From Hymenobacter radiodurans (GTDB lineage Bacteria; Bacteroidota; Bacteroidia; Cytophagales; Hymenobacteraceae): a DNA stretch of 64,000 bases. A program made the position numbers and the translations under genes. The stretch's first letter is position 1. Each line of letters opens with the position of its first letter. Of the stretch, positions 1 through 64,000 are shown one piece after another. The stretch covers positions 310,001 to 374,000 of the forward strand of contig NZ_CP037922.1 in the NCBI RefSeq assembly GCF_004355185.1. Reading direction: 5' to 3'. The notes beneath the pieces are model-generated. The model ran no database searches, was not told the origin of the DNA, and saw nothing but the letters and a program-made list of their open reading frames with translations.

Positions 1-898
1 GTTGAAGCAGGCGTTGGTGCCCGTGCTGAAACAGGAAATCAGTGCCCAGGCTTCCTTTAAAGCGGTGCAAACCACCAATGAGCAGCTTACGGCTGCCAAT
101 TATAAGCCCCAGGTGTATGCCCGCCCGGTCAACCTGTTTTTTCTGACTGACCAAGGCAAGCGCGAGCGGATAGAACCCGAAGACGACTCTTTTGTGGTGC
201 GTAATACGGACCTGCGCTACAGCACGGAGGAATTACTGGAGCTAGTCGGTAAACAGCCCGAATGCTTAAGCCCCAATGTGGTGTTGCGCCCGCTGTATCA
301 GGAGCTGCTGCTGCCCAATTTGTGCTACATCGGAGGTGGCGCGGAAGTAGCCTACTGGTTTCAGCTCAAGCAGGTATTTGCCGATAACAAAGTGCCTTTC
401 CCAATACTGTTGCTGCGCAATTCGGGCCTATATGTGGGTAAGGCCAGTGCGGGCAAATTACGCAAGCTAGGCCTGACAGCTAACGACTTATTTCAGCCGC
501 TGCCGGAGTTGAAAAAACAAGTCGGCAGTGCAATAGGCCAGGAGGAAGTGAGCTTGAAAGCGCAGCAAGAAGCGCTGGGGGGCATTTTTAAGGAGATAAC
601 CGACCTCGCGCAGCGCCTCGACCCTACGCTGGTTAAAACCGTAGCGGCCGAAGCTCAAAAAGCGGCCGCTGGCATCGGCAACTTGGAAAAGCGCCTGAGC
701 AAAGCTGCCGAAAACAAACACGAAATTGTTTTTACCCAGCTTACGGCTTTGAAAGACAAGCTTTTCCCCAATGGCGACCTACAGGAGCGGGTGGAGAATG
801 TGTTGAGCATTATCATCAACAACCCTGAGTTTCTACAGCAGCTTTTCGACGCCTTTGATCCGCTGGCGCTGGAGTTTACGGTGCTGGAGGAAGAGTAG
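1..898 (+). CDS. bshC: BshC, bacillithiol biosynthesis cysteine-adding enzyme (3' part)
   Basis: The gene runs in from before the window; 298 C-terminal residues of a protein usually about 530 long are present. BshC catalyses the last step of bacillithiol synthesis, joining cysteine to glucosamine-malate. The recognisable family stretch is the segment LSPNVVLRPLYQELLLPN followed by YIGGGAEVAYWFQLK, in the core of the BshC fold. The C-terminal third is helical and coiled-coil-like (KAQQEALGG to LEKRLSKAAENK), as in the family. A GGGGGGCATTTTT word lies in the gene at 577-589 and encodes a Gly-Gly-Ile. The bacillithiol-linked ytxJ at 33582 suggests that this thiol is used here. Confidence 0.93.
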   Translation, partial: LKQALVPVLKQEISAQASFKAVQTTNEQLTAANYKPQVYARPVNLFFLTDQGKRERIEPEDDSFVVRNTDLRYSTEELLELVGKQPECLSPNVVLRPLYQELLLPNLCYIGGGAEVAYWFQLKQVFADNKVPFPILLLRNSGLYVGKASAGKLRKLGLTANDLFQPLPELKKQVGSAIGQEEVSLKAQQEALGGIFKEITDLAQRLDPTLVKTVAAEAQKAAAGIGNLEKRLSKAAENKHEIVFTQLTALKDKLFPNGDLQERVENVLSIIINNPEFLQQLFDAFDPLALEFTVLEEE

Positions 899-967
899 AC
901 TTTCGCTTATCTACGAAGCGTGAGTTTGAGTGCTCAGGTCGCTTGGGGGCTTTTTGCTGATTCTTTT

Positions 968-1543
968 ATGCTGAAAGCAGACATACGTCGCACCTTTTTA
1001 ACTCGCCGCCGCACGCTAACGGAAGCAGAAGTAGAGCGGCGCAGTGCGCTGCTTAGCCAGCAGTTATTCGAGAGCTTTCCCATTGCCGACTGGCGTTGGC
1101 TGCATGTGTTTCTACCTATCGCGAAGCAGCACGAGCCGGATACCTGGCTAATTATTCACCGCATCTGGGCGGAGTTTCCGCTAGTGCAGTTGGCCGTACC
1201 CATAATGCAGGCCGATGGGCATACGTTGCGCCACTATCACCTTACCCCTGACACGCAGCTGGTTACGAATCGTTGGGGAATACCGGAGCCGGTTGGAGCG
1301 GAAGAAAAGCCCCCCACGGTCTTTGATGCTGTGCTGGTACCGCTGCTGGCGTGCGACTTGAGCGGCCATCGGGTAGGATATGGCAAGGGTTTCTACGACC
1401 GTTTTCTGGCGCAATGTCGGCCGGAGGCGCAGCGGATAGGCTTGTCACTGGAGCCACCCATTACCCAAGTTGTGGATGTAAACACTACTGATCAGCCGCT
1501 GACGGCTTGTATCACGCCCGAGCAAATATTCTGGTTTCGCTAA
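968..1543 (+). CDS. 5-formyltetrahydrofolate cyclo-ligase
   Basis: Converts 5-formyl-THF to 5,10-methenyl-THF using ATP. The 191-residue length is normal for the family. The C-terminal signature GYGKGFYDRFL is at about residues 137-147, and the N-terminal basic region KADIRRTFLTRRRTL supplies the usual ATP/folate-binding arginines. The ATG at 968 was chosen because the frame upstream to 920 has only a TTG and non-conserved residues. The 70 bases between bshC and this start hold a GGGGGCTTTTT run. The gene ends 4 bases into the convergent GDYXXLXY gene. folP (16322) is another folate gene in the window but is not linked to it. Confidence 0.93.
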   Translation: MLKADIRRTFLTRRRTLTEAEVERRSALLSQQLFESFPIADWRWLHVFLPIAKQHEPDTWLIIHRIWAEFPLVQLAVPIMQADGHTLRHYHLTPDTQLVTNRWGIPEPVGAEEKPPTVFDAVLVPLLACDLSGHRVGYGKGFYDRFLAQCRPEAQRIGLSLEPPITQVVDVNTTDQPLTACITPEQIFWFR

Positions 1544-2115
1544 GGACGGGGCACACCTAAGCTGTCTGGCGCGACTATTTCTAAGCCCGTAATACGGGCC
1601 TGACCCCAGGGAGCAATACTAATATTGACGAGTAGTGGCTTCCGTGCCCCTCGCCGCTCCAACTCCTGACCGGTTCCTTCGGGTACGTAGTAGCGCTCCA
1701 GATTGTAGCGAATGCGCAGGTTGCGGCGCCAACGGTCGGCTACCCAGCCACGCAGCACCACTTGGTCGGCGGGTACGTCGGGTTTTTTTGCATACACGCG
1801 CACTGCCTCATACGCCTCTCCAGCCGGCCGAAGTACCACGTACACCGGGTCGCCGCGCCGTGGGCGCGGACCGGGCTCCCGCCACAAACTGGTGGGCAAC
1901 TGACTAATGGAATAATTCAGCGTAACGTAGTCGCCGTAGAGGAGGTCGCGCGGGTCGATAGGGGTGGTTCGGAGCGTAATGACGCGGCCATAGGCCGTGG
2001 TAGCATAGCCCGCCGCCGCTACGGCCACAATAAATAGCACCTGCGCCAGAATCGTGAGTAGCAATAATCGCCGCCGACGCGCCAGTGGCACCTGATCTGA
2101 TAAGAGCGAGAACAT
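1540..2115 (-). CDS. GDYXXLXY domain membrane-anchored protein
   Basis: A 191-residue protein with one N-terminal membrane segment (about residues 15-40) and the family signature GDYVTLNYSIS, after which the domain is named. The rest is predicted to be exported. Function is unknown. In Bacteroidota and Proteobacteria this family is typically encoded next to DUF2157/DUF4401 membrane proteins. Here it follows the DUF2157 gene by 21 bases on the same strand, so the two are probably one transcript and one complex. The start has no obvious Shine-Dalgarno site. The 3' end overlaps the convergent cyclo-ligase gene by 4 bases. Confidence 0.85.
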   Translation of the reverse strand: MFSLLSDQVPLARRRRLLLLTILAQVLFIVAVAAAGYATTAYGRVITLRTTPIDPRDLLYGDYVTLNYSISQLPTSLWREPGPRPRRGDPVYVVLRPAGEAYEAVRVYAKKPDVPADQVVLRGWVADRWRRNLRIRYNLERYYVPEGTGQELERRGARKPLLVNISIAPWGQARITGLEIVAPDSLGVPRP

Positions 2116-2136
2116 ACGGGACGTGATTAAATGTGA

Positions 2137-3338
2137 TTAGCGACTACTGGCGCGTGCATTGCGCCGCCGCAAATACCAACTCAACCCAAGTAATAGCACG
2201 CCGCCACACAGAAAGAAGAGCGACTTATCCATGAATTCCCAAGTCAGCTTGAAGTAAGCTACCATGGTAGTCAGGATAAACAAAATGGTCCCCAGCGTGA
2301 TGCGGTCGGGGTTCTGCTCCACTTGCGCCCGCCACAGTACGGCTCCTGAGTAAGCGTAGAGCACGACCAAGGAAGCAATGGCTAGCGGCAAACCGCCTGG
2401 TAAATAAAAGCCTGGCAGCAGCAGCAGCCAATCGGTGGCACTGCCCATCCGGTCGCGGGTACGCTTGCCGGCCAGTGAAAGAGCAAATACGACTACGAGG
2501 GCCGCTACGTAGGCCAGCAATGGTGGCCGCAGCATGCCCGCGTAGCTGCCCACTTCCCCATAAAGCGCGAGGCCCAGCATAAATACAAAGGCCGTAATCA
2601 GGGGTGGCCCTTGCAGGGCGCGGCCAGCGGGGCGGTCGGTTTGCCAATCGCCAGCGGCGTAAATGAGCATCGCCGGCACGAAAAACCACGTGATTTTGGC
2701 GTGCAGATGCCCGATAAGCAAACCTGTTTGCCAGAGCAGGCCGCTAGCCAATACACCGCCCAGTAGCACATCGGGGCGGCGCCACCAGTAGTAGCCTAGT
2801 CCGCCCGCCGTAAGCACAGCCGCCGCGTAGCTGAAAGCGCCCAACTGGCCGGTGGTATAGCCCTGCACCACGCCCCCGATTACCACGGTGAGTACAAACA
2901 AAAACCGACTGCGATACAGATATGTGAGCAAGGTGCCTGCTACGGCCCACGCTACGAGCCCCGTCACGTCGTAACCGATGAGCTGGTACATCTGCCCGGT
3001 CAGGATGATGGCTGCTCCAAAGAGAATCAGGCCCAAGCCCACCAAACCGATGCCCACTGAGCTATTGCCCCGACGCAGAAAAAACTCGCCGCTGGCGTAA
3101 GCGCCTAAAAAGCCCCCAACAGCAGCCCAATCCGCAGCCACTCCGGTAGGCCCTGCCAGTTGGCCGCTACCAAACTCAACGCACTCAGGCCGACCAGCAA
3201 ACTGCCCAGCAGCGGCAGCAAGCCAATAGCCCGCACATCTTCCGGGTATAGCTCCAGCAATTGTCGGTGCTGCTCGGGGGTGATAATCCCCTTCTTTACC
3301 CAGTCTGACCCATCAGTTTCGAGGAGTTTGCGGCTCAT
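2137..3338 (-). CDS. DUF2157 multi-pass membrane protein, frame broken at 3113-3117
   Basis: Two overlapping reading frames give one 400-residue protein if one G is added to the G5 run (plus-strand C5 at 3113-3117). The first frame carries the soluble DUF2157 N-terminus (WVKKGIITPEQHRQLLELY) and the first membrane helix. It breaks in LLLGAF where LLLGGFLGAYASGEFF is expected. The second frame carries about ten further hydrophobic helices. Adding the base restores both the frame and the word GGGGGGCTTTTT. Function is unknown; the pairing with the GDYXXLXY gene is typical. I read the break as a likely homopolymer under-call and not as gene decay, because both halves are otherwise intact. Confidence 0.8.
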
Positions 3339-3464
3339 GTGGGCAAGTTAGAAAGTTTGGAGATTGACTAGTATAGAGAAGTAGCGGATGAACGGATATG
3401 GCCAAGATTTGCTGAGTCGATTCTTATAATCTTAGAACCGCAACAAGACGCGTCATGTCGCTTT

Positions 3465-4169
3465 TCAACTCAACTTTCTGGCCCGCGTCATCTCGCGCTT
3501 ACCGGGCGGACCGGGAATTTTCTCCACTACCCATCCCGCCGCCTTCAGGCTGCGCCGGAAGCTGCCTTTAGCACAGTAGCTCGTCAAAATGCCCCCCGGC
3601 GCGGTAGCGGCAAATAGCTGATCGAACACGGCATCGGTCCACATGTCGGGTTGCTTTTCAGGAGCGAAGGCATCGAAATAAACCACGTTGTAATGCGCTG
3701 CGGGCAGGGCAAAATCCTGTAAGGCCGTGTGGAGCTTTCGTAAGGTGAAACGGGAAGTGATGGGCACGGCCTCATTCCAAGGCGCAGCATGCAGCTGATA
3801 GTGAAACTCCTGTAGCTCAGGGTTCAGGATGTAGCGCTCCACGCCCAGCGCAGCAACAACGTGGGGAGGGAGTGGATATTTTTCCAGCGTATCGTAGTGA
3901 ATAAGCTGGGGCGCACTCAGGCCGCGCTGCAAGGTGAGCAAGGCATTCAAGCCGGTGCCAAAGCCGATTTCCAGCACTCGAATTTGCTCCCCCATTTCGG
4001 TCAGCGCTGGCTCCAGTGCCGCTGCCAGGTACACGTGCTGCGCCTCCTGCACGGCGCCATGGGTGGAATGATAATGCTCATTCAGCGCCGGCACGTACAA
4101 GGTGCTGGAGCCGTCCTGCGTCACTCTTACTTCTACCTTTGGCTCCGCGTGTAATTCCTCGTTGCTCAT
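3465..4169 (-). CDS. mnmD: MnmD, tRNA 5-methylaminomethyl-2-thiouridine methyltransferase
   Basis: Stand-alone homologue of the methyltransferase half of MnmC, 234 residues, acting on the wobble uridine of tRNAs. The SAM-binding motif VLEIGFGTGLNALL is at about residues 65-78. The family motif YFDAFAPEKQPDMW is at about 164-177, followed by PGGILTSYCAKGSFRRSLKAAGW. There is no FAD domain, as expected for the MnmD form. The start ATG at 4169 lies only 15 bases from the start of the divergent thioesterase gene, whose -7 promoter element falls inside this coding region. A GGGGGGCATTTT word (plus strand 3586-3597) encodes Gly-Gly-Ile. Confidence 0.93.
   Translation of the reverse strand: MSNEELHAEPKVEVRVTQDGSSTLYVPALNEHYHSTHGAVQEAQHVYLAAALEPALTEMGEQIRVLEIGFGTGLNALLTLQRGLSAPQLIHYDTLEKYPLPPHVVAALGVERYILNPELQEFHYQLHAAPWNEAVPITSRFTLRKLHTALQDFALPAAHYNVVYFDAFAPEKQPDMWTDAVFDQLFAATAPGGILTSYCAKGSFRRSLKAAGWVVEKIPGPPGKREMTRARKLS
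4134..4141 (+). promoter_or_regulatory. TAnnTTTG -7 promoter element (thioesterase gene)
   Basis: TACCTTTG on the plus strand, 43 bases before the ATG at 4185 and inside the 5' end of mnmD. It matches the Bacteroidota housekeeping -7 consensus. No convincing -33 element is visible. Confidence 0.55.
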
Positions 4170-4184
4170 CTTTCTTAATCAAAC

Positions 4185-4622
4185 ATGACCCGCGTAAAAG
4201 TAGCTCTGCCCGATACATTCCCGCTTACTGTTCAGATTCCGGTCCGCATCACCGACCTCAACTACGGCGCCCACCTCGGCAATGACGCCCTGCTAAGCAT
4301 CTTACACGAAGCCCGCGTGCAATTCCTCCAACATTGCCAGCTACCCGAATTCGACCCGGCTACCAAAACCGGCCTTATCATGGCCGACGTGGCAATTGAA
4401 TACAAAGGCGAAGGCTTCCACGGCGACGTGCTGCACATTCAATTAGCCGCCACCGATCTGCACCGCTACGGCTTTGATGTGGTGTATTGGGTGAAAAACC
4501 AAGATGGGAAGGAAATAGCCCGCGCCAAAACCGGCATGCTGTGCTTCGACTATAACACCCGCAAGCTCCGAAATTTGCCCCCTGAAATGGAAGCGCAGTT
4601 TGGACTCGCACCTACTACGTAA
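4185..4622 (+). CDS. Acyl-CoA thioesterase, hotdog fold (4-hydroxybenzoyl-CoA thioesterase type)
   Basis: A 145-residue single hotdog domain. The motif VRITDLNYGAHLGNDALL at residues 20-37 matches the family active-site region, in which an Asp and the following helix bind the acyl-CoA thioester. EYKGEGFHGDVLHIQL and the terminal strand GKEIARAKTGMLCFDY complete the domain. The physiological substrate cannot be told from sequence. The gene is divergent from mnmD with a 15-base gap. An AAATTTGCCCCC word near the 3' end encodes NLPPE. Confidence 0.85.
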   Translation: MTRVKVALPDTFPLTVQIPVRITDLNYGAHLGNDALLSILHEARVQFLQHCQLPEFDPATKTGLIMADVAIEYKGEGFHGDVLHIQLAATDLHRYGFDVVYWVKNQDGKEIARAKTGMLCFDYNTRKLRNLPPEMEAQFGLAPTT

Positions 4623-4657
4623 TGACTATCTTCAAGCTCTAGCTTTTACCTACTCCT

Positions 4658-5128
4658 ATGCTTCCATTCACTCGAATTATTTGCCGGTTAACGCTGCTAC
4701 TCGGCTTTGTAGCCGTCGGGTTAATGGTCCAAGCCCAATCTTCTCCAAAGAAGCCTGCTCAGGTGAAGCTGCCCATCGATTCTACCAAAGTATACACCTA
4801 CGTAGAGCATATGCCCGTGTACTCAGGTGCTGGCGACATGAAGGGCTTAACTGCGGATTTTCTGCGCGAGTTTCAAGCTGCCAGCGCCAAAGGCGGCTGC
4901 TCACCACCAAACCCGGTTTTTGTCAGCTTCGTTGTTGGGCCAAGTGGTGGCATTTATGACGTTGCCAGTGTTAGTAACCTGTCAAACGTTTCGTATCCCA
5001 AGCTGTCTGCCACGTGTGAAGCGGCGCTGGTAAAGGCCAGTCAAAGCTTGTCCCGCTTTAAGCCTGGAATGCAGAATAACCGCCGCGTAGCAGTAAGATA
5101 CATCTTGAAGTTGAGCGCCACGAAATAA
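4658..5128 (+). CDS. Exported protein with TonB C-terminal-like domain
   Basis: A 156-residue protein with an N-terminal signal peptide (hydrophobic LTLLLGFVAVGLMVQAQ, cleavage near residue 26). The mature region has the look of the periplasmic TonB carboxy-terminal fold: VYTYVEHMPVYSGAGDMKGL, then VSFVVGPSGGIYDVASVSNL, then FKPGMQNNRRVAVRYILKL. There is no proline-rich spanner and no retained membrane anchor, so it is probably a free periplasmic relative and not an energy transducer. Many such copies exist in Bacteroidota. The Cys pair (CSPPNP, ATCEAAL) could form a disulfide. Confidence 0.75.
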   Translation: MLPFTRIICRLTLLLGFVAVGLMVQAQSSPKKPAQVKLPIDSTKVYTYVEHMPVYSGAGDMKGLTADFLREFQAASAKGGCSPPNPVFVSFVVGPSGGIYDVASVSNLSNVSYPKLSATCEAALVKASQSLSRFKPGMQNNRRVAVRYILKLSATK

Positions 5129-5189
5129 GTCGTAACTCAATAATAGGTGCAGAAGTCTATATTCTGGAACCCAAGCGCCTGCTACGTTG

Positions 5190-5197
5190 TATCTTTG
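5190..5197 (+). promoter_or_regulatory. TAnnTTTG -7 promoter element (rlmN)
   Basis: TATCTTTG ends 4 bases before the ATG at 5202. If transcription starts the usual few bases downstream of the element, the mRNA would begin at or next to the start codon. Confidence 0.6.
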
Positions 5198-5201
5198 CCC
5201 T

Positions 5202-6267
5202 ATGATATCCTTGCCCGTACTGACCAAGCGCGACATTCGCAAACTTACCCCGACGAGCTCAAAGCCTTTATGGTGGAGCACGGCGAAAAGCCTTTTCGTG
5301 CCAAGCAGGTGCTGGAGTGGCTCTGGAAAAATACGGCCTCCTCGTTTGAGGAGATGAACAATATCAGCTTGGCTACGCGCGAGCTGTTGGCCCAGCACTT
5401 CGTCATCAATAGCGTGACGGTGCAAAACCACCAGCTCTCCAACGACGGCACCATCAAGTCGGCATTTCGTCTGCACGATGGCAATATCGTGGAAGGCGTG
5501 CTTATTACGCACGATACGCGTATGACGGCCTGCATCAGCTCGCAGGTGGGCTGCTCACTTACCTGTAAGTTTTGCGCCACGGGCTACATGGAACGCAAGC
5601 GCAACCTCGACGCGGCCGAAATCTACGACCAGGTGGTGCGCATTCGGGAGCAGTGCGAAAGCCAGTACGGCACGCCGCTCACCAACATCGTGTACATGGG
5701 CATGGGCGAGCCGCTGCTGAACTACGCCAACGTGGTGAAAAGCGTGGAGCGCATCACCGCCCCGACGGCCTGAATATGGCCCCGCGCCGCATCACCATCA
5801 GCACGGCCGGCATTGCCAAGATGATCAAGAAGCTGGCTGATGATGATGTGAAAGCCAATCTGGCTCTGAGTCTGCACGCGCCCAACGATACCAAGCGCAA
5901 CGAAATCATGCCTATCAACGAAGCCAACTCGCTGGCGGCGCTGAAGGAGGCCTTGCAGTATTATCACCAGAAAACCGGCCGCAAAGTCACCTACGAGTAC
6001 ATTGTATTCGAGAACTTCAACGACACGCTGGAAGATGCCGCCGAGCTGTACGCCATCAGCAAGTGGCTACCCTGCAAGGTGAACCTCATCGAGTACAACC
6101 CCATTGAAAACGCCGATTACCAAAACGCCGAAGCCGACAAGATCGTGGCCTTCCATAAGTTCCTGGCTGACCGCGGCGTACAAACCAACATTCGTCGCTC
6201 GCGGGGCAAAGACATTGATGCCGCTTGCGGGCAGCTAGCTGTGAAAGAGAAGCCAGTAGCCGCCTAA
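5202..6267 (+). CDS. rlmN: RlmN, dual-specificity 23S rRNA/tRNA C2-methyladenosine synthase, two frame breaks
   Basis: Radical-SAM enzyme methylating A2503 of 23S rRNA and A37 of some tRNAs. The iron-sulfur motif CSLTCKFC is at residues 118-125 of the reconstruction. GEKPFRAKQVLEWLWK at the N-terminus and GMGEPLLNY are family blocks. Two frame breaks are visible. The C4 run at 5248-5251 must be C5 to read MISLPVLTKRDIRKLTPDEL. The C4 run at 5760-5763 must be C5 to read ERITAPDGLNMAPRRITIS. With both repairs the gene is one 355-residue protein, the normal length. The true start is the ATG at 5202, which is out of frame with the uncorrected downstream part. A terminator follows. Confidence 0.9.
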
Positions 6268-6280
6268 GTTAACCAACCAC

Positions 6281-6314
6281 AAAAAGCCCCCAACAATAAT
6301 TGGGGGGCTTTTTT
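6281..6314. terminator. Bidirectional intrinsic terminator (G6C-word pair)
   Basis: AAAAAGCCCCCAA and TTGGGGGGCTTTTTT arms around a short AT loop, between convergent rlmN and the barrel-protein gene. Confidence 0.88.
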
Positions 6315-6338
6315 GGCTTTCATTCTTCGTGTAAGCCG

Positions 6339-7495
6339 CTATTTTACTTTGCCAAATCGATAGGTGACTTCCAAATAAGCGGGCACAACTATTCCGTCTT
6401 CGCCGTCGGTACCGTACAAAATTCCAATGCTGCCGCTCAGCCGGGCGGCGGCTATGCGCAAGCCTGCCAAACCACCAAAGCCGCCATCAACGATGTAGGT
6501 CTCATTGAGAAGCGATACACGGCGTGACACGCGGGTAGCGCCACCAATTACCACTACCGGGCTGCTTTCTACTTCGCCGTCGGCGAATAAATAGCCGAGC
6601 CGAGCGTCACGTTATTGTCGGCGGTGCCGTAGGTGCCGAGGCCATAGCCTATGCCGCCCGTTTCGCCAAATACGCTGGCAAACAAAACACCCGCTCCCAC
6701 GCTGAATTTCTCCGTCACGGCAACACCTACTTTGGGCGTAATAGCTAGAATATTCAGCCCTGCGCCCGGAAATAACCCCACTAGTCCACCAATGGATATG
6801 TTATTGGTAATGCCATAGTTGCCTCCCACGATGAAAATATCAATGTCCTGCACATAGCCCTCACCTTTTCGCAGGGTGCGGGCGGTAGGTGCGAAAAACA
6901 GGCGGGTGCCATTGCCAACTGGCTCCCAGCCTCTTCCGGCCTGGTCTGATGTCAGCGGCTGCATATTTTTTATGTTGGCCTGCTGCACCGTGATGCGCCC
7001 TACGTCCGTCGTCTGAAACTCGTATTCTCCGGCCCGCTGAGCTACGAGTCGGCCGATGAAGGAAGTGCCCGTGCGAAGTTCTACGGAATACATCTGACCC
7101 AACGAGTCAGGCGTGCCAATTGCACCCGCGGCAAGGCCAGGAGTAGCACTTAGCAACTTCTGGCGCTCTTCAATGCTGGCGCGCACGGCCCGGAATTCAC
7201 TGACAGTAAAGGGGCGTTGCTTGATGCTGCCATCGAGCATGGTCGCTTGTAGCGTAATTGAGCTATCAGGCGTGAGAGTTTGAAGGAAACGGGCTTCCCG
7301 GAAGTCATCGAACGAGAAGAACGGAAACAGCCCGTACGTAACCTTCTCCTGCTTATCAATCGATTCGCCTACAATTGGGCTCACCGTCAGTACTCGAGTT
7401 TGGGAACTGGTAGTTTGCTGAGCTACTGCATATTGGGGCGTAAAAAAGCCCCCCAAGCCAAGCAGGAGCAATAGAAGACGGTAAAGTGATTTCAT
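6339..7495 (-). CDS. Outer-membrane beta-barrel protein, hypothetical, frame broken near 6596-6601
   Basis: A signal peptide (MKSLYRLLLLLLGLGGFF, ending near AVAQQ) is followed by a globular part resembling an SH3-like or LSM-like segment (TSFIGRLVAQRAGEYEFQTT). The C-terminal half consists of alternating beta-strands typical of a barrel (NNISIGGLVGLFPGAGLNIL) and ends in TYRFGKVK. The frame breaks in the barrel. Inserting one base (plus strand CGAGCCGAG read as CGAGGCCGAG) gives LGLGYLFADGEVESS and joins the two parts into 385 residues. Unlike the other breaks in this window, this one is not in a run of four or more bases. Function unknown. Confidence 0.7.
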
Positions 7496-7579
7496 ACAAA
7501 CAAGTACATCAGGGCAGTGCCGTAAACGTACTCGTTTGCTTCAATATTTAAATACCACTAGGTCTGAATAATCAACCTT

Positions 7580-8629
7580 TTATTTTCGCCAAGTGCCCTG
7601 CGCCCGCGGGCGGCCCGTGGCAATTTCTTCATTTGACTCGCCAATGGGCACTTCGCTTACTCGTATGCGCACAGCATGGGCTTTGGGCTGTACTTTCTGC
7701 CCAAAAGCATCAGCAAATTCCTGCGTGAACTCGGCCCCGAAGAAGATAATCAGCGACGAGTAATTAACCCACAGCAGCAGAATAATAACGGAGCCTGCAG
7801 CACCATAGGCCGAAGCTGGTTCGGCCTGAGCGATGTAGAAGGCAATCAGAAATTTGCCGAGCACAAATAAGCAAGCCGTGATAAAAGCACCAATCCAGAC
7901 ATCGCGCCACCGGATAATGGCGTCGGGCAGGAAGCGGTAGATCAAGGCGAACAAGGTGGTAGTAATGGCAAGAGACAGCGCCAGATCGAGCAAGCGAATA
8001 AAAAACACCGCTACGCCGGGCAACAGTTGCTGTAGGTAATCGGTGAAGGCAGTAAGCACTGCGCTGACGACGAACGAGATAAGCAGGAGCAGAGCTACGC
8101 TCAGAATCAAGCCAAACGACAGCAAACGGTCGCGGACAAACTGCCAAATACCGTTGCGAGGTTTCACTTTCAGATTCCAGATGTCGTTGATGCTTTCCTG
8201 TAGCGTAACGAAAAATGTAGTGGCAGCAAAGATCAGGGTAGCAATACCAATGAGCGATGACAAGCCGCCTTGTTGAGACTGGTTGAACTTGTTGATGGAA
8301 TCCTGAATGAACTTGGCCTCCTCAGCCCCAACTATACCTCTGATTTGCTGAAAAAGCTGGCCTGTAATGGCCTCAGCACCAAGGATCGTGCTGGCCGAAG
8401 TGATAACAATGAGCAGTAGAGGCGGGAGCGAAAATATGGTGTAGTACGACAGCGCCGCCGCGTGGCGAAACGAGTTGTTCTGCATAAATTCGCCAGCCGT
8501 AGATTTGAAAATGCCAACGATGTCGGAAAGGCGATAGGGCGTCATAAGAAAGGGAAAGCGAACGATAGGCTTGGAGTACTGGCTACTAGTACGGGCTGGA
8601 AGTGCCATGCGTTCGGTTGAGTGTTTCAT
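7580..8629 (-). CDS. YihY/BrkB-family inner-membrane protein
   Basis: A 349-residue protein with about six membrane helices. Family blocks are NSFRHAAALSYYTIFSLPPL near the N-terminus, NDIWNLKVKPRNG in the cytosolic loop, AYGAAGSVIILLLWVNYSS and the terminal IIFFGAEFTQEFA. The family was once called RNase BN, but that assignment was wrong; its role is unknown, with transport or envelope functions proposed. The ATG at 8629 is used; an in-frame alternative is 12 bases upstream. The C-terminal tail after the last helix is charged and cytosolic. Confidence 0.9.
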   Translation of the reverse strand: MKHSTERMALPARTSSQYSKPIVRFPFLMTPYRLSDIVGIFKSTAGEFMQNNSFRHAAALSYYTIFSLPPLLLIVITSASTILGAEAITGQLFQQIRGIVGAEEAKFIQDSINKFNQSQQGGLSSLIGIATLIFAATTFFVTLQESINDIWNLKVKPRNGIWQFVRDRLLSFGLILSVALLLLISFVVSAVLTAFTDYLQQLLPGVAVFFIRLLDLALSLAITTTLFALIYRFLPDAIIRWRDVWIGAFITACLFVLGKFLIAFYIAQAEPASAYGAAGSVIILLLWVNYSSLIIFFGAEFTQEFADAFGQKVQPKAHAVRIRVSEVPIGESNEEIATGRPRAQGTWRK

Positions 8630-8733
8630 ATGGCCACCCACTCGTGCTTCTCGTATAGATGCGCCCGCACCTCAACTAGTCAGCAAAGCTCAACGCTAGG
8701 TCGGTTTTTTTCACATCTTCTATCTTCTTGTTA

Positions 8734-9564
8734 ATGAAGGCTTTTTGTCCTTTCCTGCGCACCGTTGGCCTCAGCATGGTGATTGCTTTTTCGCTCTACA
8801 CGATGAGTTGCCAACGCATTCGCGAGGTGGCTACTATCAGCGCTACGCCAGCTTATCCGGCCGGCCAGGGCTTCGACCTCGCTGGCTCCGACGAGCGTGC
8901 CATTGCCATTGCCGACACCGTGATGGCTCGCATGGGTGGCTATCAGAACTGGCAGAATACCCGCTACTTGGCGTGGAGCTTTTTTCGGGGTCAATACCAG
9001 ATCTGGGACAAATACACCGGCGATTTTCACTGGGAGCAGGACAGCTTAGTGGCCAATTATAACCTGCTCACGCGCACTGGCAAAGCCTACAAAAGCGGCA
9101 AGGAAATAACGGACACACCTGGCGGTCAGGAGCTACTCGAAAAAATGTATCCGGTTTGGGTCAATAACTCGTGGTGGCTCATTATGCCCTTCAAACTCAA
9201 AGACTCCGGCGTGACGCTTACTTACCGCGGCTTAGGTACCACCTTCGAAAACGAGCCTGCCGACATCCTGCAAATGACGTTCAAAGACGTAGGCGTGACA
9301 CCCGAAAACCGCTACGAGATTCGGGTGCTGCGCAGCAGCGGGCTCGTGCATGAGTGGTCGTACTTCGCTAAGGCCGATGATCCACAACCGACCTTTCGCC
9401 GCCGCTGGAGCGACTACGCCCAGCATGGCAACATACTGCTCGCCTCTGACCGCAGCGACCCTACCAAACCTGCGCGCATCACTGATATAGCTGTTCGCCA
9501 AACTGTTCCGGTCGGCATTATGGACAGCCCTGTGCCGGTGCAGAAGCTGAAAAGTTCACTATAG
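8734..9564 (+). CDS. Putative lipoprotein of unknown function
   Basis: A 276-residue exported protein. The ATG at 8734 gives a lipoprotein signal with lipobox LYTMSC (Cys at about residue 26). The mature part starts with a DERAIAIADTVMARMGGYQNWQNTRYLAW segment seen in small Bacteroidota lipoproteins that look like LolA/LolB-type beta-sheet carriers (many aromatic strands: FFRGQYQIWDKYTGDFHWEQ). That resemblance is a guess from pattern only. A GGGGGGCTTTTTT run without a pairing arm lies just after the stop. Confidence 0.65.
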   Translation: MKAFCPFLRTVGLSMVIAFSLYTMSCQRIREVATISATPAYPAGQGFDLAGSDERAIAIADTVMARMGGYQNWQNTRYLAWSFFRGQYQIWDKYTGDFHWEQDSLVANYNLLTRTGKAYKSGKEITDTPGGQELLEKMYPVWVNNSWWLIMPFKLKDSGVTLTYRGLGTTFENEPADILQMTFKDVGVTPENRYEIRVLRSSGLVHEWSYFAKADDPQPTFRRRWSDYAQHGNILLASDRSDPTKPARITDIAVRQTVPVGIMDSPVPVQKLKSSL

Positions 9565-9592
9565 TTGGTGTTTGGGGGGCTTTTTTGGAGCT

Positions 9593-10324
9593 CTACGACT
9601 TCACAAGCTCCCACCGCAACGTCTCAATAGGAGCTTCGCGCAAGCGCGCCGATAGCTCCGCATCGTCCTGGAACTGAAGCTGAGCCAACATACTAGCCTC
9701 TACGCTCACGGTGAAGTGAGAAGCTGCAAAGGGCCAGGGCGTAATGGTCACGGGGCCATCGGCGGTTGGGCGGGTCACGTCGTAGCGCCTCCCATCGGGG
9801 CCTTGACTGATTTCGAGGGCTCGACCCATCTCCGGTAGCTCCCGACGACAGAGAATCAGGGAGAGTCGGTCGCACCACTGCATAAGGTCGTAGGCTTGTT
9901 GGGCATCGGCTTTATTGATGCCCAAGCCTTTGCGCCAGCGCTGCTGATTGGCTTTTTGCTCGTCTAGAAAAGCATCCAACTCCTTTTTTTGCCCCCTGAG
10001 TGCTTCGTATAGAAAGCTCAGATGCATACTGGTAAGTAAGCTGCGCCACTGGCCCTGAAATCGCGCGGCCCGAAGTACGTTGGTGGCCTGTTCCATGGAG
10101 AAGTCCACCATCGTGAAATCGGCGGGGGCACCAGTGGGGGTGAGACCATAGTGGCCGTCCCAGGGGCGCTGCTCGTCGTCGTGCTGGGCTATAGCTGCCA
10201 AGAGGCCTACCCAGCGGTCGGTGGGCCCAAACGGCGTCCAATGCCAAGCTATCTGCGCGGCTAATAGGGCGTGTGATTGTTGGTAAATAATCTGCCAGCC
10301 GTCGGCCGTATAGTTGACTATCAT
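9593..10324 (-). CDS. DUF3891 family protein
   Basis: A soluble 243-residue protein of unknown function. Diagnostic features are the HALLAAQIAWHW N-terminal helix, AIAQHDDEQRPWD with an HD-like pair, and the long helical middle ending in QWCDRLSLILCRRELP. The domain resembles an HD-type alpha-helical hydrolase with His/Asp residues that could bind metal; this is inference. The gene is separated from the upstream threonine dehydrogenase gene by a terminator, so it is probably its own unit. No signal peptide. Confidence 0.8.
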   Translation of the reverse strand: MIVNYTADGWQIIYQQSHALLAAQIAWHWTPFGPTDRWVGLLAAIAQHDDEQRPWDGHYGLTPTGAPADFTMVDFSMEQATNVLRAARFQGQWRSLLTSMHLSFLYEALRGQKKELDAFLDEQKANQQRWRKGLGINKADAQQAYDLMQWCDRLSLILCRRELPEMGRALEISQGPDGRRYDVTRPTADGPVTITPWPFAASHFTVSVEASMLAQLQFQDDAELSARLREAPIETLRWELVKS

Positions 10325-10399
10325 TTTCTCACAGCAGGTTCGCGCGGAGATACACGCATGTTAGCAGAGAACGGTCGTTGCAAAAAACAGTTTTACAAC

Positions 10400-10441
10400 C
10401 ACAAAAAAAGCCCCAGATAATTTCTGGGGGCTTTTTTTGTG
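10400..10441 (-). terminator. Intrinsic terminator of the threonine dehydrogenase gene
   Basis: CACAAAAAAAGCCCC and GGGGGCTTTTTTTGTG arms around an AT-rich loop, immediately downstream of the gene ending at 10453. Confidence 0.88.
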
Positions 10442-10452
10442 AAATCAAAAGC

Positions 10453-11436
10453 TTAGCGACCTACAGCTACTTGGGGCTCAGCTTGATGAAGGTGTAAGAG
10501 CATATCGGCCGTCATTTTATCCAAGTCAAACTCGGGCTGCCAGCCCCAATCCTGGCGGGCGCGGGAGTCGTCGATGCTGGCGGGCCAGGAGTCGGCAATC
10601 TGCTGGCGCGAGTCGGGCTTGTAGGTTACCTCAAAATCCGGCTCGTGGCGCTGGATAGCGGCCGTAATTTCGGCGGGCGAGAAGCTCATGGCCCCGAGGT
10701 TATAAGAAGAGCGCACTTTGATTTGCTCGGCCGGAGCGTGCATCAAATCCAGGGTGGCTTTGAGCGCGTCAGGCATGTACATCATCGGTAAGTACGTGTC
10801 CTGCTGCAAAAAACACTCGTAGGACTGGCCGGCTACGGCTTTGTGGTAGATATCCACGGCGTAGTCGGTGGTGCCACCGCCGGGCAAGGTTTTGTAGCTG
10901 ATCAGGCCAGGGTAGCGCAGGGAGCGTACATCGAGACCGTGGTTTTTGTGGTACCACTCGCACCACTGCTCCCCGGCCAGCTTGCTGATGCCGTACACCG
11001 TGCTGGGGTTCATAATGGTCAGTTGGGGGGTATTTTGGCGGGGCGTATCGGGCCCGAATACGGCAATGGAGCTGGGCCAGTACACCTGCGCTACTTTATA
11101 CTTTACCGCCAGGTCCAACACATTCAGCAAGCCATCCATGTTCAGGCGCCAGCCAAACTCCGGGTTCTTCTCCGCCGTGGCCGACAGCAACGCGGCCAAG
11201 TGGTAAATCTGCTTGGGGCGATACTGCGCAATAATGGCTTCGAGGCGAGAGCGGTCGAGCACGTCGAGCAACTCGAAGGGGCCGGCCTCTTGTAGCTCCG
11301 GTTGCTTGGGCAGGCGCACGTCGGCGGCAATGACGCGGTGAGCGGCGTAGCGCTGGCGCAGGGCGTGAGTGAGCTCGAAGCCGAGCTGGCCGCAGGCACC
11401 AATAACGAGAACGGTATCGCTGGGAGTGGTTTCCAT
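10453..11436 (-). CDS. L-threonine 3-dehydrogenase, SDR (UDP-epimerase-like) type
   Basis: Oxidises L-threonine to 2-amino-3-ketobutyrate with NAD+. The NAD motif VIGACGQLGFELTHAL is at residues 8-23. The SDR catalytic block is STVYGISKLAGEQW, with Tyr and Lys four apart. RSLRYPGLISY and the substrate region SYNLGAMSFSPAEI match the short-chain threonine dehydrogenases and not the zinc enzyme. The start ATG at 11436 is preceded by TATCTTTG at 11472-11479. The partner enzyme glycine C-acetyltransferase is encoded at 12744 on the other strand, beyond a patatin gene. Length is 327 residues. Confidence 0.9.
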   Translation of the reverse strand: METTPSDTVLVIGACGQLGFELTHALRQRYAAHRVIAADVRLPKQPELQEAGPFELLDVLDRSRLEAIIAQYRPKQIYHLAALLSATAEKNPEFGWRLNMDGLLNVLDLAVKYKVAQVYWPSSIAVFGPDTPRQNTPQLTIMNPSTVYGISKLAGEQWCEWYHKNHGLDVRSLRYPGLISYKTLPGGGTTDYAVDIYHKAVAGQSYECFLQQDTYLPMMYMPDALKATLDLMHAPAEQIKVRSSYNLGAMSFSPAEITAAIQRHEPDFEVTYKPDSRQQIADSWPASIDDSRARQDWGWQPEFDLDKMTADMLLHLHQAEPQVAVGR

Positions 11437-11471
11437 GCTGAGAAAAGGGGAATGTGGGTGGGGTGGGACTA

Positions 11472-11479
11472 CAAAGATA
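11472..11479 (-). promoter_or_regulatory. TAnnTTTG -7 promoter element (threonine dehydrogenase)
   Basis: TATCTTTG on the minus strand, 35 bases before the ATG at 11436. Confidence 0.55.
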
Positions 11480-11590
11480 CCGGGTCGGGCGGTTATGCCA
11501 GTAACTTGCCCGTCAGCAAGCATAGCGGCACTCGCTCCGCAACTCCCGTGCCCAGCCCAAGCTCATCAGACAGATGCAACCGCTTTTGTC

Positions 11591-11598
11591 TACTTTTG
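11591..11598 (+). promoter_or_regulatory. TAnnTTTG -7 promoter element (patatin gene)
   Basis: TACTTTTG on the plus strand, 22 bases before the ATG at 11621. The divergent threonine dehydrogenase promoter is about 110 bases away. Confidence 0.5.
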
Positions 11599-11620
11599 GG
11601 TAACCCTCAAACAATACTGT

Positions 11621-12689
11621 ATGCGGCGTTTTGTCCTGCTACTGGCCTTTTATTGCTGTATCGCCTCTGTGGCGCAAGGCCAAGCGGCCGCCCCTGTTAT
11701 CTACCGCAACTTAGTGATGGAAGGCGGGGGCATTCGGGGCATTGCTTACGGCGGCGCGTTGGCTGAATTGGAAAAGCAAGGGGTACTGGCGGGTATTCAG
11801 CGGGTTGGCGGGACCTCGGCGGGCGCCATTCAGGCGGCGTTGCTGGCCGTAGGCTATTCACCGCAGGAGATTATCGAAGTAGTAAATAATACGCCTGTGC
11901 AGCGTCTGAATGATGGTCGCCTGATATTTTTTGGCGGTAGCACGCGCTTACTCAAACAGTACGGCTGGTACCGCGGCGACCAGTTTGCGAAGTACCTCAG
12001 CGACTTAGTGGCCCGCAAAACCCAGAATCCCAACCTCACCTTAGGTCAGCTTCACGCGCTAGCCCAGCAAGGTAAAGGCCGCGACCTGTACGTGACAGGC
12101 ACCAACCTCACTACCCAGCGCACCGACGTATTTAGCTACGAAACCCACCCGAACCTGCGGGTGGCCGACGCTGTGCGCATCAGTATGAGCATTCCGCTGT
12201 ACTTCCGGGCGGTGCTGCTTGATGAACAAGGACAGGTAGTCCGCAAGCCAGCAAAAGATCAGAAAGTAAACGTGTTGGTGGATGGTGGACTGCTAGCCAA
12301 TTATCCGCTCAACCTGTTCGACCACGCTCGATATTTGCCCCCGGCGCTGCTACACCAGACGCTGGGGGCTTTTTATTAACCCCGAAACCCTAGGCTTGCG
12401 CCTCGACCGGGCCGAGCAGATTGCATTTGATACCCAGCCCGATGGCCGCCGCCAACTAGCGCCCTACGACATTCATGATTTCGGCAGCTACATGGGCGCA
12501 TTTTATACCTTGGCCATCGAAAATCTGAACCCCACGGCGGCCACCGACTGGCCGCGCACCGTTAGTATCAATACGTTGGGGTTCAATCCCAAGATCAAGC
12601 AGGTATCGGCGGCGCAAAAGCAGTCGTTGGTAGATAGCGGCCGACAAGGAGTGCAGGATTTCTTTGCACGAACGCAAGCCAAAAAATAA
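11621..12689 (+). CDS. Exported patatin-like phospholipase, frame broken at 12364-12368
   Basis: A signal peptide (RRFVLLLAFYCCIASVAQGQ) is followed by the patatin fold: oxyanion loop GGGIRGIAYGGAL, nucleophile elbow GGTSAGAIQ (Ser) and catalytic Asp in VDGGLLANYPLNLFD. The frame breaks at CTGGGGGCTTTTTATT: as read it gives LGAFY-stop, but the downstream frame continues with FINPETLGLRLDRAEQ and the C-terminal helix region. Removing one G, or reading G6 and T6 (LGGFFINPE), joins them into 355-356 residues. The G6/T6 reading would restore the recurrent word of this window. The protein is probably a periplasmic or surface lipid acyl hydrolase. Confidence 0.82.
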
Positions 12690-12743
12690 CGGAAATTGCC
12701 CCCGGTTTCTGTGTAGTAATTGACATTCAACCTTTCCCATCCT

Positions 12744-13991
12744 ATGTATACCACCCTCCAACCCGACCTCGAAGCCCAGCTGGCCGATATCAAAGCCAAC
12801 GGTCTGTTCAAGAAAGAACGCGTCATTACCTCGCCTCAAGGCGCAACTATCAAAACTAATGAGGCTGGCGAAGTGCTGAACTTTTGCGCTAATAATTACC
12901 TGGGCTTGTCGTCGCACCCCGAGGTGATTGAGGCGGCCAAGGCGGCTATTGATAGCCACGGCTACGGCATGTCGTCGGTGCGCTTTATCTGTGGCACGCA
13001 GGACATTCACAAGGAGCTGGAGCGCAAGCTGGCTGATTTTCTTGGCACTGAGGATACCATTCTGTACGCGGCGGCTTTCGATGCCAACGGCGGCGTATTC
13101 GAGCCGTTGTTCAATGAGCAGGACGCTATTATTTCCGATGCCCTGAACCACGCTTCCATTATCGATGGTGTGCGTTTGTGCAAGGCCCAGCGCTACCGCT
13201 ACACACACAACGACATGGCGGATCTGGAAAAGCAACTTCAGGACGCCACCGCTAAAGGCAGCCGTCACCGCATCATCGTCACCGATGGCTCCTTCAGCAT
13301 GGACGGTACCATCGCCCGCCTCGACCAGATCTGTGACCTCGCCGATAAGTATCAGGCGTTGGTGATGGTAGACGAGTGCCACTCGACGGGCTTTTTGGGC
13401 AAAACAGGCCGTGGCACCCACGAGCTGCGCGGCGTGATGGGCCGCGTGGACATCATCACTGGCACGCTGGGCAAGGCACTGGGCGGCGCCATGGGCGGAT
13501 TCACTACGGGCCGCAAAGAAATTATTGAAATGCTGCGTCAGCGCAGCCGTCCGTATTTGTTTTCTAACACGCTGGCCCCGGCTATTGTAGGCGCATCATT
13601 GCGCGTGCTGGAGCTACTGAATGAGAGCACGGAACTGCGCGACCGGCTGGAAGAAAACACCAAGTATTTCCGCGAAAAGATGACTGCCGCTGGCTTCGAT
13701 ATCAAGCCCGGCGAGCACCCTATTGTGCCGGTAATGCTGTATGATGCCAAGCTAGCTCAGGAATTTGCGGCCAAAATGCTGGATAAAGGCATTTATGTTA
13801 TCGGGTTTTACTACCCCGTAGTGCCCCAAGGCCAGGCCCGGATTCGGGTGCAGCTGTCGGCCGCGCACACCCGCGAACATCTGGATAAGGCCATTGCGGC
13901 CTTTATCGAAGTTGGTCGGGAGTTGGGCACGCTGAAGGATCGAAGCGCCGCCCAGCCCGAAGCCGGCCAAGTAGTTACGAATACCCCTTAA
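12744..13991 (+). CDS. kbl: Glycine C-acetyltransferase (2-amino-3-ketobutyrate CoA ligase)
   Basis: PLP enzyme of the alpha-oxoamine synthase family, 415 residues. It cleaves 2-amino-3-ketobutyrate with CoA into glycine and acetyl-CoA. Seen are [12 protein letters not shown], the substrate region [17 protein letters not shown], the PLP-contact [11 protein letters not shown] and the Schiff-base Lys in [14 protein letters not shown]. It acts directly after the threonine dehydrogenase at 10453. The ATG at 12744 is chosen over a TTG 24 bases upstream because the family starts near this Met. A terminator follows at 14009. Confidence 0.95.
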
Positions 13992-14008
13992 TCGACCGTA
14001 GTCAAGAT

Positions 14009-14043
14009 AAAAAAGCCCCCGGATACTTTCTGGGGGCTTTTTT
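14009..14043 (+). terminator. Intrinsic terminator of kbl
   Basis: AAAAAAGCCCCC and GGGGGCTTTTTT arms with an 11-base loop, 18 bases after the kbl stop. Confidence 0.9.
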
Positions 14044-14180
14044 GTGCTTCTGTTGGTTTGTATCCCGCTCTCGCTTTCGCCCGAATAGGGAATTGCCTAG
14101 TTTGGACCGCCGCTACTGCCGAGGATAGCCGAACGCATAACGTTCTGCGTAAGTGACCACCTAGGCCTTTCGCAGTTTCT

Positions 14181-15475
14181 ATGTTAGTATACAATATTGC
14201 CCTCGTCATGATGGGCGTGGCCATCCTGGGCGTAGCGTGGCTGCCGTCCTTGCTGGAAAAATATCCGCTTTCATACCCCATCCTGTTCATCGGGCTAGGT
14301 ATGGCTGCCTATTCGTTGCCCCTCGGCTTGCCGCCCGCCGATCCTTTTGCGCACCCTAAGCTGGTCACGCACTTGTCGGAGTTGTGCGTGATTGTGGCGC
14401 TGACTGGCACCGGACTCAAAATTGACCGTCCGTTTTCATTTGGCACCTGGCGCACTCCCATCCGACTGGTATTGGTGCTGATGGTGCTTACTATTGCCGG
14501 TATCACGGTAGCGGGCATTACCCTGGTCGGTTTGGCTTTACCCTCAGCGGTATTGCTGGCGGCCTGCCTGGCGCCCACCGACCCGGTATTGGCCGGTGAT
14601 GTACAGGTGGGCGACCCCGGCGAAGGTCGCGAAGACAACGTTCGCTTTGCCCTCACCGGCGAAGCGGGCCTGAACGATGGGCTGGCTTTCCCTTTTGTGT
14701 ACCTAGCACTGGCCCTGCTGCCGGCGGCAGAATCCTTATCTGCCCGTCTGATTGAGTGGGCCTGGATGGACCTGATTTACCGGATAGGCGCAGGCGTGCT
14801 GCTGGGCTGGCTATCGGGCTTGTTGCTATCCTACCTGATATTTAATCTGCCCAAAACGCTCAGCATCAAGCCCAGCGCCTATGGGTTTGTGGCGCTGGCT
14901 GTCACGCTTACCAGCTATGGCATAACTGAGCTGGTGCACGGCTACGGGTTTCTGGCCGTATTTGTGGCCGCCGTTACACTGCGAGGGCGAGAGCGTAAAC
15001 ATGAGTATCATAAGCAGATGCACGCCTTCACCGACCAAATGGAGCGTCTGCTGATTGTGGTTATTCTGATTCTCTTTGGTGGTGCCATCATCGATGGATT
15101 GCTGGCGCCGCTTACCTGGTCGGGTATGCTGATTGGCTTATTGCTGGTGCTGGTGCTACGGCCTCTGGGGGCTTATTGACGCTGCTGGGGGCCCGAAAGG
15201 TGAATGTAGCCGAACGTAGCGTAATTTCCTTTTTCGGAATAAGGGGCATCGGTTCTATTTTCTACCTGGCTTTTGCGCTGGAAAAGGCTGAGTTTCCGCA
15301 AGCGCGGGAATTGTGGGCCATTCTGGGCTTCACAATGCTGGTATCTATTAGCCTGCATGGCGTGCTGGCAACGCCGGTGATGAATTGGCTGGACCGTCGC
15401 CACGGCCGAAAAATTGCCGCCGAACTCAGTGAGTCCGAAGAAGATGAGGAAGTTAAAGTAGCTACGGTTGAGTAG
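14181..15475 (+). CDS. Sodium:proton antiporter, CPA1/NhaP type, frame broken at 15167-15171
   Basis: Multi-pass inner-membrane cation/proton exchanger. Family blocks are ELCVIVALTGTGLKIDRP, the ion-site segment APTDPVLAGDVQVGDPG and LTGEAGLNDGLAFPFV, whose ND pair is typical of CPA1. The first frame stops at LVLRPLGAY. Adding one G to the G5 run gives LRPLGGLLTLLGARKVNVAERSV and continues to 15475, making 431 residues with a charged C-terminal tail. The second frame carries the last two helices (FFGIRGIGSIFYLAFAL), so without them the protein would be non-functional. I consider the break an assembly under-call. Confidence 0.87.
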
Positions 15476-15485
15476 AAAACCTTAG

Positions 15486-16325
15486 TTAAGCCGCGACTTC
15501 CGTAGCTGCTGACGCTGGGGAGGTGGGAGTTTTGGCGGCCAAATCGAACAGCATCTCGTTTAGCTTGGCGCGCAAATCAGAGGAAGATAGATTGCGAAAT
15601 ACCTCTCCGGCGCGCACCAGCGAGATTTGACCGGTTTCTTCACTCACTACCAGCACTACACTATCGGTAACTTCCGTGAGTCCGATGGCGGCGCGGTGCC
15701 GCAAGCCTAGCGAAGCCGGCACGTCGGGGTTTTCGCTGACGGGCAGAATACAGCGCGCTGCCTTGATGCGGTTGTTGGCAATAATAACGGCGCCATCGTG
15801 CAGTGGGCTGGTTTTATTGAAGATGCTCATCAGCAGGCGCTTACTAACGGCAGCGTCAATCAGGTCACCCGAATCGGCGTAGAATTTTAGCTCCGAAGTC
15901 ATGGTAAAAGCAATGAGGGCACCAGTGTTTTTACCCGCCAGGCTTTTGGCCGCTTCTACAAACGGTACAATGCTCATGCGCTCAGTAACTTGTTCGCGGC
16001 GCCACGGAAATACACGTACTCTATCGAAGGCCGTTGCCTTGCCAATGGTGAGCAAAAAGCGCCGGATCTCCTGTTGAAACAGGATAATGCCCGCCAGCAC
16101 ACCCACGCTCATAAACTGACCTAAAATACTGGTCAGAAGCTCCATGCCGGCGGCTTTCACCACCAGATAAAGTAGGTAAATGGACATGAAGCCCAAAAAA
16201 ACCTTCAGCGCCACGCTCCCCGTTAGCAGCTTGTACAGCTGATAAAACAATACCGTGACCAGTAAGACGTCAATCACGTCTATCCAGCCTATGCGCAGGA
16301 AGCCGACGGAGAAGGAGCCGATCAC
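15486..16325 (-). CDS. cdaA: CdaA, diadenylate cyclase (c-di-AMP synthase)
   Basis: Membrane-anchored DAC-domain enzyme, 279 residues, making c-di-AMP from two ATP. Three N-terminal membrane helices (residues about 15-85) precede the DAC domain. The catalytic motifs are DGA at 177-179 and RHR at 209-211. The start ATG overlaps the folP stop by 4 bases (ATGA), so folP-cdaA is a translationally coupled pair; this arrangement is common in Bacteroidota. The antiporter gene converges on it with an 11-base gap; potassium/sodium transporters are known c-di-AMP targets, but a link here is only inference from adjacency. Confidence 0.95.
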   Translation of the reverse strand: MIGSFSVGFLRIGWIDVIDVLLVTVLFYQLYKLLTGSVALKVFLGFMSIYLLYLVVKAAGMELLTSILGQFMSVGVLAGIILFQQEIRRFLLTIGKATAFDRVRVFPWRREQVTERMSIVPFVEAAKSLAGKNTGALIAFTMTSELKFYADSGDLIDAAVSKRLLMSIFNKTSPLHDGAVIIANNRIKAARCILPVSENPDVPASLGLRHRAAIGLTEVTDSVVLVVSEETGQISLVRAGEVFRNLSSSDLRAKLNEMLFDLAAKTPTSPASAATEVAA

Positions 16326-17209
16326 GAGGAGGAGGGAATGAGGGTTTGTTGCACGAGCCGCACAGTGTGCACGGCTTCCGCTACATCATGTACGCGCAAC
16401 AATCGCGCACCGTTGAGCAAAGCGACGGTATTTACGGCAATTGTACCGGTGAGCGCAGCGTCGGGAGTGAGGCCTAGAGGCTTGTATACCATTGACTTGC
16501 GCGAAAGACCGGCCAGTACCGGCAAACCCAGCAGCGCCAGTTCGGGTAGGCGACGCAGTAACTCATGGCTTTGAGCCGGTGTTTTGGCGAACCCGAAGCC
16601 AGGATCGAGAACAACATCCGTTACGCCAGCGGCATACAGAAGGGCCAGCTTATCGCGGAAGTAACGCACGAGATCTGTTACGATATCGTCTTCGTAGTGC
16701 GTTTGCTGGGCCATATTCTGAGGCGTGCCGCGCATGTGCATGAGCACGTACGGTACCCCAAGCCGACCCGCCGTAGCAAACATATCGGCATCAAGCGTGC
16801 CGCCGCTCACATCGTTGATAATATCGGTGCCGATGGCTACTGCTTCAGCGGCTACATCAGCCCGGAAAGTATCGACGGATAAGATTGCTTCAGGAAAAGC
16901 CCCCCGCACGGTCTCCAAGGCGGGCAGCACGCGAGCTTTTTCCTCTTCGGCCGAGATATCCTCAGCGCCCGGCCTAGTGGAATAGCCACCCAAATCGAGA
17001 ACAGCCGCGCCCGCCTGCAGCATCGCGTCGGCCCGCCGCAGTAGGTCGTCGGTGGTGGCGATGCGGTTGCCGGCGTAGAAGGAATCGGGGGTCAGATTCA
17101 GAATGCCCATGACCTGCGGCTGGCGCAGATCCAATACCCGTCCGTCGCGGCAGCACAGGGTTTGCCTCGGGGAAAAACACGTATCTTTCGCGGCGGTCTG
17201 GAGCATCAT
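16322..17209 (-). CDS. folP: Dihydropteroate synthase
   Basis: TIM-barrel enzyme joining 6-hydroxymethyl-dihydropterin diphosphate with p-aminobenzoate, the sulfonamide target. 295 residues. Signature 1 is VMGILNLTPDSFY (residues about 33-45), signature 2 is LDLGGYSTRPGAE, then NDVSGG, and VLDPGFGFAKT for pterin binding. It is the first gene of the pair with cdaA (4-base overlap). The word AAAAGCCCCCC (plus 16895-16905) encodes the Gly-Ala-Phe region near the middle. Confidence 0.95.
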   Translation of the reverse strand: MMLQTAAKDTCFSPRQTLCCRDGRVLDLRQPQVMGILNLTPDSFYAGNRIATTDDLLRRADAMLQAGAAVLDLGGYSTRPGAEDISAEEEKARVLPALETVRGAFPEAILSVDTFRADVAAEAVAIGTDIINDVSGGTLDADMFATAGRLGVPYVLMHMRGTPQNMAQQTHYEDDIVTDLVRYFRDKLALLYAAGVTDVVLDPGFGFAKTPAQSHELLRRLPELALLGLPVLAGLSRKSMVYKPLGLTPDAALTGTIAVNTVALLNGARLLRVHDVAEAVHTVRLVQQTLIPSSS

Positions 17210-17385
17210 AATCTAGGGTCTGAGCGCTTAGGGACTTGGTTTTAGGCAAAAAGCTGCATGGTTCGGGCTTCTTTCAGCAGAAGTCAAAGCGAAACAAGCT
17301 TGCGCCACAATTGGCCCTAGTTCTCACCGCCAGCCTACCTTCCAGGTGCCCACGTATCCACGATCCGAAGTTCCTTAAATCTATA

Positions 17386-17955
17386 GTGAAAATCTTGCAA
17401 ACCCAAACCCAGCAGGAGTACGATCAGGTGATAGAGCAGTGCCGGGCGCTGTTTCTGGCCAAAACCCACGATTATGGCACGGCTTGGCGCATTCTGCGCT
17501 TGCCCTCCGTTACGGATCAGCTGTATATCAAGGCCCAGCGCATTCGCTCCATTCAGGAAAAAGGCACCCAGTTAGTAGCCGATGGCGTGAACGAGGAGTT
17601 CGTTGCCATCATCAACTACTGCGTTATTGCCCTGATGCAGTTGCACTTGCCCGCCAACTCGCCCCACGATTTGCCCCCCACGGAAGTAGCCGCCGCCTAC
17701 GACCGTGAGATACAAGCCAACCGGGATTTGCTTTTCGCCAAAAACCATGATTACGGTGAAGCCTGGCGGCAAATGCGCGTGCCCAGCATCACCGATATTA
17801 TTCTAATGAAGCTGCACCGCACCAAGCAAATTGAAGACCTGGGGGGCAAAACGTACGTGTCGGAAGGCGTGGAGGCCAACTACCGCGATATGCTGAATTA
17901 CGCCGTATTTGCCTTGATAAAGCTGGAAGGGGAGAAGGGTAAACCAAAGGCATAG
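17386..17955 (+). CDS. DUF1599 protein (nucleotide-modification-associated domain), duplicated domain
   Basis: A soluble protein of about 189 residues. It consists of two similar halves: FLAKTHDYGTAWRILRLPS with QRIRSIQEKGTQ, and LFAKNHDYGEAWRQMRVPS with HRTKQIEDLGGK. Each half is one DUF1599 unit, so the gene carries an internal duplication. The family is distributed with nucleotide-processing genes; the reaction is not known. The chosen start is the GTG at 17386 because relatives begin about eight residues before EYDQVIEQC; the frame is open upstream to 17236 but with no ATG near. It is followed by the BT_3928 gene, a usual neighbour in Bacteroidota. Confidence 0.82.
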   Translation: MKILQTQTQQEYDQVIEQCRALFLAKTHDYGTAWRILRLPSVTDQLYIKAQRIRSIQEKGTQLVADGVNEEFVAIINYCVIALMQLHLPANSPHDLPPTEVAAAYDREIQANRDLLFAKNHDYGEAWRQMRVPSITDIILMKLHRTKQIEDLGGKTYVSEGVEANYRDMLNYAVFALIKLEGEKGKPKA

Positions 17956-18118
17956 AGCGCTAGGCAAAGCGGCGCCGAAGCATGACCGCCTGGTATTTTC
18001 AATCATAGTATCTGCTACTTCCCCGACCTTTTTGTTTGCGTATGGGGTTTTAAGCCCCAACTTAGTAGCCAACTCTTAGCCTCTTAGCGCCTTGAAGTCT
18101 GCCAGATCCATCCAATTA

Positions 18119-19225
18119 ATGAAACTTATCACGCATATCTGCTGGGTGCTGCTCGGCGCGGTTTTTATTTTTTCGGGATTAATAAAGCTCAACGACCCAG
18201 TGGGTATGGGTCTCAAGCTGGAGGAATATTTTGAGGTATTTGCTGAAGATTTCGGCTCCTTCTTTCTGGTTTTCAAAGGCTTTGCCCGCACGATGGCTAT
18301 TCTGCTCAGCTCGCTGGAGGTAGTGCTGGGCGTGTCGTTGCTGCTGCGTTGGCACCTGCGCAAAACGCTGCTCACGTTGCTGGTTCTGCTCGTGTTTTTC
18401 GGCTTCCTGACGTTCTATTCGGCCGCCTTCAACAAAGTAACCGACTGCGGCTGCTTTGGCGATTTTATTAAGCTCACGCCCTGGCAGTCATTCTCCAAAG
18501 ACCTGTTTTTGCTAGGCTTATGGGCCGTGGTATTCTTCAATCAGCGCTTCCTGCGGCGGGTATTTGCTAAGGGCACGCTGGGGGTAATGTATATCACGGT
18601 GGCTTCGGCCGTGGCTATTGGTATTGGGGTGCGGGCTTTGGGGCACCTGCCATACTTCGATTTTCTGCCCTATAAAGTGGGCAACGATATCGGGGCCCTG
18701 ATGAAACCGCAGGAGCAGGCGCGTTACAAGTATGTGCTGGAGCGCAATGGTCAAATGCAGGAGTTTGACCAATACCCAACCGACACAACGTGGAAGTACA
18801 AAAGCATGGAGGTGCAGAACCCCGAAGCTTCCCGGCCGATTATTACCGACTTCGCCATCTTCGATAGCGACGGCAAGGACCATACGCAGGAAATACTGAA
18901 GGGCAATAAGTTGTTGCTCATTGTGCAGAACACAGTAAAATCGGACCGCGACCGGTACAATCTGATAAATGCCCTGATTGCCAGCGCCAGTAAGTCGCCG
19001 AATAAGATTATGCCGCTAGTACTCACCAGCAGCAGCCCCGCCGACATCGATGCTTTCCGCCACGATGTTAATCTGTCGGCTCCCATTTACTACGCCGATG
19101 CTACCGTGCTCAAATCCATGATTCGCTCCGATCCGGGCATTATGGTGCTGCAAAACGGCGTCGTGAAGGGCAAATATCATTACCACGACATCCCCGATCA
19201 GGAAACCGTCGATCATCTTTTGTAG
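18119..19225 (+). CDS. BT_3928-family protein: DoxX-like membrane domain plus periplasmic thioredoxin-like domain
   Basis: A 368-residue protein. The N-terminal half has four membrane helices of the DoxX type (ICWVLLGAVFIFSGLIKLND). The conserved KVTDCGCFGDFIKLTPWQ cysteine pair faces the membrane edge. The C-terminal half (from about residue 200) is soluble and thioredoxin-like (DGKDHTQEILKGNKLLLIVQ) but has no CxxC. The role is probably redox or envelope-related and not established. The ATG at 18119 is used; the open frame upstream holds only a TTG. It lies downstream of DUF1599 with a 163-base gap. Confidence 0.87.
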   Translation: MKLITHICWVLLGAVFIFSGLIKLNDPVGMGLKLEEYFEVFAEDFGSFFLVFKGFARTMAILLSSLEVVLGVSLLLRWHLRKTLLTLLVLLVFFGFLTFYSAAFNKVTDCGCFGDFIKLTPWQSFSKDLFLLGLWAVVFFNQRFLRRVFAKGTLGVMYITVASAVAIGIGVRALGHLPYFDFLPYKVGNDIGALMKPQEQARYKYVLERNGQMQEFDQYPTDTTWKYKSMEVQNPEASRPIITDFAIFDSDGKDHTQEILKGNKLLLIVQNTVKSDRDRYNLINALIASASKSPNKIMPLVLTSSSPADIDAFRHDVNLSAPIYYADATVLKSMIRSDPGIMVLQNGVVKGKYHYHDIPDQETVDHLL

Positions 19226-19289
19226 CGAAACTCTCCTTTAGGATGACTCGCGTGACAGTGATGACGAACTAAATTTTGCCCCCCAACCT

Positions 19290-20348
19290 ATGTTTTCCTT
19301 TGTACTGCGCCGTCTAGGACAAGGTGTGCTGATACTGGCCGGCGTAGCGCTCACCGTATTTTTCCTGTTCGCGGTATTGCCCGGCGACCCGGTAGCGCTG
19401 CTGGCCGGCCAGCGCTCCGACGTAGCCACCCGCGCCGCTATTGCTGCTGATCTGGGCCTCGATAAGCCACTGCCTGCTCAACTGGTTGGTTACCTCAACG
19501 ATGTGTCGCCCGTGGGCTTGCACCCGCGCGACTCTGCGGGCGTGGCCAAGTATGGTGGCACGGCCTTGCTGCCGCTGGGGGGCAAAAATGCGCTGGTGCT
19601 CAAAACGCCTTATCTGCGCCGCTCCTTTCAAAGCAACAAAGACGTGCTGAGCATCCTGCTCGATCATTTCACGGGCACGTTGTGGTTAGCCCTGGCCGCC
19701 ATGCTGATTGCCGCCGTATTCGGTATTCTGTTTGGCGTAATAGCCGCCGTGCGTCCTCACTCCTGGCTCGATCGGGCGCTGATTACCACGTCTGTGCTGG
19801 GTATTTCGGTGCCTTCGTTTGTGGCCGGTATTCTTATTGCCATGACGTTTGGCTTTTACTGGAGCCATTGGACGGGCCTCAACCTAACTGGGCAGCTCTA
19901 CGAAACCGATCCGTTTACGGGGCGCCACTTAGTGCTACGGAATCTGTTGCTACCGGCCTTTGCACTCGGCATCCGTCCTCTGGCCGTTATCACCCAACTT
20001 ACGCGCTCTTCCATGCTTGATGTGTTGAGCCAGGATTATATTCGGACGGCGCGGGCAAAAGGCCTTTCCAGCTACCAGACTATCGTGGGCCATGCACTCA
20101 AAAATGCGCTCAATCCGGTTATTACGGCCGTGTCGGGGTGGCTGGCTTCGCTGATGGCGGGGGCCTTTTTTATCGAGTATATCTTCAACTGGAAAGGTTT
20201 GGGCACCGTGACGTTGCGAGCCGTCGAAAACCTGGATTTTCCGGTTGTCATGGGTGCTACCATCTTTATCGCCTTTCTCTTCGTTGTCATCAACATCGTG
20301 GTCGATGTGCTGTATGCTGTGCTTGACCCTCGCGTGCGTCTTTCCTAA
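19290..20348 (+). CDS. ABC transporter permease, oligopeptide/dipeptide (DppB) type
   Basis: A 352-residue inner-membrane permease with about six helices. The N-terminal FVLRRLGQGVLILAGVALTVF and LPGDPV match DppB/OppB. The EAA loop is DYIRTARAKGLSSYQTIVGHALKNALNPVIT, and the end is EYIFNWKGLGTVTLRAVENLDFPVVMG. An insertion of about 60 residues after helix 1 (residues about 65-120) is longer than in E. coli DppB. No ATPase, second permease or binding protein is adjacent, so its partners are elsewhere. An AAATTTTGCCCCCCA word lies 5-19 bases before the start codon. Confidence 0.92.
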   Translation: MFSFVLRRLGQGVLILAGVALTVFFLFAVLPGDPVALLAGQRSDVATRAAIAADLGLDKPLPAQLVGYLNDVSPVGLHPRDSAGVAKYGGTALLPLGGKNALVLKTPYLRRSFQSNKDVLSILLDHFTGTLWLALAAMLIAAVFGILFGVIAAVRPHSWLDRALITTSVLGISVPSFVAGILIAMTFGFYWSHWTGLNLTGQLYETDPFTGRHLVLRNLLLPAFALGIRPLAVITQLTRSSMLDVLSQDYIRTARAKGLSSYQTIVGHALKNALNPVITAVSGWLASLMAGAFFIEYIFNWKGLGTVTLRAVENLDFPVVMGATIFIAFLFVVINIVVDVLYAVLDPRVRLS

Positions 20349-20442
20349 CGATTGTATTTAGGGCTATGGGGCAAAGCACCTATGCTCGTGATCCAATTGA
20401 TAAGCAGAAGCGGGTGAATAGAATAAGAATCTGATAGGCAGT

Positions 20443-20973
20443 ATGATAACCGATGATAGCCTTTACCTGATTGGAATGCCGGGAGCGGGCAAAACGACGC
20501 TTGGCCGAGCGTTGGCTGTGCGCCTGGAAATGCCTTTTCGTGACCTGGATGAGGAGATTATCGCCCATGAAAAGCGCAGTATTCCCGAAATATTTGCTGC
20601 TGAAGGACAGGATTACTTCCGGGAAGTAGAAGCAGCCGTGCTGCGGACATTGGTAGCCGAGCAGCCCCGCATGGTACTGGCTACGGGCGGCGGCACACCC
20701 TGCTTTCACCAGAATATGGATCTGCTGCTCGCCACGGGCACCCCGCTGTATTTGGCCGTGCCGGTGCCCGAATTGGTACAGCGGCTTCGTCGTAGCCTCA
20801 GTCGTCGGCCACTCCTGACGGATATTCCCGACGAAAAGGCACTAACAGTTCACATAAGTGAAACCTTAGCTCTTCGCCATCAGTTTTACGACCGCGCGCC
20901 ATTGCGCTGCGAAGGGATCTGCACGGTGGAGGCGATGTGGCATTTGCTGCATTCGTATTACACCACTGGCTAG
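20443..20973 (+). CDS. aroK: Shikimate kinase
   Basis: Phosphorylates shikimate at the 3-OH in aromatic amino acid synthesis. 176 residues. Walker A is GMPGAGKTTLG at residues 11-21, the shikimate-binding Asp lies in FRDLDEEI, and the substrate loop is ATGGGTPC near residues 75-82. The lid arginine is in SRRPLL. The Met-Pro of the P-loop is common in Bacteroidota. It stands alone, with no other aro gene nearby. Confidence 0.95.
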   Translation: MITDDSLYLIGMPGAGKTTLGRALAVRLEMPFRDLDEEIIAHEKRSIPEIFAAEGQDYFREVEAAVLRTLVAEQPRMVLATGGGTPCFHQNMDLLLATGTPLYLAVPVPELVQRLRRSLSRRPLLTDIPDEKALTVHISETLALRHQFYDRAPLRCEGICTVEAMWHLLHSYYTTG

Positions 20974-21023
20974 TCAGTTGGCCTCTTCGCCAGCCCATAG
21001 TGCGTTATTTGCGCTGTGGTTTG

Positions 21024-21031
21024 TACTTTTG
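21024..21031 (+). promoter_or_regulatory. TAnnTTTG -7 promoter element (fatty-acid hydroxylase)
   Basis: TACTTTTG on the plus strand, 25 bases before the ATG at 21057. Confidence 0.55.
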
Positions 21032-21056
21032 CTCTGAATAAGAAGCTTATTTGTAT

Positions 21057-21734
21057 ATGAATACCGCTCCCTCTCCCACACCTGATTTACAACCCACCCC
21101 GGTAAAAACGCCCGGTGCCATTAAGCCCAAGCATAAAGGCTCAGCGCGGTTGTTTGAAAATCCGGTACTGGAAAGACTTACGCATACCCATATTGCCCTG
21201 CCTGTATCCATCTTCATGATTACGGCATTAGGCAGCCTCTATTACGGGCTTACGCATGGCTTGATTGCAGGCTTTTCGGCCTTTGGCTTGTTTCTGCTAG
21301 GCTGGTTTATGTTCACATTCGCGGAGTATGCAATGCACCGCTATCTGTATCATTTGCCGGCCACTACGCCCAAGCGCGCCAAGTTTCAGTACACCATGCA
21401 CGGCGTACACCACGAGTTTCCCAAGGACAAGTCGCGCTTGGCAATGCCGCCTATTGTATCGGTTTTTGTTGCCTCGCTGCTTTTCTTCCTGTTTCGGTTT
21501 GTGTTCGGTAACGCTGCTTTCGGTATTCTATCGGGCTTTATCTTTGGCTATGCCCTCTACTTGTTTGTGCACTATGCTATTCACGCTTACGCTCCGCCCA
21601 AAAACTTTTTAAAAGTATGGTGGCATCACCACGCCCAGCATCATTATCGGCAGGATGAAATTGCTTTTGGAGTGAGCACCACTATCTGGGACCATATCAT
21701 CGGCACTATGCCAGATCAGAAAACCAGTAAATAG
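21057..21734 (+). CDS. Sterol desaturase / fatty acid hydroxylase family membrane protein
   Basis: A 225-residue integral di-iron enzyme. The histidine clusters are HRYLYHL, HGVHHEF, HYAIH and WWHHHAQHH, matching the HxxxxH / HxxHH pattern of the family. About four membrane helices lie between them. The likely reaction is 2- or 3-hydroxylation of a fatty acid of sphingolipids or lipid A, which is typical of this family in Bacteroidota, but the substrate cannot be fixed from sequence. The ATG at 21057 follows an in-frame TTG 6 bases upstream. A strong bidirectional terminator follows. Confidence 0.87.
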   Translation: MNTAPSPTPDLQPTPVKTPGAIKPKHKGSARLFENPVLERLTHTHIALPVSIFMITALGSLYYGLTHGLIAGFSAFGLFLLGWFMFTFAEYAMHRYLYHLPATTPKRAKFQYTMHGVHHEFPKDKSRLAMPPIVSVFVASLLFFLFRFVFGNAAFGILSGFIFGYALYLFVHYAIHAYAPPKNFLKVWWHHHAQHHYRQDEIAFGVSTTIWDHIIGTMPDQKTSK

Positions 21735-21744
21735 GCTGCCAGTA

Positions 21745-21803
21745 CCTTGCTCAATAAAAAAGCCCCCAGACGTTGGTTTGGGGGGCTTTTTTATTGAGCA
21801 AGG
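21745..21803. terminator. Long bidirectional intrinsic terminator
   Basis: The G6C-word pair (AAAAAAGCCCCC / GGGGGGCTTTTTT) is extended outward by a further 10-base complement (CCTTGCTCAA / TTGAGCAAGG). It lies between the hydroxylase gene and the convergent small membrane lipoprotein gene. Confidence 0.92.
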
Positions 21804-21809
21804 CGTATG

Positions 21810-21980
21810 CTAGCGTCGCATTTTCCGCACCAAGAACGCGATGAGCACCACCACGATAAACACACCGATCAGCGCGGTCCAGGCACCGGCCTGGAAAATG
21901 TCGCCTATCAGGTCGCAGCTGCTGAGCGAAAACGTGAGCAGTACGAGGAAGCCGAGGAAGAAAGGACGAAAGTTTTTCAT
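21810..21980 (-). CDS. Small membrane lipoprotein, 56 residues
   Basis: A short gene starting at ATG 21980 and ending at TAG 21810. The translation begins MKNFRPFFLGFLVLLTFSLS, reaches a lipobox-like SLSSC at residues 18-22, then a linker (DLIGDIFQAGAW) and a second hydrophobic helix (ALIGVFIVVVLIAFLV) ending in the basic tail RKMRR. Small proteins of this form are common in Bacteroidota and unassigned. The terminator placed exactly after its stop supports it as a real gene. The longer open frame over the same bases in another minus frame is a shadow. Confidence 0.72.
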   Translation of the reverse strand: MKNFRPFFLGFLVLLTFSLSSCDLIGDIFQAGAWTALIGVFIVVVLIAFLVRKMRR

Positions 21981-22247
21981 AAGATATCAGACGGAGGAGA
22001 GGGAAAGCCAGCACAAGGCCGGACTGCCTGATGATACTGCCTTGGCTTCTAAAAGGTTGAGAAGGCCCACTAAACGTATGCCTGACGGCTATCAGAACAC
22101 AGTGGCAACATCCTTGCGGTCTAGGGTGGGTTATCAGAATCCGAGGGGCGCGAATGCCTTGTCACTTATTATCTATCTGCCAGACAGATAGGATTCACCA
22201 TCAATTTGCCTACTTTTCGTTTTCCTTCTACCTAAAATCTAATTATC

Positions 22248-22711
22248 GTGAAATTATCGTTCCTCTTTCTCAGCAGCTTCCTTTATCTGCTGCTACCCAT
22301 CAGGGGAATAGCTCAAGCCGGAAAAACCACTCCTGGTACGTCGGTTCTGCAGAAAGCAACAACAGCTCCAGCGCCACCGGCCGCTCCCACCACATCGGAG
22401 GTTAAGCCCATAGAGCCCACCAATCTGACAGGGACAGTGGTTAATGAAGCTGGCAAGCCTCTGGCTGGGGTTACGGTGAGCTTAGTAGGAGCGCCGCAGG
22501 AGTCCAGCATTACCAACTCGGCGGGGGCTTTTTGCTACGCTCCACCCTGGCTTCGCCCGTGCTGCGCGTGAACTATGCCGGATACGAACAACAGGAAGTA
22601 GCCACGAAAGGAGCAACTCCGATGGCCATTCAGCTCAATAAACTACCGAACTACGAGCGGCAGCGCAAACAACAGAAAAAGGCGGCCGAAAAGGCGTATC
22701 GCAAGCCTTAG
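22248..22711 (+). CDS. Exported protein with carboxypeptidase-regulatory-like beta domain, frame broken at 22523-22527
   Basis: The signal peptide (KLSFLFLSSFLYLLLPIRGI) is followed by a Pro/Ala/Thr linker. A CarboxypepD_reg-type strand set follows: TNLTGTVVNEAGKPLAGVTV, then SSITNSAGGFLLRST after repair, then VLRVNYAGYEQQEVA. As written the frame stops in CYAPPWLRPCCA. One extra G in the G5 run restores the domain and gives 154 residues ending in a very basic tail (ERQRKQQKKAAEKAYRKP). The repaired site reads GGGGGGCTTTTT. No TonB-dependent receptor follows, so this is a free domain. Function unknown. Confidence 0.75.
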
Positions 22712-22782
22712 CAAAACGACACGGGCTCATACTGACGGACATTTCATCCGGCGTGCCTTAGAGTTGTAGTACTAAAAAAGAG

Positions 22783-22824
22783 AAAGGCCAGTAACAGACT
22801 GATGTATAGTCTATTACTGGCCTT
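22783..22824. terminator. Hairpin between the beta-domain gene and tRNA-Asn
   Basis: AAGGCCAGTAA and TTACTGGCCTT arms with an inner AGACT/AGTCT pair. It lies after the plus-strand gene and just downstream of the minus-strand tRNA, so it can serve both. Confidence 0.7.
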
Positions 22825-22826
22825 CT

Positions 22827-22903
22827 TGGCGCTCCCTCCTGGGCTCGAACCAGGGACCCTCTGATTAACAGTCAGATGCTCTAACCGGCTGAGCTAAGGA
22901 AGC
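22827..22903 (-). tRNA. tRNA-Asn (GTT)
   Basis: Read on the minus strand the cloverleaf is complete: acceptor GCTTCCT pairs with AGGGAGC, D arm GCTC/GAGC, anticodon arm TCTGA/TCAGA with loop CTGTTAA (anticodon GTT), variable loop, and T arm CCTGG TTCGAGC CCAGG. The discriminator base is G and the CCA end is encoded (22827-22829). Confidence 0.97.
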
Positions 22904-22998
22904 GGTTATGGCGACTTTATCAGTCGTTGCGGGTGCAATGTTAGGGCAAAGCTGTAAAAATCACAAATGCTTTCTGCTTTTTCTTTCAGCTGAATTTA

Positions 22999-23450
22999 TT
23001 AATTCGTGATTGTCAGCAAATTACCAGATAGCGAAGTGGCGTACTGACGGAGCGGACGGGGGCGGGGCCACCACGTGGCTGGCCTTGCAGCGTAAATTGC
23101 GAGCCGCAGCAGTCGTCAATCAGAAATAAGCGGGAAGCATCAATAGTTACCGTGGAACACGCCGCATCGTAGGGGCGATAGGGGCAGTTGCGCTCAAAAG
23201 CCAGGTACGTGGTAGCATTTTGGCGCACGATGATAAGTCCTCGCACACCGCCGGGGATCTCTACTGAGCCGTTGTCGGTGCGCAGCTGCGGGTAGCGCTG
23301 GTCCAGAATGCTTATGCTCTCATTAAAGCTAACAAAAGGGATTAGTGGCTCGGCGCTGCTGGAGTCGCCACAACTTGCCAACCCGAGTGCACTGGTGAGT
23401 GCTAAGGCCATAAAGGCACGCTGGGGGGCTTTTTTAACGAGAGTAATCAT
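22999..23450 (-). CDS. Rieske-like lipoprotein lacking cluster ligands, frame broken at 23058-23062
   Basis: The lipoprotein signal MITLVKKAPQRAFMALALTS ends in lipobox GLASC (Cys 27). The mature part follows the Rieske ferredoxin layout of Bacteroidota: NATTYLAFERNCPYRPYDAAC, then DDCCGSQFTLQGQPRGGPA. The canonical CxH and CxxH ligands are replaced (CPY and CCG), so a 2Fe-2S cluster is unlikely. As written the frame ends in PLRYLVIC. Adding one G to the plus-strand G5 run yields the family C-terminus PLRQYATSLSGNLLTITN and 150 residues. The start overlaps the 3' end of the upstream dehydrogenase gene by 17 bases. Confidence 0.72.
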
Positions 23451-24333
23451 AGAATCCCTTCCCCGTTTTACGGCCATGATGGCCTGCGTCTACTTTCTGC
23501 TGCTGAATGCGGCTGGGCCGAAACTTAGGATCGAAGTGAAACGCTTCAAACATTGCGCTGGTCACCGAGAAGTTGGTGTCGACGCCAATCAAGTCCATCA
23601 GCCGAAATGGGCCCATCCGAAAGCCGGTGGCTTCCAGCAACTCATCCACAACCTCAAACGACGCTACCTGTTCCTCGACTAGCTTCAGGCTCTCCACGTA
23701 GAAATGCCGGGCCACCCGATTCACGATAAAGCCCGGCGCATCGGCGGCGCGTACGGGCTGTTTACCAAGCTTTTCAGCCAGAGCCTGCACGGCATCGGCT
23801 ACTGCTGGAGCCGTAGCTACACCGCTAATTACTTCAACCAGCGGCATAAGCGGCGCCGGATTGAAGAAGTGCATCCCCACAACACGCTCCGGGTGTGGAA
23901 CTGCCGCCGCTAGCCGGGTTATCGGCAACGATGACGTGTTCGAAGCTAGAATGGTCTGGGGGGCATTTTGGGCCGCTAAGTTTTGGAAAAGCTCATGCTT
24001 CACCGTCAGCTTCTCCACCACTGCCTCTATAATCAAGTCGGCCTGTACGACGGCTAAGTCAGTGGTCGGACGGAGGCGGGTTAAGGCGGCTTCCCGTTCT
24101 GTGGGGGGCATTTTTCCCTTCTCCACCAGCTTACCCAAGCCCGCCGCAATAGCTGTTTCTGCCTTCGCCAGAATATTGGCGTTCAGGTCAAATAAGATGG
24201 TTGGGAAGCCGTGCTGCACGCAGAGTTGCGCGATGCCCAATCCCATTGTGCCCGCACCCACCACCGCTATTGTCTTGATCTGCTGCGGAACCGATTGCTC
24301 AGGAGCTATGGCGTTTTCAGAGGATATAGTCAT
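23434..24333 (-). CDS. 3-hydroxyacyl-CoA dehydrogenase (3-hydroxybutyryl-CoA type)
   Basis: A stand-alone 299-residue dehydrogenase. The NAD site is IAVVGAGTMGLGIAQLC. The catalytic His lies in PERVVGMHFFNPAPLMPLVE and the acyl-CoA site in SNTSSLPIT. The C-terminal dimerisation domain starts near PGFIVNRVARHF and ends GRKTGKGFYDYSR. It could act in beta-oxidation or in butyryl-CoA metabolism; no neighbouring thiolase or enoyl-CoA hydratase helps decide. Two GGGGGGCATTTT words on the plus strand (23958 and 24103) are read here as NAPQ and KMPP. Confidence 0.93.
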   Translation of the reverse strand: MTISSENAIAPEQSVPQQIKTIAVVGAGTMGLGIAQLCVQHGFPTILFDLNANILAKAETAIAAGLGKLVEKGKMPPTEREAALTRLRPTTDLAVVQADLIIEAVVEKLTVKHELFQNLAAQNAPQTILASNTSSLPITRLAAAVPHPERVVGMHFFNPAPLMPLVEVISGVATAPAVADAVQALAEKLGKQPVRAADAPGFIVNRVARHFYVESLKLVEEQVASFEVVDELLEATGFRMGPFRLMDLIGVDTNFSVTSAMFEAFHFDPKFRPSRIQQQKVDAGHHGRKTGKGFYDYSR

Positions 24334-24396
24334 AGCTAATCAAGCAAAAAAGGGAAAAGGCGGGCGTGTGACCTAGGTTAAAAGTGCAGCGGTTTA

Positions 24397-25443
24397 TTAA
24401 GAGATAATTCCCTCAAACTGCCGCAGAAACCGCAAATCGTTTTCCGTGAACAAACGCAAATCCTTGATCTGATATTTCAGCATTGTAATGCGCTCAATGC
24501 CCATGCCCCAAGCGTAGCCAGAGTATACTTCGGGGTCGATGCCAGAGTGTTGAAGCACCGCCGGATCAACCATGCCGCAGCCACCAATTTCCACCCAACC
24601 TGAGCCTTTGCAGATGTTGCAGCCCGTGCCTTTGCAGATAAGACAAGTGATATCAATTTCAGCACTAGGCTCGGTGAAAGGGAAAAACGACGGCCGGAAG
24701 CGAATGTTGATATCCGCCCCGAACATCTCCTGCACGAAGTAATATACCGTCTGCTTCAGGTCGGCGAAGCTGACGCCTTCATCAATAAAAATGCCCTCCA
24801 CCTGATGAAACATCATGTGGGCGCGGGCCGAAATAGCCTCATTACGATACACGCGGCCGGGCATAATGCTGCGAATAGGCGGCGCTTGCGACTCCATCAC
24901 GCGTACCTGCACGGTGCTGGTGTGGGTGCGCAACAGGAAATCCTCCTTCGGCTCACCGGGGTTGCGGCGCACGAAAAACGTGTCCTGCATGTCGCGGGCC
25001 GGATGGTTTTCGGGGAAGTTCAGGGCTGTGAAGTTATGCCAATCATCCTCAATCTCGGGGCCTTCCGCTACATTAAAGCCAATGCGAGCGAAGATGCGCA
25101 CCATTTCCTCGCGCACCAAGCTCAGCGGATGGCGCGTACCCAAGGCCTGTGGTATGGCCGGCAAGGTATAATCGAATTCAGGGTTCTGGGGGGCATTTTC
25201 GCGGGCTGCCTCCAGCTCCTGCTGCCGCTGCGTAAACCGATCGAGGGCAAGTTGCTTTAGCTGATTAAGCTCTTGGCCAACAGCACGGCGCTGATCCTGA
25301 GGTACGGTTTTGAGCTGATCGAACAGGTCGGCTAGCTGCCCCTTGCGGCCCGTAAAGGCCAGGCGAAACTGCTCTAATTGTTCGGGTGTGGAAAGGTCGT
25401 GGGCTTCAATGGCCGCCCGCAGCTGGGTGATAGTCTCCTGCAT
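24397..25443 (-). CDS. pheS: Phenylalanine--tRNA ligase alpha subunit
   Basis: Charges tRNA-Phe together with PheT, which is not in this window. 348 residues. The N-terminal coiled coil (EQFRLAFTGRKGQLADLFDQL) precedes the class II core: motif 2 near HTSTVQVRVMES and YRNEAISARAHMMFHQVEG, motif 3 GYAWGMGIERITMLKY. The insertion CLICKGTGCNICKGSGW has four cysteines spaced like a small zinc site, seen in many Bacteroidota PheS. The ATG at 25443 follows the TACCTTTG element by only 7 bases. Confidence 0.96.
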   Translation of the reverse strand: MQETITQLRAAIEAHDLSTPEQLEQFRLAFTGRKGQLADLFDQLKTVPQDQRRAVGQELNQLKQLALDRFTQRQQELEAARENAPQNPEFDYTLPAIPQALGTRHPLSLVREEMVRIFARIGFNVAEGPEIEDDWHNFTALNFPENHPARDMQDTFFVRRNPGEPKEDFLLRTHTSTVQVRVMESQAPPIRSIMPGRVYRNEAISARAHMMFHQVEGIFIDEGVSFADLKQTVYYFVQEMFGADINIRFRPSFFPFTEPSAEIDITCLICKGTGCNICKGSGWVEIGGCGMVDPAVLQHSGIDPEVYSGYAWGMGIERITMLKYQIKDLRLFTENDLRFLRQFEGIIS

Positions 25444-25450
25444 AGTATAG

Positions 25451-25458
25451 CAAAGGTA
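25451..25458 (-). promoter_or_regulatory. TAnnTTTG -7 promoter element (pheS)
   Basis: TACCTTTG on the minus strand ending 7 bases before the pheS ATG, implying a leader of almost zero length. Confidence 0.6.
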
Positions 25459-25647
25459 CACGTCCGGTTCAAAATCCGATGGACCCTATTACAGCGCGTA
25501 TCAAATTCGGGCTTTGCAGAAATTGGTACGATTGCTGCAAAAAGCTAGACAGAAACGGGGTAAGACTAAACGTGGGGCGCCACCCGTTTGTCTTCCGACG
25601 GTGACCAGAGGTACTGGTCCGATACTCATCGCCAACTCACCCTTCCT

Positions 25648-26217
25648 ATGAAATCCATTTTGTTATCTGCTTTGGCGCTGGTCGCCATCTTCCATACTTC
25701 CGCTCAAGCGCAAACCAAGAATAGCACCCAGTCAACGACCAACGAGTGGTTTGAGCCAGCCGCTCCGGCTGCTCCAGCCTCTGCTGACGACGATGTTTGG
25801 GGCAGCGCCCCAACAACGACTACAGCCGCTCCAGCTGCCGCTTCTGAAGAAGAAACCGGCTACCGCACTGGCTGGATGAGTGCCCCTGGCATTAGTCTGA
25901 GCACCCACCAGAAGCCTACCACCGATTATTGGGGTAAGCCGTTGAAAAAGCAGACCAAGGCTGCTAAAAAAGCCGCCGCTACCGTTGCCGCCGCTGGCAC
26001 AGAAACGGAAGCCGCTGCCGAAACTGATCCTATGATGCGGTCTTCTGGCGTGATGGTAGCGCCGGGCATGAGCAGCTCGCCATACCGTGGCGTGAGCACC
26101 GATTACTGGGGCCGTCCGTTGAAGCGCAAAATTCGTCGCTCTTCATCCTCATCCCTGGCTGCACAGCCTGCCACGGCTCCCGCTAACGCTGACGACGATA
26201 CGCCAGCTTCCTGGTAA
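25648..26217 (+). CDS. Secreted repeat protein A of a three-gene family (APG...TDYxGRPLK motif)
   Basis: A 189-residue exported protein: signal peptide MKSILLSALALVAIFHTSA, cleavage near AQAQ, then an Ala/Thr/Pro-rich mature part of low complexity. It holds two copies of a conserved motif: SAPGISL...TTDYWGKPLKK and VAPGMSS...STDYWGRPLKR. The same motif occurs once in each of the next two genes. I recognise no known family. The composition suggests an unstructured surface or periplasmic protein with short conserved binding motifs. The ATG at 25648 was chosen because the signal peptide starts there. Confidence 0.7.
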   Translation: MKSILLSALALVAIFHTSAQAQTKNSTQSTTNEWFEPAAPAAPASADDDVWGSAPTTTTAAPAAASEEETGYRTGWMSAPGISLSTHQKPTTDYWGKPLKKQTKAAKKAAATVAAAGTETEAAAETDPMMRSSGVMVAPGMSSSPYRGVSTDYWGRPLKRKIRRSSSSSLAAQPATAPANADDDTPASW

Positions 26218-26515
26218 TTAGCCATCAGTTGAGTAATTGTCTAGAGTACGTAAATACGATTTTCAGCCTCATCTATCCGTGCTGCCAAAATGCACGTATA
26301 CGGCAAGAGTACCATCACTCATTAGTTTATTGTGATGATACAAAGGGTTTAACTGGCGTTGTCTTTGCTTTTCCGAAGACTCAGCCAATGTAAAATTGTC
26401 CCCACAGAACACACTATATGTATTCGATGTGGGGTGAAACTCAGAGTAACGGGGTAACGGCGATAGGCTGTTGCCCCTTTGCTTTGCTTATACAGCCACC
26501 TCTACCCCTTACCCC

Positions 26516-26887
26516 ATGAAAATCAGTTTACTTGCCGTCGTGGCTCTCGTGTTTCTGTTTGTGGCGGAGCCCGCGCAGGCTCAAACAAAGAAAACCACCA
26601 CGACCACCAAAAAAACCACCAACGGCTACCACCGCACCAGCAATGTGCGTGCGAAACCCCGCGCCGGTGCCTACTCCCGCTACGACCGCTCCGGACGGCG
26701 CAATGAGGAGACTACAAAATTGGCCCCCGGTATGCGCCTGAACATGCCCAGCCCACCTACTACCGACTATATGGGCCGCCCGTTGAAAAAGCCTGTTGCG
26801 AAGACCACCTCTAGTTCTTCAACGCTTTCTTCGGAAAAAGCACCCGCGAAAAAAACGACGACAGTTACCACGAAAAAGAAGCAGTAA
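26516..26887 (+). CDS. Secreted repeat protein B (one APG...TDYMGRPLK motif)
   Basis: A 123-residue exported protein: signal peptide MKISLLAVVALVFLFVAEP, cleavage near AQAQ. The mature part is Lys/Thr-rich and strongly basic, with KKTTTTTKKTT at the start and TTTVTTKKKQ at the end. The single family motif is LAPGMRL...TTDYMGRPLKK. It is preceded by 298 bases without a gene in which I see no clear regulatory structure. No known domain. Confidence 0.68.
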   Translation: MKISLLAVVALVFLFVAEPAQAQTKKTTTTTKKTTNGYHRTSNVRAKPRAGAYSRYDRSGRRNEETTKLAPGMRLNMPSPPTTDYMGRPLKKPVAKTTSSSSTLSSEKAPAKKTTTVTTKKKQ

Positions 26888-27018
26888 CCGCTTGGTTTTC
26901 AAAGCTAAAGTTGAAGGTGCCTGAATAGTTTTTTGAATAATCGATTACTATTCAGGCACTTTTGTACGAGAAATCGTATTAGGGGCGTTACAACCTGTAA
27001 CAGCTAACCTACCTTACT

Positions 27019-27483
27019 ATGCTTCGACTTGCTTTTTCAGCCTTACTCTTGACCGCCTTCGTGGGTGGAACCAAAGCGTTGGCCCAACAGCAGCCCGCAC
27101 CGGCTGCTCCTAAAGCTGCACAGCCCACATCTGAAGCCGCGCAGCCCGCGACGCAGCCAGCAGCCCAACCTGCTGCTAAAACTGATGCGCCCCCATCTAC
27201 TTGGATTGCAGCAGCGGCTTACGCAGATGATGCTGAGAGCGACCCAATATCGCGTAGTGGTGGTCAGCAGGTAGCGCCCGGTTTCACGGCAGCTCCTACG
27301 CACCGTGTAACCACTGACTACATGGGGCGTCCGTTAAATAGGACTGCTCCTGCTAAGCGTACACGTCGTGTAGAAGCTCAACCTGCTCCGGCCGCCGCAC
27401 CAGCTACCAACACGATGGGCAACCAAACGGCTCCCGTACAGCCAGCTCCGGCCAAGCCAGCTCCCGCTGGAAGTGACTGGTAA
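27019..27483 (+). CDS. Secreted repeat protein C (one APG...TDYMGRPLN motif)
   Basis: A 154-residue exported protein: signal peptide MLRLAFSALLLTAFVGGTKA, then a mature part almost wholly of Ala, Pro, Gln and Thr (APKAAQPTSEAAQPATQPAA). The single family motif is VAPGFTA...TTDYMGRPLNR, followed by a short basic patch. The three genes share design but little sequence outside the motif, so they are probably old duplicates or shuffled from a common element. A terminator follows. Confidence 0.68.
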   Translation: MLRLAFSALLLTAFVGGTKALAQQQPAPAAPKAAQPTSEAAQPATQPAAQPAAKTDAPPSTWIAAAAYADDAESDPISRSGGQQVAPGFTAAPTHRVTTDYMGRPLNRTAPAKRTRRVEAQPAPAAAPATNTMGNQTAPVQPAPAKPAPAGSDW

Positions 27484-27501
27484 GAGCTAGCAACGACTTG
27501 C

Positions 27502-27539
27502 AAAAAAGCCCCCAACAACTTGTGTTGGGGGGCTTTTTT
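27502..27539. terminator. Bidirectional intrinsic terminator (G6C-word pair)
   Basis: AAAAAAGCCCCCAACA and TGTTGGGGGGCTTTTTT arms between the secreted protein C gene and the convergent M16 peptidase gene. Confidence 0.9.
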
Positions 27540-27577
27540 GTGTGAAATAATTTTGATCAAGCACTTATTAGTTGGCT

Positions 27578-28848
27578 CTATTCAGCAACCACTAGTTCCT
27601 CAACTGCTTTAGGCTGGGCCCGATAATACAAGGTGCTGCTGTTTTCGGGCCGCAGAATTTCTTGAGCGGCTGCCAGCACGTGCTCGGGCGTAACGGCCTG
27701 AATACGGGCGCTTTCCTCGTTTACCAAGTTGGCATCACCCATAAGCTTACTGTAAGCCAAGTTCATCGCGCGGTTGAGAAGCTCAATTTCGCTGAATACA
27801 ATGCTGGCTTCAGCCTGATTCTTAACTTTTTCCAGCTCCTCAGCGGTTACGGGCGTAGCGCGCAACTCGGCTACTACGGTTTCTACGGCGGCATCTGCCT
27901 CTTCTAGGCTTACGCCGGTGTTGAGCTTGCCGCTGATAACAAGCAGACCAGGCTCCAAGGATCCCGTGCAGGAAGCGGAAATGCCGTTGAATAATTGCTG
28001 ATCCTTCACAAGCCGCTGATAAAGGCGCGATGATTTGCCCCGGCCCAATACGTCCGAAAGCAGATCAGCAGCGGTGTAGGCCTCATCGGCGCGACCGGGC
28101 ATGTGGTACACTTTGTAGAATGCACTTACAGGCACATCGGCCGTGATTTCAAGAAAGCGGGCTTCTGTTTGTCGGGGCTCAACGGGCAGCTGACGCTCGT
28201 AGCGCGGACCACCGGGAATAGGGCCAAACCACTTTTCAGCCAGACGCTGGGCTTCGGTCAACGATACGGCGCCCGCAACTACCAGAATAGCGTTTTGGGG
28301 GGCATAATGCTTGGCAAAAAAGTTTCGGACATCATCCATCACCGCATTCTCGATGTGGCTGATTTCCTTGCCGATAGTCGACCAGTTGTAGGGGTGGTGC
28401 TGATAAGCCAGTGGCCGCAAGCGCATCCACACGTCGCCGTAGGGCTGATTCAGATAGTTCTGCTTGAACTCCTCCACTACCACTTTGCGCTGCACTTCCA
28501 GGCCATTATCAGAGAAGGCCAGCCCGAGCATCCGGTCCGATTCGAGCCAGAAGCCGGTTTCGATATTGGCAGCGGGCAACGTGAGGTAATAATTAGTAAT
28601 GTCGGGGGAGGTAAAGGCGTTGTTTTCGCCCCCACGCGCTGCAATGGCTCATCGTAGCTCGGAATATTCACCGACCCCGAGAACATCAGGTGTTCAAACA
28701 AGTGGGCAAAACCAGTATGACTCGGGTCTTCATCGCGCGAGCCTACATTATAGAGCACGTTCAGCACGGCCATCGGCGTAGAATGGTCTTCGTGTACGAT
28801 GCAACGCAGGCCGTTGGCGAGGGTAAATTCTTGGAAGTGTATCATCAA
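27578..28848 (-). CDS. M16 family zinc metallopeptidase, frame broken at 28629-28633
   Basis: Pitrilysin-type protease. The inverted zinc motif HLFEH is at residues 49-53. The frame is lost at VGAKTTPLPPP. One extra G gives QRVGGENNAFTSPDITNYYLTLPAAN and joins the two parts into 423 residues, the length of one M16 unit with its inactive half. The downstream glutamate region ESDRMLGLAFSDNGLEVQRKVVVEE is present, and so are the R/Y motif blocks GRGKSSRLYQRLV near residue 280. There is no signal peptide, so it would act in the cytoplasm or be processed otherwise. Confidence 0.87.
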
Positions 28849-28918
28849 AACCTAAGGTAGAGTCGAAGAGGTGGGTTAATAGCAAACCGTCAGTTAGGCT
28901 ATTCGGTTCGGGCGGCTG

Positions 28919-30511
28919 TCAGCGGCGCGCCTCCAGCCGGAACGTTACGCAGGAGTCGGTGCGGAATAGAACGCGGGTTTGGTAGTACTGTTGCCATGGC
29001 CGCCAAGCTTTGGCTCCGCAAGCAACTACAATGCGGGGAGGAGTGGCCCAACCGACCTGCCAAGGCCCCACCCGCGTGATGCGGTGGCCATATTGCGTCG
29101 TGACGGCGGCCATATAAAATTCGGGGCTGTCATTAAAAATACCGTTGTCGCCCAACATGTACTCACGCAGGTGAGGAAGCTGCTTGGCCTGTGCCCGCAA
29201 ATGACGACCGTATAGTAAGGACGAGTTACGCAGAGCCACATCGGTAGAGCGACGGATGAGCAATAGCTGAACGCCGTAGGGTAGGGCTGCTATCAGCAAC
29301 ACCGCCGCTAACCGAGCGGTGGGCGAAGGATAACGGTGGTAATGAGCCGCCACGGCACGCCCTGTCCATACCAAGCCACCAGCGGCCAGCAGAGCCAGCA
29401 ATGGATAAATGGGCGCATCGTACCACAGAAGCTGGGTTTGGACTGCCGATATAACCAACAGAAACGCAACTGCGACACTACCTAGTACCCGACTTAGCCA
29501 CCAGCCCCGACTGCGGCGCGGCATCCACCAGCCCAGCCCCATGCCTATCAGGGCTGCCACCAGCCACGCCTGAAACTTCGTTTCGGCCAGCTTGCTTAAG
29601 TACCAGTAAACCGGATGGCCGTGACCTTCCAGTGCCTCCCCAGCTGGCCCGCCTACCTCATACTGCCACACGCCAGCCAGATAGCCGGGCGCAATCAACT
29701 CACGCACGGCATACCAGGTAATTCCAGTACCTAAAATCAGCAAAAAAGCCCCCGAAGGAGAAAATTTGCGTAATCGGCGCAGCTGCCCTGTCAATAAGGT
29801 TGCTAGAATGATACCGGGCCCAAACAGCAGCCCCGCAATGCCTTTCGTCAAGACTGCCAACGCAAAGGCCGCACCTGTTCCCCAAGCATGGCGGGTACGG
29901 CCCGTAGCCAGATAGGCCAGCCAGCTGAGTGTGCCCAGCGTAGTCCACAGGGTGAGTAGGGCATCAAAGTCGCCGGTACGCGAAACGTGTAAGGTCACGT
30001 AGCCCTGCGTTGTCAACAGAATCAGGGCGGCCAATAGGCCCGCCCGCCAGCTCCCCAGCCATCGGCTGCCAGCAAAATATACCACCAGTACTGTGGCCAG
30101 CGCTGCTAGCGCCGAGGGCAAGCGCAGAGCTACTTCTGTGGGTCCTAATAGCTTAAAGCTGAGCGCCATGAGCCACGGAGCCAAGGGTGGTTTGCTGTTC
30201 CAGAGGTCGGGCTCGCCGCGGTGAGTGAGCACCAGCCAGTTGTTGCTCCGCAGCATCTCAAGGGCATTGAGACCGGTGCGCGACTCATCCCACTGTTGGG
30301 CGGGTAAGCTGCCCAGCAGCCAAAACAAGGGTAAAGCGGAAACGGCTAGCACCAGCAGGAGCCGAACCAGATGCTGCGTAAGGGTGGGAGCGGAGCGAGA
30401 GCGTGGCAAAAAGCGAATAGCTAATCCAGTGGTAGGGTTGAACTGGAAAGTTGGTGAAAAACCGGTAGTTGAAAATTTTATGGACTTTAAAGACAGTGGC
30501 GGGCCCTGCAA
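28919..30511 (-). CDS. ArnT/PMT-like membrane glycosyltransferase
   Basis: A 530-residue protein with about 11 membrane helices. The first periplasmic loop has the acidic motif QQWDESRTGLNALEML, in which the DE pair is the catalytic acid pair typical of GT-C enzymes, and WNSKPPLAPWLMALSFKL. HVSRTGDFDALLTLW is a second conserved loop. It probably transfers a sugar from a polyprenyl carrier to lipid A or another envelope acceptor; the acceptor is unknown. No ATG is available near the N-terminus; the TTG at 30511 gives the longest frame, and the true start could lie up to about 40 codons further in. Confidence 0.82.
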   Translation of the reverse strand: MQGPPLSLKSIKFSTTGFSPTFQFNPTTGLAIRFLPRSRSAPTLTQHLVRLLLVLAVSALPLFWLLGSLPAQQWDESRTGLNALEMLRSNNWLVLTHRGEPDLWNSKPPLAPWLMALSFKLLGPTEVALRLPSALAALATVLVVYFAGSRWLGSWRAGLLAALILLTTQGYVTLHVSRTGDFDALLTLWTTLGTLSWLAYLATGRTRHAWGTGAAFALAVLTKGIAGLLFGPGIILATLLTGQLRRLRKFSPSGAFLLILGTGITWYAVRELIAPGYLAGVWQYEVGGPAGEALEGHGHPVYWYLSKLAETKFQAWLVAALIGMGLGWWMPRRSRGWWLSRVLGSVAVAFLLVISAVQTQLLWYDAPIYPLLALLAAGGLVWTGRAVAAHYHRYPSPTARLAAVLLIAALPYGVQLLLIRRSTDVALRNSSLLYGRHLRAQAKQLPHLREYMLGDNGIFNDSPEFYMAAVTTQYGHRITRVGPWQVGWATPPRIVVACGAKAWRPWQQYYQTRVLFRTDSCVTFRLEARR

Positions 30512-30640
30512 GCTCCAGTATGGCAGGATAACCTGCTTACTTGGCCTTATTGCATCACCGTTTCAACTCAAAAGGGGTGAACTCCGGACAAAGATAGGAG
30601 AGAGCAAGAGCAGGATAGCGTGCTCTTCTGCCCAAACCCG

Positions 30641-30648
30641 TACTTTTG
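30641..30648 (+). promoter_or_regulatory. TAnnTTTG -7 promoter element (fused E1 gene)
   Basis: TACTTTTG on the plus strand, 29 bases before the ATG at 30678. Confidence 0.55.
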
Positions 30649-30677
30649 AACCCCTATCATTCCCTCCCATTCTTCTC

Positions 30678-32678
30678 ATGTCAGTAGCTATCCCCGCCCT
30701 TCAGTTCGACCGGAAAGAGTATACTCAAGAAGTACTATTGCACTTATACCAAGGCCTGTTGAAGCCCCGCCTTATTGAAGAAAAAATGCTCATCCTGCTG
30801 CGTCAGGGCAAAGTGAGCAAGTGGTTTTCGGGTATCGGGCAGGAGGCCATTTCGGTGGGTAGCACACTAGCGCTGGAAGCCGACGAGTATATTCTGCCCC
30901 TGCACCGCAATCTGGGCGTATTTACGGGCCGCAATGTACCGCTGGATCAGTTGTTTGCGCAGTGGCAAGGCAAGACCACCGGCTTCACGAAAGGTCGCGA
31001 CCGTAGCTTTCACTTCGGTACCAACGAGCACCACATTGTGGGCATGATCAGCCACTTAGGTCCCCAGTTAGCCGTGGCCGACGGTATTGCGCTGGCCGAT
31101 TTGCTCGATAAAAACCCGAAAGTAACGTTAGTGTACAGCGGCGACGGTGGAGCATCGGAGGGCGACTTCCATGAGGCGCTGAACGTAGCGGCAGTGTGGC
31201 AGTTGCCCGTCATTTTTATGATTGAAAACAACGGCTATGGCCTCAGTACGCCTAGTCGGGAGCAATTTCGGTTCGGCTCATTCGTGGACAAAGGCCCGGC
31301 ATACGGCATGGAAGCGGTACAGGTAGATGGCAACAACGTGCTGGCCGTGTACGACACCGTGCGCCGCCTCGCTGAGGATATGCGTCAGAACCCCCGGCCC
31401 GTGCTGGTAGAGGCGCTGACCTTCCGTATGCGCGGGCACGAGGAAGCTTCGGGGACCAAATATGTCCCCCAGGAGCTGTTTGAAGAGTGGACCAAGAAAG
31501 ACCCCGTGACTACCTATGAGCAGTGGTTGTTGCGTGAAGGTATTTTGGATGAAGAAGCCAAGATGCGCTTCCGCGAAACCATTAAGCGGGAAATAGAGGA
31601 AGGGCTGCGCGTGGCCGACGCCGTGCCCATGCCAACAGCCAACATAGCGGATGAAATAGCCGATATGTACCGTCCCTTCGAAGCGCCTGCCCACGAACCC
31701 GCCGAAAATGCCCCCCAGACCGACAAACGTTACGTGGACGCTATCAGCGACGCCCTGCGCCAGAGCATGGAGCGCTTCCCCGAGTTGGTGCTCATGGGCC
31801 AAGATATTGCCGACTACGGCGGCGTGTTTAAAATAACGGATGGCTTTGTGGCGCAGTTTGGCAAAGAGCGGGTGCGCAATACACCGCTGTGCGAGTCAGC
31901 CATTTTGGGCGCGGGCCTCGGACTATCTATCAAAAAGAAGAAAGCCATGGTGGAAATGCAGTTCGCTGATTTTGTGACCTGTGGCTTCAACCAAATTGTG
32001 AATAACCTGGCCAAAAGCCATTACCGCTGGGGTCAAAACGCCGATGTAGTGGTGCGCATGCCCACCGGCGCTGGTTCAGCAGCGGGACCGTTTCACTCCC
32101 AAAGCAATGAAGCTTGGTTTGTGCACACGCCGGGCCTGAAAGTTGTTTTTCCCAGCAACCCTTACGATGCTAAGGGCCTGCTGAACGCTGCCATTGAAGA
32201 CCCAAACCCTATTATGTACTTCGAGCACAAACTGCTCTACCGTTCGGTAAGTGGGCCAGTGCCGGATGAGTATTACACGGTGCCTATTGGCAAAGCTAAG
32301 GTGGTGCGCGAAGGTGATACGCTCAGCATCATCACCTACGGTTTGGGGGTGCATTGGGCTACTCGACTCGCCGAAGAAATGGACCTTGATGCCGACATCT
32401 TGGACCTACGCACGCTGTTGCCTTGGGATGAAGAAGCCGTGCGCCAGACGGTGGAAAAAACTGGCCGGGTGCTGATACTCCACGAAGATACCCTCACGGG
32501 TGGTCTGGGGGGCGAAATTGCGGCCTGGATTGCCGAGCATTGCTTTGAACACCTCGACGGCCCTGTGCAGCGCGTCGCTTCTCTTGATACAGCCATTCCA
32601 TTCTCGCCGCCACTGGAGCAGGCTTTCCTTCCGCAACAACGTTTGCGCGAGAGGGTAGAAAAGCTGCTCGCTTACTAG
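30678..32678 (+). CDS. 2-oxoacid dehydrogenase E1, fused alpha and beta subunits (branched-chain type)
   Basis: A thiamine-diphosphate enzyme of 666 residues. The N-terminal half (to about 330) is the E1 alpha chain: SKWFSGIGQEAISVGS, GMISHLGPQLAVADG and the TPP site GDGGASEGDFHEALN to IENNGYG. After a linker rich in Glu/Pro the C-terminal half is the E1 beta chain: KRYVDAISDALRQSMERFP, GQDIADYGGVFKIT, ADFVTCGFNQIVNN and DLRTLLPWDEE. The order of motifs fits a branched-chain 2-oxoacid or pyruvate-type dehydrogenase. The E2 for it is not adjacent. The frame is open well upstream, but the ATG at 30678 matches the family start. Confidence 0.92.
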   Translation: MSVAIPALQFDRKEYTQEVLLHLYQGLLKPRLIEEKMLILLRQGKVSKWFSGIGQEAISVGSTLALEADEYILPLHRNLGVFTGRNVPLDQLFAQWQGKTTGFTKGRDRSFHFGTNEHHIVGMISHLGPQLAVADGIALADLLDKNPKVTLVYSGDGGASEGDFHEALNVAAVWQLPVIFMIENNGYGLSTPSREQFRFGSFVDKGPAYGMEAVQVDGNNVLAVYDTVRRLAEDMRQNPRPVLVEALTFRMRGHEEASGTKYVPQELFEEWTKKDPVTTYEQWLLREGILDEEAKMRFRETIKREIEEGLRVADAVPMPTANIADEIADMYRPFEAPAHEPAENAPQTDKRYVDAISDALRQSMERFPELVLMGQDIADYGGVFKITDGFVAQFGKERVRNTPLCESAILGAGLGLSIKKKKAMVEMQFADFVTCGFNQIVNNLAKSHYRWGQNADVVVRMPTGAGSAAGPFHSQSNEAWFVHTPGLKVVFPSNPYDAKGLLNAAIEDPNPIMYFEHKLLYRSVSGPVPDEYYTVPIGKAKVVREGDTLSIITYGLGVHWATRLAEEMDLDADILDLRTLLPWDEEAVRQTVEKTGRVLILHEDTLTGGLGGEIAAWIAEHCFEHLDGPVQRVASLDTAIPFSPPLEQAFLPQQRLRERVEKLLAY

Positions 32679-32684
32679 CGAATT

Positions 32685-32731
32685 CGTGAAGCTGAGGCCG
32701 CTAACATTCGGTTGACGGCCTCAGCTTCACG
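32685..32731 (+). terminator. Hairpin terminator of the fused E1 gene
   Basis: A perfect 16-base arm pair (32685-32700 and 32716-32731, CGTGAAGCTGAGGCCG type) starting 6 bases after the stop. There is no long T tract after it. Confidence 0.7.
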
Positions 32732-32843
32732 CAAGCTGCCTAAGCTTTTTGCGTTGGATTAATAATTGAGGAGAGATGGTCGAAGTTTGGCCGAGGCTGG
32801 TTGCTACGGCCGGATGATAGCGAGTATTCTTACGTATTTAGCC

Positions 32844-33125
32844 ATGTTTACCCCTAGCTGCCGCTGGCTGTTTGTGCTTGTCGCTCTGACTTTTGCTACT
32901 GCCTGCCGGCCCTACCGCCTGCCGAGTCCAACAGCACCACCCCAGCCCAAAGCCACTACCAGTACGGGCGACAATGGTGGCGTAGCGCCAGTTACGGCGC
33001 TTAAAGGCCAACGCAACAGCTATGATAAAAATGGCTTGTTGAAAAAGAAGAAGTACGAGCGCCGCCGCATCAAGCGTAAAGTAGGGCAGCGAATGCTCTT
33101 TGGGCGGCCGCTGCCATTCCAGTAA
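32844..33125 (+). CDS. Small basic lipoprotein, hypothetical
   Basis: A 93-residue protein. The ATG at 32844 gives a signal with lipobox FATAC. The mature part has a proline-rich stretch (PSPTAPPQPK), a Thr/Gly linker and a strongly basic C-terminus (KKKKYERRRIKRKVGQRM). It is conserved in design with other small basic lipoproteins of the group, but no family is recognised. The next gene also ends in a basic segment. The ATG was selected because it directly precedes the signal peptide. Confidence 0.6.
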   Translation: MFTPSCRWLFVLVALTFATACRPYRLPSPTAPPQPKATTSTGDNGGVAPVTALKGQRNSYDKNGLLKKKKYERRRIKRKVGQRMLFGRPLPFQ

Positions 33126-33249
33126 GTTAGCTGTGAATTGCCTGACCAGCGCAACTTTACGTATAGTCAAATACTATTGAAAAGCCCTCAGTATTAGGAT
33201 GTCCGGGGGGCAAATTTATCGAGTTCATACCCTACTACTCGTTACTCCC

Positions 33250-33585
33250 ATGCGTTTTGCTATCCTGTTACTCGTCGGATTTGCGCTTAGCTGCTCCATC
33301 TCTACCGCTTCAGCCCAAACCGCTGATACCAGCCCGGCGCGGTTGCGGGCCGAGAATCGCAAAGCTTTACGTGAAGCCCGCAAGTATAAGTCCGAGTATA
33401 AAGAGTCGCATCTGGCCGTGAATCGGGACGACTTGCACCGCAGTCAGCCCCGGGCACTTCCGCAGGATGGCCGGGGCCGATTGCAATTCGATCATACCGG
33501 TACGGCGAAAGTAAGCGAACCATCCCGCGTGAATCTGCGTCTAGGAAAGAAGAAAAAACTCATTCAACCTTCCTCCGAATTATGA
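33250..33585 (+). CDS. Small exported basic protein, hypothetical
   Basis: A 111-residue protein with signal peptide MRFAILLLVGFALSCSISTA, cleavage near SAQ. The mature part is charged: RLRAENRKALREARKYKSEY, later NLRLGKKKKLIQP. No known domain. The stop overlaps the ytxJ start by 4 bases (ATGA), so the two genes are co-translated. A GGGGGGCAAATTT word lies 33 to 45 bases before the ATG. Confidence 0.6.
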   Translation: MRFAILLLVGFALSCSISTASAQTADTSPARLRAENRKALREARKYKSEYKESHLAVNRDDLHRSQPRALPQDGRGRLQFDHTGTAKVSEPSRVNLRLGKKKKLIQPSSEL

Positions 33586-33926
33586 TTCCTTGGCAACAGC
33601 TCACCCAAGCAGACCAACTGACTGACATTGCCCGCGAGTCGCACGAGCAGCCAGTTCTCATTTTCAAGCACAGTACTACCTGCTCTATCAGCGCGGCAGC
33701 GAAAAGCAAGCTAGAGCGTCAATGGGCCGATGCTGGCCTGGGTGATGCTAAAATTTATTACTTGGACTTGTTGCGCTTTCGCCCCATTTCCGGCGCCATC
33801 GCCGAAACGTTTGGTGTACGCCACGAGTCTCCTCAACTCCTGCTTATTCAGGATGGCGAGTGTAGCTACAATGCATCCCACATGGGTATTCGCCTCAGCG
33901 AGGTGAAAAGCCTACTCAGCGCCTAA
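33582..33926 (+). CDS. ytxJ: YtxJ, bacillithiol-system redox-active protein
   Basis: A thioredoxin-fold protein of 114 residues with a single redox Cys in the family motif FKHSTTCSISAAAKSKLE, and LLRFRPISGAIAETFGVRHESPQ with the cis-proline. It is a monothiol bacilliredoxin-like protein thought to remove bacillithiol from protein mixed disulfides. bshC at the start of the window makes bacillithiol. The gene overlaps the upstream hypothetical gene by 4 bases. Confidence 0.9.
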   Translation: MIPWQQLTQADQLTDIARESHEQPVLIFKHSTTCSISAAAKSKLERQWADAGLGDAKIYYLDLLRFRPISGAIAETFGVRHESPQLLLIQDGECSYNASHMGIRLSEVKSLLSA

Positions 33927-33944
33927 GTTTACGAACCTAGTAAC

Positions 33945-33996
33945 ACAGTGCAGCCCGGCCGAAGCATTGCTTCGGCCGGGCTGCACTGTTTTGGGG
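33945..33996. terminator. Strong bidirectional hairpin terminator with G6C tail
   Basis: Perfect 22-base arms (33945-33966, 33968-33989, built on CAGTGCAGCCCGGCCGAAGC) followed by TTGGGGGGCTTTT. It lies between ytxJ and the convergent OsmC gene. The hairpin is unrelated to the G6C pair used in most terminators here. Confidence 0.88.
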
Positions 33997-34003
33997 GGCT
34001 TTT

Positions 34004-34408
34004 CTACTCGTAAGAGAAGTGAACCTGCTGGCGAATTTCCGGGTTCAGACTGAGCGCCACGGGGCAAGTACGCGCTGCGTTTTCGAGCACTGCACGGTCT
34101 TTCGCCGAAAGCGTAGCGGGCATCTGAAAATGAACATCGATCTGAGCTATACGGCGGGGCTCGCTCGCCATGTGCTTGGTTACGGAGAAGGTTGTGGAAG
34201 TGAGGTCGAGGCCGCTGCGGTCAGCCACAATTCCCATGATGGTCATCATGCAGCTGCCAAGCGCCGTGCTTACCAAATCGGTGGGTGAAAACCCCTCGCC
34301 CCGACCGTGGTTATCTAGGGGAGCATCAGTGAAAATAACGTTGCTGGAAGCACTGTGCGTGGCTTCGGTGCGTAATTGACCCGTATAGCGGGCGGTGGCG
34401 GTGCTCAT
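34004..34408 (-). CDS. OsmC family peroxidase-like protein
   Basis: A 134-residue OsmC/Ohr fold. The two peroxidatic cysteines are in STALGSCMMTIMGIVADR (Cys about 58) and in ENAARTCPVALSLNPEI. It reduces organic hydroperoxides, but the reducing thiol is not known here; bacillithiol or dihydrolipoamide are possible, and the second is the known donor for Ohr proteins. The ATG at 34408 is chosen because MSTATARYTGQLRTEA matches the family start. A TAAATTTG element lies upstream. Confidence 0.9.
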   Translation of the reverse strand: MSTATARYTGQLRTEATHSASSNVIFTDAPLDNHGRGEGFSPTDLVSTALGSCMMTIMGIVADRSGLDLTSTTFSVTKHMASEPRRIAQIDVHFQMPATLSAKDRAVLENAARTCPVALSLNPEIRQQVHFSYE

Positions 34409-34444
34409 AGTCAGATAGTAAGAAAGAGTGCAATACTTTGAGCG

Positions 34445-34452
34445 CAAATTTA
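34445..34452 (-). promoter_or_regulatory. TAnnTTTG -7 promoter element (OsmC gene)
   Basis: TAAATTTG on the minus strand, 36 bases before the ATG at 34408. It lies inside the divergent leader of the next gene. Confidence 0.5.
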
Positions 34453-34515
34453 CGTACTTTCGGTGGGGCCGCTGTCAGGAGGCCAATTTCGTTTGAATTT
34501 CTCAGTTGTATAGCT

Positions 34516-35310
34516 GTGTTGCTACCCATACGACCTCTGTTTTTTTTCGGCATTGCCCTGCTGCTGTTGGGAGCTGGATCGGCTGCCCAGGCCCAGGATG
34601 CCACCCCCAACGAGACGCCTTCCTATCGGAAGGAGTTTACGTATGGTGTAAACTTTAACACCAGAGGCGGCCTGATTGGGGGCGTTAACGTGCGCTCTAC
34701 CCGCGTGCTGAACGACAAATGGTCGCGCTTCTGGAGTATTGAGGGCGTAGAGGTAAAGCACCCCAAAGAGCAGCGCGTCGGCAACCAGTTTACGGGCGGA
34801 ACTTATGTGCTGAACAAGTCGAACTACATGTTCGTGCTGCGGCCATCCTTTGGTGCTCAGCGCGTTATCTTTCGTAAAGCACCGGAGTCGGGTGTGCAGG
34901 TAAATGCGCTGGTTGGGGGCGGCCCATCGGTGGCTTTGCTGATGCCGTACAATATTTACTACGACTACACCGAGCGCGTTGGCGGCCGGCCCGCTGGGGC
35001 CGAGGACATTCGGACCGAGCAGTTTGACCCGGCCATACACGGTGAGTCCCAGTTCATTGTAGACAGAGCCCCACTATTCAGTGGCGCCAACAACGTGAAG
35101 CCATCTGCCGGTGTTCACTTGCGCGGCGCCCTCAGCTTTGAGTATGGCCGCTACCGCGACGCCGTGGCGGGTATCGAAACCGGATTTTTGTTTGAGTATT
35201 TCCCCAGCCGCCCTACTATCCTGCGCGCTACAGGCATCTCCGACGCGAAGCTCAACGAAACCTTCTTCCCATCTGTGTACCTCACTATCTATCTGGGGAC
35301 TCGCGGCTAG
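34516..35310 (+). CDS. Outer-membrane or periplasmic beta-rich protein, hypothetical
   Basis: Signal peptide LLPIRPLFFFGIALLLLGAG, cleavage near AQAQD, then about 240 residues of barrel-like strands: FTYGVNFNTRGGLIGGVNVR, YVLNKSNYMFVLRPSFGAQR, PSAGVHLRGALSFEYGRYRD, ending VYLTIYLGTRG. No ATG exists in the region; a GTG at 34516 or TTG at 34519 would start just before the signal peptide. An open frame continues upstream to 34438 without an ATG. No family is recognised beyond the general outer-membrane protein pattern of Bacteroidota. Confidence 0.65.
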   Translation: MLLPIRPLFFFGIALLLLGAGSAAQAQDATPNETPSYRKEFTYGVNFNTRGGLIGGVNVRSTRVLNDKWSRFWSIEGVEVKHPKEQRVGNQFTGGTYVLNKSNYMFVLRPSFGAQRVIFRKAPESGVQVNALVGGGPSVALLMPYNIYYDYTERVGGRPAGAEDIRTEQFDPAIHGESQFIVDRAPLFSGANNVKPSAGVHLRGALSFEYGRYRDAVAGIETGFLFEYFPSRPTILRATGISDAKLNETFFPSVYLTIYLGTRG

Positions 35311-35338
35311 AATTGGGTGTAAAAGCCCCCAGTATACC

Positions 35339-35380
35339 TGCCCTGTAGCGGCAACCACCGCGGTGGTCCGTTGCAGGGCA
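35339..35380 (+). terminator. Hairpin after the beta-rich protein gene
   Basis: Outer arms TGCCCTG/CAGGGCA with an inner CGGCAACCACC/GGTGGTCCGTTG pair of imperfect match, followed by a weak TCTTTATT tail. An AAAAGCCCCC word lies 5 bases ahead of it. Confidence 0.5.
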
Positions 35381-35458
35381 TCTTTATTCCCTTCTCGTTT
35401 GTTATAGCGTCAGCTGCGCGGGCTGAGCCCAACATGCGGCTAACTCCTGCCTGACTCT

Positions 35459-35466
35459 TACCTTTG
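35459..35466 (+). promoter_or_regulatory. TAnnTTTG -7 promoter element (lipA)
   Basis: TACCTTTG ends 4 bases before the lipA ATG, so the transcript is predicted to be leaderless. Confidence 0.62.
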
Positions 35467-35470
35467 TAGT

Positions 35471-36376
35471 ATGGACGAACTGTTGCTGACCTTACCTATT
35501 ATTCAGCCCGAGCCGGCGGCCCCGGCCCGGCCACGCAAGCCTGACTGGCTGCGCGTAAAACTCCCCGTCGGCCCCGAGTATGCTAAAGTTCGTCGGCTTG
35601 TAGATGAGCATAAGCTGCATACCATTTGCGAAAGCGGCAATTGCCCCAATATGGGCGAGTGCTGGGGCGCTGGTACGGCCACCTTTATGATTCTGGGCAA
35701 TGTGTGCACACGCTCTTGCTCGTTCTGCGCCGTGGCCACCGGTCGCCCCAATGAATATGACACCGACGAGCCCCGTCGCGTAGCCGAAGCCATTCAACTG
35801 ATGGGCGTGAAGCATGCCGTAATCACCTCCGTGAACCGCGATGAGCTGAAAGACCGTGGAGCCAGCATTTGGCTGGAAACGGTGGTGCGCATAAAGCAGC
35901 TGTCGCCTACTACCACCATCGAAACGTTGATTCCGGACGTGAAAGCCAACTGGGAAGCATTGGATACCATGATTGCTGGCGGTCAGGAGGTAGTATCACA
36001 CAATGTCGAAACTGTGGGCAGCTTGTACCGTTTGGTGCGCCCGCAGGCCAAATACGACCGCTCACTGGAGCAGATTCGTCGGACCAAGGCCGCTGGTAAG
36101 CGCACGAAATCGGGCATTATGCTGGGTTTGGGCGAAAAGAAGGAGGAGATGTATAAGGCCATGGACGACCTCGCCGCCAATGGTCTCGACATCCTGACCC
36201 TGGGCCAGTACCTCCAGCCTACAAAGCGCCACTTAGAAGTGGCCGAGTTTATTCACCCCGATCTGTTTGCTCACTACCGCGAGGAAGGTCTTGCGCGTGG
36301 CCTAAAGTATGTCGAGTCGGGGCCGCTGGTGCGCAGCAGCTACCACGCAGAACGCCATGTAAACGTGCCGATTTAA
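35471..36376 (+). CDS. lipA: Lipoyl synthase
   Basis: Radical-SAM enzyme inserting two sulfur atoms into octanoyl chains on lipoyl domains. 301 residues. The auxiliary cluster motif is [12 protein letters not shown] (Cys 53, 58, 64) and the radical-SAM motif CTRSCSFC (Cys 79, 83, 86). The C-terminal serine ligand lies in [13 protein letters not shown]. It is needed by the 2-oxoacid dehydrogenases and glycine cleavage system encoded around it (fused E1, gcvP, sucAB). No lipB or lplA is adjacent. A perfect hairpin follows. Confidence 0.97.
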
Positions 36377-36394
36377 GTTTACCTGAGCAGCATC

Positions 36395-36441
36395 AAAGTA
36401 AAGGACTCGTCTATCAGAAATGGAGACGAGTCCTTTACTTT
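36395..36441 (+). terminator. Hairpin terminator of lipA
   Basis: Perfect 18-base arms (36395-36412, AAAGTAAAGGACTCGTCT, and 36424-36441) 18 bases after the stop. Confidence 0.82.
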
Positions 36442-36532
36442 ATCCCCATTTTGTAGCCGAGATATATTTAATAGTTTTGAATGTTAAGAATCTTATAAAT
36501 CAATCCAGTACTGCAGCTTGAAGGAATTTTTT

Positions 36533-36910
36533 ATGTTTCGTGGACGGCTGCGCCGTCGGGCTTTCTGGGGCAGAGTCGCTGCCCTCTACACTGGATTCCT
36601 GCTGACTTACGCCGGCCTTGATTGGTGGGTATATCACCAATCGGATAAGAAAGATTATGCGATGTTGGCGCTGGTATTTCTGCTTGTTGTAACTACGGCC
36701 TTGGTTGTTGTCCAGACTGTCAAACGCCTGCATGATACCAACCTGATAGGATGGTGGTGGCTGCTGGTAGTACCAATAATAGGAAATCTGTTTGGGGCTG
36801 GAATCCCGCTGGTAGACGGCACAGCCGGACCTAACCGCTTCGGCCCCGATCCTAAAAAGCGCCTTGCTTACAGCCCACCTGCCAACGCTGAAAATTTGCC
36901 CATTATATAA
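36533..36910 (+). CDS. DUF805 membrane protein
   Basis: A 125-residue membrane protein of the DUF805 family. The N-terminus FRGRLRRRAFW is the family signature. It is followed by three or four helices, the motif QTVKRLHDTNLIGWWWLL and NRFGPDPK near the end. Function unknown. The ATG at 36533 is used; a TTG 15 bases upstream gives LKEFF before it and would make the N-terminus closer to family length. The gene lies between two terminators, so it is probably monocistronic. Confidence 0.85.
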   Translation: MFRGRLRRRAFWGRVAALYTGFLLTYAGLDWWVYHQSDKKDYAMLALVFLLVVTTALVVVQTVKRLHDTNLIGWWWLLVVPIIGNLFGAGIPLVDGTAGPNRFGPDPKKRLAYSPPANAENLPII

Positions 36911-36914
36911 AAGC

Positions 36915-36950
36915 AAAAAGCCCCCCAGTAGTATACTGGGGGGCTTTTTT
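36915..36950. terminator. Bidirectional intrinsic terminator (G6C-word pair)
   Basis: AAAAAGCCCCCCAGTA and TACTGGGGGGCTTTTTT arms between DUF805 and the convergent DUF4136 gene. Confidence 0.92.
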
Positions 36951-36970
36951 ATAAAGAATAAAGAGGGAAA

Positions 36971-37576
36971 TTAACGACGGGCGTTAGAATTGGTCCCTTC
37001 CTGGGGAGGATAATTCTCTAAAATGCCCCCCACAATGCGGTACACTTCCTCCTCAGAGATGGTGTTCTTATCTATCTGCGCTTGGCCCTGGCCGCGCCAC
37101 GCCAATTCCTTGCGCTTAGCATCTACAAGGTCGATGATGACGGTGCCAGCTTTGTACTGAGTTACAGGCGAATATGGACCGCGGCCGTACATGCCATAGC
37201 CATAGTAAGGATAGCCATAGCCACCATAATAAGGCGAAACCTGTTGCTTATCCTCTACTTTGGCGTTGTAAGCAACGTACAAATCGGGGCTTTGCTCGGC
37301 GTAGGTAAGGCCTTTTTTCTTCATTTCGGTTTCTACCGCGGCCCGCATACGCTTGTCGAGGAAGGACTCGTAGCCACGGGCCGGACCGCCCTCAGCATCA
37401 GCGGTTTGCTGCGGATACCACGACCACGTTTTGAAGGTGCGGAAATTAACTGAGTGGTCGTAGTCGGAAGTGACGCCTACCCGAGCAGAAGAGCAACTGG
37501 TAGCGCCCAATAACAGTGATAAGCCTACGGCTACCAAAGTAACCGGACGGCGGAATAAACTTGTGAATGCGTTCAT
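36971..37576 (-). CDS. DUF4136 lipoprotein
   Basis: A 201-residue lipoprotein. The signal peptide has lipobox GATSC. The mature part has SDYDHSVNFRTFKTWSWYP, RAAVETEMKKKGLTY and PDLYVAYNAKVEDKQQV, which match the DUF4136 pattern. A Tyr/Gly-rich insert (YYGGYGYPYYGYGMYGRG) sits in the middle, followed by AGTVIIDLVDAKRKELAWRG. It is probably an outer-membrane lipoprotein. The ATG at 37576 is used because it precedes the signal peptide. The 220 bases upstream hold a GGGGGGCAATGTT word. Confidence 0.85.
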   Translation of the reverse strand: MNAFTSLFRRPVTLVAVGLSLLLGATSCSSARVGVTSDYDHSVNFRTFKTWSWYPQQTADAEGGPARGYESFLDKRMRAAVETEMKKKGLTYAEQSPDLYVAYNAKVEDKQQVSPYYGGYGYPYYGYGMYGRGPYSPVTQYKAGTVIIDLVDAKRKELAWRGQGQAQIDKNTISEEEVYRIVGGILENYPPQEGTNSNARR

Positions 37577-37796
37577 ATACGTTGGCGAAGAGTTGAGTGA
37601 AAGAGCTACGCGCACTGCGGGACTAACGTAAAGTGAGCCCCTCAAAGTACGTGCTTAACTCTGGCTATACAACGCCGCGGTGGGGGGCAATGTTCCAAAT
37701 ATGGAGGTCTGCAAAATGAGTAAAAGCAAATTTTTTCAGGGAAAAAACCTTGATCAACTTGAAATTTCTATATCTTCCCAAACTTAAACCTGACCT

Positions 37797-38096
37797 ATGC
37801 ACAAACTCTACCCTTGCCTGTTTGGCCTCGCTTTACTTGCTTCCTGCAGCGCCGTCCGCGACGATTCCTTTAGCTCTTCGCGGAGCAACAAAAAACCAGT
37901 AGCTCATAACACGGTCGTGGAATGCATTCTCTACGATGGCATGACCAAAGAATCCACTCAGCTCACCAATCTCGGCGTAAACACCCAAGTACAAGTGCTC
38001 GACACGGTTGACGCATACTTTGTCCGGGCCCGCGTGACGGAGAATGGGAAGGTGCTCAATGGCTACCTCTACCGTACCTGCTTTTCCCAGCGCTAG
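37797..38096 (+). CDS. Small lipoprotein, hypothetical
   Basis: A 99-residue protein with a lipobox (LALLASC, Cys at about residue 17). The mature part has a beta-strand pattern (VECILYDGMTKESTQLTNLG, then QVLDTVDAYFVRARV) resembling a small SH3-like domain; this is a pattern guess only. A terminator follows directly. Confidence 0.6.
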   Translation: MHKLYPCLFGLALLASCSAVRDDSFSSSRSNKKPVAHNTVVECILYDGMTKESTQLTNLGVNTQVQVLDTVDAYFVRARVTENGKVLNGYLYRTCFSQR

Positions 38097-38114
38097 CAAG
38101 TAGCCAACTAGTCA

Positions 38115-38151
38115 CAAAAAAGCCCCCACGCCGAGCGTGGGGGGCTTTTTC
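38115..38151. terminator. Bidirectional intrinsic terminator (G6C-word pair)
   Basis: AAAAAAGCCCCCACGC and GCGTGGGGGGCTTTTT arms between the small lipoprotein and gcvP genes. Confidence 0.92.
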
Positions 38152-38168
38152 TTTAATTATGAGACTGC

Positions 38169-41086
38169 TTAGTACGAAGGACCACGGTCGGTTTCAACCA
38201 ACTTCTCCTCAGCATCTACATACTCCTCAATGGGCGTGCAGGCGCAGATAAGATTCCGGTCGCCAAACGCGGAGTCGATGCGGCTGACGGCAGGCCAGAA
38301 CTTGGCGGCGCGTACATACTCGATAGGGTAAGCCGCCTGCTCGCGGGTGTAAGGGCGCGTCCACTCATTGGCCATGATGGTAGCGGCGGTGTGCGGTGCG
38401 TGCTTGAGCAGGTTGTCCTTGGCATCAGCGCGACCTTCTTCCACTGCCCGAATCTCATGACGAATCTTAATCATGGCGTCGCAGAAGCGGTCGAGCTCCT
38501 CTTTGCTTTCGCTTTCGGTGGGCTCCACCATCAGCGTGCCAGCCACGGGGAACGACACGGTAGGCGCGTGGTAGCCATAGTCCATCAAGCGCTTGGCAAT
38601 GTCTTCTACCTCAATACCAGCCTTCTTGAAGTGGCGGCACTCCAGAATCATCTCGTGGGCGCAACGGCCTTTCTCCCCCACGTACAGCACTGGGTAGTGC
38701 TCTTCCAGGCGAGCCTTGATATAGTTGGCGTTCAGAATAGCGATGCGCGTAGCCTGCGTCAACCCTTCACCGCCCATCATAGAGATGTAAGCATAGGAAA
38801 TAGGCAGAATGCTGGCTGAGCCCCACGGAGCAGAAGAAACGGCGCCCGTAGCTTTCTCGTGGCCAACTTCTATCACCACGTGACCGGGCAGGTAAGGCGC
38901 CAGATCAGCAACTACGCCAATCGGACCCACGCCAGGACCACCGCCACCGTGAGGAATGCAGAAGGTCTTGTGTAAGTTGAGGTGGCATACATCGGCGCCA
39001 ATGGTGGCAGGCGACGTGAGGCCTACTTGGGCGTTCATGTTGGCGCCGTCCATGTACACACGGCCACCGTGCTGATGAATAGTGCGGCAGATGTCGATGA
39101 TGGTTTCCTCATACACGCCGTGCGTACTCGGGTAGGTCACCATCAGGCAGGAAAGATTGGCAGCGTGCTGCTCCGCTTTCTGCTTCAAGTCAGCTACATC
39201 GATGCTGCCATGGTCGTCGCTTTTTACCACCACTACCTGCATGCCAGCCATTACGGCCGAAGCGGGGTTGGTGCCGTGGGCCGAAGCCGGAATCAACGCA
39301 ATGTTGCGGTGGCCTTCGCCCCGACCTTCGTGGTAAGCGCGAATAACCAGCAGGCCAGCGTACTCGCCCTGTGCGCCGGAGTTAGGCTGCAAGCTAACGG
39401 CGGCAAAGCCAGTTACCTCGCACAGCCACGCTTCTAGCTCTTCGAAAATCTGCTTGTAGCCTTGCGCTTGCTCGCGGGGAGCAAAAGGGTGAAGGCTACC
39501 GATTTCGGGCCACGTCACCGGAATCATTTCAGCGGTAGCGTTGAGCTTCATGGTGCACGAACCCAGCGGAATCATGGAGTGAGCTAGGCTCAAATCCTTG
39601 TTCTCAAGCTGCTTCATGTAGCGCAGCATCTCGTGCTCGGAGTGGTGCGTGTTGAAGATGGGGTGAGTGAGGTAGTCGCTGGTGCGCACCAAACCTTCGG
39701 GCCAAGTCAGCTCTACGTCGGCAGGCATTTCAACTGCGCCGGCTTCTTTGCCCAGCACTTTAGCGAATACGCTTACGATATCGGCTACGTCTGACGCTTC
39801 GGTGTTTTGGTGCAGCGAAATACCTACGCGTACTTCATCGAAGTAGCGGAAGTTCAGGCCAGCGGCTTCAGCTTCGCGCTTCACGGCTTGCTGTAGTTCC
39901 TTGCTTTCCAAACGCAGGTTGAGCGCATCAAAGTAGAACTCATTGCTTTGCTCCACGCCCAAAGCTGTCAGCGCTTTCTCCAATGTTTGGGTTAAGGCGT
40001 GAATGTTCGTGGCAAACTGACGAATGCGCTCCGGCCCGTGATATACAGCGTACATACCAGCCAATACCGACAGCAGTACCTGCGCCGTGCAGATGTTACT
40101 CGTGGCTTTCTCACGGCGAATGTGCTGCTCGCGAGTTTGCAGCGCCATGCGCAGCGCTTTGTTGCCGGCCGCGTCGATGCTTTGACCGATCAGGCGACCC
40201 GGAATAACGCGCTTAAACTGGTCTTTGGTAGCGAAGAAACCAGCGTGCGGGCCGCCGTAGCCCATCGGTACACCGAAGCGCTGGGAGTTACCCACGCACA
40301 CATCGGCGCCCATTTCGCCGGGCGACTTCAGCAGCGTCAGCGCCATCAGATCGGCTGCTACGGTTACGAAGAGGCCGCTGGCGTGGGCTTGGGTGATGAA
40401 ATCGGTGTAGTCGAATACCTGGCCGTCGGCGGCTGGGTACTGAAGCATAGCGCCAAACAGCGCCTCATCGGAAAGATCGGCGGTACGGTGGTCACCAATT
40501 ACCAACTCAATGTTGAGCGGCGTAGCGCGGGTACGCAATACATCGATGGTCTGAGGTAATACCAGCTCCGAGACGAAGAACTTCGTGGTGTTCTTTTTCT
40601 TGGTCTGGCTATGAAACATGTTCATGGCCTCGGCGGCAGCCGTGCCTTCGTCGAGCAAGCTGGCGTTGGCAATTTCGAGGCCGGTGAGGTCAATTATCAT
40701 CGTCTGATAATTGAGCAAAGCTTCTAAACGACCTTGGGCAATTTCCGCTTGGTAGGGCGTATAGGCGGTGTACCAGCCGGGGTTTTCGAGAATATTGCGC
40801 TGGATAACGGGGGCAGCTGGGTATCGTGGTAGCCCAGGCCGATGTAGTTTTTATAGATTTTATTCTGACCAGCTATCTGCTTAAACTTCGCCAGAAAAGC
40901 CCGCTCGGTGAGGGCGGCCGGCAAGTTCAGAGGCCGCGGGAGGCGGATGGCCGCCGGCACGGTTTCGTCGATAAGCTGATCGAGGGATTCCACGCCAATG
41001 GTGCGCAGCATTTGGGCTACAGCAACTTCGTCGGGGCCGTTGTGACGGTCCACAAACACATCAGCGGGCTTGGTTTTCAGCAACAT
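38169..41086 (-). CDS. gcvP: Glycine dehydrogenase (decarboxylating), P protein, frame broken at 40809-40813
   Basis: PLP enzyme that decarboxylates glycine and passes the aminomethyl group to the lipoyl arm of GcvH. The N-terminal frame starts [20 protein letters not shown] and breaks at QLPPLSS. With one extra C (G5 to G6 on the plus strand) it reads [20 protein letters not shown] and continues into the long second frame, giving 972 residues, the normal single-chain length. PLP-Lys motif [18 protein letters not shown] is in the C-terminal half. gcvH and gcvT are not here. It lies 1.8 kb from lipA and is fed by the threonine-to-glycine pair at 10-14 kb. Confidence 0.95.
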
Positions 41087-41142
41087 AAAGAGAAGATAGA
41101 GGTGACGAGAAGATGTGGCTGCACAGGCAGCCGAACCTTTAA

Positions 41143-41150
41143 CAAAGGTA
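41143..41150 (-). promoter_or_regulatory. TAnnTTTG -7 promoter element (gcvP)
   Basis: TACCTTTG on the minus strand, 56 bases before the ATG at 41086. The leader holds a small hairpin (GGCTGCCTGTGCAGCC) but not the tandem fold of a glycine riboswitch. Confidence 0.6.
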
Positions 41151-41263
41151 AGGCGAAAACCTCTCCGGACGATAGGATTATTAGGCTGATGGCGGTGGTA
41201 GCGCCTATACGCCAAAATATTTAACCAGATTTGCCCCCCAACCCACCCAATCCGTTTTCTCAA

Positions 41264-42478
41264 ATGCGCCCCTTAACCATTGGTATCATTCGCGAAGGAA
41301 AAACGCTCCCCGACCTGCGCGTGACGCTCACCCCCAAAAAATGCGTGGAGGCCGAAACGCTATTTCCCGGCCTACGCATTGTGGTGCAAGAATCCTCCGT
41401 GCGCAGCTTTAAAGACCAGGAGTACCGCGACTTAGGTATTGAAGTTCGCCCGGAAGTGTCGGACTGCGACATACTGCTAGGGGTGAAAGAGGTGCCACCC
41501 GACAAGCTCATTCCGAACAAAACCTATATGTTTTTCTCGCACACCGTGAAGAAGCAGCCGGCCAACCGGGAGCTGTTGCAGCAGGTCTTAAAGAAGAATA
41601 TCACGCTGATTGACTATGAGTTACTGACCAATGAGCAAGGTGAGCGAATCGTGGCTTTTGGGCGCTGGGCCGGTATTGTGGGCGCTTATAACGGACTGCT
41701 GACGTATGGGCGCAAGCACAACTTGTATGAACTGAAACCGGCCTACCAATGCATCGACATGGAGGATATGCAGGAGGAGTTCTTCAAAGTCAAAAAATTG
41801 CCCCCCATCAAGATGGCCGTGACGGGGTCGGGGCGGGTGGCGCAGGGCGCGGTGGAGGTGCTCGACAAAATGGGGATCCGACGGGTGAGTGTTTACGATT
41901 ATCTGTACCTGGATTTCCACGAGCCCGTGTATACCCAGCTTAGAAGCAGCGACTACAACCGCCGCCGCGACGGCCGCGTGTGGGATACGCCCGATTTTCA
42001 CCGCAATCCGCAGGAGTACGAATCTACGTTTGGGGCTTTTCTGCATGTTACTGATTTGCTGCTAGCCTGTGCCTACTGGCACCCAGCGGCGCCTAAGCTG
42101 TTCAGCGAAGCGGACACGCAACGACCAGATTTTCGCATCAATACCATCGCCGATATCACTTGCGACGTGAATGGCTCCGTTCCTACTACCAAGCGGAGCA
42201 CCAGCATTCAGGATCCGGCCTTTGACTACAATCCGCAGACCGGCGAGTTGGAGTCGCCCTACTCCAGTCCTACCAATATCACGGTGATGGCCGTGGATAA
42301 CCTTCCCTGCGAGCTACCCCGCAACGCCAGCCGCGACTTCGGCCGGCAGCTGCTAGACAATGTGTTTCCGTATTTAGTGAGCGACAAACCCGAGCCGATT
42401 ATCGAGCGGGCTACCATCGCGGCGGGGGGCAAATTGACGGAACGCTACGCGTATCTGGCTGATTACGTGGCCGACTAG
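41264..42478 (+). CDS. NAD(P)-dependent oxidoreductase, saccharopine dehydrogenase (LYS1)-like
   Basis: A 404-residue two-domain dehydrogenase of the alanine dehydrogenase/LYS1 superfamily. The N-terminal substrate domain starts LTIGIIREGKTLPDLRVTLT, then KEVPPDKLIPNKTYMFFSH, which matches the AlaDH/PNT N-terminal pattern. The Rossmann domain has VTGSGRVAQGAVEVL near residue 190, then ADITCDVNGSVP near residue 300. It resembles lysine-forming saccharopine dehydrogenase, but the substrate is not certain, and a bacterial role in lysine metabolism is inference. It starts 33 bases into a longer open frame, and an ATTTGCCCCCCA word lies upstream. Confidence 0.8.
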   Translation: MRPLTIGIIREGKTLPDLRVTLTPKKCVEAETLFPGLRIVVQESSVRSFKDQEYRDLGIEVRPEVSDCDILLGVKEVPPDKLIPNKTYMFFSHTVKKQPANRELLQQVLKKNITLIDYELLTNEQGERIVAFGRWAGIVGAYNGLLTYGRKHNLYELKPAYQCIDMEDMQEEFFKVKKLPPIKMAVTGSGRVAQGAVEVLDKMGIRRVSVYDYLYLDFHEPVYTQLRSSDYNRRRDGRVWDTPDFHRNPQEYESTFGAFLHVTDLLLACAYWHPAAPKLFSEADTQRPDFRINTIADITCDVNGSVPTTKRSTSIQDPAFDYNPQTGELESPYSSPTNITVMAVDNLPCELPRNASRDFGRQLLDNVFPYLVSDKPEPIIERATIAAGGKLTERYAYLADYVAD

Positions 42479-42485
42479 AAAAGTC

Positions 42486-42571
42486 ATTATCAATCTGCCA
42501 TAAAAAGGCCCTTCTCCCATTCAATAACATGCTTCAATGGGAGAAGGGCCTTTTTATGGCAGATTGATAAT
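42486..42571. terminator. 36-bp perfect inverted repeat, bidirectional terminator
   Basis: Perfect 36-base arms (42486-42521 and 42536-42571) with a 14-base loop. The inner part is AAAAAGGCCCTTCTCCCATT and its complement. It separates the dehydrogenase gene from the convergent DUF1206 gene. It is the longest perfect hairpin in the window. Confidence 0.93.
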
Positions 42572-42595
42572 CAGAAAAGCGCTTACAGGGATGAG

Positions 42596-43480
42596 TTATA
42601 CGCCGCGCAGCACGGGGTATTTAGCCTGCACCAGCATATACACACCATAGGCCATCAGACCCAAGGCGACAATGGCGAGTACAACGGGGCCCATGCTGGC
42701 CAGCAAGTCGAAGGCGCCTTCAGTACCCTGAGCTTTGCCTGAGTTAGACTGCATGGCGGCCTGCAGGAGGAAATAGCCGATAATTGCCATTACAATACCC
42801 CGAGCCGTGTAGCCAATCTGGCCCGTGCGAAATACGATCTTCTGTTGGTCGGCGGGAAGGCTGCTGCTATTCACATGCTTGGCAAACTTGCCCGAGTAGG
42901 CCCGGTAAATCTGGTACAGGCCTGCCCCAATAACACCTAGCGCAACGGCGCCGACCAGCCACTGACCATACGGCTGGTCCAATATTTTTGCCACTATCGA
43001 CTGTTGGGTGCTGCCTCCACCATTGTCGGCGGCCCCGCCGCTGAATGCAGCCCGGCCCGCCGTATAGGCAATACCGGTATAAAGCAATCCACTGCCTGCA
43101 TAGCCTAATCTGCGAGCCAGACCCTTGGCGTCGGAGCCCTTATCTTCCGTATCGCGAAAGGCCTGCACTAAGCGCCAGATAACGTAGCCTAGCAAGCCGA
43201 AAGCAACCAAGCCTAGGAGAAACCGACCAAAGGGCAGATCCTGAATGGTTTGCAGGGCCTGCTCCTTATCAGCTGTTTTGCCCCCCTGCGTACCCGTAGC
43301 GGCCATTACCGCAAGGGTACCCAACACAATATACACGACGCCTTTGGCTGCAAAGCCAAATCGGGCCAATGCTTTGATGCCCGACGAGGGGAGTGAGGTA
43401 GAGAAGAAGTGAGTGAGGAAGTTGACATAGCTGGAAAGTAGAAAAAGAGCGGAAAGAAAGAACCAGGTGGAAACGGGCAA
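42596..43480 (-). CDS. DUF1206 membrane protein
   Basis: A 294-residue membrane protein with six helices in three repeats of the DUF1206 unit: ALARFGFAAKGVVYIVLGTL, ARRLGYAGSGLLYTGIAYTA and TGQIGYTARGIVMAIIGYFL. Function unknown. As read it would start at a TTG (43480). An ATG at 43428 in another frame gives MSTSSLTSSLPHSP and joins the domain if one G is added to the plus-strand G4 at 43388-43391, a likely under-call like others here. Either way the conserved part starts at about 43380. A TTTTGCCCCCC word (43276) encodes Gly-Gly-Lys. Confidence 0.85.
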   Translation of the reverse strand: MPVSTWFFLSALFLLSSYVNFLTHFFSTSLPSSGIKALARFGFAAKGVVYIVLGTLAVMAATGTQGGKTADKEQALQTIQDLPFGRFLLGLVAFGLLGYVIWRLVQAFRDTEDKGSDAKGLARRLGYAGSGLLYTGIAYTAGRAAFSGGAADNGGGSTQQSIVAKILDQPYGQWLVGAVALGVIGAGLYQIYRAYSGKFAKHVNSSSLPADQQKIVFRTGQIGYTARGIVMAIIGYFLLQAAMQSNSGKAQGTEGAFDLLASMGPVVLAIVALGLMAYGVYMLVQAKYPVLRGV

Positions 43481-43482
43481 CC

Positions 43483-44064
43483 CTAAGCACTCATCGAGTA
43501 TATCGTGGGCCCTCCCAGCAAACCTTCAGGTTGGTACAACTCGGCTCCGGCACGAAACAGGGGTTCGTTTTCGGCTAAGTCGAGGGTGAAGATTGGCTTG
43601 CCATCCAGGGCGCCGCTAAGAAATAAGCGCTCCAAATTGCCCCCCGCTGCCATGTACGGAATAAAGAATTGATCGGCCAATTCTGCAATCAGCAAATTGC
43701 GGATGTCAGCGGTTTCCTGAGTTATAGTAGTCAGTTCTTCTTCGAAGGGAGTGAGAAACAGCAGCCGGTCTGCCGCTAGCTCTGCTTCATATTCCAGCCC
43801 CATATTCGTCCGCATACCTCGGCCGAGGGCATACACGATGGGTTGCTGCTCACCTTGCAGCAGATAGCGAAATACAGTTTGCTCCAGCAAGGAGTGAAAG
43901 CCGGACAGTACACAATGACTGTTCGTTCGTTGCTCCACAGCCCACAGACAAGTGGGATGCTCAATGTAGCCGGGATAGTTGCGGGAGCAAAGAAAAGCGG
44001 TCTTTGGAAGGGTCAGCAGGTCGAGGTTTCCCAAGGTGTGCAACTCTTCCGGGGCAATATTCAT
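43483..44064 (-). CDS. DprA/SMF-like Rossmann-fold protein
   Basis: A 193-residue soluble protein. TLPKTAFLCSRNYP near the N-terminus and CVLSGFHSLLEQTVFRYLLQ followed by PIVYALGRGM look like the Rossmann core of DNA-processing protein DprA (SMF), with the phosphate-binding loop degenerate. The helix-turn-helix ends of DprA are missing, so it may not process incoming DNA. Its stop lies 3 bases from the longest start of the DUF1206 gene, so they may be one transcript. The assignment is moderate; no other clue to function. Confidence 0.5.
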   Translation of the reverse strand: MNIAPEELHTLGNLDLLTLPKTAFLCSRNYPGYIEHPTCLWAVEQRTNSHCVLSGFHSLLEQTVFRYLLQGEQQPIVYALGRGMRTNMGLEYEAELAADRLLFLTPFEEELTTITQETADIRNLLIAELADQFFIPYMAAGGNLERLFLSGALDGKPIFTLDLAENEPLFRAGAELYQPEGLLGGPTIYSMSA

Positions 44065-44136
44065 ACGCGGAAGACTAGAGAAAACTGGCGGCTAAAAGCC
44101 TTACAGTCAAAATGAAAGCACTGCGTAGCTGCGGAG

Positions 44137-44190
44137 AATAACAAAAGCTCCGCACTAGCTAGCTACAGCTGGTACGGAGCTTTTGTTATT
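44137..44190 (-). terminator. Hairpin downstream of the CsbD gene
   Basis: Perfect 16-base arms (44137-44152 AATAACAAAAGCTCCG, and 44175-44190), 18 bases beyond the CsbD stop. Confidence 0.82.
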
Positions 44191-44208
44191 AAAGGTCAAC
44201 CGTGGGGG

Positions 44209-44412
44209 TTAAAAATTACGGCTAAACCAAGATTTTATTTCGTCGGCTGTCTTGCCCGCTTTCTGCTGCAGCTCGCCCAGCCATTCATCTTGCTTGCCTT
44301 CCTGATACTCCATATCATCGTCGGTGAGGTTGGCGTGCTCCTGCCGAAACTTACCTTTTACTTCATTCCAGTTGCCGCGGGCACGCCATTCGGTGCTTTT
44401 GTCAATATCCAT
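44209..44412 (-). CDS. CsbD family stress-response-type protein
   Basis: A 67-residue hydrophilic protein of the CsbD family: RGNWNEVKGKFRQEHANLTD, then EGKQDEWLGELQQKAGKTAD. CsbD-like proteins are general-stress proteins of unknown function in many bacteria. The ATG at 44412 is used; the longer open frame upstream has no family similarity. The gene stands alone between a hairpin and a stretch of about 80 bases before the next gene. Confidence 0.88.
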   Translation of the reverse strand: MDIDKSTEWRARGNWNEVKGKFRQEHANLTDDDMEYQEGKQDEWLGELQQKAGKTADEIKSWFSRNF

Positions 44413-44492
44413 TGTCGTAGGGCTTAAGGGTGGAAATGAACTACTTACCATCTAGCTTACGCCTACTGCGCTGTAAAGTTGAGCTTAGGCCA

Positions 44493-45101
44493 TTAGAAAT
44501 GGGTGGTATTGGCCAGCGCAATGGTAATCCATATGGCCGCCCCGCTTATTAGCCCAACTCCAAAGCCAGCTGCTGCATTACCCAGCTTTTTTCGTTGCGC
44601 TTGCTTCTCGTAGCCACGTGCATAGTTTGGGTCATTCAGCAGAGTCTTGTCTGGCACGATAAGATTCTTGTCGTTGGGTGGTGAAGCAGCAATAGCAGCT
44701 CCAGCAGCCACACCTCCAAGCCCGCCGAGTACCGGAATGCTTACGGCAGTGGCACCGAAAGTACCCCAAAAAGCGCCTGGGGCTTTAAAATGCTTCCGGG
44801 CGTCTTCACGGCCCTGCGTGGTCATCTCTTCTGGTGTGCGCCCCAACACCGACGCCGACTCTGGTTTGCTTATAAGCTCTTTAGTGCCATTAGCATACCG
44901 AATCAAGAAAACCTCGGCAGCCGGCATAAACAACGTGTCCGAACTTGGTGGCTCAGTGCTAGGGACATAAGATATCTCGGTAGGCGTAATGGCCAGCACG
45001 TGCGCCTTTATTTCATCGCCATTGCGACGCAGGATTGTGTCTTGGGCTTGCGCGCACAATGCGCTGCAGAGTAGTAAGTACGTGAGTAGAAAAAGACGCA
45101 T
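44493..45101 (-). CDS. Secreted protein with YANGTKE domain, paralogue 1
   Basis: A 202-residue protein. Signal peptide RLFLLTYLLLCSALCAQA is followed by a domain of about 60 residues shared with the next two genes: DTILRRNGDEIKAHVLAITP, then AAEVFLIRYANGTKE. A middle part is Gly/Ala-rich (LGGLGGVAAGAAIAAS), and the C-terminus is hydrophobic, so it may be anchored in a membrane. It shares VPDKTLLNDPNYARGYEKQA with paralogue 2. No known family; the domain may be a small beta module. Confidence 0.68.
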   Translation of the reverse strand: MRLFLLTYLLLCSALCAQAQDTILRRNGDEIKAHVLAITPTEISYVPSTEPPSSDTLFMPAAEVFLIRYANGTKELISKPESASVLGRTPEEMTTQGREDARKHFKAPGAFWGTFGATAVSIPVLGGLGGVAAGAAIAASPPNDKNLIVPDKTLLNDPNYARGYEKQAQRKKLGNAAAGFGVGLISGAAIWITIALANTTHF

Positions 45102-45146
45102 ATGAATAGCACGCTATAAGATGAGAGAAGTTGATAAGTGTTGAAA

Positions 45147-45758
45147 TCAATACGCGTTAAACAGGGCAGCTATAATGGCAACGGTTGCTACCGCTCCCGC
45201 AGCTATTCCTACGCCAAAGCCACCGGCTGCTTTGCCTAGCTTCTGCCGTTGGGCTTGCTTTTGATACCCACTCACATAGTTTGGGTCATTCAGTAATGCC
45301 TGATCAGGTACAATCATATTGTGGCGTTTGGGTGGGGTAGCAGCAATGGCGGCGCCCGTCGCTATACCGCCTAGCCCATACGCTGGCGTACTTAAGAACG
45401 TAGCTCCGGCAGTACCCCAGAAAACGCCTGTGGCTTTAAAATACCTTCGCGCATCTTCTCTTCCTAAGTCATTCATTTGCTGCGGAGTGCGTTCCACTCC
45501 AGACGAAGGGGTAGTAGTTGCGGCAGTCACAATTTCCTTAGTACCGTTGGCATAGCGAATCAGAAATACCTCGGTTGCAAGCAGATGTAGCGTGTCGGTG
45601 ATAGGGGGCTCGGTGGTGGGTACGTAGGCTATTTGAGTAGGCGTGATAGCCAGCACTCGAGCCTTCACCTCGTCGCCGTTGGTGCGGAGAATAGTGTCTT
45701 GGGCATGCACGCTTACTGTGACGCAAAAGAGAACGCAGCTAAGTAGAAAACAGCGCAT
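45147..45758 (-). CDS. Secreted protein with YANGTKE domain, paralogue 2
   Basis: A 203-residue protein with the same layout as its neighbour at 44493: signal peptide RCFLLSCVLFCVTVSVHA, domain DTILRTNGDEVKARVLAITP to ATEVFLIRYANGTKE, then GREDARRYFKATGVFWGT, a glycine-rich hydrophobic segment and VPDQALLNDPNYVSGYQKQA. The two are clearly tandem duplicates over their full length. The ATG at 45758 is used because a signal peptide starts there. Confidence 0.7.
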   Translation of the reverse strand: MRCFLLSCVLFCVTVSVHAQDTILRTNGDEVKARVLAITPTQIAYVPTTEPPITDTLHLLATEVFLIRYANGTKEIVTAATTTPSSGVERTPQQMNDLGREDARRYFKATGVFWGTAGATFLSTPAYGLGGIATGAAIAATPPKRHNMIVPDQALLNDPNYVSGYQKQAQRQKLGKAAGGFGVGIAAGAVATVAIIAALFNAY

Positions 45759-45799
45759 GTTGGTAGTTATCAAGTGGTGAGGTAGAAAGAAGCATGCGC

Positions 45800-46551
45800 T
45801 TAGCGCCGACGTGAATTAAAGCCGACCAGCAAGCTAAACCGGGCCCCTCCATTGCCGGGTACCACCGCGAAGTTCACCGGGAAGTTGATGCCATTTGAGC
45901 GAAAAGAGGTGCCGATAGCCAGCGCTACATTGGCGCTCACCGGTGTCAGATTTGGGCCCAATCCAAACTCAAACCCTTTTGGCCCCCTGATACCAACCAA
46001 CGCATTGATACTCGGAATAAACTTGCCTTGCTCTAAGCCACCTATCAACGGCACTATTTCCAGCAGGCCCGCCGTGCCGTTGGGCATCCGGAAGATGCGG
46101 GTTTCAAACTGCCAGCCAAATTGGGTAATAAAAGGGTTCAAATTGCGCAGATAACTGCCCTCGCGTGCTTTATCCAGCACGCCTTGCGATAGGATGGTAA
46201 ACCCAATACGCGGGCCATTCAAATGCACTTCCTCGTAGGCCGACGCTTCATCGCCGGGCACTACGGGGCCGGGCGCTGGGGGCGAGCCAGCAATAATCCG
46301 GGGGCATTTTGGTTGGGTCCCAGTACTTCTTTGGTGCCGTTGGCGTAGCGAATCATGAATACATCGGAGCGACGCACGGTGATAAGCGGACCGTCGGGGT
46401 TGTCGGTGCGCTTGTAGCGCACTTCGGTAGGGGTTAGCTCCAGAACTTTGACCTGAAGCTCCTCACCATTTTGCTTAGTCAGTAGGTCTTGGGCCTGCCC
46501 CGAAATGACCGTCATAGCCAGCACCAACAGAGAAAGTAGAAAGCGTTTCAT
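45800..46551 (-). CDS. Secreted protein with YANGTKE domain, paralogue 3, frame broken at 46300-46304
   Basis: The signal peptide KRFLLSLLVLAMTVISGQA and domain NGEELQVKVLELTPTEVRYK to SDVFMIRYANGTKE are homologous to the two genes downstream. The frame then breaks at NQNAPGLLLARPQ. One extra C gives NAPRIIAGSPPAPGPVVPGD and continues to 45800, for 250 residues. The second part (MPGDEASAYEEVHLNG, GLGPNLTPVSANVALAIG) is beta-rich and ends in FSLLVGFNSRRR, like an outer-membrane barrel, and differs from the C-termini of the other two. So the domain occurs with two different C-terminal parts. Confidence 0.68.
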
Positions 46552-46751
46552 ATAAATAGGCGGTGAAGTGAAATCCTGTCCGAAGGTGCCTACTTACCAG
46601 CTGAAAACACGAACCAATTTTTGCGATTATCAGACTTTTGAAACACTTGTTTTATGTCATAAAAATCTGATTAACAGTAATTATACACGTTAGAAAATTA
46701 GACTTTACAAAAAGCCCCCAACCACTATATTTAGTTTTTCTATCTGCCTCT

Positions 46752-48305
46752 ATGGATGACTTACGCACGACGCTGGTCACTTTCTCGCCCGAAGACCGCA
46801 AAGAGTTTGGCCGCTTCGTGCAGCGCCAGCGCAAAAAAGTGAATGGTCGCATGGACTCGCGCCTCTACGAGCTGCTGCTGCATGCTAAAGCATACTCAAC
46901 TGAGGACCTACTCGCCAAGCTCTATCCCGATGAGCCTAATGCAGTAGCTTACTATGCCTTGCGCAAGCGCCTGATGCGCCACCTCACCGATTTTTTGCTG
47001 CTGCGCCAGCGTCAGCTCGACCCCACGGCGGCATCGTCGGTGCGCGGTCAACTCACGCTGGCGCAGTACCTTTTTGACGTAGGCGTACCCCGCCTAGCCT
47101 GGAATATTCTGCGCAAAGCCGAAAAGCTGGCTCACCAGAACGAGCAGTATGAACTGCTAAACACTATTTATAATCTTCAGATTGCCCAGGCCAGCAGCGA
47201 GTATGCCGATGAACTGGCAGACATCATTCGCCGGCGGAACCACAATAAAAAGGCGGCCGACGAAGAGGAGCGCGCCGGTATTGCCGATAGCCTCATTCGG
47301 GAGCGGCTGCGCCAAGCCCGCAGCCGGGGCCGAGCCGGCGAGGCATTCGATGGAATTATGCGCGAGGTGCTACGCGAGTATGATTTGCAGGAAGCGTTTG
47401 CGCGCAGCCCGTCGTTGCTGTACCGACTCATGTCCATTGCCCGCAGCTCCATGCTGGTGCGCCGCGACTTTGTGTCATTTGCGCCGTTTGTGCGCCGCTG
47501 CTACACGCTTATGGAAAAGCGTCACGGCTTTCGGCCCGCCCACCGCTACTACCAACTGGGTCTGCTTTATATGATTGCGCACGCCCTGTACCGCTCGCGC
47601 CGCTTCACCGAGTCGGTGGCTTACCTAGAGCAATTGCGGGCGGCGCTCTACGCTGGCTCGCGCAGCTACATGGCCGATTTTTATCCGAAATACATCTTCC
47701 TGCTGGCTGCTAACTACTCCTTTCTGCGCCGTAATGCCGAGAGTATCAGCTTGCTGGAAAACTTGTTGGAGGGCCGCGAAGTAGCCTTGTCGGCTTCCGA
47801 CCAGCTCACGGCGCGGCTAGGATTAGGCTTTCACTACTTCGCCGAAAACCAGTTTGCCAAAACCAATCAGGTGCTCATCGGCATTGGTCGCTCCGATCAT
47901 TGGTGCGAGCAGAAAATGGGCGTGGAATGGGTGTTCAACAAAAACATGGGCGAGATGCTGGTGCAACTCGAACTCGGCAACTCCGACCTCGCCCTGAACC
48001 GCCTGCGCGCCATTGAGCGGGGCTTCCGAGAACGATTTGGCGAGGGCGGCCCATATCAATATGTGCTTTGCTATCTAAATTTAGTGCGCGAAATTCTGGA
48101 CGACCCCACTGCTTGCCGTCACCCTGGCTTTCTGGAGCGAGTTAGCCAGATGGCGGATGCCGTGCCCCTGGATAGCGAGCGGGAAGACCTACATGCCATG
48201 AGCTTCTACGCCTGGCTCAAGGCTCGCGCCTTGGGTCGACCTTACTACGACGTGCTGATGGAACTGTCCGGCGCTGGTCAGGCGCAGAAAAAAGAAATAG
48301 CATGA
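46752..48305 (+). CDS. Large helical protein, TPR-like, hypothetical
   Basis: A 517-residue soluble protein without signal peptide. It is rich in Arg, Leu and Ala and consists of helix pairs typical of TPR or HAT folds: GVPRLAWNILRKAEKLAHQN, ALYRSRRFTESVAYLEQLRA, FYPKYIFLLAANYSFLRR and GLGFHYFAENQFAKTNQVLI. No catalytic motif is seen, and no family is recognised. It starts at an ATG in a region with a strong hairpin only downstream. Possible roles are protein-protein scaffolding. Confidence 0.62.
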   Translation: MDDLRTTLVTFSPEDRKEFGRFVQRQRKKVNGRMDSRLYELLLHAKAYSTEDLLAKLYPDEPNAVAYYALRKRLMRHLTDFLLLRQRQLDPTAASSVRGQLTLAQYLFDVGVPRLAWNILRKAEKLAHQNEQYELLNTIYNLQIAQASSEYADELADIIRRRNHNKKAADEEERAGIADSLIRERLRQARSRGRAGEAFDGIMREVLREYDLQEAFARSPSLLYRLMSIARSSMLVRRDFVSFAPFVRRCYTLMEKRHGFRPAHRYYQLGLLYMIAHALYRSRRFTESVAYLEQLRAALYAGSRSYMADFYPKYIFLLAANYSFLRRNAESISLLENLLEGREVALSASDQLTARLGLGFHYFAENQFAKTNQVLIGIGRSDHWCEQKMGVEWVFNKNMGEMLVQLELGNSDLALNRLRAIERGFRERFGEGGPYQYVLCYLNLVREILDDPTACRHPGFLERVSQMADAVPLDSEREDLHAMSFYAWLKARALGRPYYDVLMELSGAGQAQKKEIA

Positions 48306-48309
48306 GTAA

Positions 48310-48347
48310 TAAAAAAGCCCCCCAGACCGGGTCTGGGGGCTTTTTTG
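48310..48347. terminator. Bidirectional intrinsic terminator (G6C-word pair)
   Basis: AAAAAAGCCCCCCAGACC and GGTCTGGGGGCTTTTTT arms, 4 bases after the TPR-like gene stop and before the convergent small lipoprotein gene. Confidence 0.92.
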
Positions 48348-48364
48348 TGAGCTAAAAGGCAGAA

Positions 48365-48649
48365 CTAGTCTTTCTTAGCAGGAACTTCTTCTACAAGCTT
48401 GTCAGCTTCTTTGTTCTGAACAACGGCAGTATCGCCAGCCTCAGGAGCAACTTCAGCTTTCACGTCAGCAGCAGCGTTGTCGGTTGCGTTTTCAACGGCG
48501 TCGCCAGCGTTTTCAACATTGTTAGCAGCATCGGTAGCAGCACCTTCGGCAGTAGCTTCGGCGCTTTTCTCAGTGCTCTCGGAGCAAGAAGCAAGAGCGA
48601 AAGGAGCGAAAGCGGCTAAAACGAGCAGAGATTTGAAAGAGAATTTCAT
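48365..48649 (-). CDS. Alanine-rich small lipoprotein, hypothetical
   Basis: A 94-residue protein with lipobox LASC (signal FKSLLVLAAFAPFALASC). The mature part is Ala/Glu/Asp-rich and helical, with heptad-like AATDAANNVENAGDAVENAT. It ends in the acidic-basic EADKLVEEVPAKKD. Similar short acidic lipoproteins occur in the order, but no family is assigned. Codon use is skewed to GCA/GCT repeats in the mature part. Confidence 0.7.
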   Translation of the reverse strand: MKFSFKSLLVLAAFAPFALASCSESTEKSAEATAEGAATDAANNVENAGDAVENATDNAAADVKAEVAPEAGDTAVVQNKEADKLVEEVPAKKD

Positions 48650-48877
48650 GGCTAAAAGGAGTATGTCGTGTGAATAGATACAGGCTTCATACCCTCACCC
48701 ACTAGAAAGTAACCCGCTGCCGCGCTAAAATTTCTAAAAAGGGAACATAGGCAGCGTAGGGGATGCTCCTTGGCTATGGTGAGGCCTGCACCGCAACCAA
48801 CACGAGTTTAAGCTTAACTTTTAGGTGCTGATGCCAGTATAGCAAGAACGTTCTTTCCTGACTTGCCTTTCTGACCT

Positions 48878-49279
48878 ATGGATTCCACCGCCCAAACCCC
48901 CCAAACTCCTCCCACGCCTACCATTCCGCTCGGCGTAACCGATCAGCAGAACGCCGCGCTCCTCGATGATACGCTGAAGCTGCTCAACGGCGGTGTTCCC
49001 GACCAAGCCGACAAGCATGGGTTGGCTGAAATTGACCGTTGGATAGAAGTACTCAGCGCTTCAGAGCGCACCGGTCTGGCCAAAATACTCCAGGAGATGA
49101 AAACCCTGCGCGAGCAGTTGATTGATGGCGATACCGAGAACCACGCCATTGCCGAAACGCTGGCGACATTGGGCGCCGAAGCCAATAAAGTGGCCGATGA
49201 AAGCAACAATCACTTCACCGCTTCTCTCAATCATTTAGGGAAAGTACTCATTAAGCTGGGCTCGTCGCTGTCGCGCTAG
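48878..49279 (+). CDS. Hypothetical helical protein
   Basis: A 133-residue soluble protein. A Thr/Pro-rich N-terminus (QTPQTPPTPTIPLG) precedes three or four amphipathic helices: ALLDDTLKLLNGGVPDQADK, GLAKILQEMKTLREQLIDGD and FTASLNHLGKVLIKLGSSLS. No family is recognised. The last helix ends in a Ser-rich segment. Probably structural or regulatory. It is followed by a strong terminator. Confidence 0.6.
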   Translation: MDSTAQTPQTPPTPTIPLGVTDQQNAALLDDTLKLLNGGVPDQADKHGLAEIDRWIEVLSASERTGLAKILQEMKTLREQLIDGDTENHAIAETLATLGAEANKVADESNNHFTASLNHLGKVLIKLGSSLSR

Positions 49280-49287
49280 TCATTGCT

Positions 49288-49344
49288 TTACTCACATAAA
49301 AAAGCCCCCCAACAGTAGTCTGGGGGGCTTTTTTATGTGAGTAA
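49288..49344 (+). terminator. Long intrinsic terminator (G6C-word pair, extended stem)
   Basis: TTACTCACAT plus AAAAAAGCCCCCC pairs with its complement to 49344. The stem is 23-24 bp long with a short loop, 8 bases after the upstream stop. Confidence 0.93.
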
Positions 49345-49401
49345 CTCTGCAAAAACCAGGTATGCGTTGGCACTAGAGGCAGCAACACGCGAGCCAGCGC
49401 C

Positions 49402-49409
49402 TATTTTTG
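49402..49409 (+). promoter_or_regulatory. TAnnTTTG -7 promoter element (49433 gene)
   Basis: TATTTTTG on the plus strand, 23 bases before the ATG at 49433. Confidence 0.5.
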
Positions 49410-49432
49410 CAGCCTCCATTTCCTTGTACTCT

Positions 49433-50449
49433 ATGTCAACCACTGCACCACCCGACCTCACGCTTTACGATCCTTTTGCCCGGATGCAGTTTGGCGACCA
49501 ACACTGCTTTTTGTGCGGTTCGCCTACCGATCCGGCCACCCATTCGGTACCGGTATTTGCGGACTGGCTACAGGAGCGTTACGGTTTGGCGGAGCGGCAG
49601 ATTTTGCTGCTCGACCAGAGTATCCGCTTCTACAAAGAGCTGCGTATTCCGTGCTGTCTGCGGTGTCGTACCCAATACGTTGAGCCCCTGGAGGCGCAAA
49701 TGCAGGAAACGGCCAAATTAGGCATAGCTGGATGGCAGGCGCTGCCTGAAAAAACGCTGTTTCTGTGGTTAGGCAAAATGTTCTACGGCATTCTGACCAC
49801 CGAGCTTCTCACCGAACTCGACCCGTTGGTAAAGCCGCGGTATCCGCTCGCCGAGAACGCGCAGATGTTCCGCCGATTTCAAGCGTTCTTTCAAACGTTT
49901 CAGGCCTTGCGCGTACCCATCGAGTTCGAAGACTTCACGCCAGCTTCCATCTTTATTCTGGAAACCGCTCCGCACGAAGACACCATCGCCTTTGAATACG
50001 ACGATGATCTGACTACAATGGTGTTCAGTATCAAACTCGATAATGTGGTACTGATGGCTTGCCTGATGGATAATGGCATCATTCGGCAGGCCATGCGCCA
50101 AGTGTACGCCGACGCACAACGTCCGCTACACCCTATTCAGGTGGCCGAGTACAAAGCCCGCGTATACTATGCGGCCTATCTGTTTGGCGTGATACCCGAC
50201 TATTTTGTGCGGCCGCAGCGGCCCGGCGACCAGCACCTGACCTACGATACGCTCATCGACGACGTGACGGGGGGCATTTTTGCACCTTGGCTAAACTCCG
50301 CCTACGCACAGTCATTGCAGGAAATGTGGAAGCGTTGGCAAATCCCCTATACCGCTATTCTAAGCGACCAGGATGAGCCGTTAAGCTTTCTGTATCAGCC
50401 CGATGGGAAGCCCCGCGAGATGATAATCTATACACCTGATTCAGAATAA
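49433..50449 (+). CDS. Hypothetical protein with N-terminal four-cysteine zinc-site pattern
   Basis: A 338-residue soluble protein. Near the N-terminus HCFLCGSPTD and, about 55 residues on, IPCCLRCRTQYVE form two CxxC pairs that could bind zinc, as in HNH-related or ribbon domains; no HNH histidine is evident. The rest is globular and acidic (FEDFTPASIFILETAPHEDT, EYDDDLTTMVFSIKLDNV). No family is recognised. The ATG at 49433 is chosen over an open frame further upstream because the MSTTAPPD start fits and the -7 element is just ahead. Confidence 0.62.
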   Translation: MSTTAPPDLTLYDPFARMQFGDQHCFLCGSPTDPATHSVPVFADWLQERYGLAERQILLLDQSIRFYKELRIPCCLRCRTQYVEPLEAQMQETAKLGIAGWQALPEKTLFLWLGKMFYGILTTELLTELDPLVKPRYPLAENAQMFRRFQAFFQTFQALRVPIEFEDFTPASIFILETAPHEDTIAFEYDDDLTTMVFSIKLDNVVLMACLMDNGIIRQAMRQVYADAQRPLHPIQVAEYKARVYYAAYLFGVIPDYFVRPQRPGDQHLTYDTLIDDVTGGIFAPWLNSAYAQSLQEMWKRWQIPYTAILSDQDEPLSFLYQPDGKPREMIIYTPDSE

Positions 50450-50483
50450 AAACAGGTAAGTCGGGGATTTTTGGGCGGGTAGC

Positions 50484-51002
50484 TTAGCTAGCCTGCCACT
50501 GTAACTCGGGCTTGGCCACGCGACTGATGCGTACGTTGTCCCACTTGCCGTAAAGCTTTTCGTCTTTATGCACCAGCAAATCGATGGTACGGCGCAGACG
50601 GCGATTCATTGTATCGTGTAGCACATACACGCCATCGAGCTTAGGAGAAATACCGGTAACGTGCACTAAGTCACCGTATTCGAATTTGCCACCATTCTGC
50701 TTAAGCATGTCGCGCGATAAGGCTATCCAGCGGTCTTTGCTGGAATGATTGCGCTTGATGCGAGAATTATCAGCTGTAATTAGTGGATCAGAGTCGGTTT
50801 GTCCGGGCTCGGCCCAATACACGGTGGCCGTTACTTTATAACCGGGTAAGCGACGGGGTAAAACAGCAGCTACGGGCGCTGGTGAGTCAAATATAATGTG
50901 CCGGGGTGTCAGGTTGGCAACCGCGGGGGTAAGCGGAAGGGGAGCGGAGGTACTGGTTTGGGGAGGAAAAAGGAAGGTTAAGATGAATAACGCAATAGAC
51001 AT
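50484..51002 (-). CDS. Exported protein with 3D/RlpA-like barrel domain
   Basis: A 172-residue protein with an N-terminal hydrophobic segment (SIALFILTFLFPPQT). The C-terminal domain reads VTATVYWAEPGQTDSDPLIT, then KDRWIALSRDMLKQNGGKFE, YGDLVHVTGISPKLDGVYVL and the His/Asp-containing HDTMNRRLRRTIDLLV. This is the order of motifs of a double-psi beta-barrel like the 3D or RlpA families, which act on peptidoglycan. The match is partial, and the role as a lytic enzyme is inference. Confidence 0.6.
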   Translation of the reverse strand: MSIALFILTFLFPPQTSTSAPLPLTPAVANLTPRHIIFDSPAPVAAVLPRRLPGYKVTATVYWAEPGQTDSDPLITADNSRIKRNHSSKDRWIALSRDMLKQNGGKFEYGDLVHVTGISPKLDGVYVLHDTMNRRLRRTIDLLVHKDEKLYGKWDNVRISRVAKPELQWQAS

Positions 51003-51408
51003 GACAGTTGATCTGGTGACTCTTCTACTCGCCCGAAGAGGATGGGCCGCCCGCGCATTTATGCGGACGAAAAGTTTTAACCCTCACTTATCGCAAAAGG
51101 TTGCAACCCCTTCTAGTTAGTAGACGAGTAGTGGCTTGAAGGGGATGAAATGGCTGTTTTTAGCAGTAAATAAATTTATAATTGACTCAATCTAATATTT
51201 ATTGATTGGTTTAGCGCTATTGTCCCCAAATCTTATAAGTGACAGGAGAAGGCGTTGCCCAGATTGGTTCAAGCCTGATACGCTGGCAGTGAAGGACAGA
51301 ACTAGGGAAAAACCTGGCCTCTTTGGAGCCGTAAGCAAGCTTAGCCCGACGACAAGGTACCGGGTACTTACTCACCAAAGCATCCTGCACATTTCTACTC
51401 TTATCACT
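51003..51408. other. Gene-free stretch of 406 bases
   Basis: It lies between the divergent 3D-like and yellow-like genes. The first part has a short palindromic CCGCCCGCGCATTTATGCGG region; the second is AT-rich with no TAnnTTTG near the right start. The frame of the downstream gene is open for its last 207 bases, but without a likely start. I see no RNA gene or repeat. Confidence 0.5.
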
Positions 51409-52599
51409 ATGGATATTACTGCTTCGTCTGCGCTGTGGCGTACCGCTGCCTCACTCTGCACCTCATTGTTATTAATAGGTGGAGCTAGTTGTTCATCGCC
51501 TTCGGGTGAAACGGCCTCTACTGAAACCAACTCAGACTCTACGGCTACTAGCCAAGCCGTTGCCCCGGCCAACTCGCCGCTTCAAGTAGTAACTGAGTTT
51601 CGCGAGCCTCAGATTGTAGGAGTGGCCGTCGCGCCTGATGGGCGAGTATTTGGCGTTTTTCCGCGGTGGGACAATAATCCCGTTAATCCCATTGCAGTCG
51701 TTGGAACTGATGGCTCCGTGAAGCCTTATCCCGATGCCAGTTGGTGTATGTGGAATGACTCGGTGCGCAATGAGCCTCAAAAGCATTGGATCTGTCCGCA
51801 GAGTGTATACGTCGATCAAACTGGTATGCTATGGGTACTCGATCCGGCCGCGCCCGGTCTGAAAGCTACTGTACCCGGCGGCCCCAAACTGGTTAAGATT
51901 GATCCTAAAACCAATAAGGTTGTACAAAACATCAGTTTTCCGGCATCAGTAGCACCCCGTAAGTCTTATCTGAATGACGTGCGCATTGACACCCAGCGCA
52001 ACTTCGCTTACATCACCGAGTCAGGGATGGGTGCCATTGTAGTAGTCGACCTGAAAAATGGTAGCTCCCGTCGACTGTTGGCCGATCACCCGTCTGTGCA
52101 TCCAGAGCCGGGCCTAACCTTGAAAGCAGACGGCCACCCCATGATTGATCCGATGGGTAAGCCCATGGCTCTGCACGCCGATGGTATTGCCCTAAGCCGA
52201 GATGGTGAATACTTATACTGGTCGCCACTCACCAGCCATTCACTTTATCGCATCAAAACCGAGGCGCTTCGCAACGCCGCGCTATCCTCAGCTCAACTGG
52301 GCAACCAAGTAGAGAAAGTTGGCACTATTCCCGCCACCGACGGTATGGAGATCGATGCCAAAAACAACGTTTATCTAACGTCTTTTGAAAATAACGCCAT
52401 CGTGCGGCGTACGCCGGCTGGTAAGCTGGAAACAATAGCAAAGGAGCCGCGCTTGCAGTGGCCCGACACTTATGCAATTACGGCTAATGGTGACTTGTAT
52501 TTTACAACTTCAGCCATTCACAAAACACCTACCTGGAACAAAGGAGTAGGCAAGCAGGATCAGCCTTACCGCATTTTTAAGACAGTTCTTCCGCAATAA
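51409..52599 (+). CDS. Yellow/major royal jelly-like beta-propeller lipoprotein
   Basis: A 396-residue protein with lipobox GGASC, followed by a Ser/Thr-rich linker. The propeller has the repeat blocks FREPQIVGVAVAPDGRVFGV, VYVDQTGMLWVLDPAAPG, YLNDVRIDTQRNFAYITESG, then HADGIALSRDGEYLYWSPLT and VEKVGTIPATDGMEIDAKNN. These match the MRJP/yellow family found in many bacteria and insects; the ligand is not known. The ATG at 51409 is chosen because the signal peptide starts there. Confidence 0.8.
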   Translation: MDITASSALWRTAASLCTSLLLIGGASCSSPSGETASTETNSDSTATSQAVAPANSPLQVVTEFREPQIVGVAVAPDGRVFGVFPRWDNNPVNPIAVVGTDGSVKPYPDASWCMWNDSVRNEPQKHWICPQSVYVDQTGMLWVLDPAAPGLKATVPGGPKLVKIDPKTNKVVQNISFPASVAPRKSYLNDVRIDTQRNFAYITESGMGAIVVVDLKNGSSRRLLADHPSVHPEPGLTLKADGHPMIDPMGKPMALHADGIALSRDGEYLYWSPLTSHSLYRIKTEALRNAALSSAQLGNQVEKVGTIPATDGMEIDAKNNVYLTSFENNAIVRRTPAGKLETIAKEPRLQWPDTYAITANGDLYFTTSAIHKTPTWNKGVGKQDQPYRIFKTVLPQ

Positions 52600-52626
52600 T
52601 TGCTGGGTTGTATTAGCTTATTTATT

Positions 52627-52657
52627 AAAGCCTTTCCTCACTTTGAGGAAGGGCTTT
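52627..52657 (+). terminator. Hairpin terminator of the yellow-like gene
   Basis: AAAGCCTTTCCTCA and TGAGGAAGGGCTTT arms with one mismatch, followed by CCTTTTATTTT. Confidence 0.8.
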
Positions 52658-52782
52658 CCTTTTATTTTGAATAGATTGGCTTCACCGCAAAACGTAACGA
52701 TTGCGGTCTAAAAAGTAATCGGTTGAATTACAGGCGTATTTGTGGAACCGAATATGGGTTTTTAGCTTTGTGCTAAGCTGTA

Positions 52783-52790
52783 TACATTTG
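52783..52790 (+). promoter_or_regulatory. TAnnTTTG -7 promoter element (sucA)
   Basis: TACATTTG on the plus strand, 26 bases before the ATG at 52817. Confidence 0.55.
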
Positions 52791-52816
52791 CCCTGACTCA
52801 CTTAGCTCCTTTACAG

Positions 52817-55672
52817 ATGGACGCTTACTCTTACATCGCCAATGCCCATGGCGACTACATAGATCAGCTTTACAAAACGTATCAGCAAGATCCAGAATCG
52901 GTTGATTTTGGCTGGCGTAAGTTTTTTGAAGGCTTCGATTTTTCCCAACAGTTTGCCGACGGCAACAGCCAAGTCGCTCAGCCTGCGGGCTCTGGGGTGC
53001 TAAACGCGTCTGCTTCTACTACTGAAGCAGAAGCAGTCCGTGCTGTGGACACAGTAGCCGCCGATAAGGAAACGCAGGTTCGTAACCTGATTCACGCTTT
53101 CCGTAGCCGGGGGCATCTGCGGGCACGTACCAACCCGGTGCGCGAGCGCAAAGACCGCAAAGCCCGTCTCGACATCGCTGATTTTGGCCTAAGCGAAGCC
53201 GACCTTGATACTTCGTTCAAGAATGGAGAGCTATTAGGGCTGGGGACTAGCGCAAAACTGCGCGACATCGTAGCGGCGCTGGAGAAGATATATACCCGCA
53301 CGATCGGCTTCGAGTATATGTACATCCGTGACCCCCAAATTCTGGACTGGTTCCGGGATAAGGTGGAAAAGGATTCATTGAGCTTTAACCCTGGCATTGA
53401 GTACAAGAAGCGCATCCTGCGGAAGCTCAATGAGGCGGTAGTATTCGAGAACTTTCTGCATACCAAGTTCTTAGGGCAGAAGCGCTTCTCGCTGGAAGGT
53501 GGCGAAACTACTATTCCTGCTCTGGATGCCATCATCAATAAGGCTGCCGGTTTAGGGGTGCGCGAAGTGATGATCGGTATGGCCCACCGGGGTCGTCTGA
53601 ACGTGCTGGCCAACATCATGGGCAAGACCTATGAGCAAATCTTCTCGGAGTTCGAGGGCACTGCCGTACCCGACCTGACCATGGGCGACGGGGACGTGAA
53701 GTACCACATGGGTTACTCATCGGAGGTAGACACGGAAGCCGGGCACAAAGTGAACCTGAAATTGGCCCCCAATCCATCTCACTTGGAGGCAGTTAATCCA
53801 GTGGTTGAAGGTTTTGTGCGGGCTAAAATTGAGCATCAATACAGCGACGATTATCATCAGATTCTGCCTATTTTAATTCATGGTGACGCCGCTTTGGCTG
53901 GCCAGGGAATAGGCTATGAGCTAACCCAGATGTCGCTGCTGGAAGGCTACAAGACTGGTGGCACTATTCACTTCGTTATTAATAACCAAGTTGGTTTCAC
54001 CACCGACTTTGAGGATGCGCGCTCTAGCATTTACAGCACGGACTTAGCTAAGATTATTGATGCGCCAGTGCTGCACGTGAATGGCGACGATCCGGAAGCT
54101 GTGGTATTTGCCGTGCGCTTAGCCACCGAGTATCGTCAGCAGTTTCACGCCGATATCTTTATTGATATGGTGTGCTACCGCCGTCATGGCCACAATGAGT
54201 CGGACGAGCCCAAGTTTACCCAGCCTACGCTCTACAACATCATCAGCAAGCATCAAAACCCGCGTGAGGTGTACAACACCATGCTCGTGCAGCGCGGTGA
54301 CGTAGATGCGGAGCTAGCTAATCAGATGGACCGCGAGTTCCGGGAGATGCTGCAGGCTCGCCTGGATATGGTGAAGCAGAAGCCATTGCCTTACAACTAT
54401 CAGGCTCTCGAAAATGAGTGGCGCAATTTGCGTCGGGCGAAAAACGAAGACTTTGAGCAGTCGCCCGAAACGGGCATCAACGAGGAAGCCATTGCCAAAG
54501 TCGGCAGGGCACTGACTACGCTTCCCGAAGGATTTCGCCCCCTGAAGCAGATTGAGAAGCTGATGGAAGAACGTCGTAAGATGTTCTTTGAAACGCGAAT
54601 TCTGAACTGGGCCGCGGCCGAGCTGCTGGCATATGGTTCCTTGCTGCAGGAGCAGCATATTGTGCGGGTAAGCGGCCAGGATTGCCAACGCGGCACTTTC
54701 TCGCACCGCCATGCCGTATTGCACGACGCGGAGACTTCGGCGCCTTATAACTCATTGAACCACATTGGGGAAGGACAGGAGAAGCTTCGGATCTTCAACT
54801 CCTTGCTGAGTGAATACGCTGTATTAGGCTTCGAATTCGGCTACGCTATGGCCAACCCCACGGCTCTTGTAGTGTGGGAAGCACAGTTTGGTGATTTCGC
54901 TAACGGCGCCCAGACGATGATTGACCAATTCATTGTGTCGTCGGAGAGTAAGTGGCAGCGGATGAATGGAGTGGTGATGCTGTTGCCCCACGGCTACGAA
55001 GGTCAAGGGCCAGAGCACTCCAACGCCCGCCCGGAGCGCTTCCTGCAGCTTGCTGCTGAGAATAATATTGTGGTGGCCAACATTACCACACCGGCCAACT
55101 TCTTCCACGCCCTGCGTCGGCAGTTAACGTGGAGCTTCCGCAAGCCGCTGGTAGTGATGTCGCCCAAGTCGATGCTGCGCCATCCGCTGTGCGTGTCGCC
55201 GGTAGAAGAGTTTACGGGGGGCAATTTCCGCGAAGTTCTTGGTGACGTATATGCTGATGCTAAGAAGGTAAAGCGCGTATTGCTGTGCTCCGGCAAAGTA
55301 TACTTCGACTTGCTGGAAGAGCAGCAAAAGTCTCAGCACAAAGACGTTGCTATCGTGCGTTTGGAGCAGTTGCATCCTTTCCCCCAGAAGCAACTGAACG
55401 TAGAGCTAGCCAAGTATCCGAAGGCTAAAGTGTATTGGGTTCAGGAAGAGCCCGAAAACATGGGTTACTGGAACTACATGCTCCGCTTTATGCGCCGCGA
55501 GTTGGAAGACGTAATTGCCCGCAAGCCTTCAGCTTCGCCAGCTACCGGCTACAACAAGGTGCACGTAAAAGAGCAGAAGGATATTGTGGCCCGCGCTTTC
55601 GGCATCGCATCTGCTGAGGTAGACGCCGAAAATATCAAAGGCACCGTAGAAGTAGCAAAGAAGCAGGACTAA
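52817..55672 (+). CDS. sucA: 2-oxoglutarate dehydrogenase E1 component
   Basis: Decarboxylates 2-oxoglutarate in the TCA cycle with thiamine diphosphate. 951 residues. The N-terminal E2-binding peptide is DAYSYIANAHGDYIDQLYKT. GMAHRGRLNVLANI is in the E1 core, followed by the TPP site region HGDAALAGQGIGYELTQMS and VCYRRHGHNESDEPKFTQP. The C-terminal part has EAQFGDFANGAQTMIDQF and HGYEGQGPEHSNARPERFLQ. The sucB gene follows after 165 bases, and lpdA lies 6 kb on. A GGGGGGCAATTT word near the 3' end (55216) encodes Gly-Gly-Asn. Confidence 0.97.
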   Translation: MDAYSYIANAHGDYIDQLYKTYQQDPESVDFGWRKFFEGFDFSQQFADGNSQVAQPAGSGVLNASASTTEAEAVRAVDTVAADKETQVRNLIHAFRSRGHLRARTNPVRERKDRKARLDIADFGLSEADLDTSFKNGELLGLGTSAKLRDIVAALEKIYTRTIGFEYMYIRDPQILDWFRDKVEKDSLSFNPGIEYKKRILRKLNEAVVFENFLHTKFLGQKRFSLEGGETTIPALDAIINKAAGLGVREVMIGMAHRGRLNVLANIMGKTYEQIFSEFEGTAVPDLTMGDGDVKYHMGYSSEVDTEAGHKVNLKLAPNPSHLEAVNPVVEGFVRAKIEHQYSDDYHQILPILIHGDAALAGQGIGYELTQMSLLEGYKTGGTIHFVINNQVGFTTDFEDARSSIYSTDLAKIIDAPVLHVNGDDPEAVVFAVRLATEYRQQFHADIFIDMVCYRRHGHNESDEPKFTQPTLYNIISKHQNPREVYNTMLVQRGDVDAELANQMDREFREMLQARLDMVKQKPLPYNYQALENEWRNLRRAKNEDFEQSPETGINEEAIAKVGRALTTLPEGFRPLKQIEKLMEERRKMFFETRILNWAAAELLAYGSLLQEQHIVRVSGQDCQRGTFSHRHAVLHDAETSAPYNSLNHIGEGQEKLRIFNSLLSEYAVLGFEFGYAMANPTALVVWEAQFGDFANGAQTMIDQFIVSSESKWQRMNGVVMLLPHGYEGQGPEHSNARPERFLQLAAENNIVVANITTPANFFHALRRQLTWSFRKPLVVMSPKSMLRHPLCVSPVEEFTGGNFREVLGDVYADAKKVKRVLLCSGKVYFDLLEEQQKSQHKDVAIVRLEQLHPFPQKQLNVELAKYPKAKVYWVQEEPENMGYWNYMLRFMRRELEDVIARKPSASPATGYNKVHVKEQKDIVARAFGIASAEVDAENIKGTVEVAKKQD

Positions 55673-55675
55673 TGG

Positions 55676-55702
55676 AGTGCGCGAGCTATCCGTTCGCGCA
55701 CT
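55676..55702 (+). other. Short hairpin between sucA and sucB
   Basis: AGTGCGCGA and TCGCGCACT arms just after the sucA stop, with no T tract. A single AAAAGCCCCCC word follows at 55717. It may attenuate or stabilise the message, but this is not certain. Confidence 0.45.
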
Positions 55703-55837
55703 CAGCAAGTGCGTTGAAAAGCCCCCCAGCCGTGAATTTTCAACGTAATTGGCTTTTTGTTTCAGCAGTAATGGTGGCAGCGAGTACGTCAGTCACCTAG
55801 ATTATCACTCTCCCGAAACTCTTCAATCGTTCCACCT

Positions 55838-57625
55838 ATGGGTCTGGAAATTAAAATCCCCGCCGTCGGCGAATCTATCACCGAAGTGACCATTGCCAAA
55901 TGGCTCAAAAGCGACGGCGCGGCCGTGAAGCGCGACGAAGTTATTGCCGAGCTGGAATCAGACAAGGCTACCTTTGAGCTGCCTGCCGAAGCGGATGGCA
56001 CACTGCAAATTTTGGTAGCCGAGGGCGAAACGATTGGTATCGGCACCGTCATCGCCAACATTGGCGGCGAAGGCAATGGTGCGGCACCCGCCGCTGGTAG
56101 CGCAACTCCAAGCAAGGAAGCCACGCTGGCTCAGCCTCAGGCTGACCCCGTAGCGCCGGGCCAAAAGGAGACGGGCAACAACGGCAGCCAAGGCTCAGCG
56201 GCTGAAAAAGCCCCCCAGACTGCCAAAGATCCGATTACCCAAGGCGAGCAAAATCCTCAGGCGAGTGACCAATCAGGTTATGGCGGTTCAACGGCTGGCT
56301 CAGCCGATAAGCCGACTGCACCGGCCGCGGGCGGTGGCGCTCCAGCTACTGGCGGTGGCGAGGTGAAAGAGATGAAGATTCCGGCCGTGGGCGAGTCCAT
56401 CACGGAGGTAACGGTAGCCAAGTGGCTGAAAGCCGATGGCGCCCAAGTAGAGCGCGACGAGGTAATTGCCGAGCTGGAATCAGATAAAGCGACGTTTGAG
56501 CTGCCTGCCGAAGCCGCTGGCACCTTGCGCCACGCGGCTCAAGAAGGCCAGACAATTGCCATCGGGACGGTTATCGCCCGCATCGAAGGCGGGAGCGGCG
56601 CCACTGCGGGAGCAACTCCGGCTGCCCCAACACCAGCGGCCGCTCAGTCCGCAAGTTCAGCGCCGGCACAGCCTGCCGCTACCGCCGCTTCGGGTAGCGC
56701 TACGTACGCAACGGGCACCCCTTCGCCGGCTGCTGGCAAAATTCTCGGTGAGAAAGGTATTGCCGCCACCGACGTACAAGGTACCGGCCGCGACGGACGC
56801 ATAACCAAGGAAGACGCGCAAAATGCCCAGGCTCGGCCGGCTGCTCCGGCTCCTCAAGCGCCGGCGGCTACGCCTGCAACCAGTGCACAGCCAGCCGCTT
56901 CTGCCAGCGCTCAACCAGCCGGAGAACGGAATCAGCGCCGCGAGCGAATGAGCAACCTGCGCAAGACCGTAGCGCGCCGCTTGGTAGCAGTGAAAAATGA
57001 AACGGCTATGCTCACCACTTTCAATGAGGTGGATATGCAGCCCATCATGGATCTGCGCACGAAGTACAAAGACAAGTTCAAGGAGAAGCATCAGGTTGGC
57101 CTGGGCTTCATGTCTTTCTTCACGAAAGCCTGCTGCGTAGCGCTGAAAGAATTTCCTTCGGTAAATGCTCAGATCGACGGAACCGACATCGTATTCAACG
57201 ACTTCTGCGACGTAAGCATCGCGGTATCAGCGCCGAAGGGCTTGGTGGTGCCAGTAATTCGCAACGCGGAACAGCTGTCATTCGAAGGCATTGAGCGCGA
57301 AGTGGTACGCTTGGCCGGTAAGGCTCGCGATAATAAGCTCACCATTGAGGAAATGACCGGCGGCACATTTACTATCACCAACGGCGGCATTTTTGGCTCA
57401 ATGATGAGTACGCCCATTATAAATGCCCCCCAGTCGGCTATTCTGGGTATGCACAACATTGTGCAGCGCCCTGTAGCCGTGAACGGGCAAGTGGTGATTC
57501 GGCCCATGATGTACCTAGCCCTGAGCTACGACCACCGCATCATCGACGGCCGCGAGTCGGTGTCGTTCCTGGTGCGCGTGAAAGAGTTGCTGGAAGACCC
57601 AACGCGTCTGCTTTTAGGCGTTTAA
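55838..57625 (+). CDS. sucB: Dihydrolipoyllysine succinyltransferase, E2 with two lipoyl domains
   Basis: E2 of the 2-oxoglutarate dehydrogenase complex, 595 residues. Two lipoyl domains start at residues 1 and about 177; each has the lipoylated Lys in [14 protein letters not shown]. Pro/Ala linkers separate them. The E3-binding domain is [20 protein letters not shown] to [12 protein letters not shown]. The catalytic domain ends with [20 protein letters not shown], holding the HxxxDG motif. E. coli SucB has one lipoyl domain, so this enzyme has a duplicated one. AAAAAGCCCCCC (56205) and AAATGCCCCCC (57421) words encode KAPQ and NAPQ. Confidence 0.96.
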
Positions 57626-57642
57626 ATCATTCTGTGCAAACG

Positions 57643-57682
57643 TAAAAAAGCCCCCCAACAATGTGTTGGGGGGGCTTTTTTT
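57643..57682. terminator. Bidirectional intrinsic terminator (G7C variant)
   Basis: AAAAAAGCCCCCCAACA and TGTTGGGGGGGCTTTTTTT arms. The G-run has seven Gs, one more than the C-run. Confidence 0.92.
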
Positions 57683-57727
57683 GTACTGATTGAATTACAA
57701 AAATATGGTTGTGGAAAGGGCGGAAAG

Positions 57728-58081
57728 CTACTCGACGGTGACGGCAATAGTTTGAGCTTTCACCTTGGCTTCTTCGGCCTTAGCACCCGCAAAATTCTCT
57801 TCCACGGCCTTATTGAACAAGCCAATCCACTGGCGCTGGTAAGGGCCGCGGGCTGGCATAGCTAGTTGTTGGGGAATGGGCTGACCCGTGCGGTTGGCCC
57901 GGCCAAACAGGGTGCTGCTCCAATAGTCGTAGAGCGACGTAAGATGGTTGGGCCAATGCACCGCGGCCACCGCGCTAAAGATGGGTGAGAGCAACGCATC
58001 TTGGTTTACCTTTTGGCAGAAGCAATCCACCAAAACCTTGATGTCACCTTCGGTACGGATGTCGGGAAGAGCAGTTGGCAT
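57728..58081 (-). CDS. Group III truncated globin with substituted haem ligands
   Basis: A 117-residue globin of the 2-over-2 fold. The group III pattern is clear: DIKVLVDCFCQKVNQDALLS, AVHWPNHLTSLYDYWSSTLF, GQPIPQQLAMPARG, RQWIGLF and FAGAKAEEAKVKAQTIA. In family numbering by alignment with the Campylobacter group III globin, the proximal His (F8) position is Gln 72, and the B10 Tyr is Cys 22. The E7 His (46) and the G8 Trp (85) are kept. So haem binding by the usual proximal ligand is not expected. No partner reductase is seen nearby. Confidence 0.85.
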   Translation of the reverse strand: MPTALPDIRTEGDIKVLVDCFCQKVNQDALLSPIFSAVAAVHWPNHLTSLYDYWSSTLFGRANRTGQPIPQQLAMPARGPYQRQWIGLFNKAVEENFAGAKAEEAKVKAQTIAVTVE

Positions 58082-58274
58082 AAGTAGCTAGATAGCAGTG
58101 GGGTGATACATACGACAAGATTCCGACACCGTTGCCCCGCTACTTTAAGCGTGACGAGTGCCCATGGTAAACATACATAATCTGAGATTATTAATTCAAT
58201 TTAATGTTAAATAAATGATACTGTTGAGCCTTAAAAGTGAGCTAGTAGCCTGATACAAGGACTTTATTGGCCTA

Positions 58275-59237
58275 TCACTTTTTTTCAAGCTCCAGAGCTT
58301 CGTTTTCCACTTCTTTGGGTTGCGCTTTCCGGCCGCCGAGCACTACTAGCATCACTGCTATTACAATCAGCGCCGCGCCGCCGAGCATATTTATATTGAG
58401 CACTTCCCCTCCAAAAGCCCAGCCTAGCAGCACCGCTACTACCGGGTTCACGAAGGCATACGTACCGGCCAGCGCAGGCTCTACTGCTCGCAACAGCCAG
58501 ATGTAAGCGGTGAAGCCCACAATGGAGCCGAACGTAACCAGATACACATAGGCGCCCCACGATTTGGCTGTCACTTGGGCCAAGTCGAAGCCATTGGCTT
58601 CACCTCGTATCAGGCCCACTACCAGCATAACTAAGCCTCCACAAATCATCTGCATTCCGCCTGCTACAAACGGGGAGGGAGCCGCCTGTTTTTTCTTGGA
58701 ATACAACGAGCCAATAGCCCATAGCAGGGCCGCTGTGAGCACCATAGCAATGCCGATTCCCTGCCGCCCCGGCAAAGCAACGTGGGAAGCGCCCGGGTGG
58801 CTCGCCAACAAATAAACGCCCCCCAGACCAATCACCAAGCCCAAGGATACCAGCGCGGTAGGTCGCTGCGATACGCCGCTCAGCCAACCTAATAAAGCCA
58901 GAAACATGGGCACGGTAGCTACCAGCAGGGAAGCCATACCCGTCGGGATATACTGCTCGCCCAGGGTCACGCCGCCGTTGCCAAAGCCCAGCAAGCATAT
59001 CCCGATAATAAAGGCGGTAAGCCAACCCTGAGCGCTCGGGCGCGGAGCTCCGCGCAGGCGCATAAAACCGTACAGCAGCGCCCCAGCCAGCGCGTAGCGC
59101 GTACCCGCCATCAGCAAAGGTGGTATGGAGTCGATAGCGAAGCGGATACCCAAGTAAGTGGAGCCCCAGATGATATATACCGCCGCAAAAGCAAGCACCA
59201 GTGCTAAACGGGTAGGGGAAGTAGTAGAAGTCGACAT
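58275..59237 (-). CDS. EamA/DMT family transporter
   Basis: A 320-residue membrane protein with ten helices in two EamA repeats. The first repeat has LALVLAFAAVYIIWGSTYLG and MAGTRYALAGALLYGFMRLR; the second has ALLWAIGSLYSKKKQ and VEPALAGTYAFVNPVVAVLL. These are drug/metabolite exporters, but the substrate cannot be told. The ATG at 59237 follows a TAGGTTTG element and matches the family start. The divergent M1 peptidase gene starts 101 bases away. Confidence 0.9.
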   Translation of the reverse strand: MSTSTTSPTRLALVLAFAAVYIIWGSTYLGIRFAIDSIPPLLMAGTRYALAGALLYGFMRLRGAPRPSAQGWLTAFIIGICLLGFGNGGVTLGEQYIPTGMASLLVATVPMFLALLGWLSGVSQRPTALVSLGLVIGLGGVYLLASHPGASHVALPGRQGIGIAMVLTAALLWAIGSLYSKKKQAAPSPFVAGGMQMICGGLVMLVVGLIRGEANGFDLAQVTAKSWGAYVYLVTFGSIVGFTAYIWLLRAVEPALAGTYAFVNPVVAVLLGWAFGGEVLNINMLGGAALIVIAVMLVVLGGRKAQPKEVENEALELEKK

Positions 59238-59260
59238 GAAACGAAGCGAGAATGAGGCTG

Positions 59261-59268
59261 CAAACCTA
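59261..59268 (-). promoter_or_regulatory. TAnnTTTG -7 promoter element (EamA gene)
   Basis: TAGGTTTG on the minus strand, 23 bases before the ATG at 59237. Confidence 0.5.
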
Positions 59269-59337
59269 CGCCGGTTTTGGCGGGGCTGCCAGCTAAACCC
59301 TACTACGAAGTTCCCGGCTTGCAGCGTTTCGGCCAGG

Positions 59338-61035
59338 ATGGCGTTCTTTGCCACGTACTCCAACTACTCTGCTGTGCGTTCTATCTTTCTGCTCCTTCTC
59401 GCGGCCTTGCTGAGCTGTTCGCTCGGGGCCTCGGCCCAACTGCTGCAACCCAAGCCAGCTTTTACCCGCGCCGACTCCCTGCGCGGCGCCCTCACGCCCC
59501 TGCGCACCTGCTACGATATCAACTATTACCACCTCGATGTAAAGCTGGATGTAGCTAACAAGTCTATCAGCGGCTCCAACCTGTTTTACTTCACTGCCAC
59601 TCAGGATTTTACGCGTCTGCAATTTGATTTGTTTGCCAATCTGAAGGTGGAGAAGGTGGAGTATCAAGGCAAGTCAGTGCCCTACACGCGGGAGGCCAAT
59701 GCTGTGTTTGTCACTTTTCCGGCTCCTATTCAAAAAGGAAGTCGGGCCGAGTTTCGGGTGTTTTATTCGGGGAAGCCTACAGTGGCCAAAAATGCCCCCT
59801 GGGATGGCGGCTTCGTGTTTACCCAGGATAGCAAAGGCAAGCCGTGGGTGGCCACCGCCTGCCAGGGCGTAGGCGCCAGCATCTGGTGGCCTACGAAAGA
59901 CCACCAAGCCGACGAGGTAGACAGCATGCTGATCAGTGTGACGGTACCCAAAGGCCTCAAGGATATCTCAAATGGGCGGCTGCGCAAAACCACCAAGCTC
60001 AAGGGTGGCGCTACCCGCTTCGACTGGTTTGTAAACAACCCCATCAACAACTACGACGTGGCTCTCAACGTGGCCGATTACACCCATTTTGCGGATGAGT
60101 ACACCGGCGAAAAAGGTAAGCTAACCCTCGATTATTGGGTGCTGCCCGAGAATCTGGCCAAAGCCAAAACGCAGTTCGCAGCCAACGTAAAGCCTATGCT
60201 CAAGGCCATGGAAAACTGGTTTGGTCCCTATCCATTTTATGAGGATGGCTTTAAGCTGATTGAAACCCCCCACCTGGGTATGGAGCACCAAAGCGCCGTG
60301 GCGTATGGCAACAAGTACCAGAACGGCTACCTCGGCGCCGACCGCTCGGCTACGGGCTGGGGGCTGAAGTGGGACTTCATCATTATTCACGAAAGCGGCC
60401 ACGAGTGGTTTGGCAACAACATCACCAGCAAGGACATTGCGGATATGTGGATTCACGAAAGTTTCACCACATACTCCGAAGCCTTGTTCGTGGAAACCCA
60501 GTTTGGCAAGCCGGCCGGTCAGCAATACATCCACGGACAGCGGCGCAACATCCGCAACGATAGCCCTATTATCGGGCCCTACGAGGTAAATCGGGAGGGC
60601 TCGTCGGATATGTATGACAAGGGCAGCAACCTGCTCAATATGATCCGCACGGCCTACTTCCCCGACGACGCCAAATGGCGCGAGCTGCTGCGTGGCCTGT
60701 CCAGCACCTTCTACCACCAAACCGTGACGACCGACCAGATCATTGCTTACTTCAACAAGCAAACCGGCCAGGATCTCACACCTGTTTTCGACCAATACCT
60801 CCGCCATTCGGCCCTGCCTACGCTTGAAGTACGCTTTGAGGAAGGCAAAGCCCTAGCCCGCTGGATTGCCAACGTGCCCGGCTTCGTGCTGCCTGTTCGG
60901 GTGCGCTTGAAAGGTGGTGAATACAGTACAGTACCGCTCACTACTTCCTTCCAGCCTCTAAACCTGCCGGGCCTCACCAAAGACAACCTCGAAGTGGACA
61001 CCGAGAATTACTACATCGGAGTTCTAGTCGAGTAG
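59338..61035 (+). CDS. Exported M1 family aminopeptidase
   Basis: A 565-residue zinc metallopeptidase with an N-terminal signal peptide (SIFLLLLAALLSCSLGASAQ). The substrate-binding region GMEHQSAVAYGN takes the place of GAMEN. The zinc motif HESGH is at residues 351-355, with the third ligand Glu 374 in MWIHESF. The protein is shorter than aminopeptidase N because the C-terminal helical domain is missing. It acts in the periplasm or at the surface on peptide N-termini. The ATG at 59338 is chosen since a signal peptide starts there. Confidence 0.92.
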   Translation: MAFFATYSNYSAVRSIFLLLLAALLSCSLGASAQLLQPKPAFTRADSLRGALTPLRTCYDINYYHLDVKLDVANKSISGSNLFYFTATQDFTRLQFDLFANLKVEKVEYQGKSVPYTREANAVFVTFPAPIQKGSRAEFRVFYSGKPTVAKNAPWDGGFVFTQDSKGKPWVATACQGVGASIWWPTKDHQADEVDSMLISVTVPKGLKDISNGRLRKTTKLKGGATRFDWFVNNPINNYDVALNVADYTHFADEYTGEKGKLTLDYWVLPENLAKAKTQFAANVKPMLKAMENWFGPYPFYEDGFKLIETPHLGMEHQSAVAYGNKYQNGYLGADRSATGWGLKWDFIIIHESGHEWFGNNITSKDIADMWIHESFTTYSEALFVETQFGKPAGQQYIHGQRRNIRNDSPIIGPYEVNREGSSDMYDKGSNLLNMIRTAYFPDDAKWRELLRGLSSTFYHQTVTTDQIIAYFNKQTGQDLTPVFDQYLRHSALPTLEVRFEEGKALARWIANVPGFVLPVRVRLKGGEYSTVPLTTSFQPLNLPGLTKDNLEVDTENYYIGVLVE

Positions 61036-61062
61036 TGAAAAGAACGTCATGCTGTTGCTCCC

Positions 61063-61070
61063 TACTTTTG
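61063..61070 (+). promoter_or_regulatory. TAnnTTTG -7 promoter element (GIY-YIG gene)
   Basis: TACTTTTG ahead of the left copy of the inverted repeat. If used, the message would carry both arms of the repeat. Confidence 0.4.
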
Positions 61071-61092
61071 CTCTTCCACGTCCTCTCTCCGC

Positions 61093-61122
61093 CTGTCATC
61101 CTGACGAAGGAAGGACCTTATC
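61093..61122. repeat. Left arm of 30-bp perfect inverted repeat
   Basis: A 30-base sequence with core TCATCCTGACGAAGGAAGGA. It is an exact reverse complement of 61467-61496, 72 bases before the GIY-YIG ATG. Confidence 0.93.
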
Positions 61123-61164
61123 ACCCTAGAACTATAACGCAGAACCATTTCCACCCAAACACTT

Positions 61165-61527
61165 ATGCCGTACTACGTGTACATCACCACTAACCCGGCC
61201 AAGACGGTTTTGTACATCGGCATAACCAATAGCCTTTCTCAGCGAATGGCGCAGCATTACAGTAATCGTGGTAGTAACCAGACTTTCGCTGGGCGCTATT
61301 TCTGTTACAACCTGCTGTATTTTGAAGAATATGCTGCAAGCAAAGCAGCTATTGAGCGCGAAAAGGAATTGAAAGGCTGGACGCGAGCGAAGAAGGAATC
61401 GCTGATTGCTGTGGACAATCCTGACTGGCTTTTTTGCAGCCGTAGAAAACGCAAGCGTACATCGGCGATAAGGTCCTTCCTTCGTCAGGATGACAGATGG
61501 TTGGGGGGCAAAAGTGGGAGGATATAA
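61165..61527 (+). CDS. GIY-YIG nuclease-domain protein (URI type)
   Basis: A 120-residue protein. The N-terminus YYVYITTNPAKTVLYIGITN carries the GIY-YIG pair (here YVY and YIG), followed by the catalytic Arg in LSQRMAQHY and the Glu of KAAIEREKELKGW. The core ends at NPDWLF near residue 91; the remaining 29 residues are encoded partly by the right repeat arm and look accidental. The gene is bracketed by a 30-bp perfect inverted repeat. Proteins of this type are usually found as small orphan nucleases in Bacteroidota; whether it nicks DNA at the repeat is not known. Confidence 0.9.
   Translation: MPYYVYITTNPAKTVLYIGITNSLSQRMAQHYSNRGSNQTFAGRYFCYNLLYFEEYAASKAAIEREKELKGWTRAKKESLIAVDNPDWLFCSRRKRKRTSAIRSFLRQDDRWLGGKSGRI
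61467..61496. repeat. Right arm of 30-bp perfect inverted repeat
   Basis: Reverse complement of 61093-61122 without mismatch. It overlaps the 3' end of the GIY-YIG frame and adds AIRSFLRQDD to the protein. A GGGGGGCAAAA word follows at 61503. Confidence 0.93.
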
Positions 61528-61630
61528 TAGCAGGAGAGGATAAATGCACAAACCCACAATTTCAGCTCTTCACAAATTCGCCTTGCGTACCTTCGTGGCC
61601 GTTGATTTCCATTGAATTCACCTGCTGAAT

Positions 61631-63037
61631 ATGAACCAATACGACGTTACCGTTATCGGCTCGGGTCCGGGCGGTTATGTGGCGGCCATCCGCTGCGCCC
61701 AGCTTGGCCTCAAAACCGCCATCATCGAGAAATACCCCACGCTGGGCGGCACCTGCCTCAACGTGGGCTGCATTCCCAGCAAGGCCCTGCTAGACAGCAC
61801 CGAGCACTACCACAATGCTCACACCACCTTTGAGGAGCACGGCATTGAGCTGAGTGATTTGCAGGTGAATATGAATCAGATGATTGACCGCAAAAACGGC
61901 GTGGTGAAAGCCAACGTGGACGGCATTCAGTACCTGATGAAGAAAAATAAGATCGACGTGATTCAGGGCCTCGGTTCTTTCGTCGATAAGACCCATATCA
62001 AAATCACGCCCACCGGCGGGGGCGAGGAGCAGCAGATCGAGACCAAAAACGTCATCATCGCGACGGGCTCCAAGCCGACTGTTTTGCCCTTTATTCAGCA
62101 GGACAAGCAGCGCATCATTACCAGCACCGAGGCCCTGAACATCCGGGAGGTGCCGAAGCACATGGTAGTGATTGGTGGCGGCGTTATCGGGCTGGAAATG
62201 GCTTCCGTATATGCTCGCCTCGGCGCCAAGGTGTCGGTGGTGGAGTTCATGGACACCATCATCCCAACCATGGACCGCGCCCTGGGCAAGGAGCTGAAGC
62301 GCGTGCTGGGCAAAATCGGCATCGAGTTCTTCTTCAGCCACAAAGTAACCGGCGCCACCCGCGAGGGCGACACCGTAACCGTGACCGCTACCAACCCCAA
62401 GGGCGAGGAAGTGAAGTTTGAGGGCGACTACTGCCTCGTAGCCGTGGGCCGCTCGGCCTACACCCAGGGCCTGAACCTGGAAGCGGCTGGCATTGAGCTA
62501 GAAGAGCGCGGCCGCATCAAGGTCGATGAGCACCTGCAAACCAACGTGGGGGGCATTTATGCCATCGGCGACGTGGTGCGGGGGGCAATGTTGGCCCACA
62601 AAGCCGAAGAGGAAGGCGTATTCGTGGCCGAAACTATTGCCGGCCAGAAGCCCCACGTCAACTACCTGCTCATCCCCGGCGTGGTGTACACCTGGCCCGA
62701 GGTGGCGGGAGTAGGCTACACCGAAGAGCAGCTCAAGGAAACTGGCCGCGCCTACAAAACCGGCTCCTTCCCCTTCCGCGCCTCCGGCCGCGCCCGCGCC
62801 TCCATGGACCTCGACGGTTTCGTGAAAGTGCTGGCCGATAAGGAAACCGACGAAATCCTGGGCGTGCACATGATCGGTCCGCGCATCGCCGACCTCATCG
62901 CCGAAGCCGTAACCGCGATGGAGTTCCGCGCCTCCGCCGAGGACGTAGCCCGCATGAGCCACGCCCACCCAACGTATGCGGAAGCTATGAAGGAAGCATG
63001 CTTAGCCGCTACCGAGAACCGCGCGATTCATATGTAA
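61631..63037 (+). CDS. lpdA: Dihydrolipoyl dehydrogenase (E3)
   Basis: FAD-dependent E3 that reoxidises dihydrolipoamide for the 2-oxoacid dehydrogenase and glycine-cleavage complexes. 468 residues. FAD motif IGSGPGGYVAAIRCAQLGL, redox cysteines in GGTCLNVGCIPSKAL (Cys 42 and 47), NAD motif VIGGGVIGLEMASVYARLGA, and the C-terminal His-Glu pair SHAHPTYAEAMKEA. It likely serves sucAB, the fused E1 and gcvP together. Two GGGGGGC words lie within 40 bases at 62548 and 62580. The gene has higher GC than its neighbours. Confidence 0.97.
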   Translation: MNQYDVTVIGSGPGGYVAAIRCAQLGLKTAIIEKYPTLGGTCLNVGCIPSKALLDSTEHYHNAHTTFEEHGIELSDLQVNMNQMIDRKNGVVKANVDGIQYLMKKNKIDVIQGLGSFVDKTHIKITPTGGGEEQQIETKNVIIATGSKPTVLPFIQQDKQRIITSTEALNIREVPKHMVVIGGGVIGLEMASVYARLGAKVSVVEFMDTIIPTMDRALGKELKRVLGKIGIEFFFSHKVTGATREGDTVTVTATNPKGEEVKFEGDYCLVAVGRSAYTQGLNLEAAGIELEERGRIKVDEHLQTNVGGIYAIGDVVRGAMLAHKAEEEGVFVAETIAGQKPHVNYLLIPGVVYTWPEVAGVGYTEEQLKETGRAYKTGSFPFRASGRARASMDLDGFVKVLADKETDEILGVHMIGPRIADLIAEAVTAMEFRASAEDVARMSHAHPTYAEAMKEACLAATENRAIHM

Positions 63038-63056
63038 TAACTGGTTAGCAAGAGGT

Positions 63057-63096
63057 AAAAAGGTGCTTGGAGCTGCTTAGCTTTGAGCACCTTTTT
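63057..63096 (+). terminator. Terminator of lpdA, overlapping the next promoter
   Basis: AAAAAGGTGCT (63057-63067) and AGCACCTTTTT (63086-63096) arms. The next gene's TAGCTTTG element lies in the loop. Confidence 0.8.
63078..63085 (+). promoter_or_regulatory. TAnnTTTG -7 promoter element inside the terminator loop
   Basis: TAGCTTTG, 18 bases before the ATG at 63104 and between the arms of the lpdA terminator. Confidence 0.5.
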
Positions 63097-63103
63097 CGTT
63101 TCT

Positions 63104-63931
63104 ATGCACGCTGCTACTCTATTCTTGTTTACTGCGGTACTAATGACCACGTGTAATTCTCAGACACAGGAAGCTGCTAAGGCGGAAAAAGAAATTCCTC
63201 GCAACAGGCAGCCCGTGGCCGCTGGTTGTCAAATTTTTCACTGGGCGCCTCCATACGATGATTCCGGTCCTTTGCCAGACTCCTTGTGTGCTCGCTTGGG
63301 TCCGTGCCCGATGAAGTTCCGGTACCTCAGCGAGGCTGATTTGCAGCGCATACTGGCTAGTGATTCCGAAGAGGTAACAACCGTGTTTGAAAACTATTTT
63401 CTGGTAGGATATAACCCCATACGAATCATTTATCAGCCACCAGGCGAAACGAAACGGTGGGTAGAAACTTATGTGGGCGTAACTGGTAACCGTTTAGGAG
63501 ACCGTTTACAGAGTTCGGTTGGCTTGGACACTGCGCGGCTAGGTAAATCAAGTGTGCCGGTAGTTGTAATTAGAATGGAAGAGACGCGCTCTGGACATCT
63601 CAACGGTGGGGCCACACGTTGTGTATCTATTATTAGCGTAGCCAAGGAGCCAGTGTTGTTGCTCAAAGCAGAGAACTACGACGAGAATTGGCGAGTTACA
63701 ATTAACGAGGCGGACACGAAGGATAGCTCATCGAGCAGCACCGAGGATGTTGAAGCCGGAGAGGATAAGGAGCATTACATCTGCCAGCAGTCCATTGAGG
63801 TGCGTGATAGACAAATCGTGATAGGTCAGGTTAGAGACGAGAACGATAAGGTGGTTAAACCAACCATAGCTGCATTGCCCGCTGGCAAGTATCAGTACCA
63901 AAATGGTCAGCTGCTGCGCGCGAATAGGTAA
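63104..63931 (+). CDS. Putative lipoprotein, hypothetical
   Basis: A 275-residue exported protein. The ATG at 63104 gives a short lipoprotein signal (HAATLFLFTAVLMTTCNSQ, Cys at about residue 17). The mature part has paired cysteines (GCQIFHWAPPYDD, DSLCARLGPCPMKF) and beta-strand segments (FLVGYNPIRIIYQPPGETK, NENWRVTI-type) with an acidic Ser-rich stretch (DTKDSSSSSTEDVEAGEDKE). No family is recognised. A hairpin follows at the end of the window. Confidence 0.62.
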   Translation: MHAATLFLFTAVLMTTCNSQTQEAAKAEKEIPRNRQPVAAGCQIFHWAPPYDDSGPLPDSLCARLGPCPMKFRYLSEADLQRILASDSEEVTTVFENYFLVGYNPIRIIYQPPGETKRWVETYVGVTGNRLGDRLQSSVGLDTARLGKSSVPVVVIRMEETRSGHLNGGATRCVSIISVAKEPVLLLKAENYDENWRVTINEADTKDSSSSSTEDVEAGEDKEHYICQQSIEVRDRQIVIGQVRDENDKVVKPTIAALPAGKYQYQNGQLLRANR

Positions 63932-63954
63932 GCTGTTGGAGGCAGCAAAAACGA

Positions 63955-63994
63955 CAAAAGCGGCTGAAACTCTCCGGAGCTTCAGCCGCTTTTG
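63955..63994 (+). terminator. Hairpin terminator at the window end
   Basis: CAAAAGCGGCTGAA and TTCAGCCGCTTTTG arms (63955-63968, 63981-63994), after the last lipoprotein gene. Confidence 0.85.
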
Positions 63995-64000
63995 CGTTTG

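Follow-up and report, generated by a model that had tools for sequence, protein, structure and literature searches.

A GGGGGGC-plus-A-tract word repeated along the chromosome of one Hymenobacter clade, a possible mark of self-DNA

In the 64 kb stretch of Hymenobacter radiodurans DNA analysed here (the window), a word of six G residues, a C and an A/T tract recurs both inside genes and in terminators, which raises the question of what keeps it there and whether, as a preliminary description of the sequence suggested by analogy with Neisseria and Haemophilus, it might be a DNA uptake signal.

Form, abundance and placement of the word

On both strands of the window we counted 42 copies of GGGGGGCWWWW, against a mean of 0.99 and a largest value of 4 in 100 dinucleotide shuffles. 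The over-representation is real, and larger than the preliminary description had thought. Of the 32 coordinates listed there, 29 lie within 4 bases of an exact copy, and the other three have a broken tract after G6C (CGAAA at 32507, CAATG at 37682 and at 62580). The remaining 13 of the 42 sites are of the terminator type, which that description had kept apart from its list, and 11 of these fall in eight hairpins; the other two (9574 and 33993) show no second arm. About ten terminators had been estimated, a figure that our count neither confirms nor contradicts, as it covers hairpins with at least one G6C arm. Nearly all G6/C6 runs do lie in this context: 42 of the 49 runs of six or more continue as C plus four A/T. 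In its fuller form the word reads (C)(T/C)GGGGGGC and continues with an A-tract of the form AnTm that lacks a TpA step, with 254 of 268 tracts free of TpA against approximately 132 of 268 expected from tracts behind other GGC, and GGGGGGCAnTm is non-palindromic. This tract rule, like the clade restriction, the plasmid depletion and the other words described below, is additional to the preliminary description. The window sites are collected in Table 1; site 33993..34003 is missing from both G119 and G010, and it was therefore probably gained in this lineage.

Table 1. Copies of the word in the window (window coordinates), with their status at the aligned place in related genomes
Position	Strand	Sequence	Context	Relatives
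577..587	+	GGGGGGCATTT	intragenic (ORF list)	exact: G119, G010; absent: G111, G112
1305..1315	-	GGGGGGCTTTT	intragenic (ORF list)	G119 tract ATTT; G010 core one-off
3587..3597	-	GGGGGGCATTT	intragenic (ORF list)	exact: G010; one-off: G119
6302..6312	+	GGGGGGCTTTT	terminator hairpin	
7444..7454	-	GGGGGGCTTTT	intragenic (ORF list)	exact: G119, G010
9574..9584	+	GGGGGGCTTTT	intergenic; second hairpin arm not seen	
16895..16905	-	GGGGGGCTTTT	intragenic (ORF list)	exact: G010; one-off: G119
17669..17679	-	GGGGGGCAAAT	intragenic (ORF list)	exact: G119, G010
17841..17851	+	GGGGGGCAAAA	intragenic (ORF list)	exact: G119; one-off: G010
19274..19284	-	GGGGGGCAAAA	ORF lies just downstream	exact: G119, G010
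19577..19587	+	GGGGGGCAAAA	intragenic (ORF list)	one-off: G119; G010 with one G less
21780..21790	+	GGGGGGCTTTT	terminator hairpin	
23423..23433	+	GGGGGGCTTTT	within ORF of mechanical list	exact: G119, G010
23958..23968	+	GGGGGGCATTT	intragenic (ORF list)	exact: G119, G010
24103..24113	+	GGGGGGCATTT	intragenic (ORF list)	exact: G119; broken: G010
25188..25198	+	GGGGGGCATTT	intragenic, presumably PheS-like ORF	exact: G119, G010
27527..27537	+	GGGGGGCTTTT	terminator hairpin	
28297..28307	+	GGGGGGCATAA	intragenic; sole window tract with TpA step	
31706..31716	-	GGGGGGCATTT	intragenic (ORF list)	exact: G119; G010 with one G less
33205..33215	+	GGGGGGCAAAT		exact: G119, G010
33993..34003	+	GGGGGGCTTTT	second hairpin arm not seen	absent: G119, G010
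36916..36926	-		left arm, terminator hairpin	
36938..36948	+		right arm, terminator hairpin	
37021..37031	-	GGGGGGCATTT	intragenic (ORF list)	exact: G119, G010
38139..38149	+	GGGGGGCTTTT	terminator hairpin	
41229..41239	-	GGGGGGCAAAT		exact: G119, G010, G102
41796..41806	-	GGGGGGCAATT	ORF taken to be alanine-dehydrogenase-like	exact: G119, G010, G102; outgroups: point substitutions
42424..42434	+	GGGGGGCAAAT	intragenic (ORF list)	exact: G010, G102; G119 tract broken
43276..43286	-	GGGGGGCAAAA	intragenic (ORF list)	exact: G119, G010, G102
43635..43645	-	GGGGGGCAATT	intragenic (ORF list)	exact: G119, G010, G102
48313..48323	-		arm, terminator hairpin	
49300..49310	-		left arm, terminator hairpin	
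49322..49332	+		right arm, terminator hairpin	
50269..50279	+	GGGGGGCATTT	intragenic (ORF list)	exact: G119; one-off: G010
55216..55226	+	GGGGGGCAATT	intragenic, presumably 2-oxoglutarate-dehydrogenase-like ORF	exact: G119, G010
55717..55727	-	GGGGGGCTTTT	intergenic	
56206..56216	-	GGGGGGCTTTT	intragenic (ORF list)	exact: G119; one-off: G010
57421..57431	-	GGGGGGCATTT	intragenic (ORF list)	exact: G010; G119 tract broken
57646..57656	-		left arm, terminator hairpin	
57669..57679	+		right arm, terminator hairpin; seven-G run	
61503..61513	+	GGGGGGCAAAA	intergenic	without alignment to relatives
62548..62558	+	GGGGGGCATTT	intragenic, presumably LpdA-like ORF	exact: G119, G010

The excess extends throughout the 4.92 Mb genome, in which GGGGGGCWWWW occurs 2991 times (1482 forward, 1509 reverse) and the reversed control 28 times. 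GGGGGGCTTTT was found 99 times in 464 kb against a third-order Markov expectation of 0.6, and 85 intragenic copies were observed against a mean of 4.5 and a maximum of 11 in 200 codon shuffles, genes being called from ORFs and a codon-position test, not from annotation. These counts, proposed as checks in the preliminary description, match neither a composition model nor codon preference. In the 190 kb from the window onward, 84 of 135 sites are intragenic and occupy all six phase/strand classes, in keeping with its claim of several reading frames; xxG GGG GGC WWW (31) and WWW GCC CCC Cnn (21) are the commonest. Density reaches 3.19 per kb in convergent intergenic regions as opposed to 0.54 in genes, full G6 pairs no more than 60 bp apart are uncommon, with 11 facing-out pairs in a 590 kb set of 397 sites, and spacing is random (CV 0.98), with no regular spacing seen. 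With replichores assigned from GC skew, 138 of 262 sites in 20 segments of 20 kb were co-oriented with replication, and the word is thus without polarity. The 190 kb plasmid C1 contains only 11 copies, approximately tenfold fewer than the ~120 expected at chromosome density.

Near-matches were also counted. G5C plus tract is likewise in excess (238 per Mb compared with 17 in outgroups), which is explained only in part by the sister having G6C at that place (34 of 55). One-off variants at core positions 2–5 show no excess in G000 and G119 (105 and 95 per Mb, outgroups 139), and amount to 158 per Mb in G010 and 233 in G102.

Clade restriction and conservation of sites

Among 120 Hymenobacter genomes the word is carried by four (2483–3473 copies), the remaining 116 having 6–48 copies each. 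All four lie on one side of a single branch with 100/100 support in a single-gene tree, which points to a single gain of the word on the stem of this clade. A set of 58 relatives contained one further carrier, G010, and in a phylum sample of 247 genomes the other 246 were at background, with at most 72 copies each.

Within the clade, the sites are conserved at the DNA level. At fourfold-degenerate positions inside sites, 206 of 209 were identical with the sister species G119, compared with 16523 of 24741 (66.8%) elsewhere. All 84 intragenic sites of the 190 kb lie in DNA alignable to G119, and 73 of them are fully kept, against 29.3% of all 11-mers and 28–35% in five control sets. Of 74 intragenic sites, no more than 39 remain intact across G000, G119 and G010, where the G010 counts are probably low, given indels within the site in 18 of the 74 aligned. 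In gapless alignments of intragenic window sites to outgroups (12 in G015, 17 in G111 and 12 in G112, sites with gaps or without alignment being dropped), 4.2–4.6 of 11 positions on average differ from the word. Amino acid identity with outgroups is 0.53–0.54 at the word codons versus 0.77 nearby; the word may have overridden the protein or it may have settled at tolerant positions. We also considered recombination hot spots around the sites and rejected them, as fourfold identity with G119 is nearly flat with distance (0.73 at 1–10 bp, 0.66–0.71 at 11–1600 bp and 0.61 beyond), and the drop far from sites may merely reflect faster-evolving regions.

Possible roles of the word

Our preferred reading, to which we give a probability of only about 0.45, is that this Hymenobacter clade marks its own DNA with the word, most plausibly for uptake or recombination. 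A recognition sequence of approximately 12–13 bp, (C)YGGGGGGC plus a TpA-free A-tract, would be read as double-stranded DNA by one putative protein of the clade, which may recognize the A-tract by its shape. Copies would be kept at the DNA level by selection or by biased recombination, and the word would most likely serve to favour the clade's own DNA when DNA is taken up and undergoes homologous recombination, much as the DUS does in Neisseria, by means of a machine other than the type IV pilus. Uptake would be the likeliest use. Set against this reading are the fact that only 39 of 74 intragenic sites stay intact in the three genomes, the G5C excess that G6C in the sister explains only in part, the random spacing and the unlike behaviour of the clade words.

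DUS occur in genes and in terminator hairpins, as the Hymenobacter word does, and both have thousands of copies on both strands, above-background conservation and clade-specific dialects. For Neisseria, a DUS conservation of 97% against about 85% in the surroundings is reported, with 71% exact across all aligned genomes (PMC2397512), and eight Neisseriaceae dialects with CTG common to them have been described (PMC3630211). In contrast with these dialects, the words of different Hymenobacter clades are mutually unrelated and not variants of one core, and the present word has an A/T-degenerate tract. Pasteurellaceae USS also have a short core and A/T-rich flanks, occur genome-wide and vary between subclades, in all of which the Hymenobacter word resembles them; USS, however, have two helically phased A/T tracts, whereas here a single tract lies immediately next to the core. 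According to PMC7811141, Neisseriaceae and Pasteurellaceae are the families in which uptake sequences have been described.

The analogy is weaker for the uptake machinery. The PF00437 ATPase family (type IV pilus, T2SS, VirB11), which the known uptake-sequence systems require, was over the cut-off in none of 17 genomes, 13 of which carry one of three words, a difference from both DUS and USS; weak matches below the cut-off were seen in three wordless genomes (G015, G111 and G112), and the same search gave a match in all 14 control genomes, which exceeded the cut-off in 13. The known outer-membrane uptake route would therefore be missing. The cytoplasmic transformation genes ComEC (8 of 8 genomes) and DprA (12 of 12) are present, in wordless relatives as well, and their presence does not track the word. 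The proposed analogy thus holds for copy number, strands, genes and terminators, conservation and clade words, and the data do not support placing the word in the Neisseria/Haemophilus type; with PF00437 below the cut-off and ComEC and DprA equally present in wordless relatives, an uptake signal is still something we infer. The open-access papers searched yielded no account of competence in Hymenobacter, though two of them contain both terms once each. According to PMC7965970, the naturally competent Riemerella columbina, of the same phylum, prefers its own DNA, and type IV pili are the means of DNA uptake in Neisseria and Haemophilus.

The word might instead be bound by a nucleoid or chromosome-structuring protein that is peculiar to the clade and needs thousands of anchors on the resident chromosome, a proposal that we regard as unlikely but take seriously. 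Sites spread chromosome-wide on both strands without polarity, the plasmid depletion, a TpA-free tract suggestive of double-strand shape readout, and the lack of excess one-off variants in G000 and G119 would all suit such a protein. Nucleoid proteins, however, usually have degenerate specificity common to a whole genus, whereas this word is absent from sister species and a different one is found in another clade. A pure anchor would also not predict the enrichment in convergent intergenic regions.

Rather improbable is a by-product of biased repair, in which sequence-directed mismatch repair or a methylation-linked ratchet creates and protects the word without selected function. This has been proposed for the cyanobacterial HIP words, and PMC4390886 reports a very frequent HIP1 with lineage-specific replacements and a modelled ratchet. 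Frequency and lineage-specific alternatives are common to HIP1 and the Hymenobacter word, and palindromic cores such as CCTAGG occur in several other Hymenobacter words, but HIP words are palindromic and linked to methyltransferase sites, and the G6C word is long and non-palindromic. Moreover, its outgroup counterparts are more than one repair step away, and a general bias should not spare the plasmid, although a recently acquired plasmid would lag.

We give little credence to a Chi-like recombination signal for an AddAB/RecBCD-type enzyme. Chi and KOPS are G-rich, frequent and over-represented, as is this clade-specific word, and all 84 of its intragenic sites in the 190 kb lie in DNA alignable to the sister species; but both signals are oriented relative to replication, a polarity that is ruled out here by the absence of orientation skew along the replichores. 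The word is also longer than Chi (5–8 nt), and a tract that takes A or T and avoids TpA argues for double-strand rather than single-strand reading. Finally, although terminator hairpins account for 11 of the 42 window copies, an origin in composition, G-rich terminators alone or Gly-Gly and Ala-Pro codon preference is ruled out for practical purposes by the shuffles, the Markov model, the congener counts and the fourfold conservation.

Unrelated words in other Hymenobacter clades

In a second Hymenobacter clade the abundant word is another one, CTAGGCCAS, with 2424–4221 copies, and looser ACCTAG-type words occur in further genomes of the genus, for which the tree needs three changes (gains or losses). 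It is conceivable, though on balance somewhat doubtful, that Hymenobacter lineages independently evolved unrelated self-DNA marks (G6C plus A-tract, CTAGGCCAST and ACCTAG types), with a putative pilus-independent reader whose specificity was replaced between clades, thousands of sites being rewritten and amino acids of some proteins sacrificed. If Bacteroidota were a further, independent case of uptake sequences, the unrelated words of related clades and the failure of any pilus ATPase to pass the cut-off would argue for a new DNA-recognition machine, and the origin of genome-wide words (selection, drive or repair bias) would become testable in one genus because wordless sister species serve as controls. 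The sharp specificity and the fourfold-site conservation make the G6C word an unusually clean site for pull-down.

In an 80-locus survey, other high-scoring words were dropped as tandem (L109, L123), clustered (L122) or inverted (L128) repeats, and CCTACCCC words, possibly KOPS-like, were set aside. ACCTAG-word sites compared between H. cavernae and H. crusticola were in common in only 3 of 9, 4 of 10 and 4 of 11 cases. The CTAGGCCA sites are mostly extragenic and less conserved, and the words therefore behave differently.

Abundance, form and placement of the G6C word

The preliminary description had listed scattered copies of G6C next to an A/T tract, and 29 of its 32 positions proved to be exact sites of the word GGGGGGCWWWW (in either orientation, CTGGGGGGCAAATTT being an intact copy), the remaining three having broken tracts. 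The window, which spans positions 310001–374000 of contig C2, contains 42 copies of this word against a shuffle mean of 0.99, and the whole genome of Hymenobacter radiodurans (4,918,966 bases in two contigs) holds 1482 forward and 1509 reverse copies, with 28 copies of the reversed pattern counted as a control. Over a 464 kb sample of the genome, the top 16 words by over-representation at each length from 9 to 12 were all fragments of the G6C word or of its terminator form.

In the same 464 kb sample, 303 of 357 GGGGGGC were followed by four A/T letters. Among the 268 G6C + tract sites there that were not terminator-like by our own rule, 254 had a tract of the AnTm type without a TpA step, as against approximately 132 expected from the tracts behind other GGC, and we infer a shape readout of the tract, which stretches weakly to 5–6 letters. 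The base 5′ of the G run was T in 75% and C in 22% of cases, with C favoured one position further 5′. There was a strong preference for six G residues: over 665 kb taken from the four genomes that carry the word, G6C followed by a tract occurred at 657 per Mb, the five-G variant at 238 per Mb (17 in wordless neighbouring species used as outgroups) and the seven-G variant at 7.5 per Mb. One-off changes at core positions 2–5 were not in excess in H. radiodurans or Hymenobacter sp. BT188 (105 and 95 per Mb, compared with 139 in the outgroups), and stood at 158 and 233 per Mb in H. qilianensis JCM 19763 (CP060784) and H. roseosalivarius DSM 11622; some excess was found at core position 1 and for G-to-C at position 6. 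Over the seven core positions, exact and one-off forms numbered 379:267, 171:60, 102:114 and 47:21 in H. radiodurans, BT188, H. qilianensis and H. roseosalivarius respectively, the figures for the first and third being depressed by five-G places. For the DNA uptake sequences (DUS) of Neisseriaceae, a ratio of approximately 2.4 is reported in PMC2397512.

The 190 kb from the window onward contained 135 sites, 84 within called genes and 51 intergenic or partial. Convergent intergenic regions were the densest at 3.19 per kb, followed by codirectional (1.50) and divergent (0.78) ones, compared with 0.54 for genes. Among 397 sites in 590 kb, full G6 pairs no more than 60 bp apart were scarce (11 outward-facing and terminator-like, five in the same direction and two inward), and in the window hairpins a G6 arm was frequently paired with a shorter arm. 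Spacing was random (CV 0.98; 95% range of random draws 0.81–1.13). In 20 stretches of 20 kb, each stretch held 4 to 20 copies and 138 of 262 sites pointed one way with respect to the replichores, which we grouped from GC skew.

The smaller contig (C1; 190,065 bases) carried just 11 copies against approximately 120 expected, with 4 copies in 100 kb against 63 over five stretches, whose GC content was 58–65% compared with 54% in the chromosome sample. It encodes a TraG-type conjugation ATPase and a ParA-like protein, and is presumably a conjugative-type plasmid. This contig also carries AcrB-family efflux pumps and proteins with MerT-like and heavy-metal domains (metal-resistance-type transporters).

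Individual features of the window
Position in window	Feature	Remark
5147–6267	One radical-SAM gene split into two overlapping ORFs, frameshift-like	RlmN-like, as we take it to be from its motif
12363	Example of a five-G place with tract (G5C + tract)	
33993	Copy of the G6C word	Looks newer

Distribution, conservation and probable origin

Among 120 genomes of the genus, the word was abundant in four, H. radiodurans (2991 copies), BT188 (3473), H. qilianensis (2483) and H. roseosalivarius (3096), and the other 116 had 6–48 copies. In a tree built from one gene (89 rows), all four carriers fell to the same side of a branch supported at 100/100, and the neighbouring group used as outgroups (BT730, G111 and G112) had the word at background level. 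H. qilianensis was the sole additional carrier among 58 relatives (36 from the genus and 22 from the order), and 246 other genomes sampled from the phylum had at most 72 copies.

The window is collinear with BT188 and H. qilianensis at approximately 85.5% identity. All 84 intragenic sites in the 190 kb lay in DNA alignable to BT188, where 73 were fully intact; in H. qilianensis 46 of 74 aligned sites were intact, and 39 of 74 were intact in both. For intergenic or partial sites the corresponding figures were 27/39, 20/37 and 16/34. All control 11-mers in genes were kept at 29.3% (BT188) and 27.0% (H. qilianensis), five control sets, the smallest of 17–20 places, at 28–35% and 18–42%, and G6C with a different tail at 7/20 and 8/19. 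Fourfold-degenerate positions within sites were identical in 206 of 209 cases to BT188 and in 174 of 182 to H. qilianensis, compared with 66.8% and 65.1% outside sites, and the tract was unchanged letter for letter in 99 of the 104 sites with an intact core in BT188. In the reverse comparison, 135 BT188 sites could be aligned with H. radiodurans (a further 44 were unaligned), and of these 100 were exact, 12 had a shorter G run, 14 had one mismatch and nine were otherwise changed.

The outgroups lacked the word at places homologous to carrier sites, where they differed from it at a mean of 4.2–4.6 of 11 positions (7.3 at random places), as judged from gapless alignments only, comprising 12, 17 and 12 intragenic window sites for the three species. 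Amino acid identity to the outgroups was 0.53–0.54 for codons of the word and 0.77 nearby; within the carrier clade it was 0.91–0.95 and 0.91–0.93 respectively. On the simplest reading, point substitution on the stem of the clade would have written the word into existing genes, where it was later held; at least one copy, that at 33993, looks more recent.

The copy number of H. radiodurans is probably higher than 2991, because many five-G places in this genome are six-G places in BT188 and its G runs may be under-called: the 55 such places with a tract in the 190 kb corresponded in BT188 to 34 G6C, eight G5C and eight other forms, with five unaligned, and nine of the 34 were intragenic. In H. 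qilianensis, 18 of 74 aligned intragenic sites contained indels, many of them would-be frameshifts, which are probably homopolymer assembly errors.

Possible roles of the word

We consider that the G6C word may be a mark of self DNA read by a putative protein that binds double-stranded DNA, its likeliest use being uptake or recombination, a reading to which we assign a probability of 0.45. It has the features of DUS, conserved sites and dialects among them (PMC2397512 and PMC3630211). However, simple membership of the DUS class is disfavoured, because no PF00437 ATPase scored above cut-off in the 17 genomes tested; the outgroups gave weak matches below cut-off, and the same search found matches in all 14 control genomes, 13 of them above cut-off. 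ComEC and DprA were present in carriers and wordless genomes alike. Within the phylum, one competent species favours its own DNA by a signal described as unknown, the k-mers listed by the authors being A/T-rich repeats (PMC7965970). That the word serves a chromosome-structuring protein ranks second and appears unlikely, and its origin in a repair ratchet of the type proposed for the cyanobacterial HIP iterated palindromes (PMC4390886) ranks third and is improbable. Among the matches listed in open-access searches on Hymenobacter motifs, competence and uptake sequences and on over-represented GGGGGGC, no title or abstract opening contained an earlier account of the word. None of the papers listed on natural transformation or uptake sequences named Hymenobacter, and the open-access literature searched gave no match for Bacteroidetes with DNA uptake sequence or for Hymenobacter with iterated palindromes.

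Other words in Hymenobacter and relatives

Other words were sought by a scan of 80 loci of at most 21 kb each, from which tandem and inverted-repeat cases were dropped. The word CTAGGCCAS (CTAGGCCA) characterizes a second Hymenobacter clade: counts over whole genomes gave 4221, 4041, 4018 and 2424 copies in G018, G075, G141 and G137 and at most 320 in the other 116 genomes, and its carriers likewise share one side of a branch (support 100/95). Unlike G6C, it had only 14/38 to 17/41 of its copies in called genes, and it was less well conserved: the share of aligned sites held in common ranged from 11/26 to 19/32 over six comparisons, with 0.62–0.93 of fourfold positions identical in sites compared with 0.54–0.60 elsewhere. 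In a two-locus comparison, 14/18 and 13/23 sites were shared, compared with 0.29 for any 8-mer.

CTAG is usually rare in bacteria, and the abundance of ACCTAG/CCTAGG words, whose copy numbers run into the thousands in genomes of several Hymenobacter lineages (loci L196–L205, L131, L169 and L140), is therefore notable. ACCTAGSK reached 10408, 8445, 8181, 4325 and 4173 copies in five further genomes and at most 637 in the rest, these being upper figures since each ACCTAGGT, the palindromic form, enters the count once per strand. With Solirubrum included, three changes on the tree, whether gains or losses, are required for ACCTAG. The closely related G033 and G021 (90.6% identity) shared 46/61 and 45/56 ACCTAGG sites, and fourfold positions were identical in 85/95 and 74/78 cases compared with 0.78 and 0.77. 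The ACCTAG words may be a phenomenon separate from G6C.

Further words were over-represented locally. CCTACCCC (GGGGTAGG), which resembles a word of the polar KOPS type, was found at L150, L162, L164 and L120 (H. ginkgonis, an uncultured Hymenobacter, H. latericoloratus and H. sediminis). Scattered copies, also within ORFs, were seen of CTTGCCTAC at L165 in a Cytophagales MAG (10 spaced copies in 8.9 kb) and of AAGTATAA at L161 in Pontibacter arcticus (14 spaced copies in 12.7 kb), and AGGGCCCC/GGGGCCCC words were over-represented at L153 and L154 (H. caeli and H. nivis).
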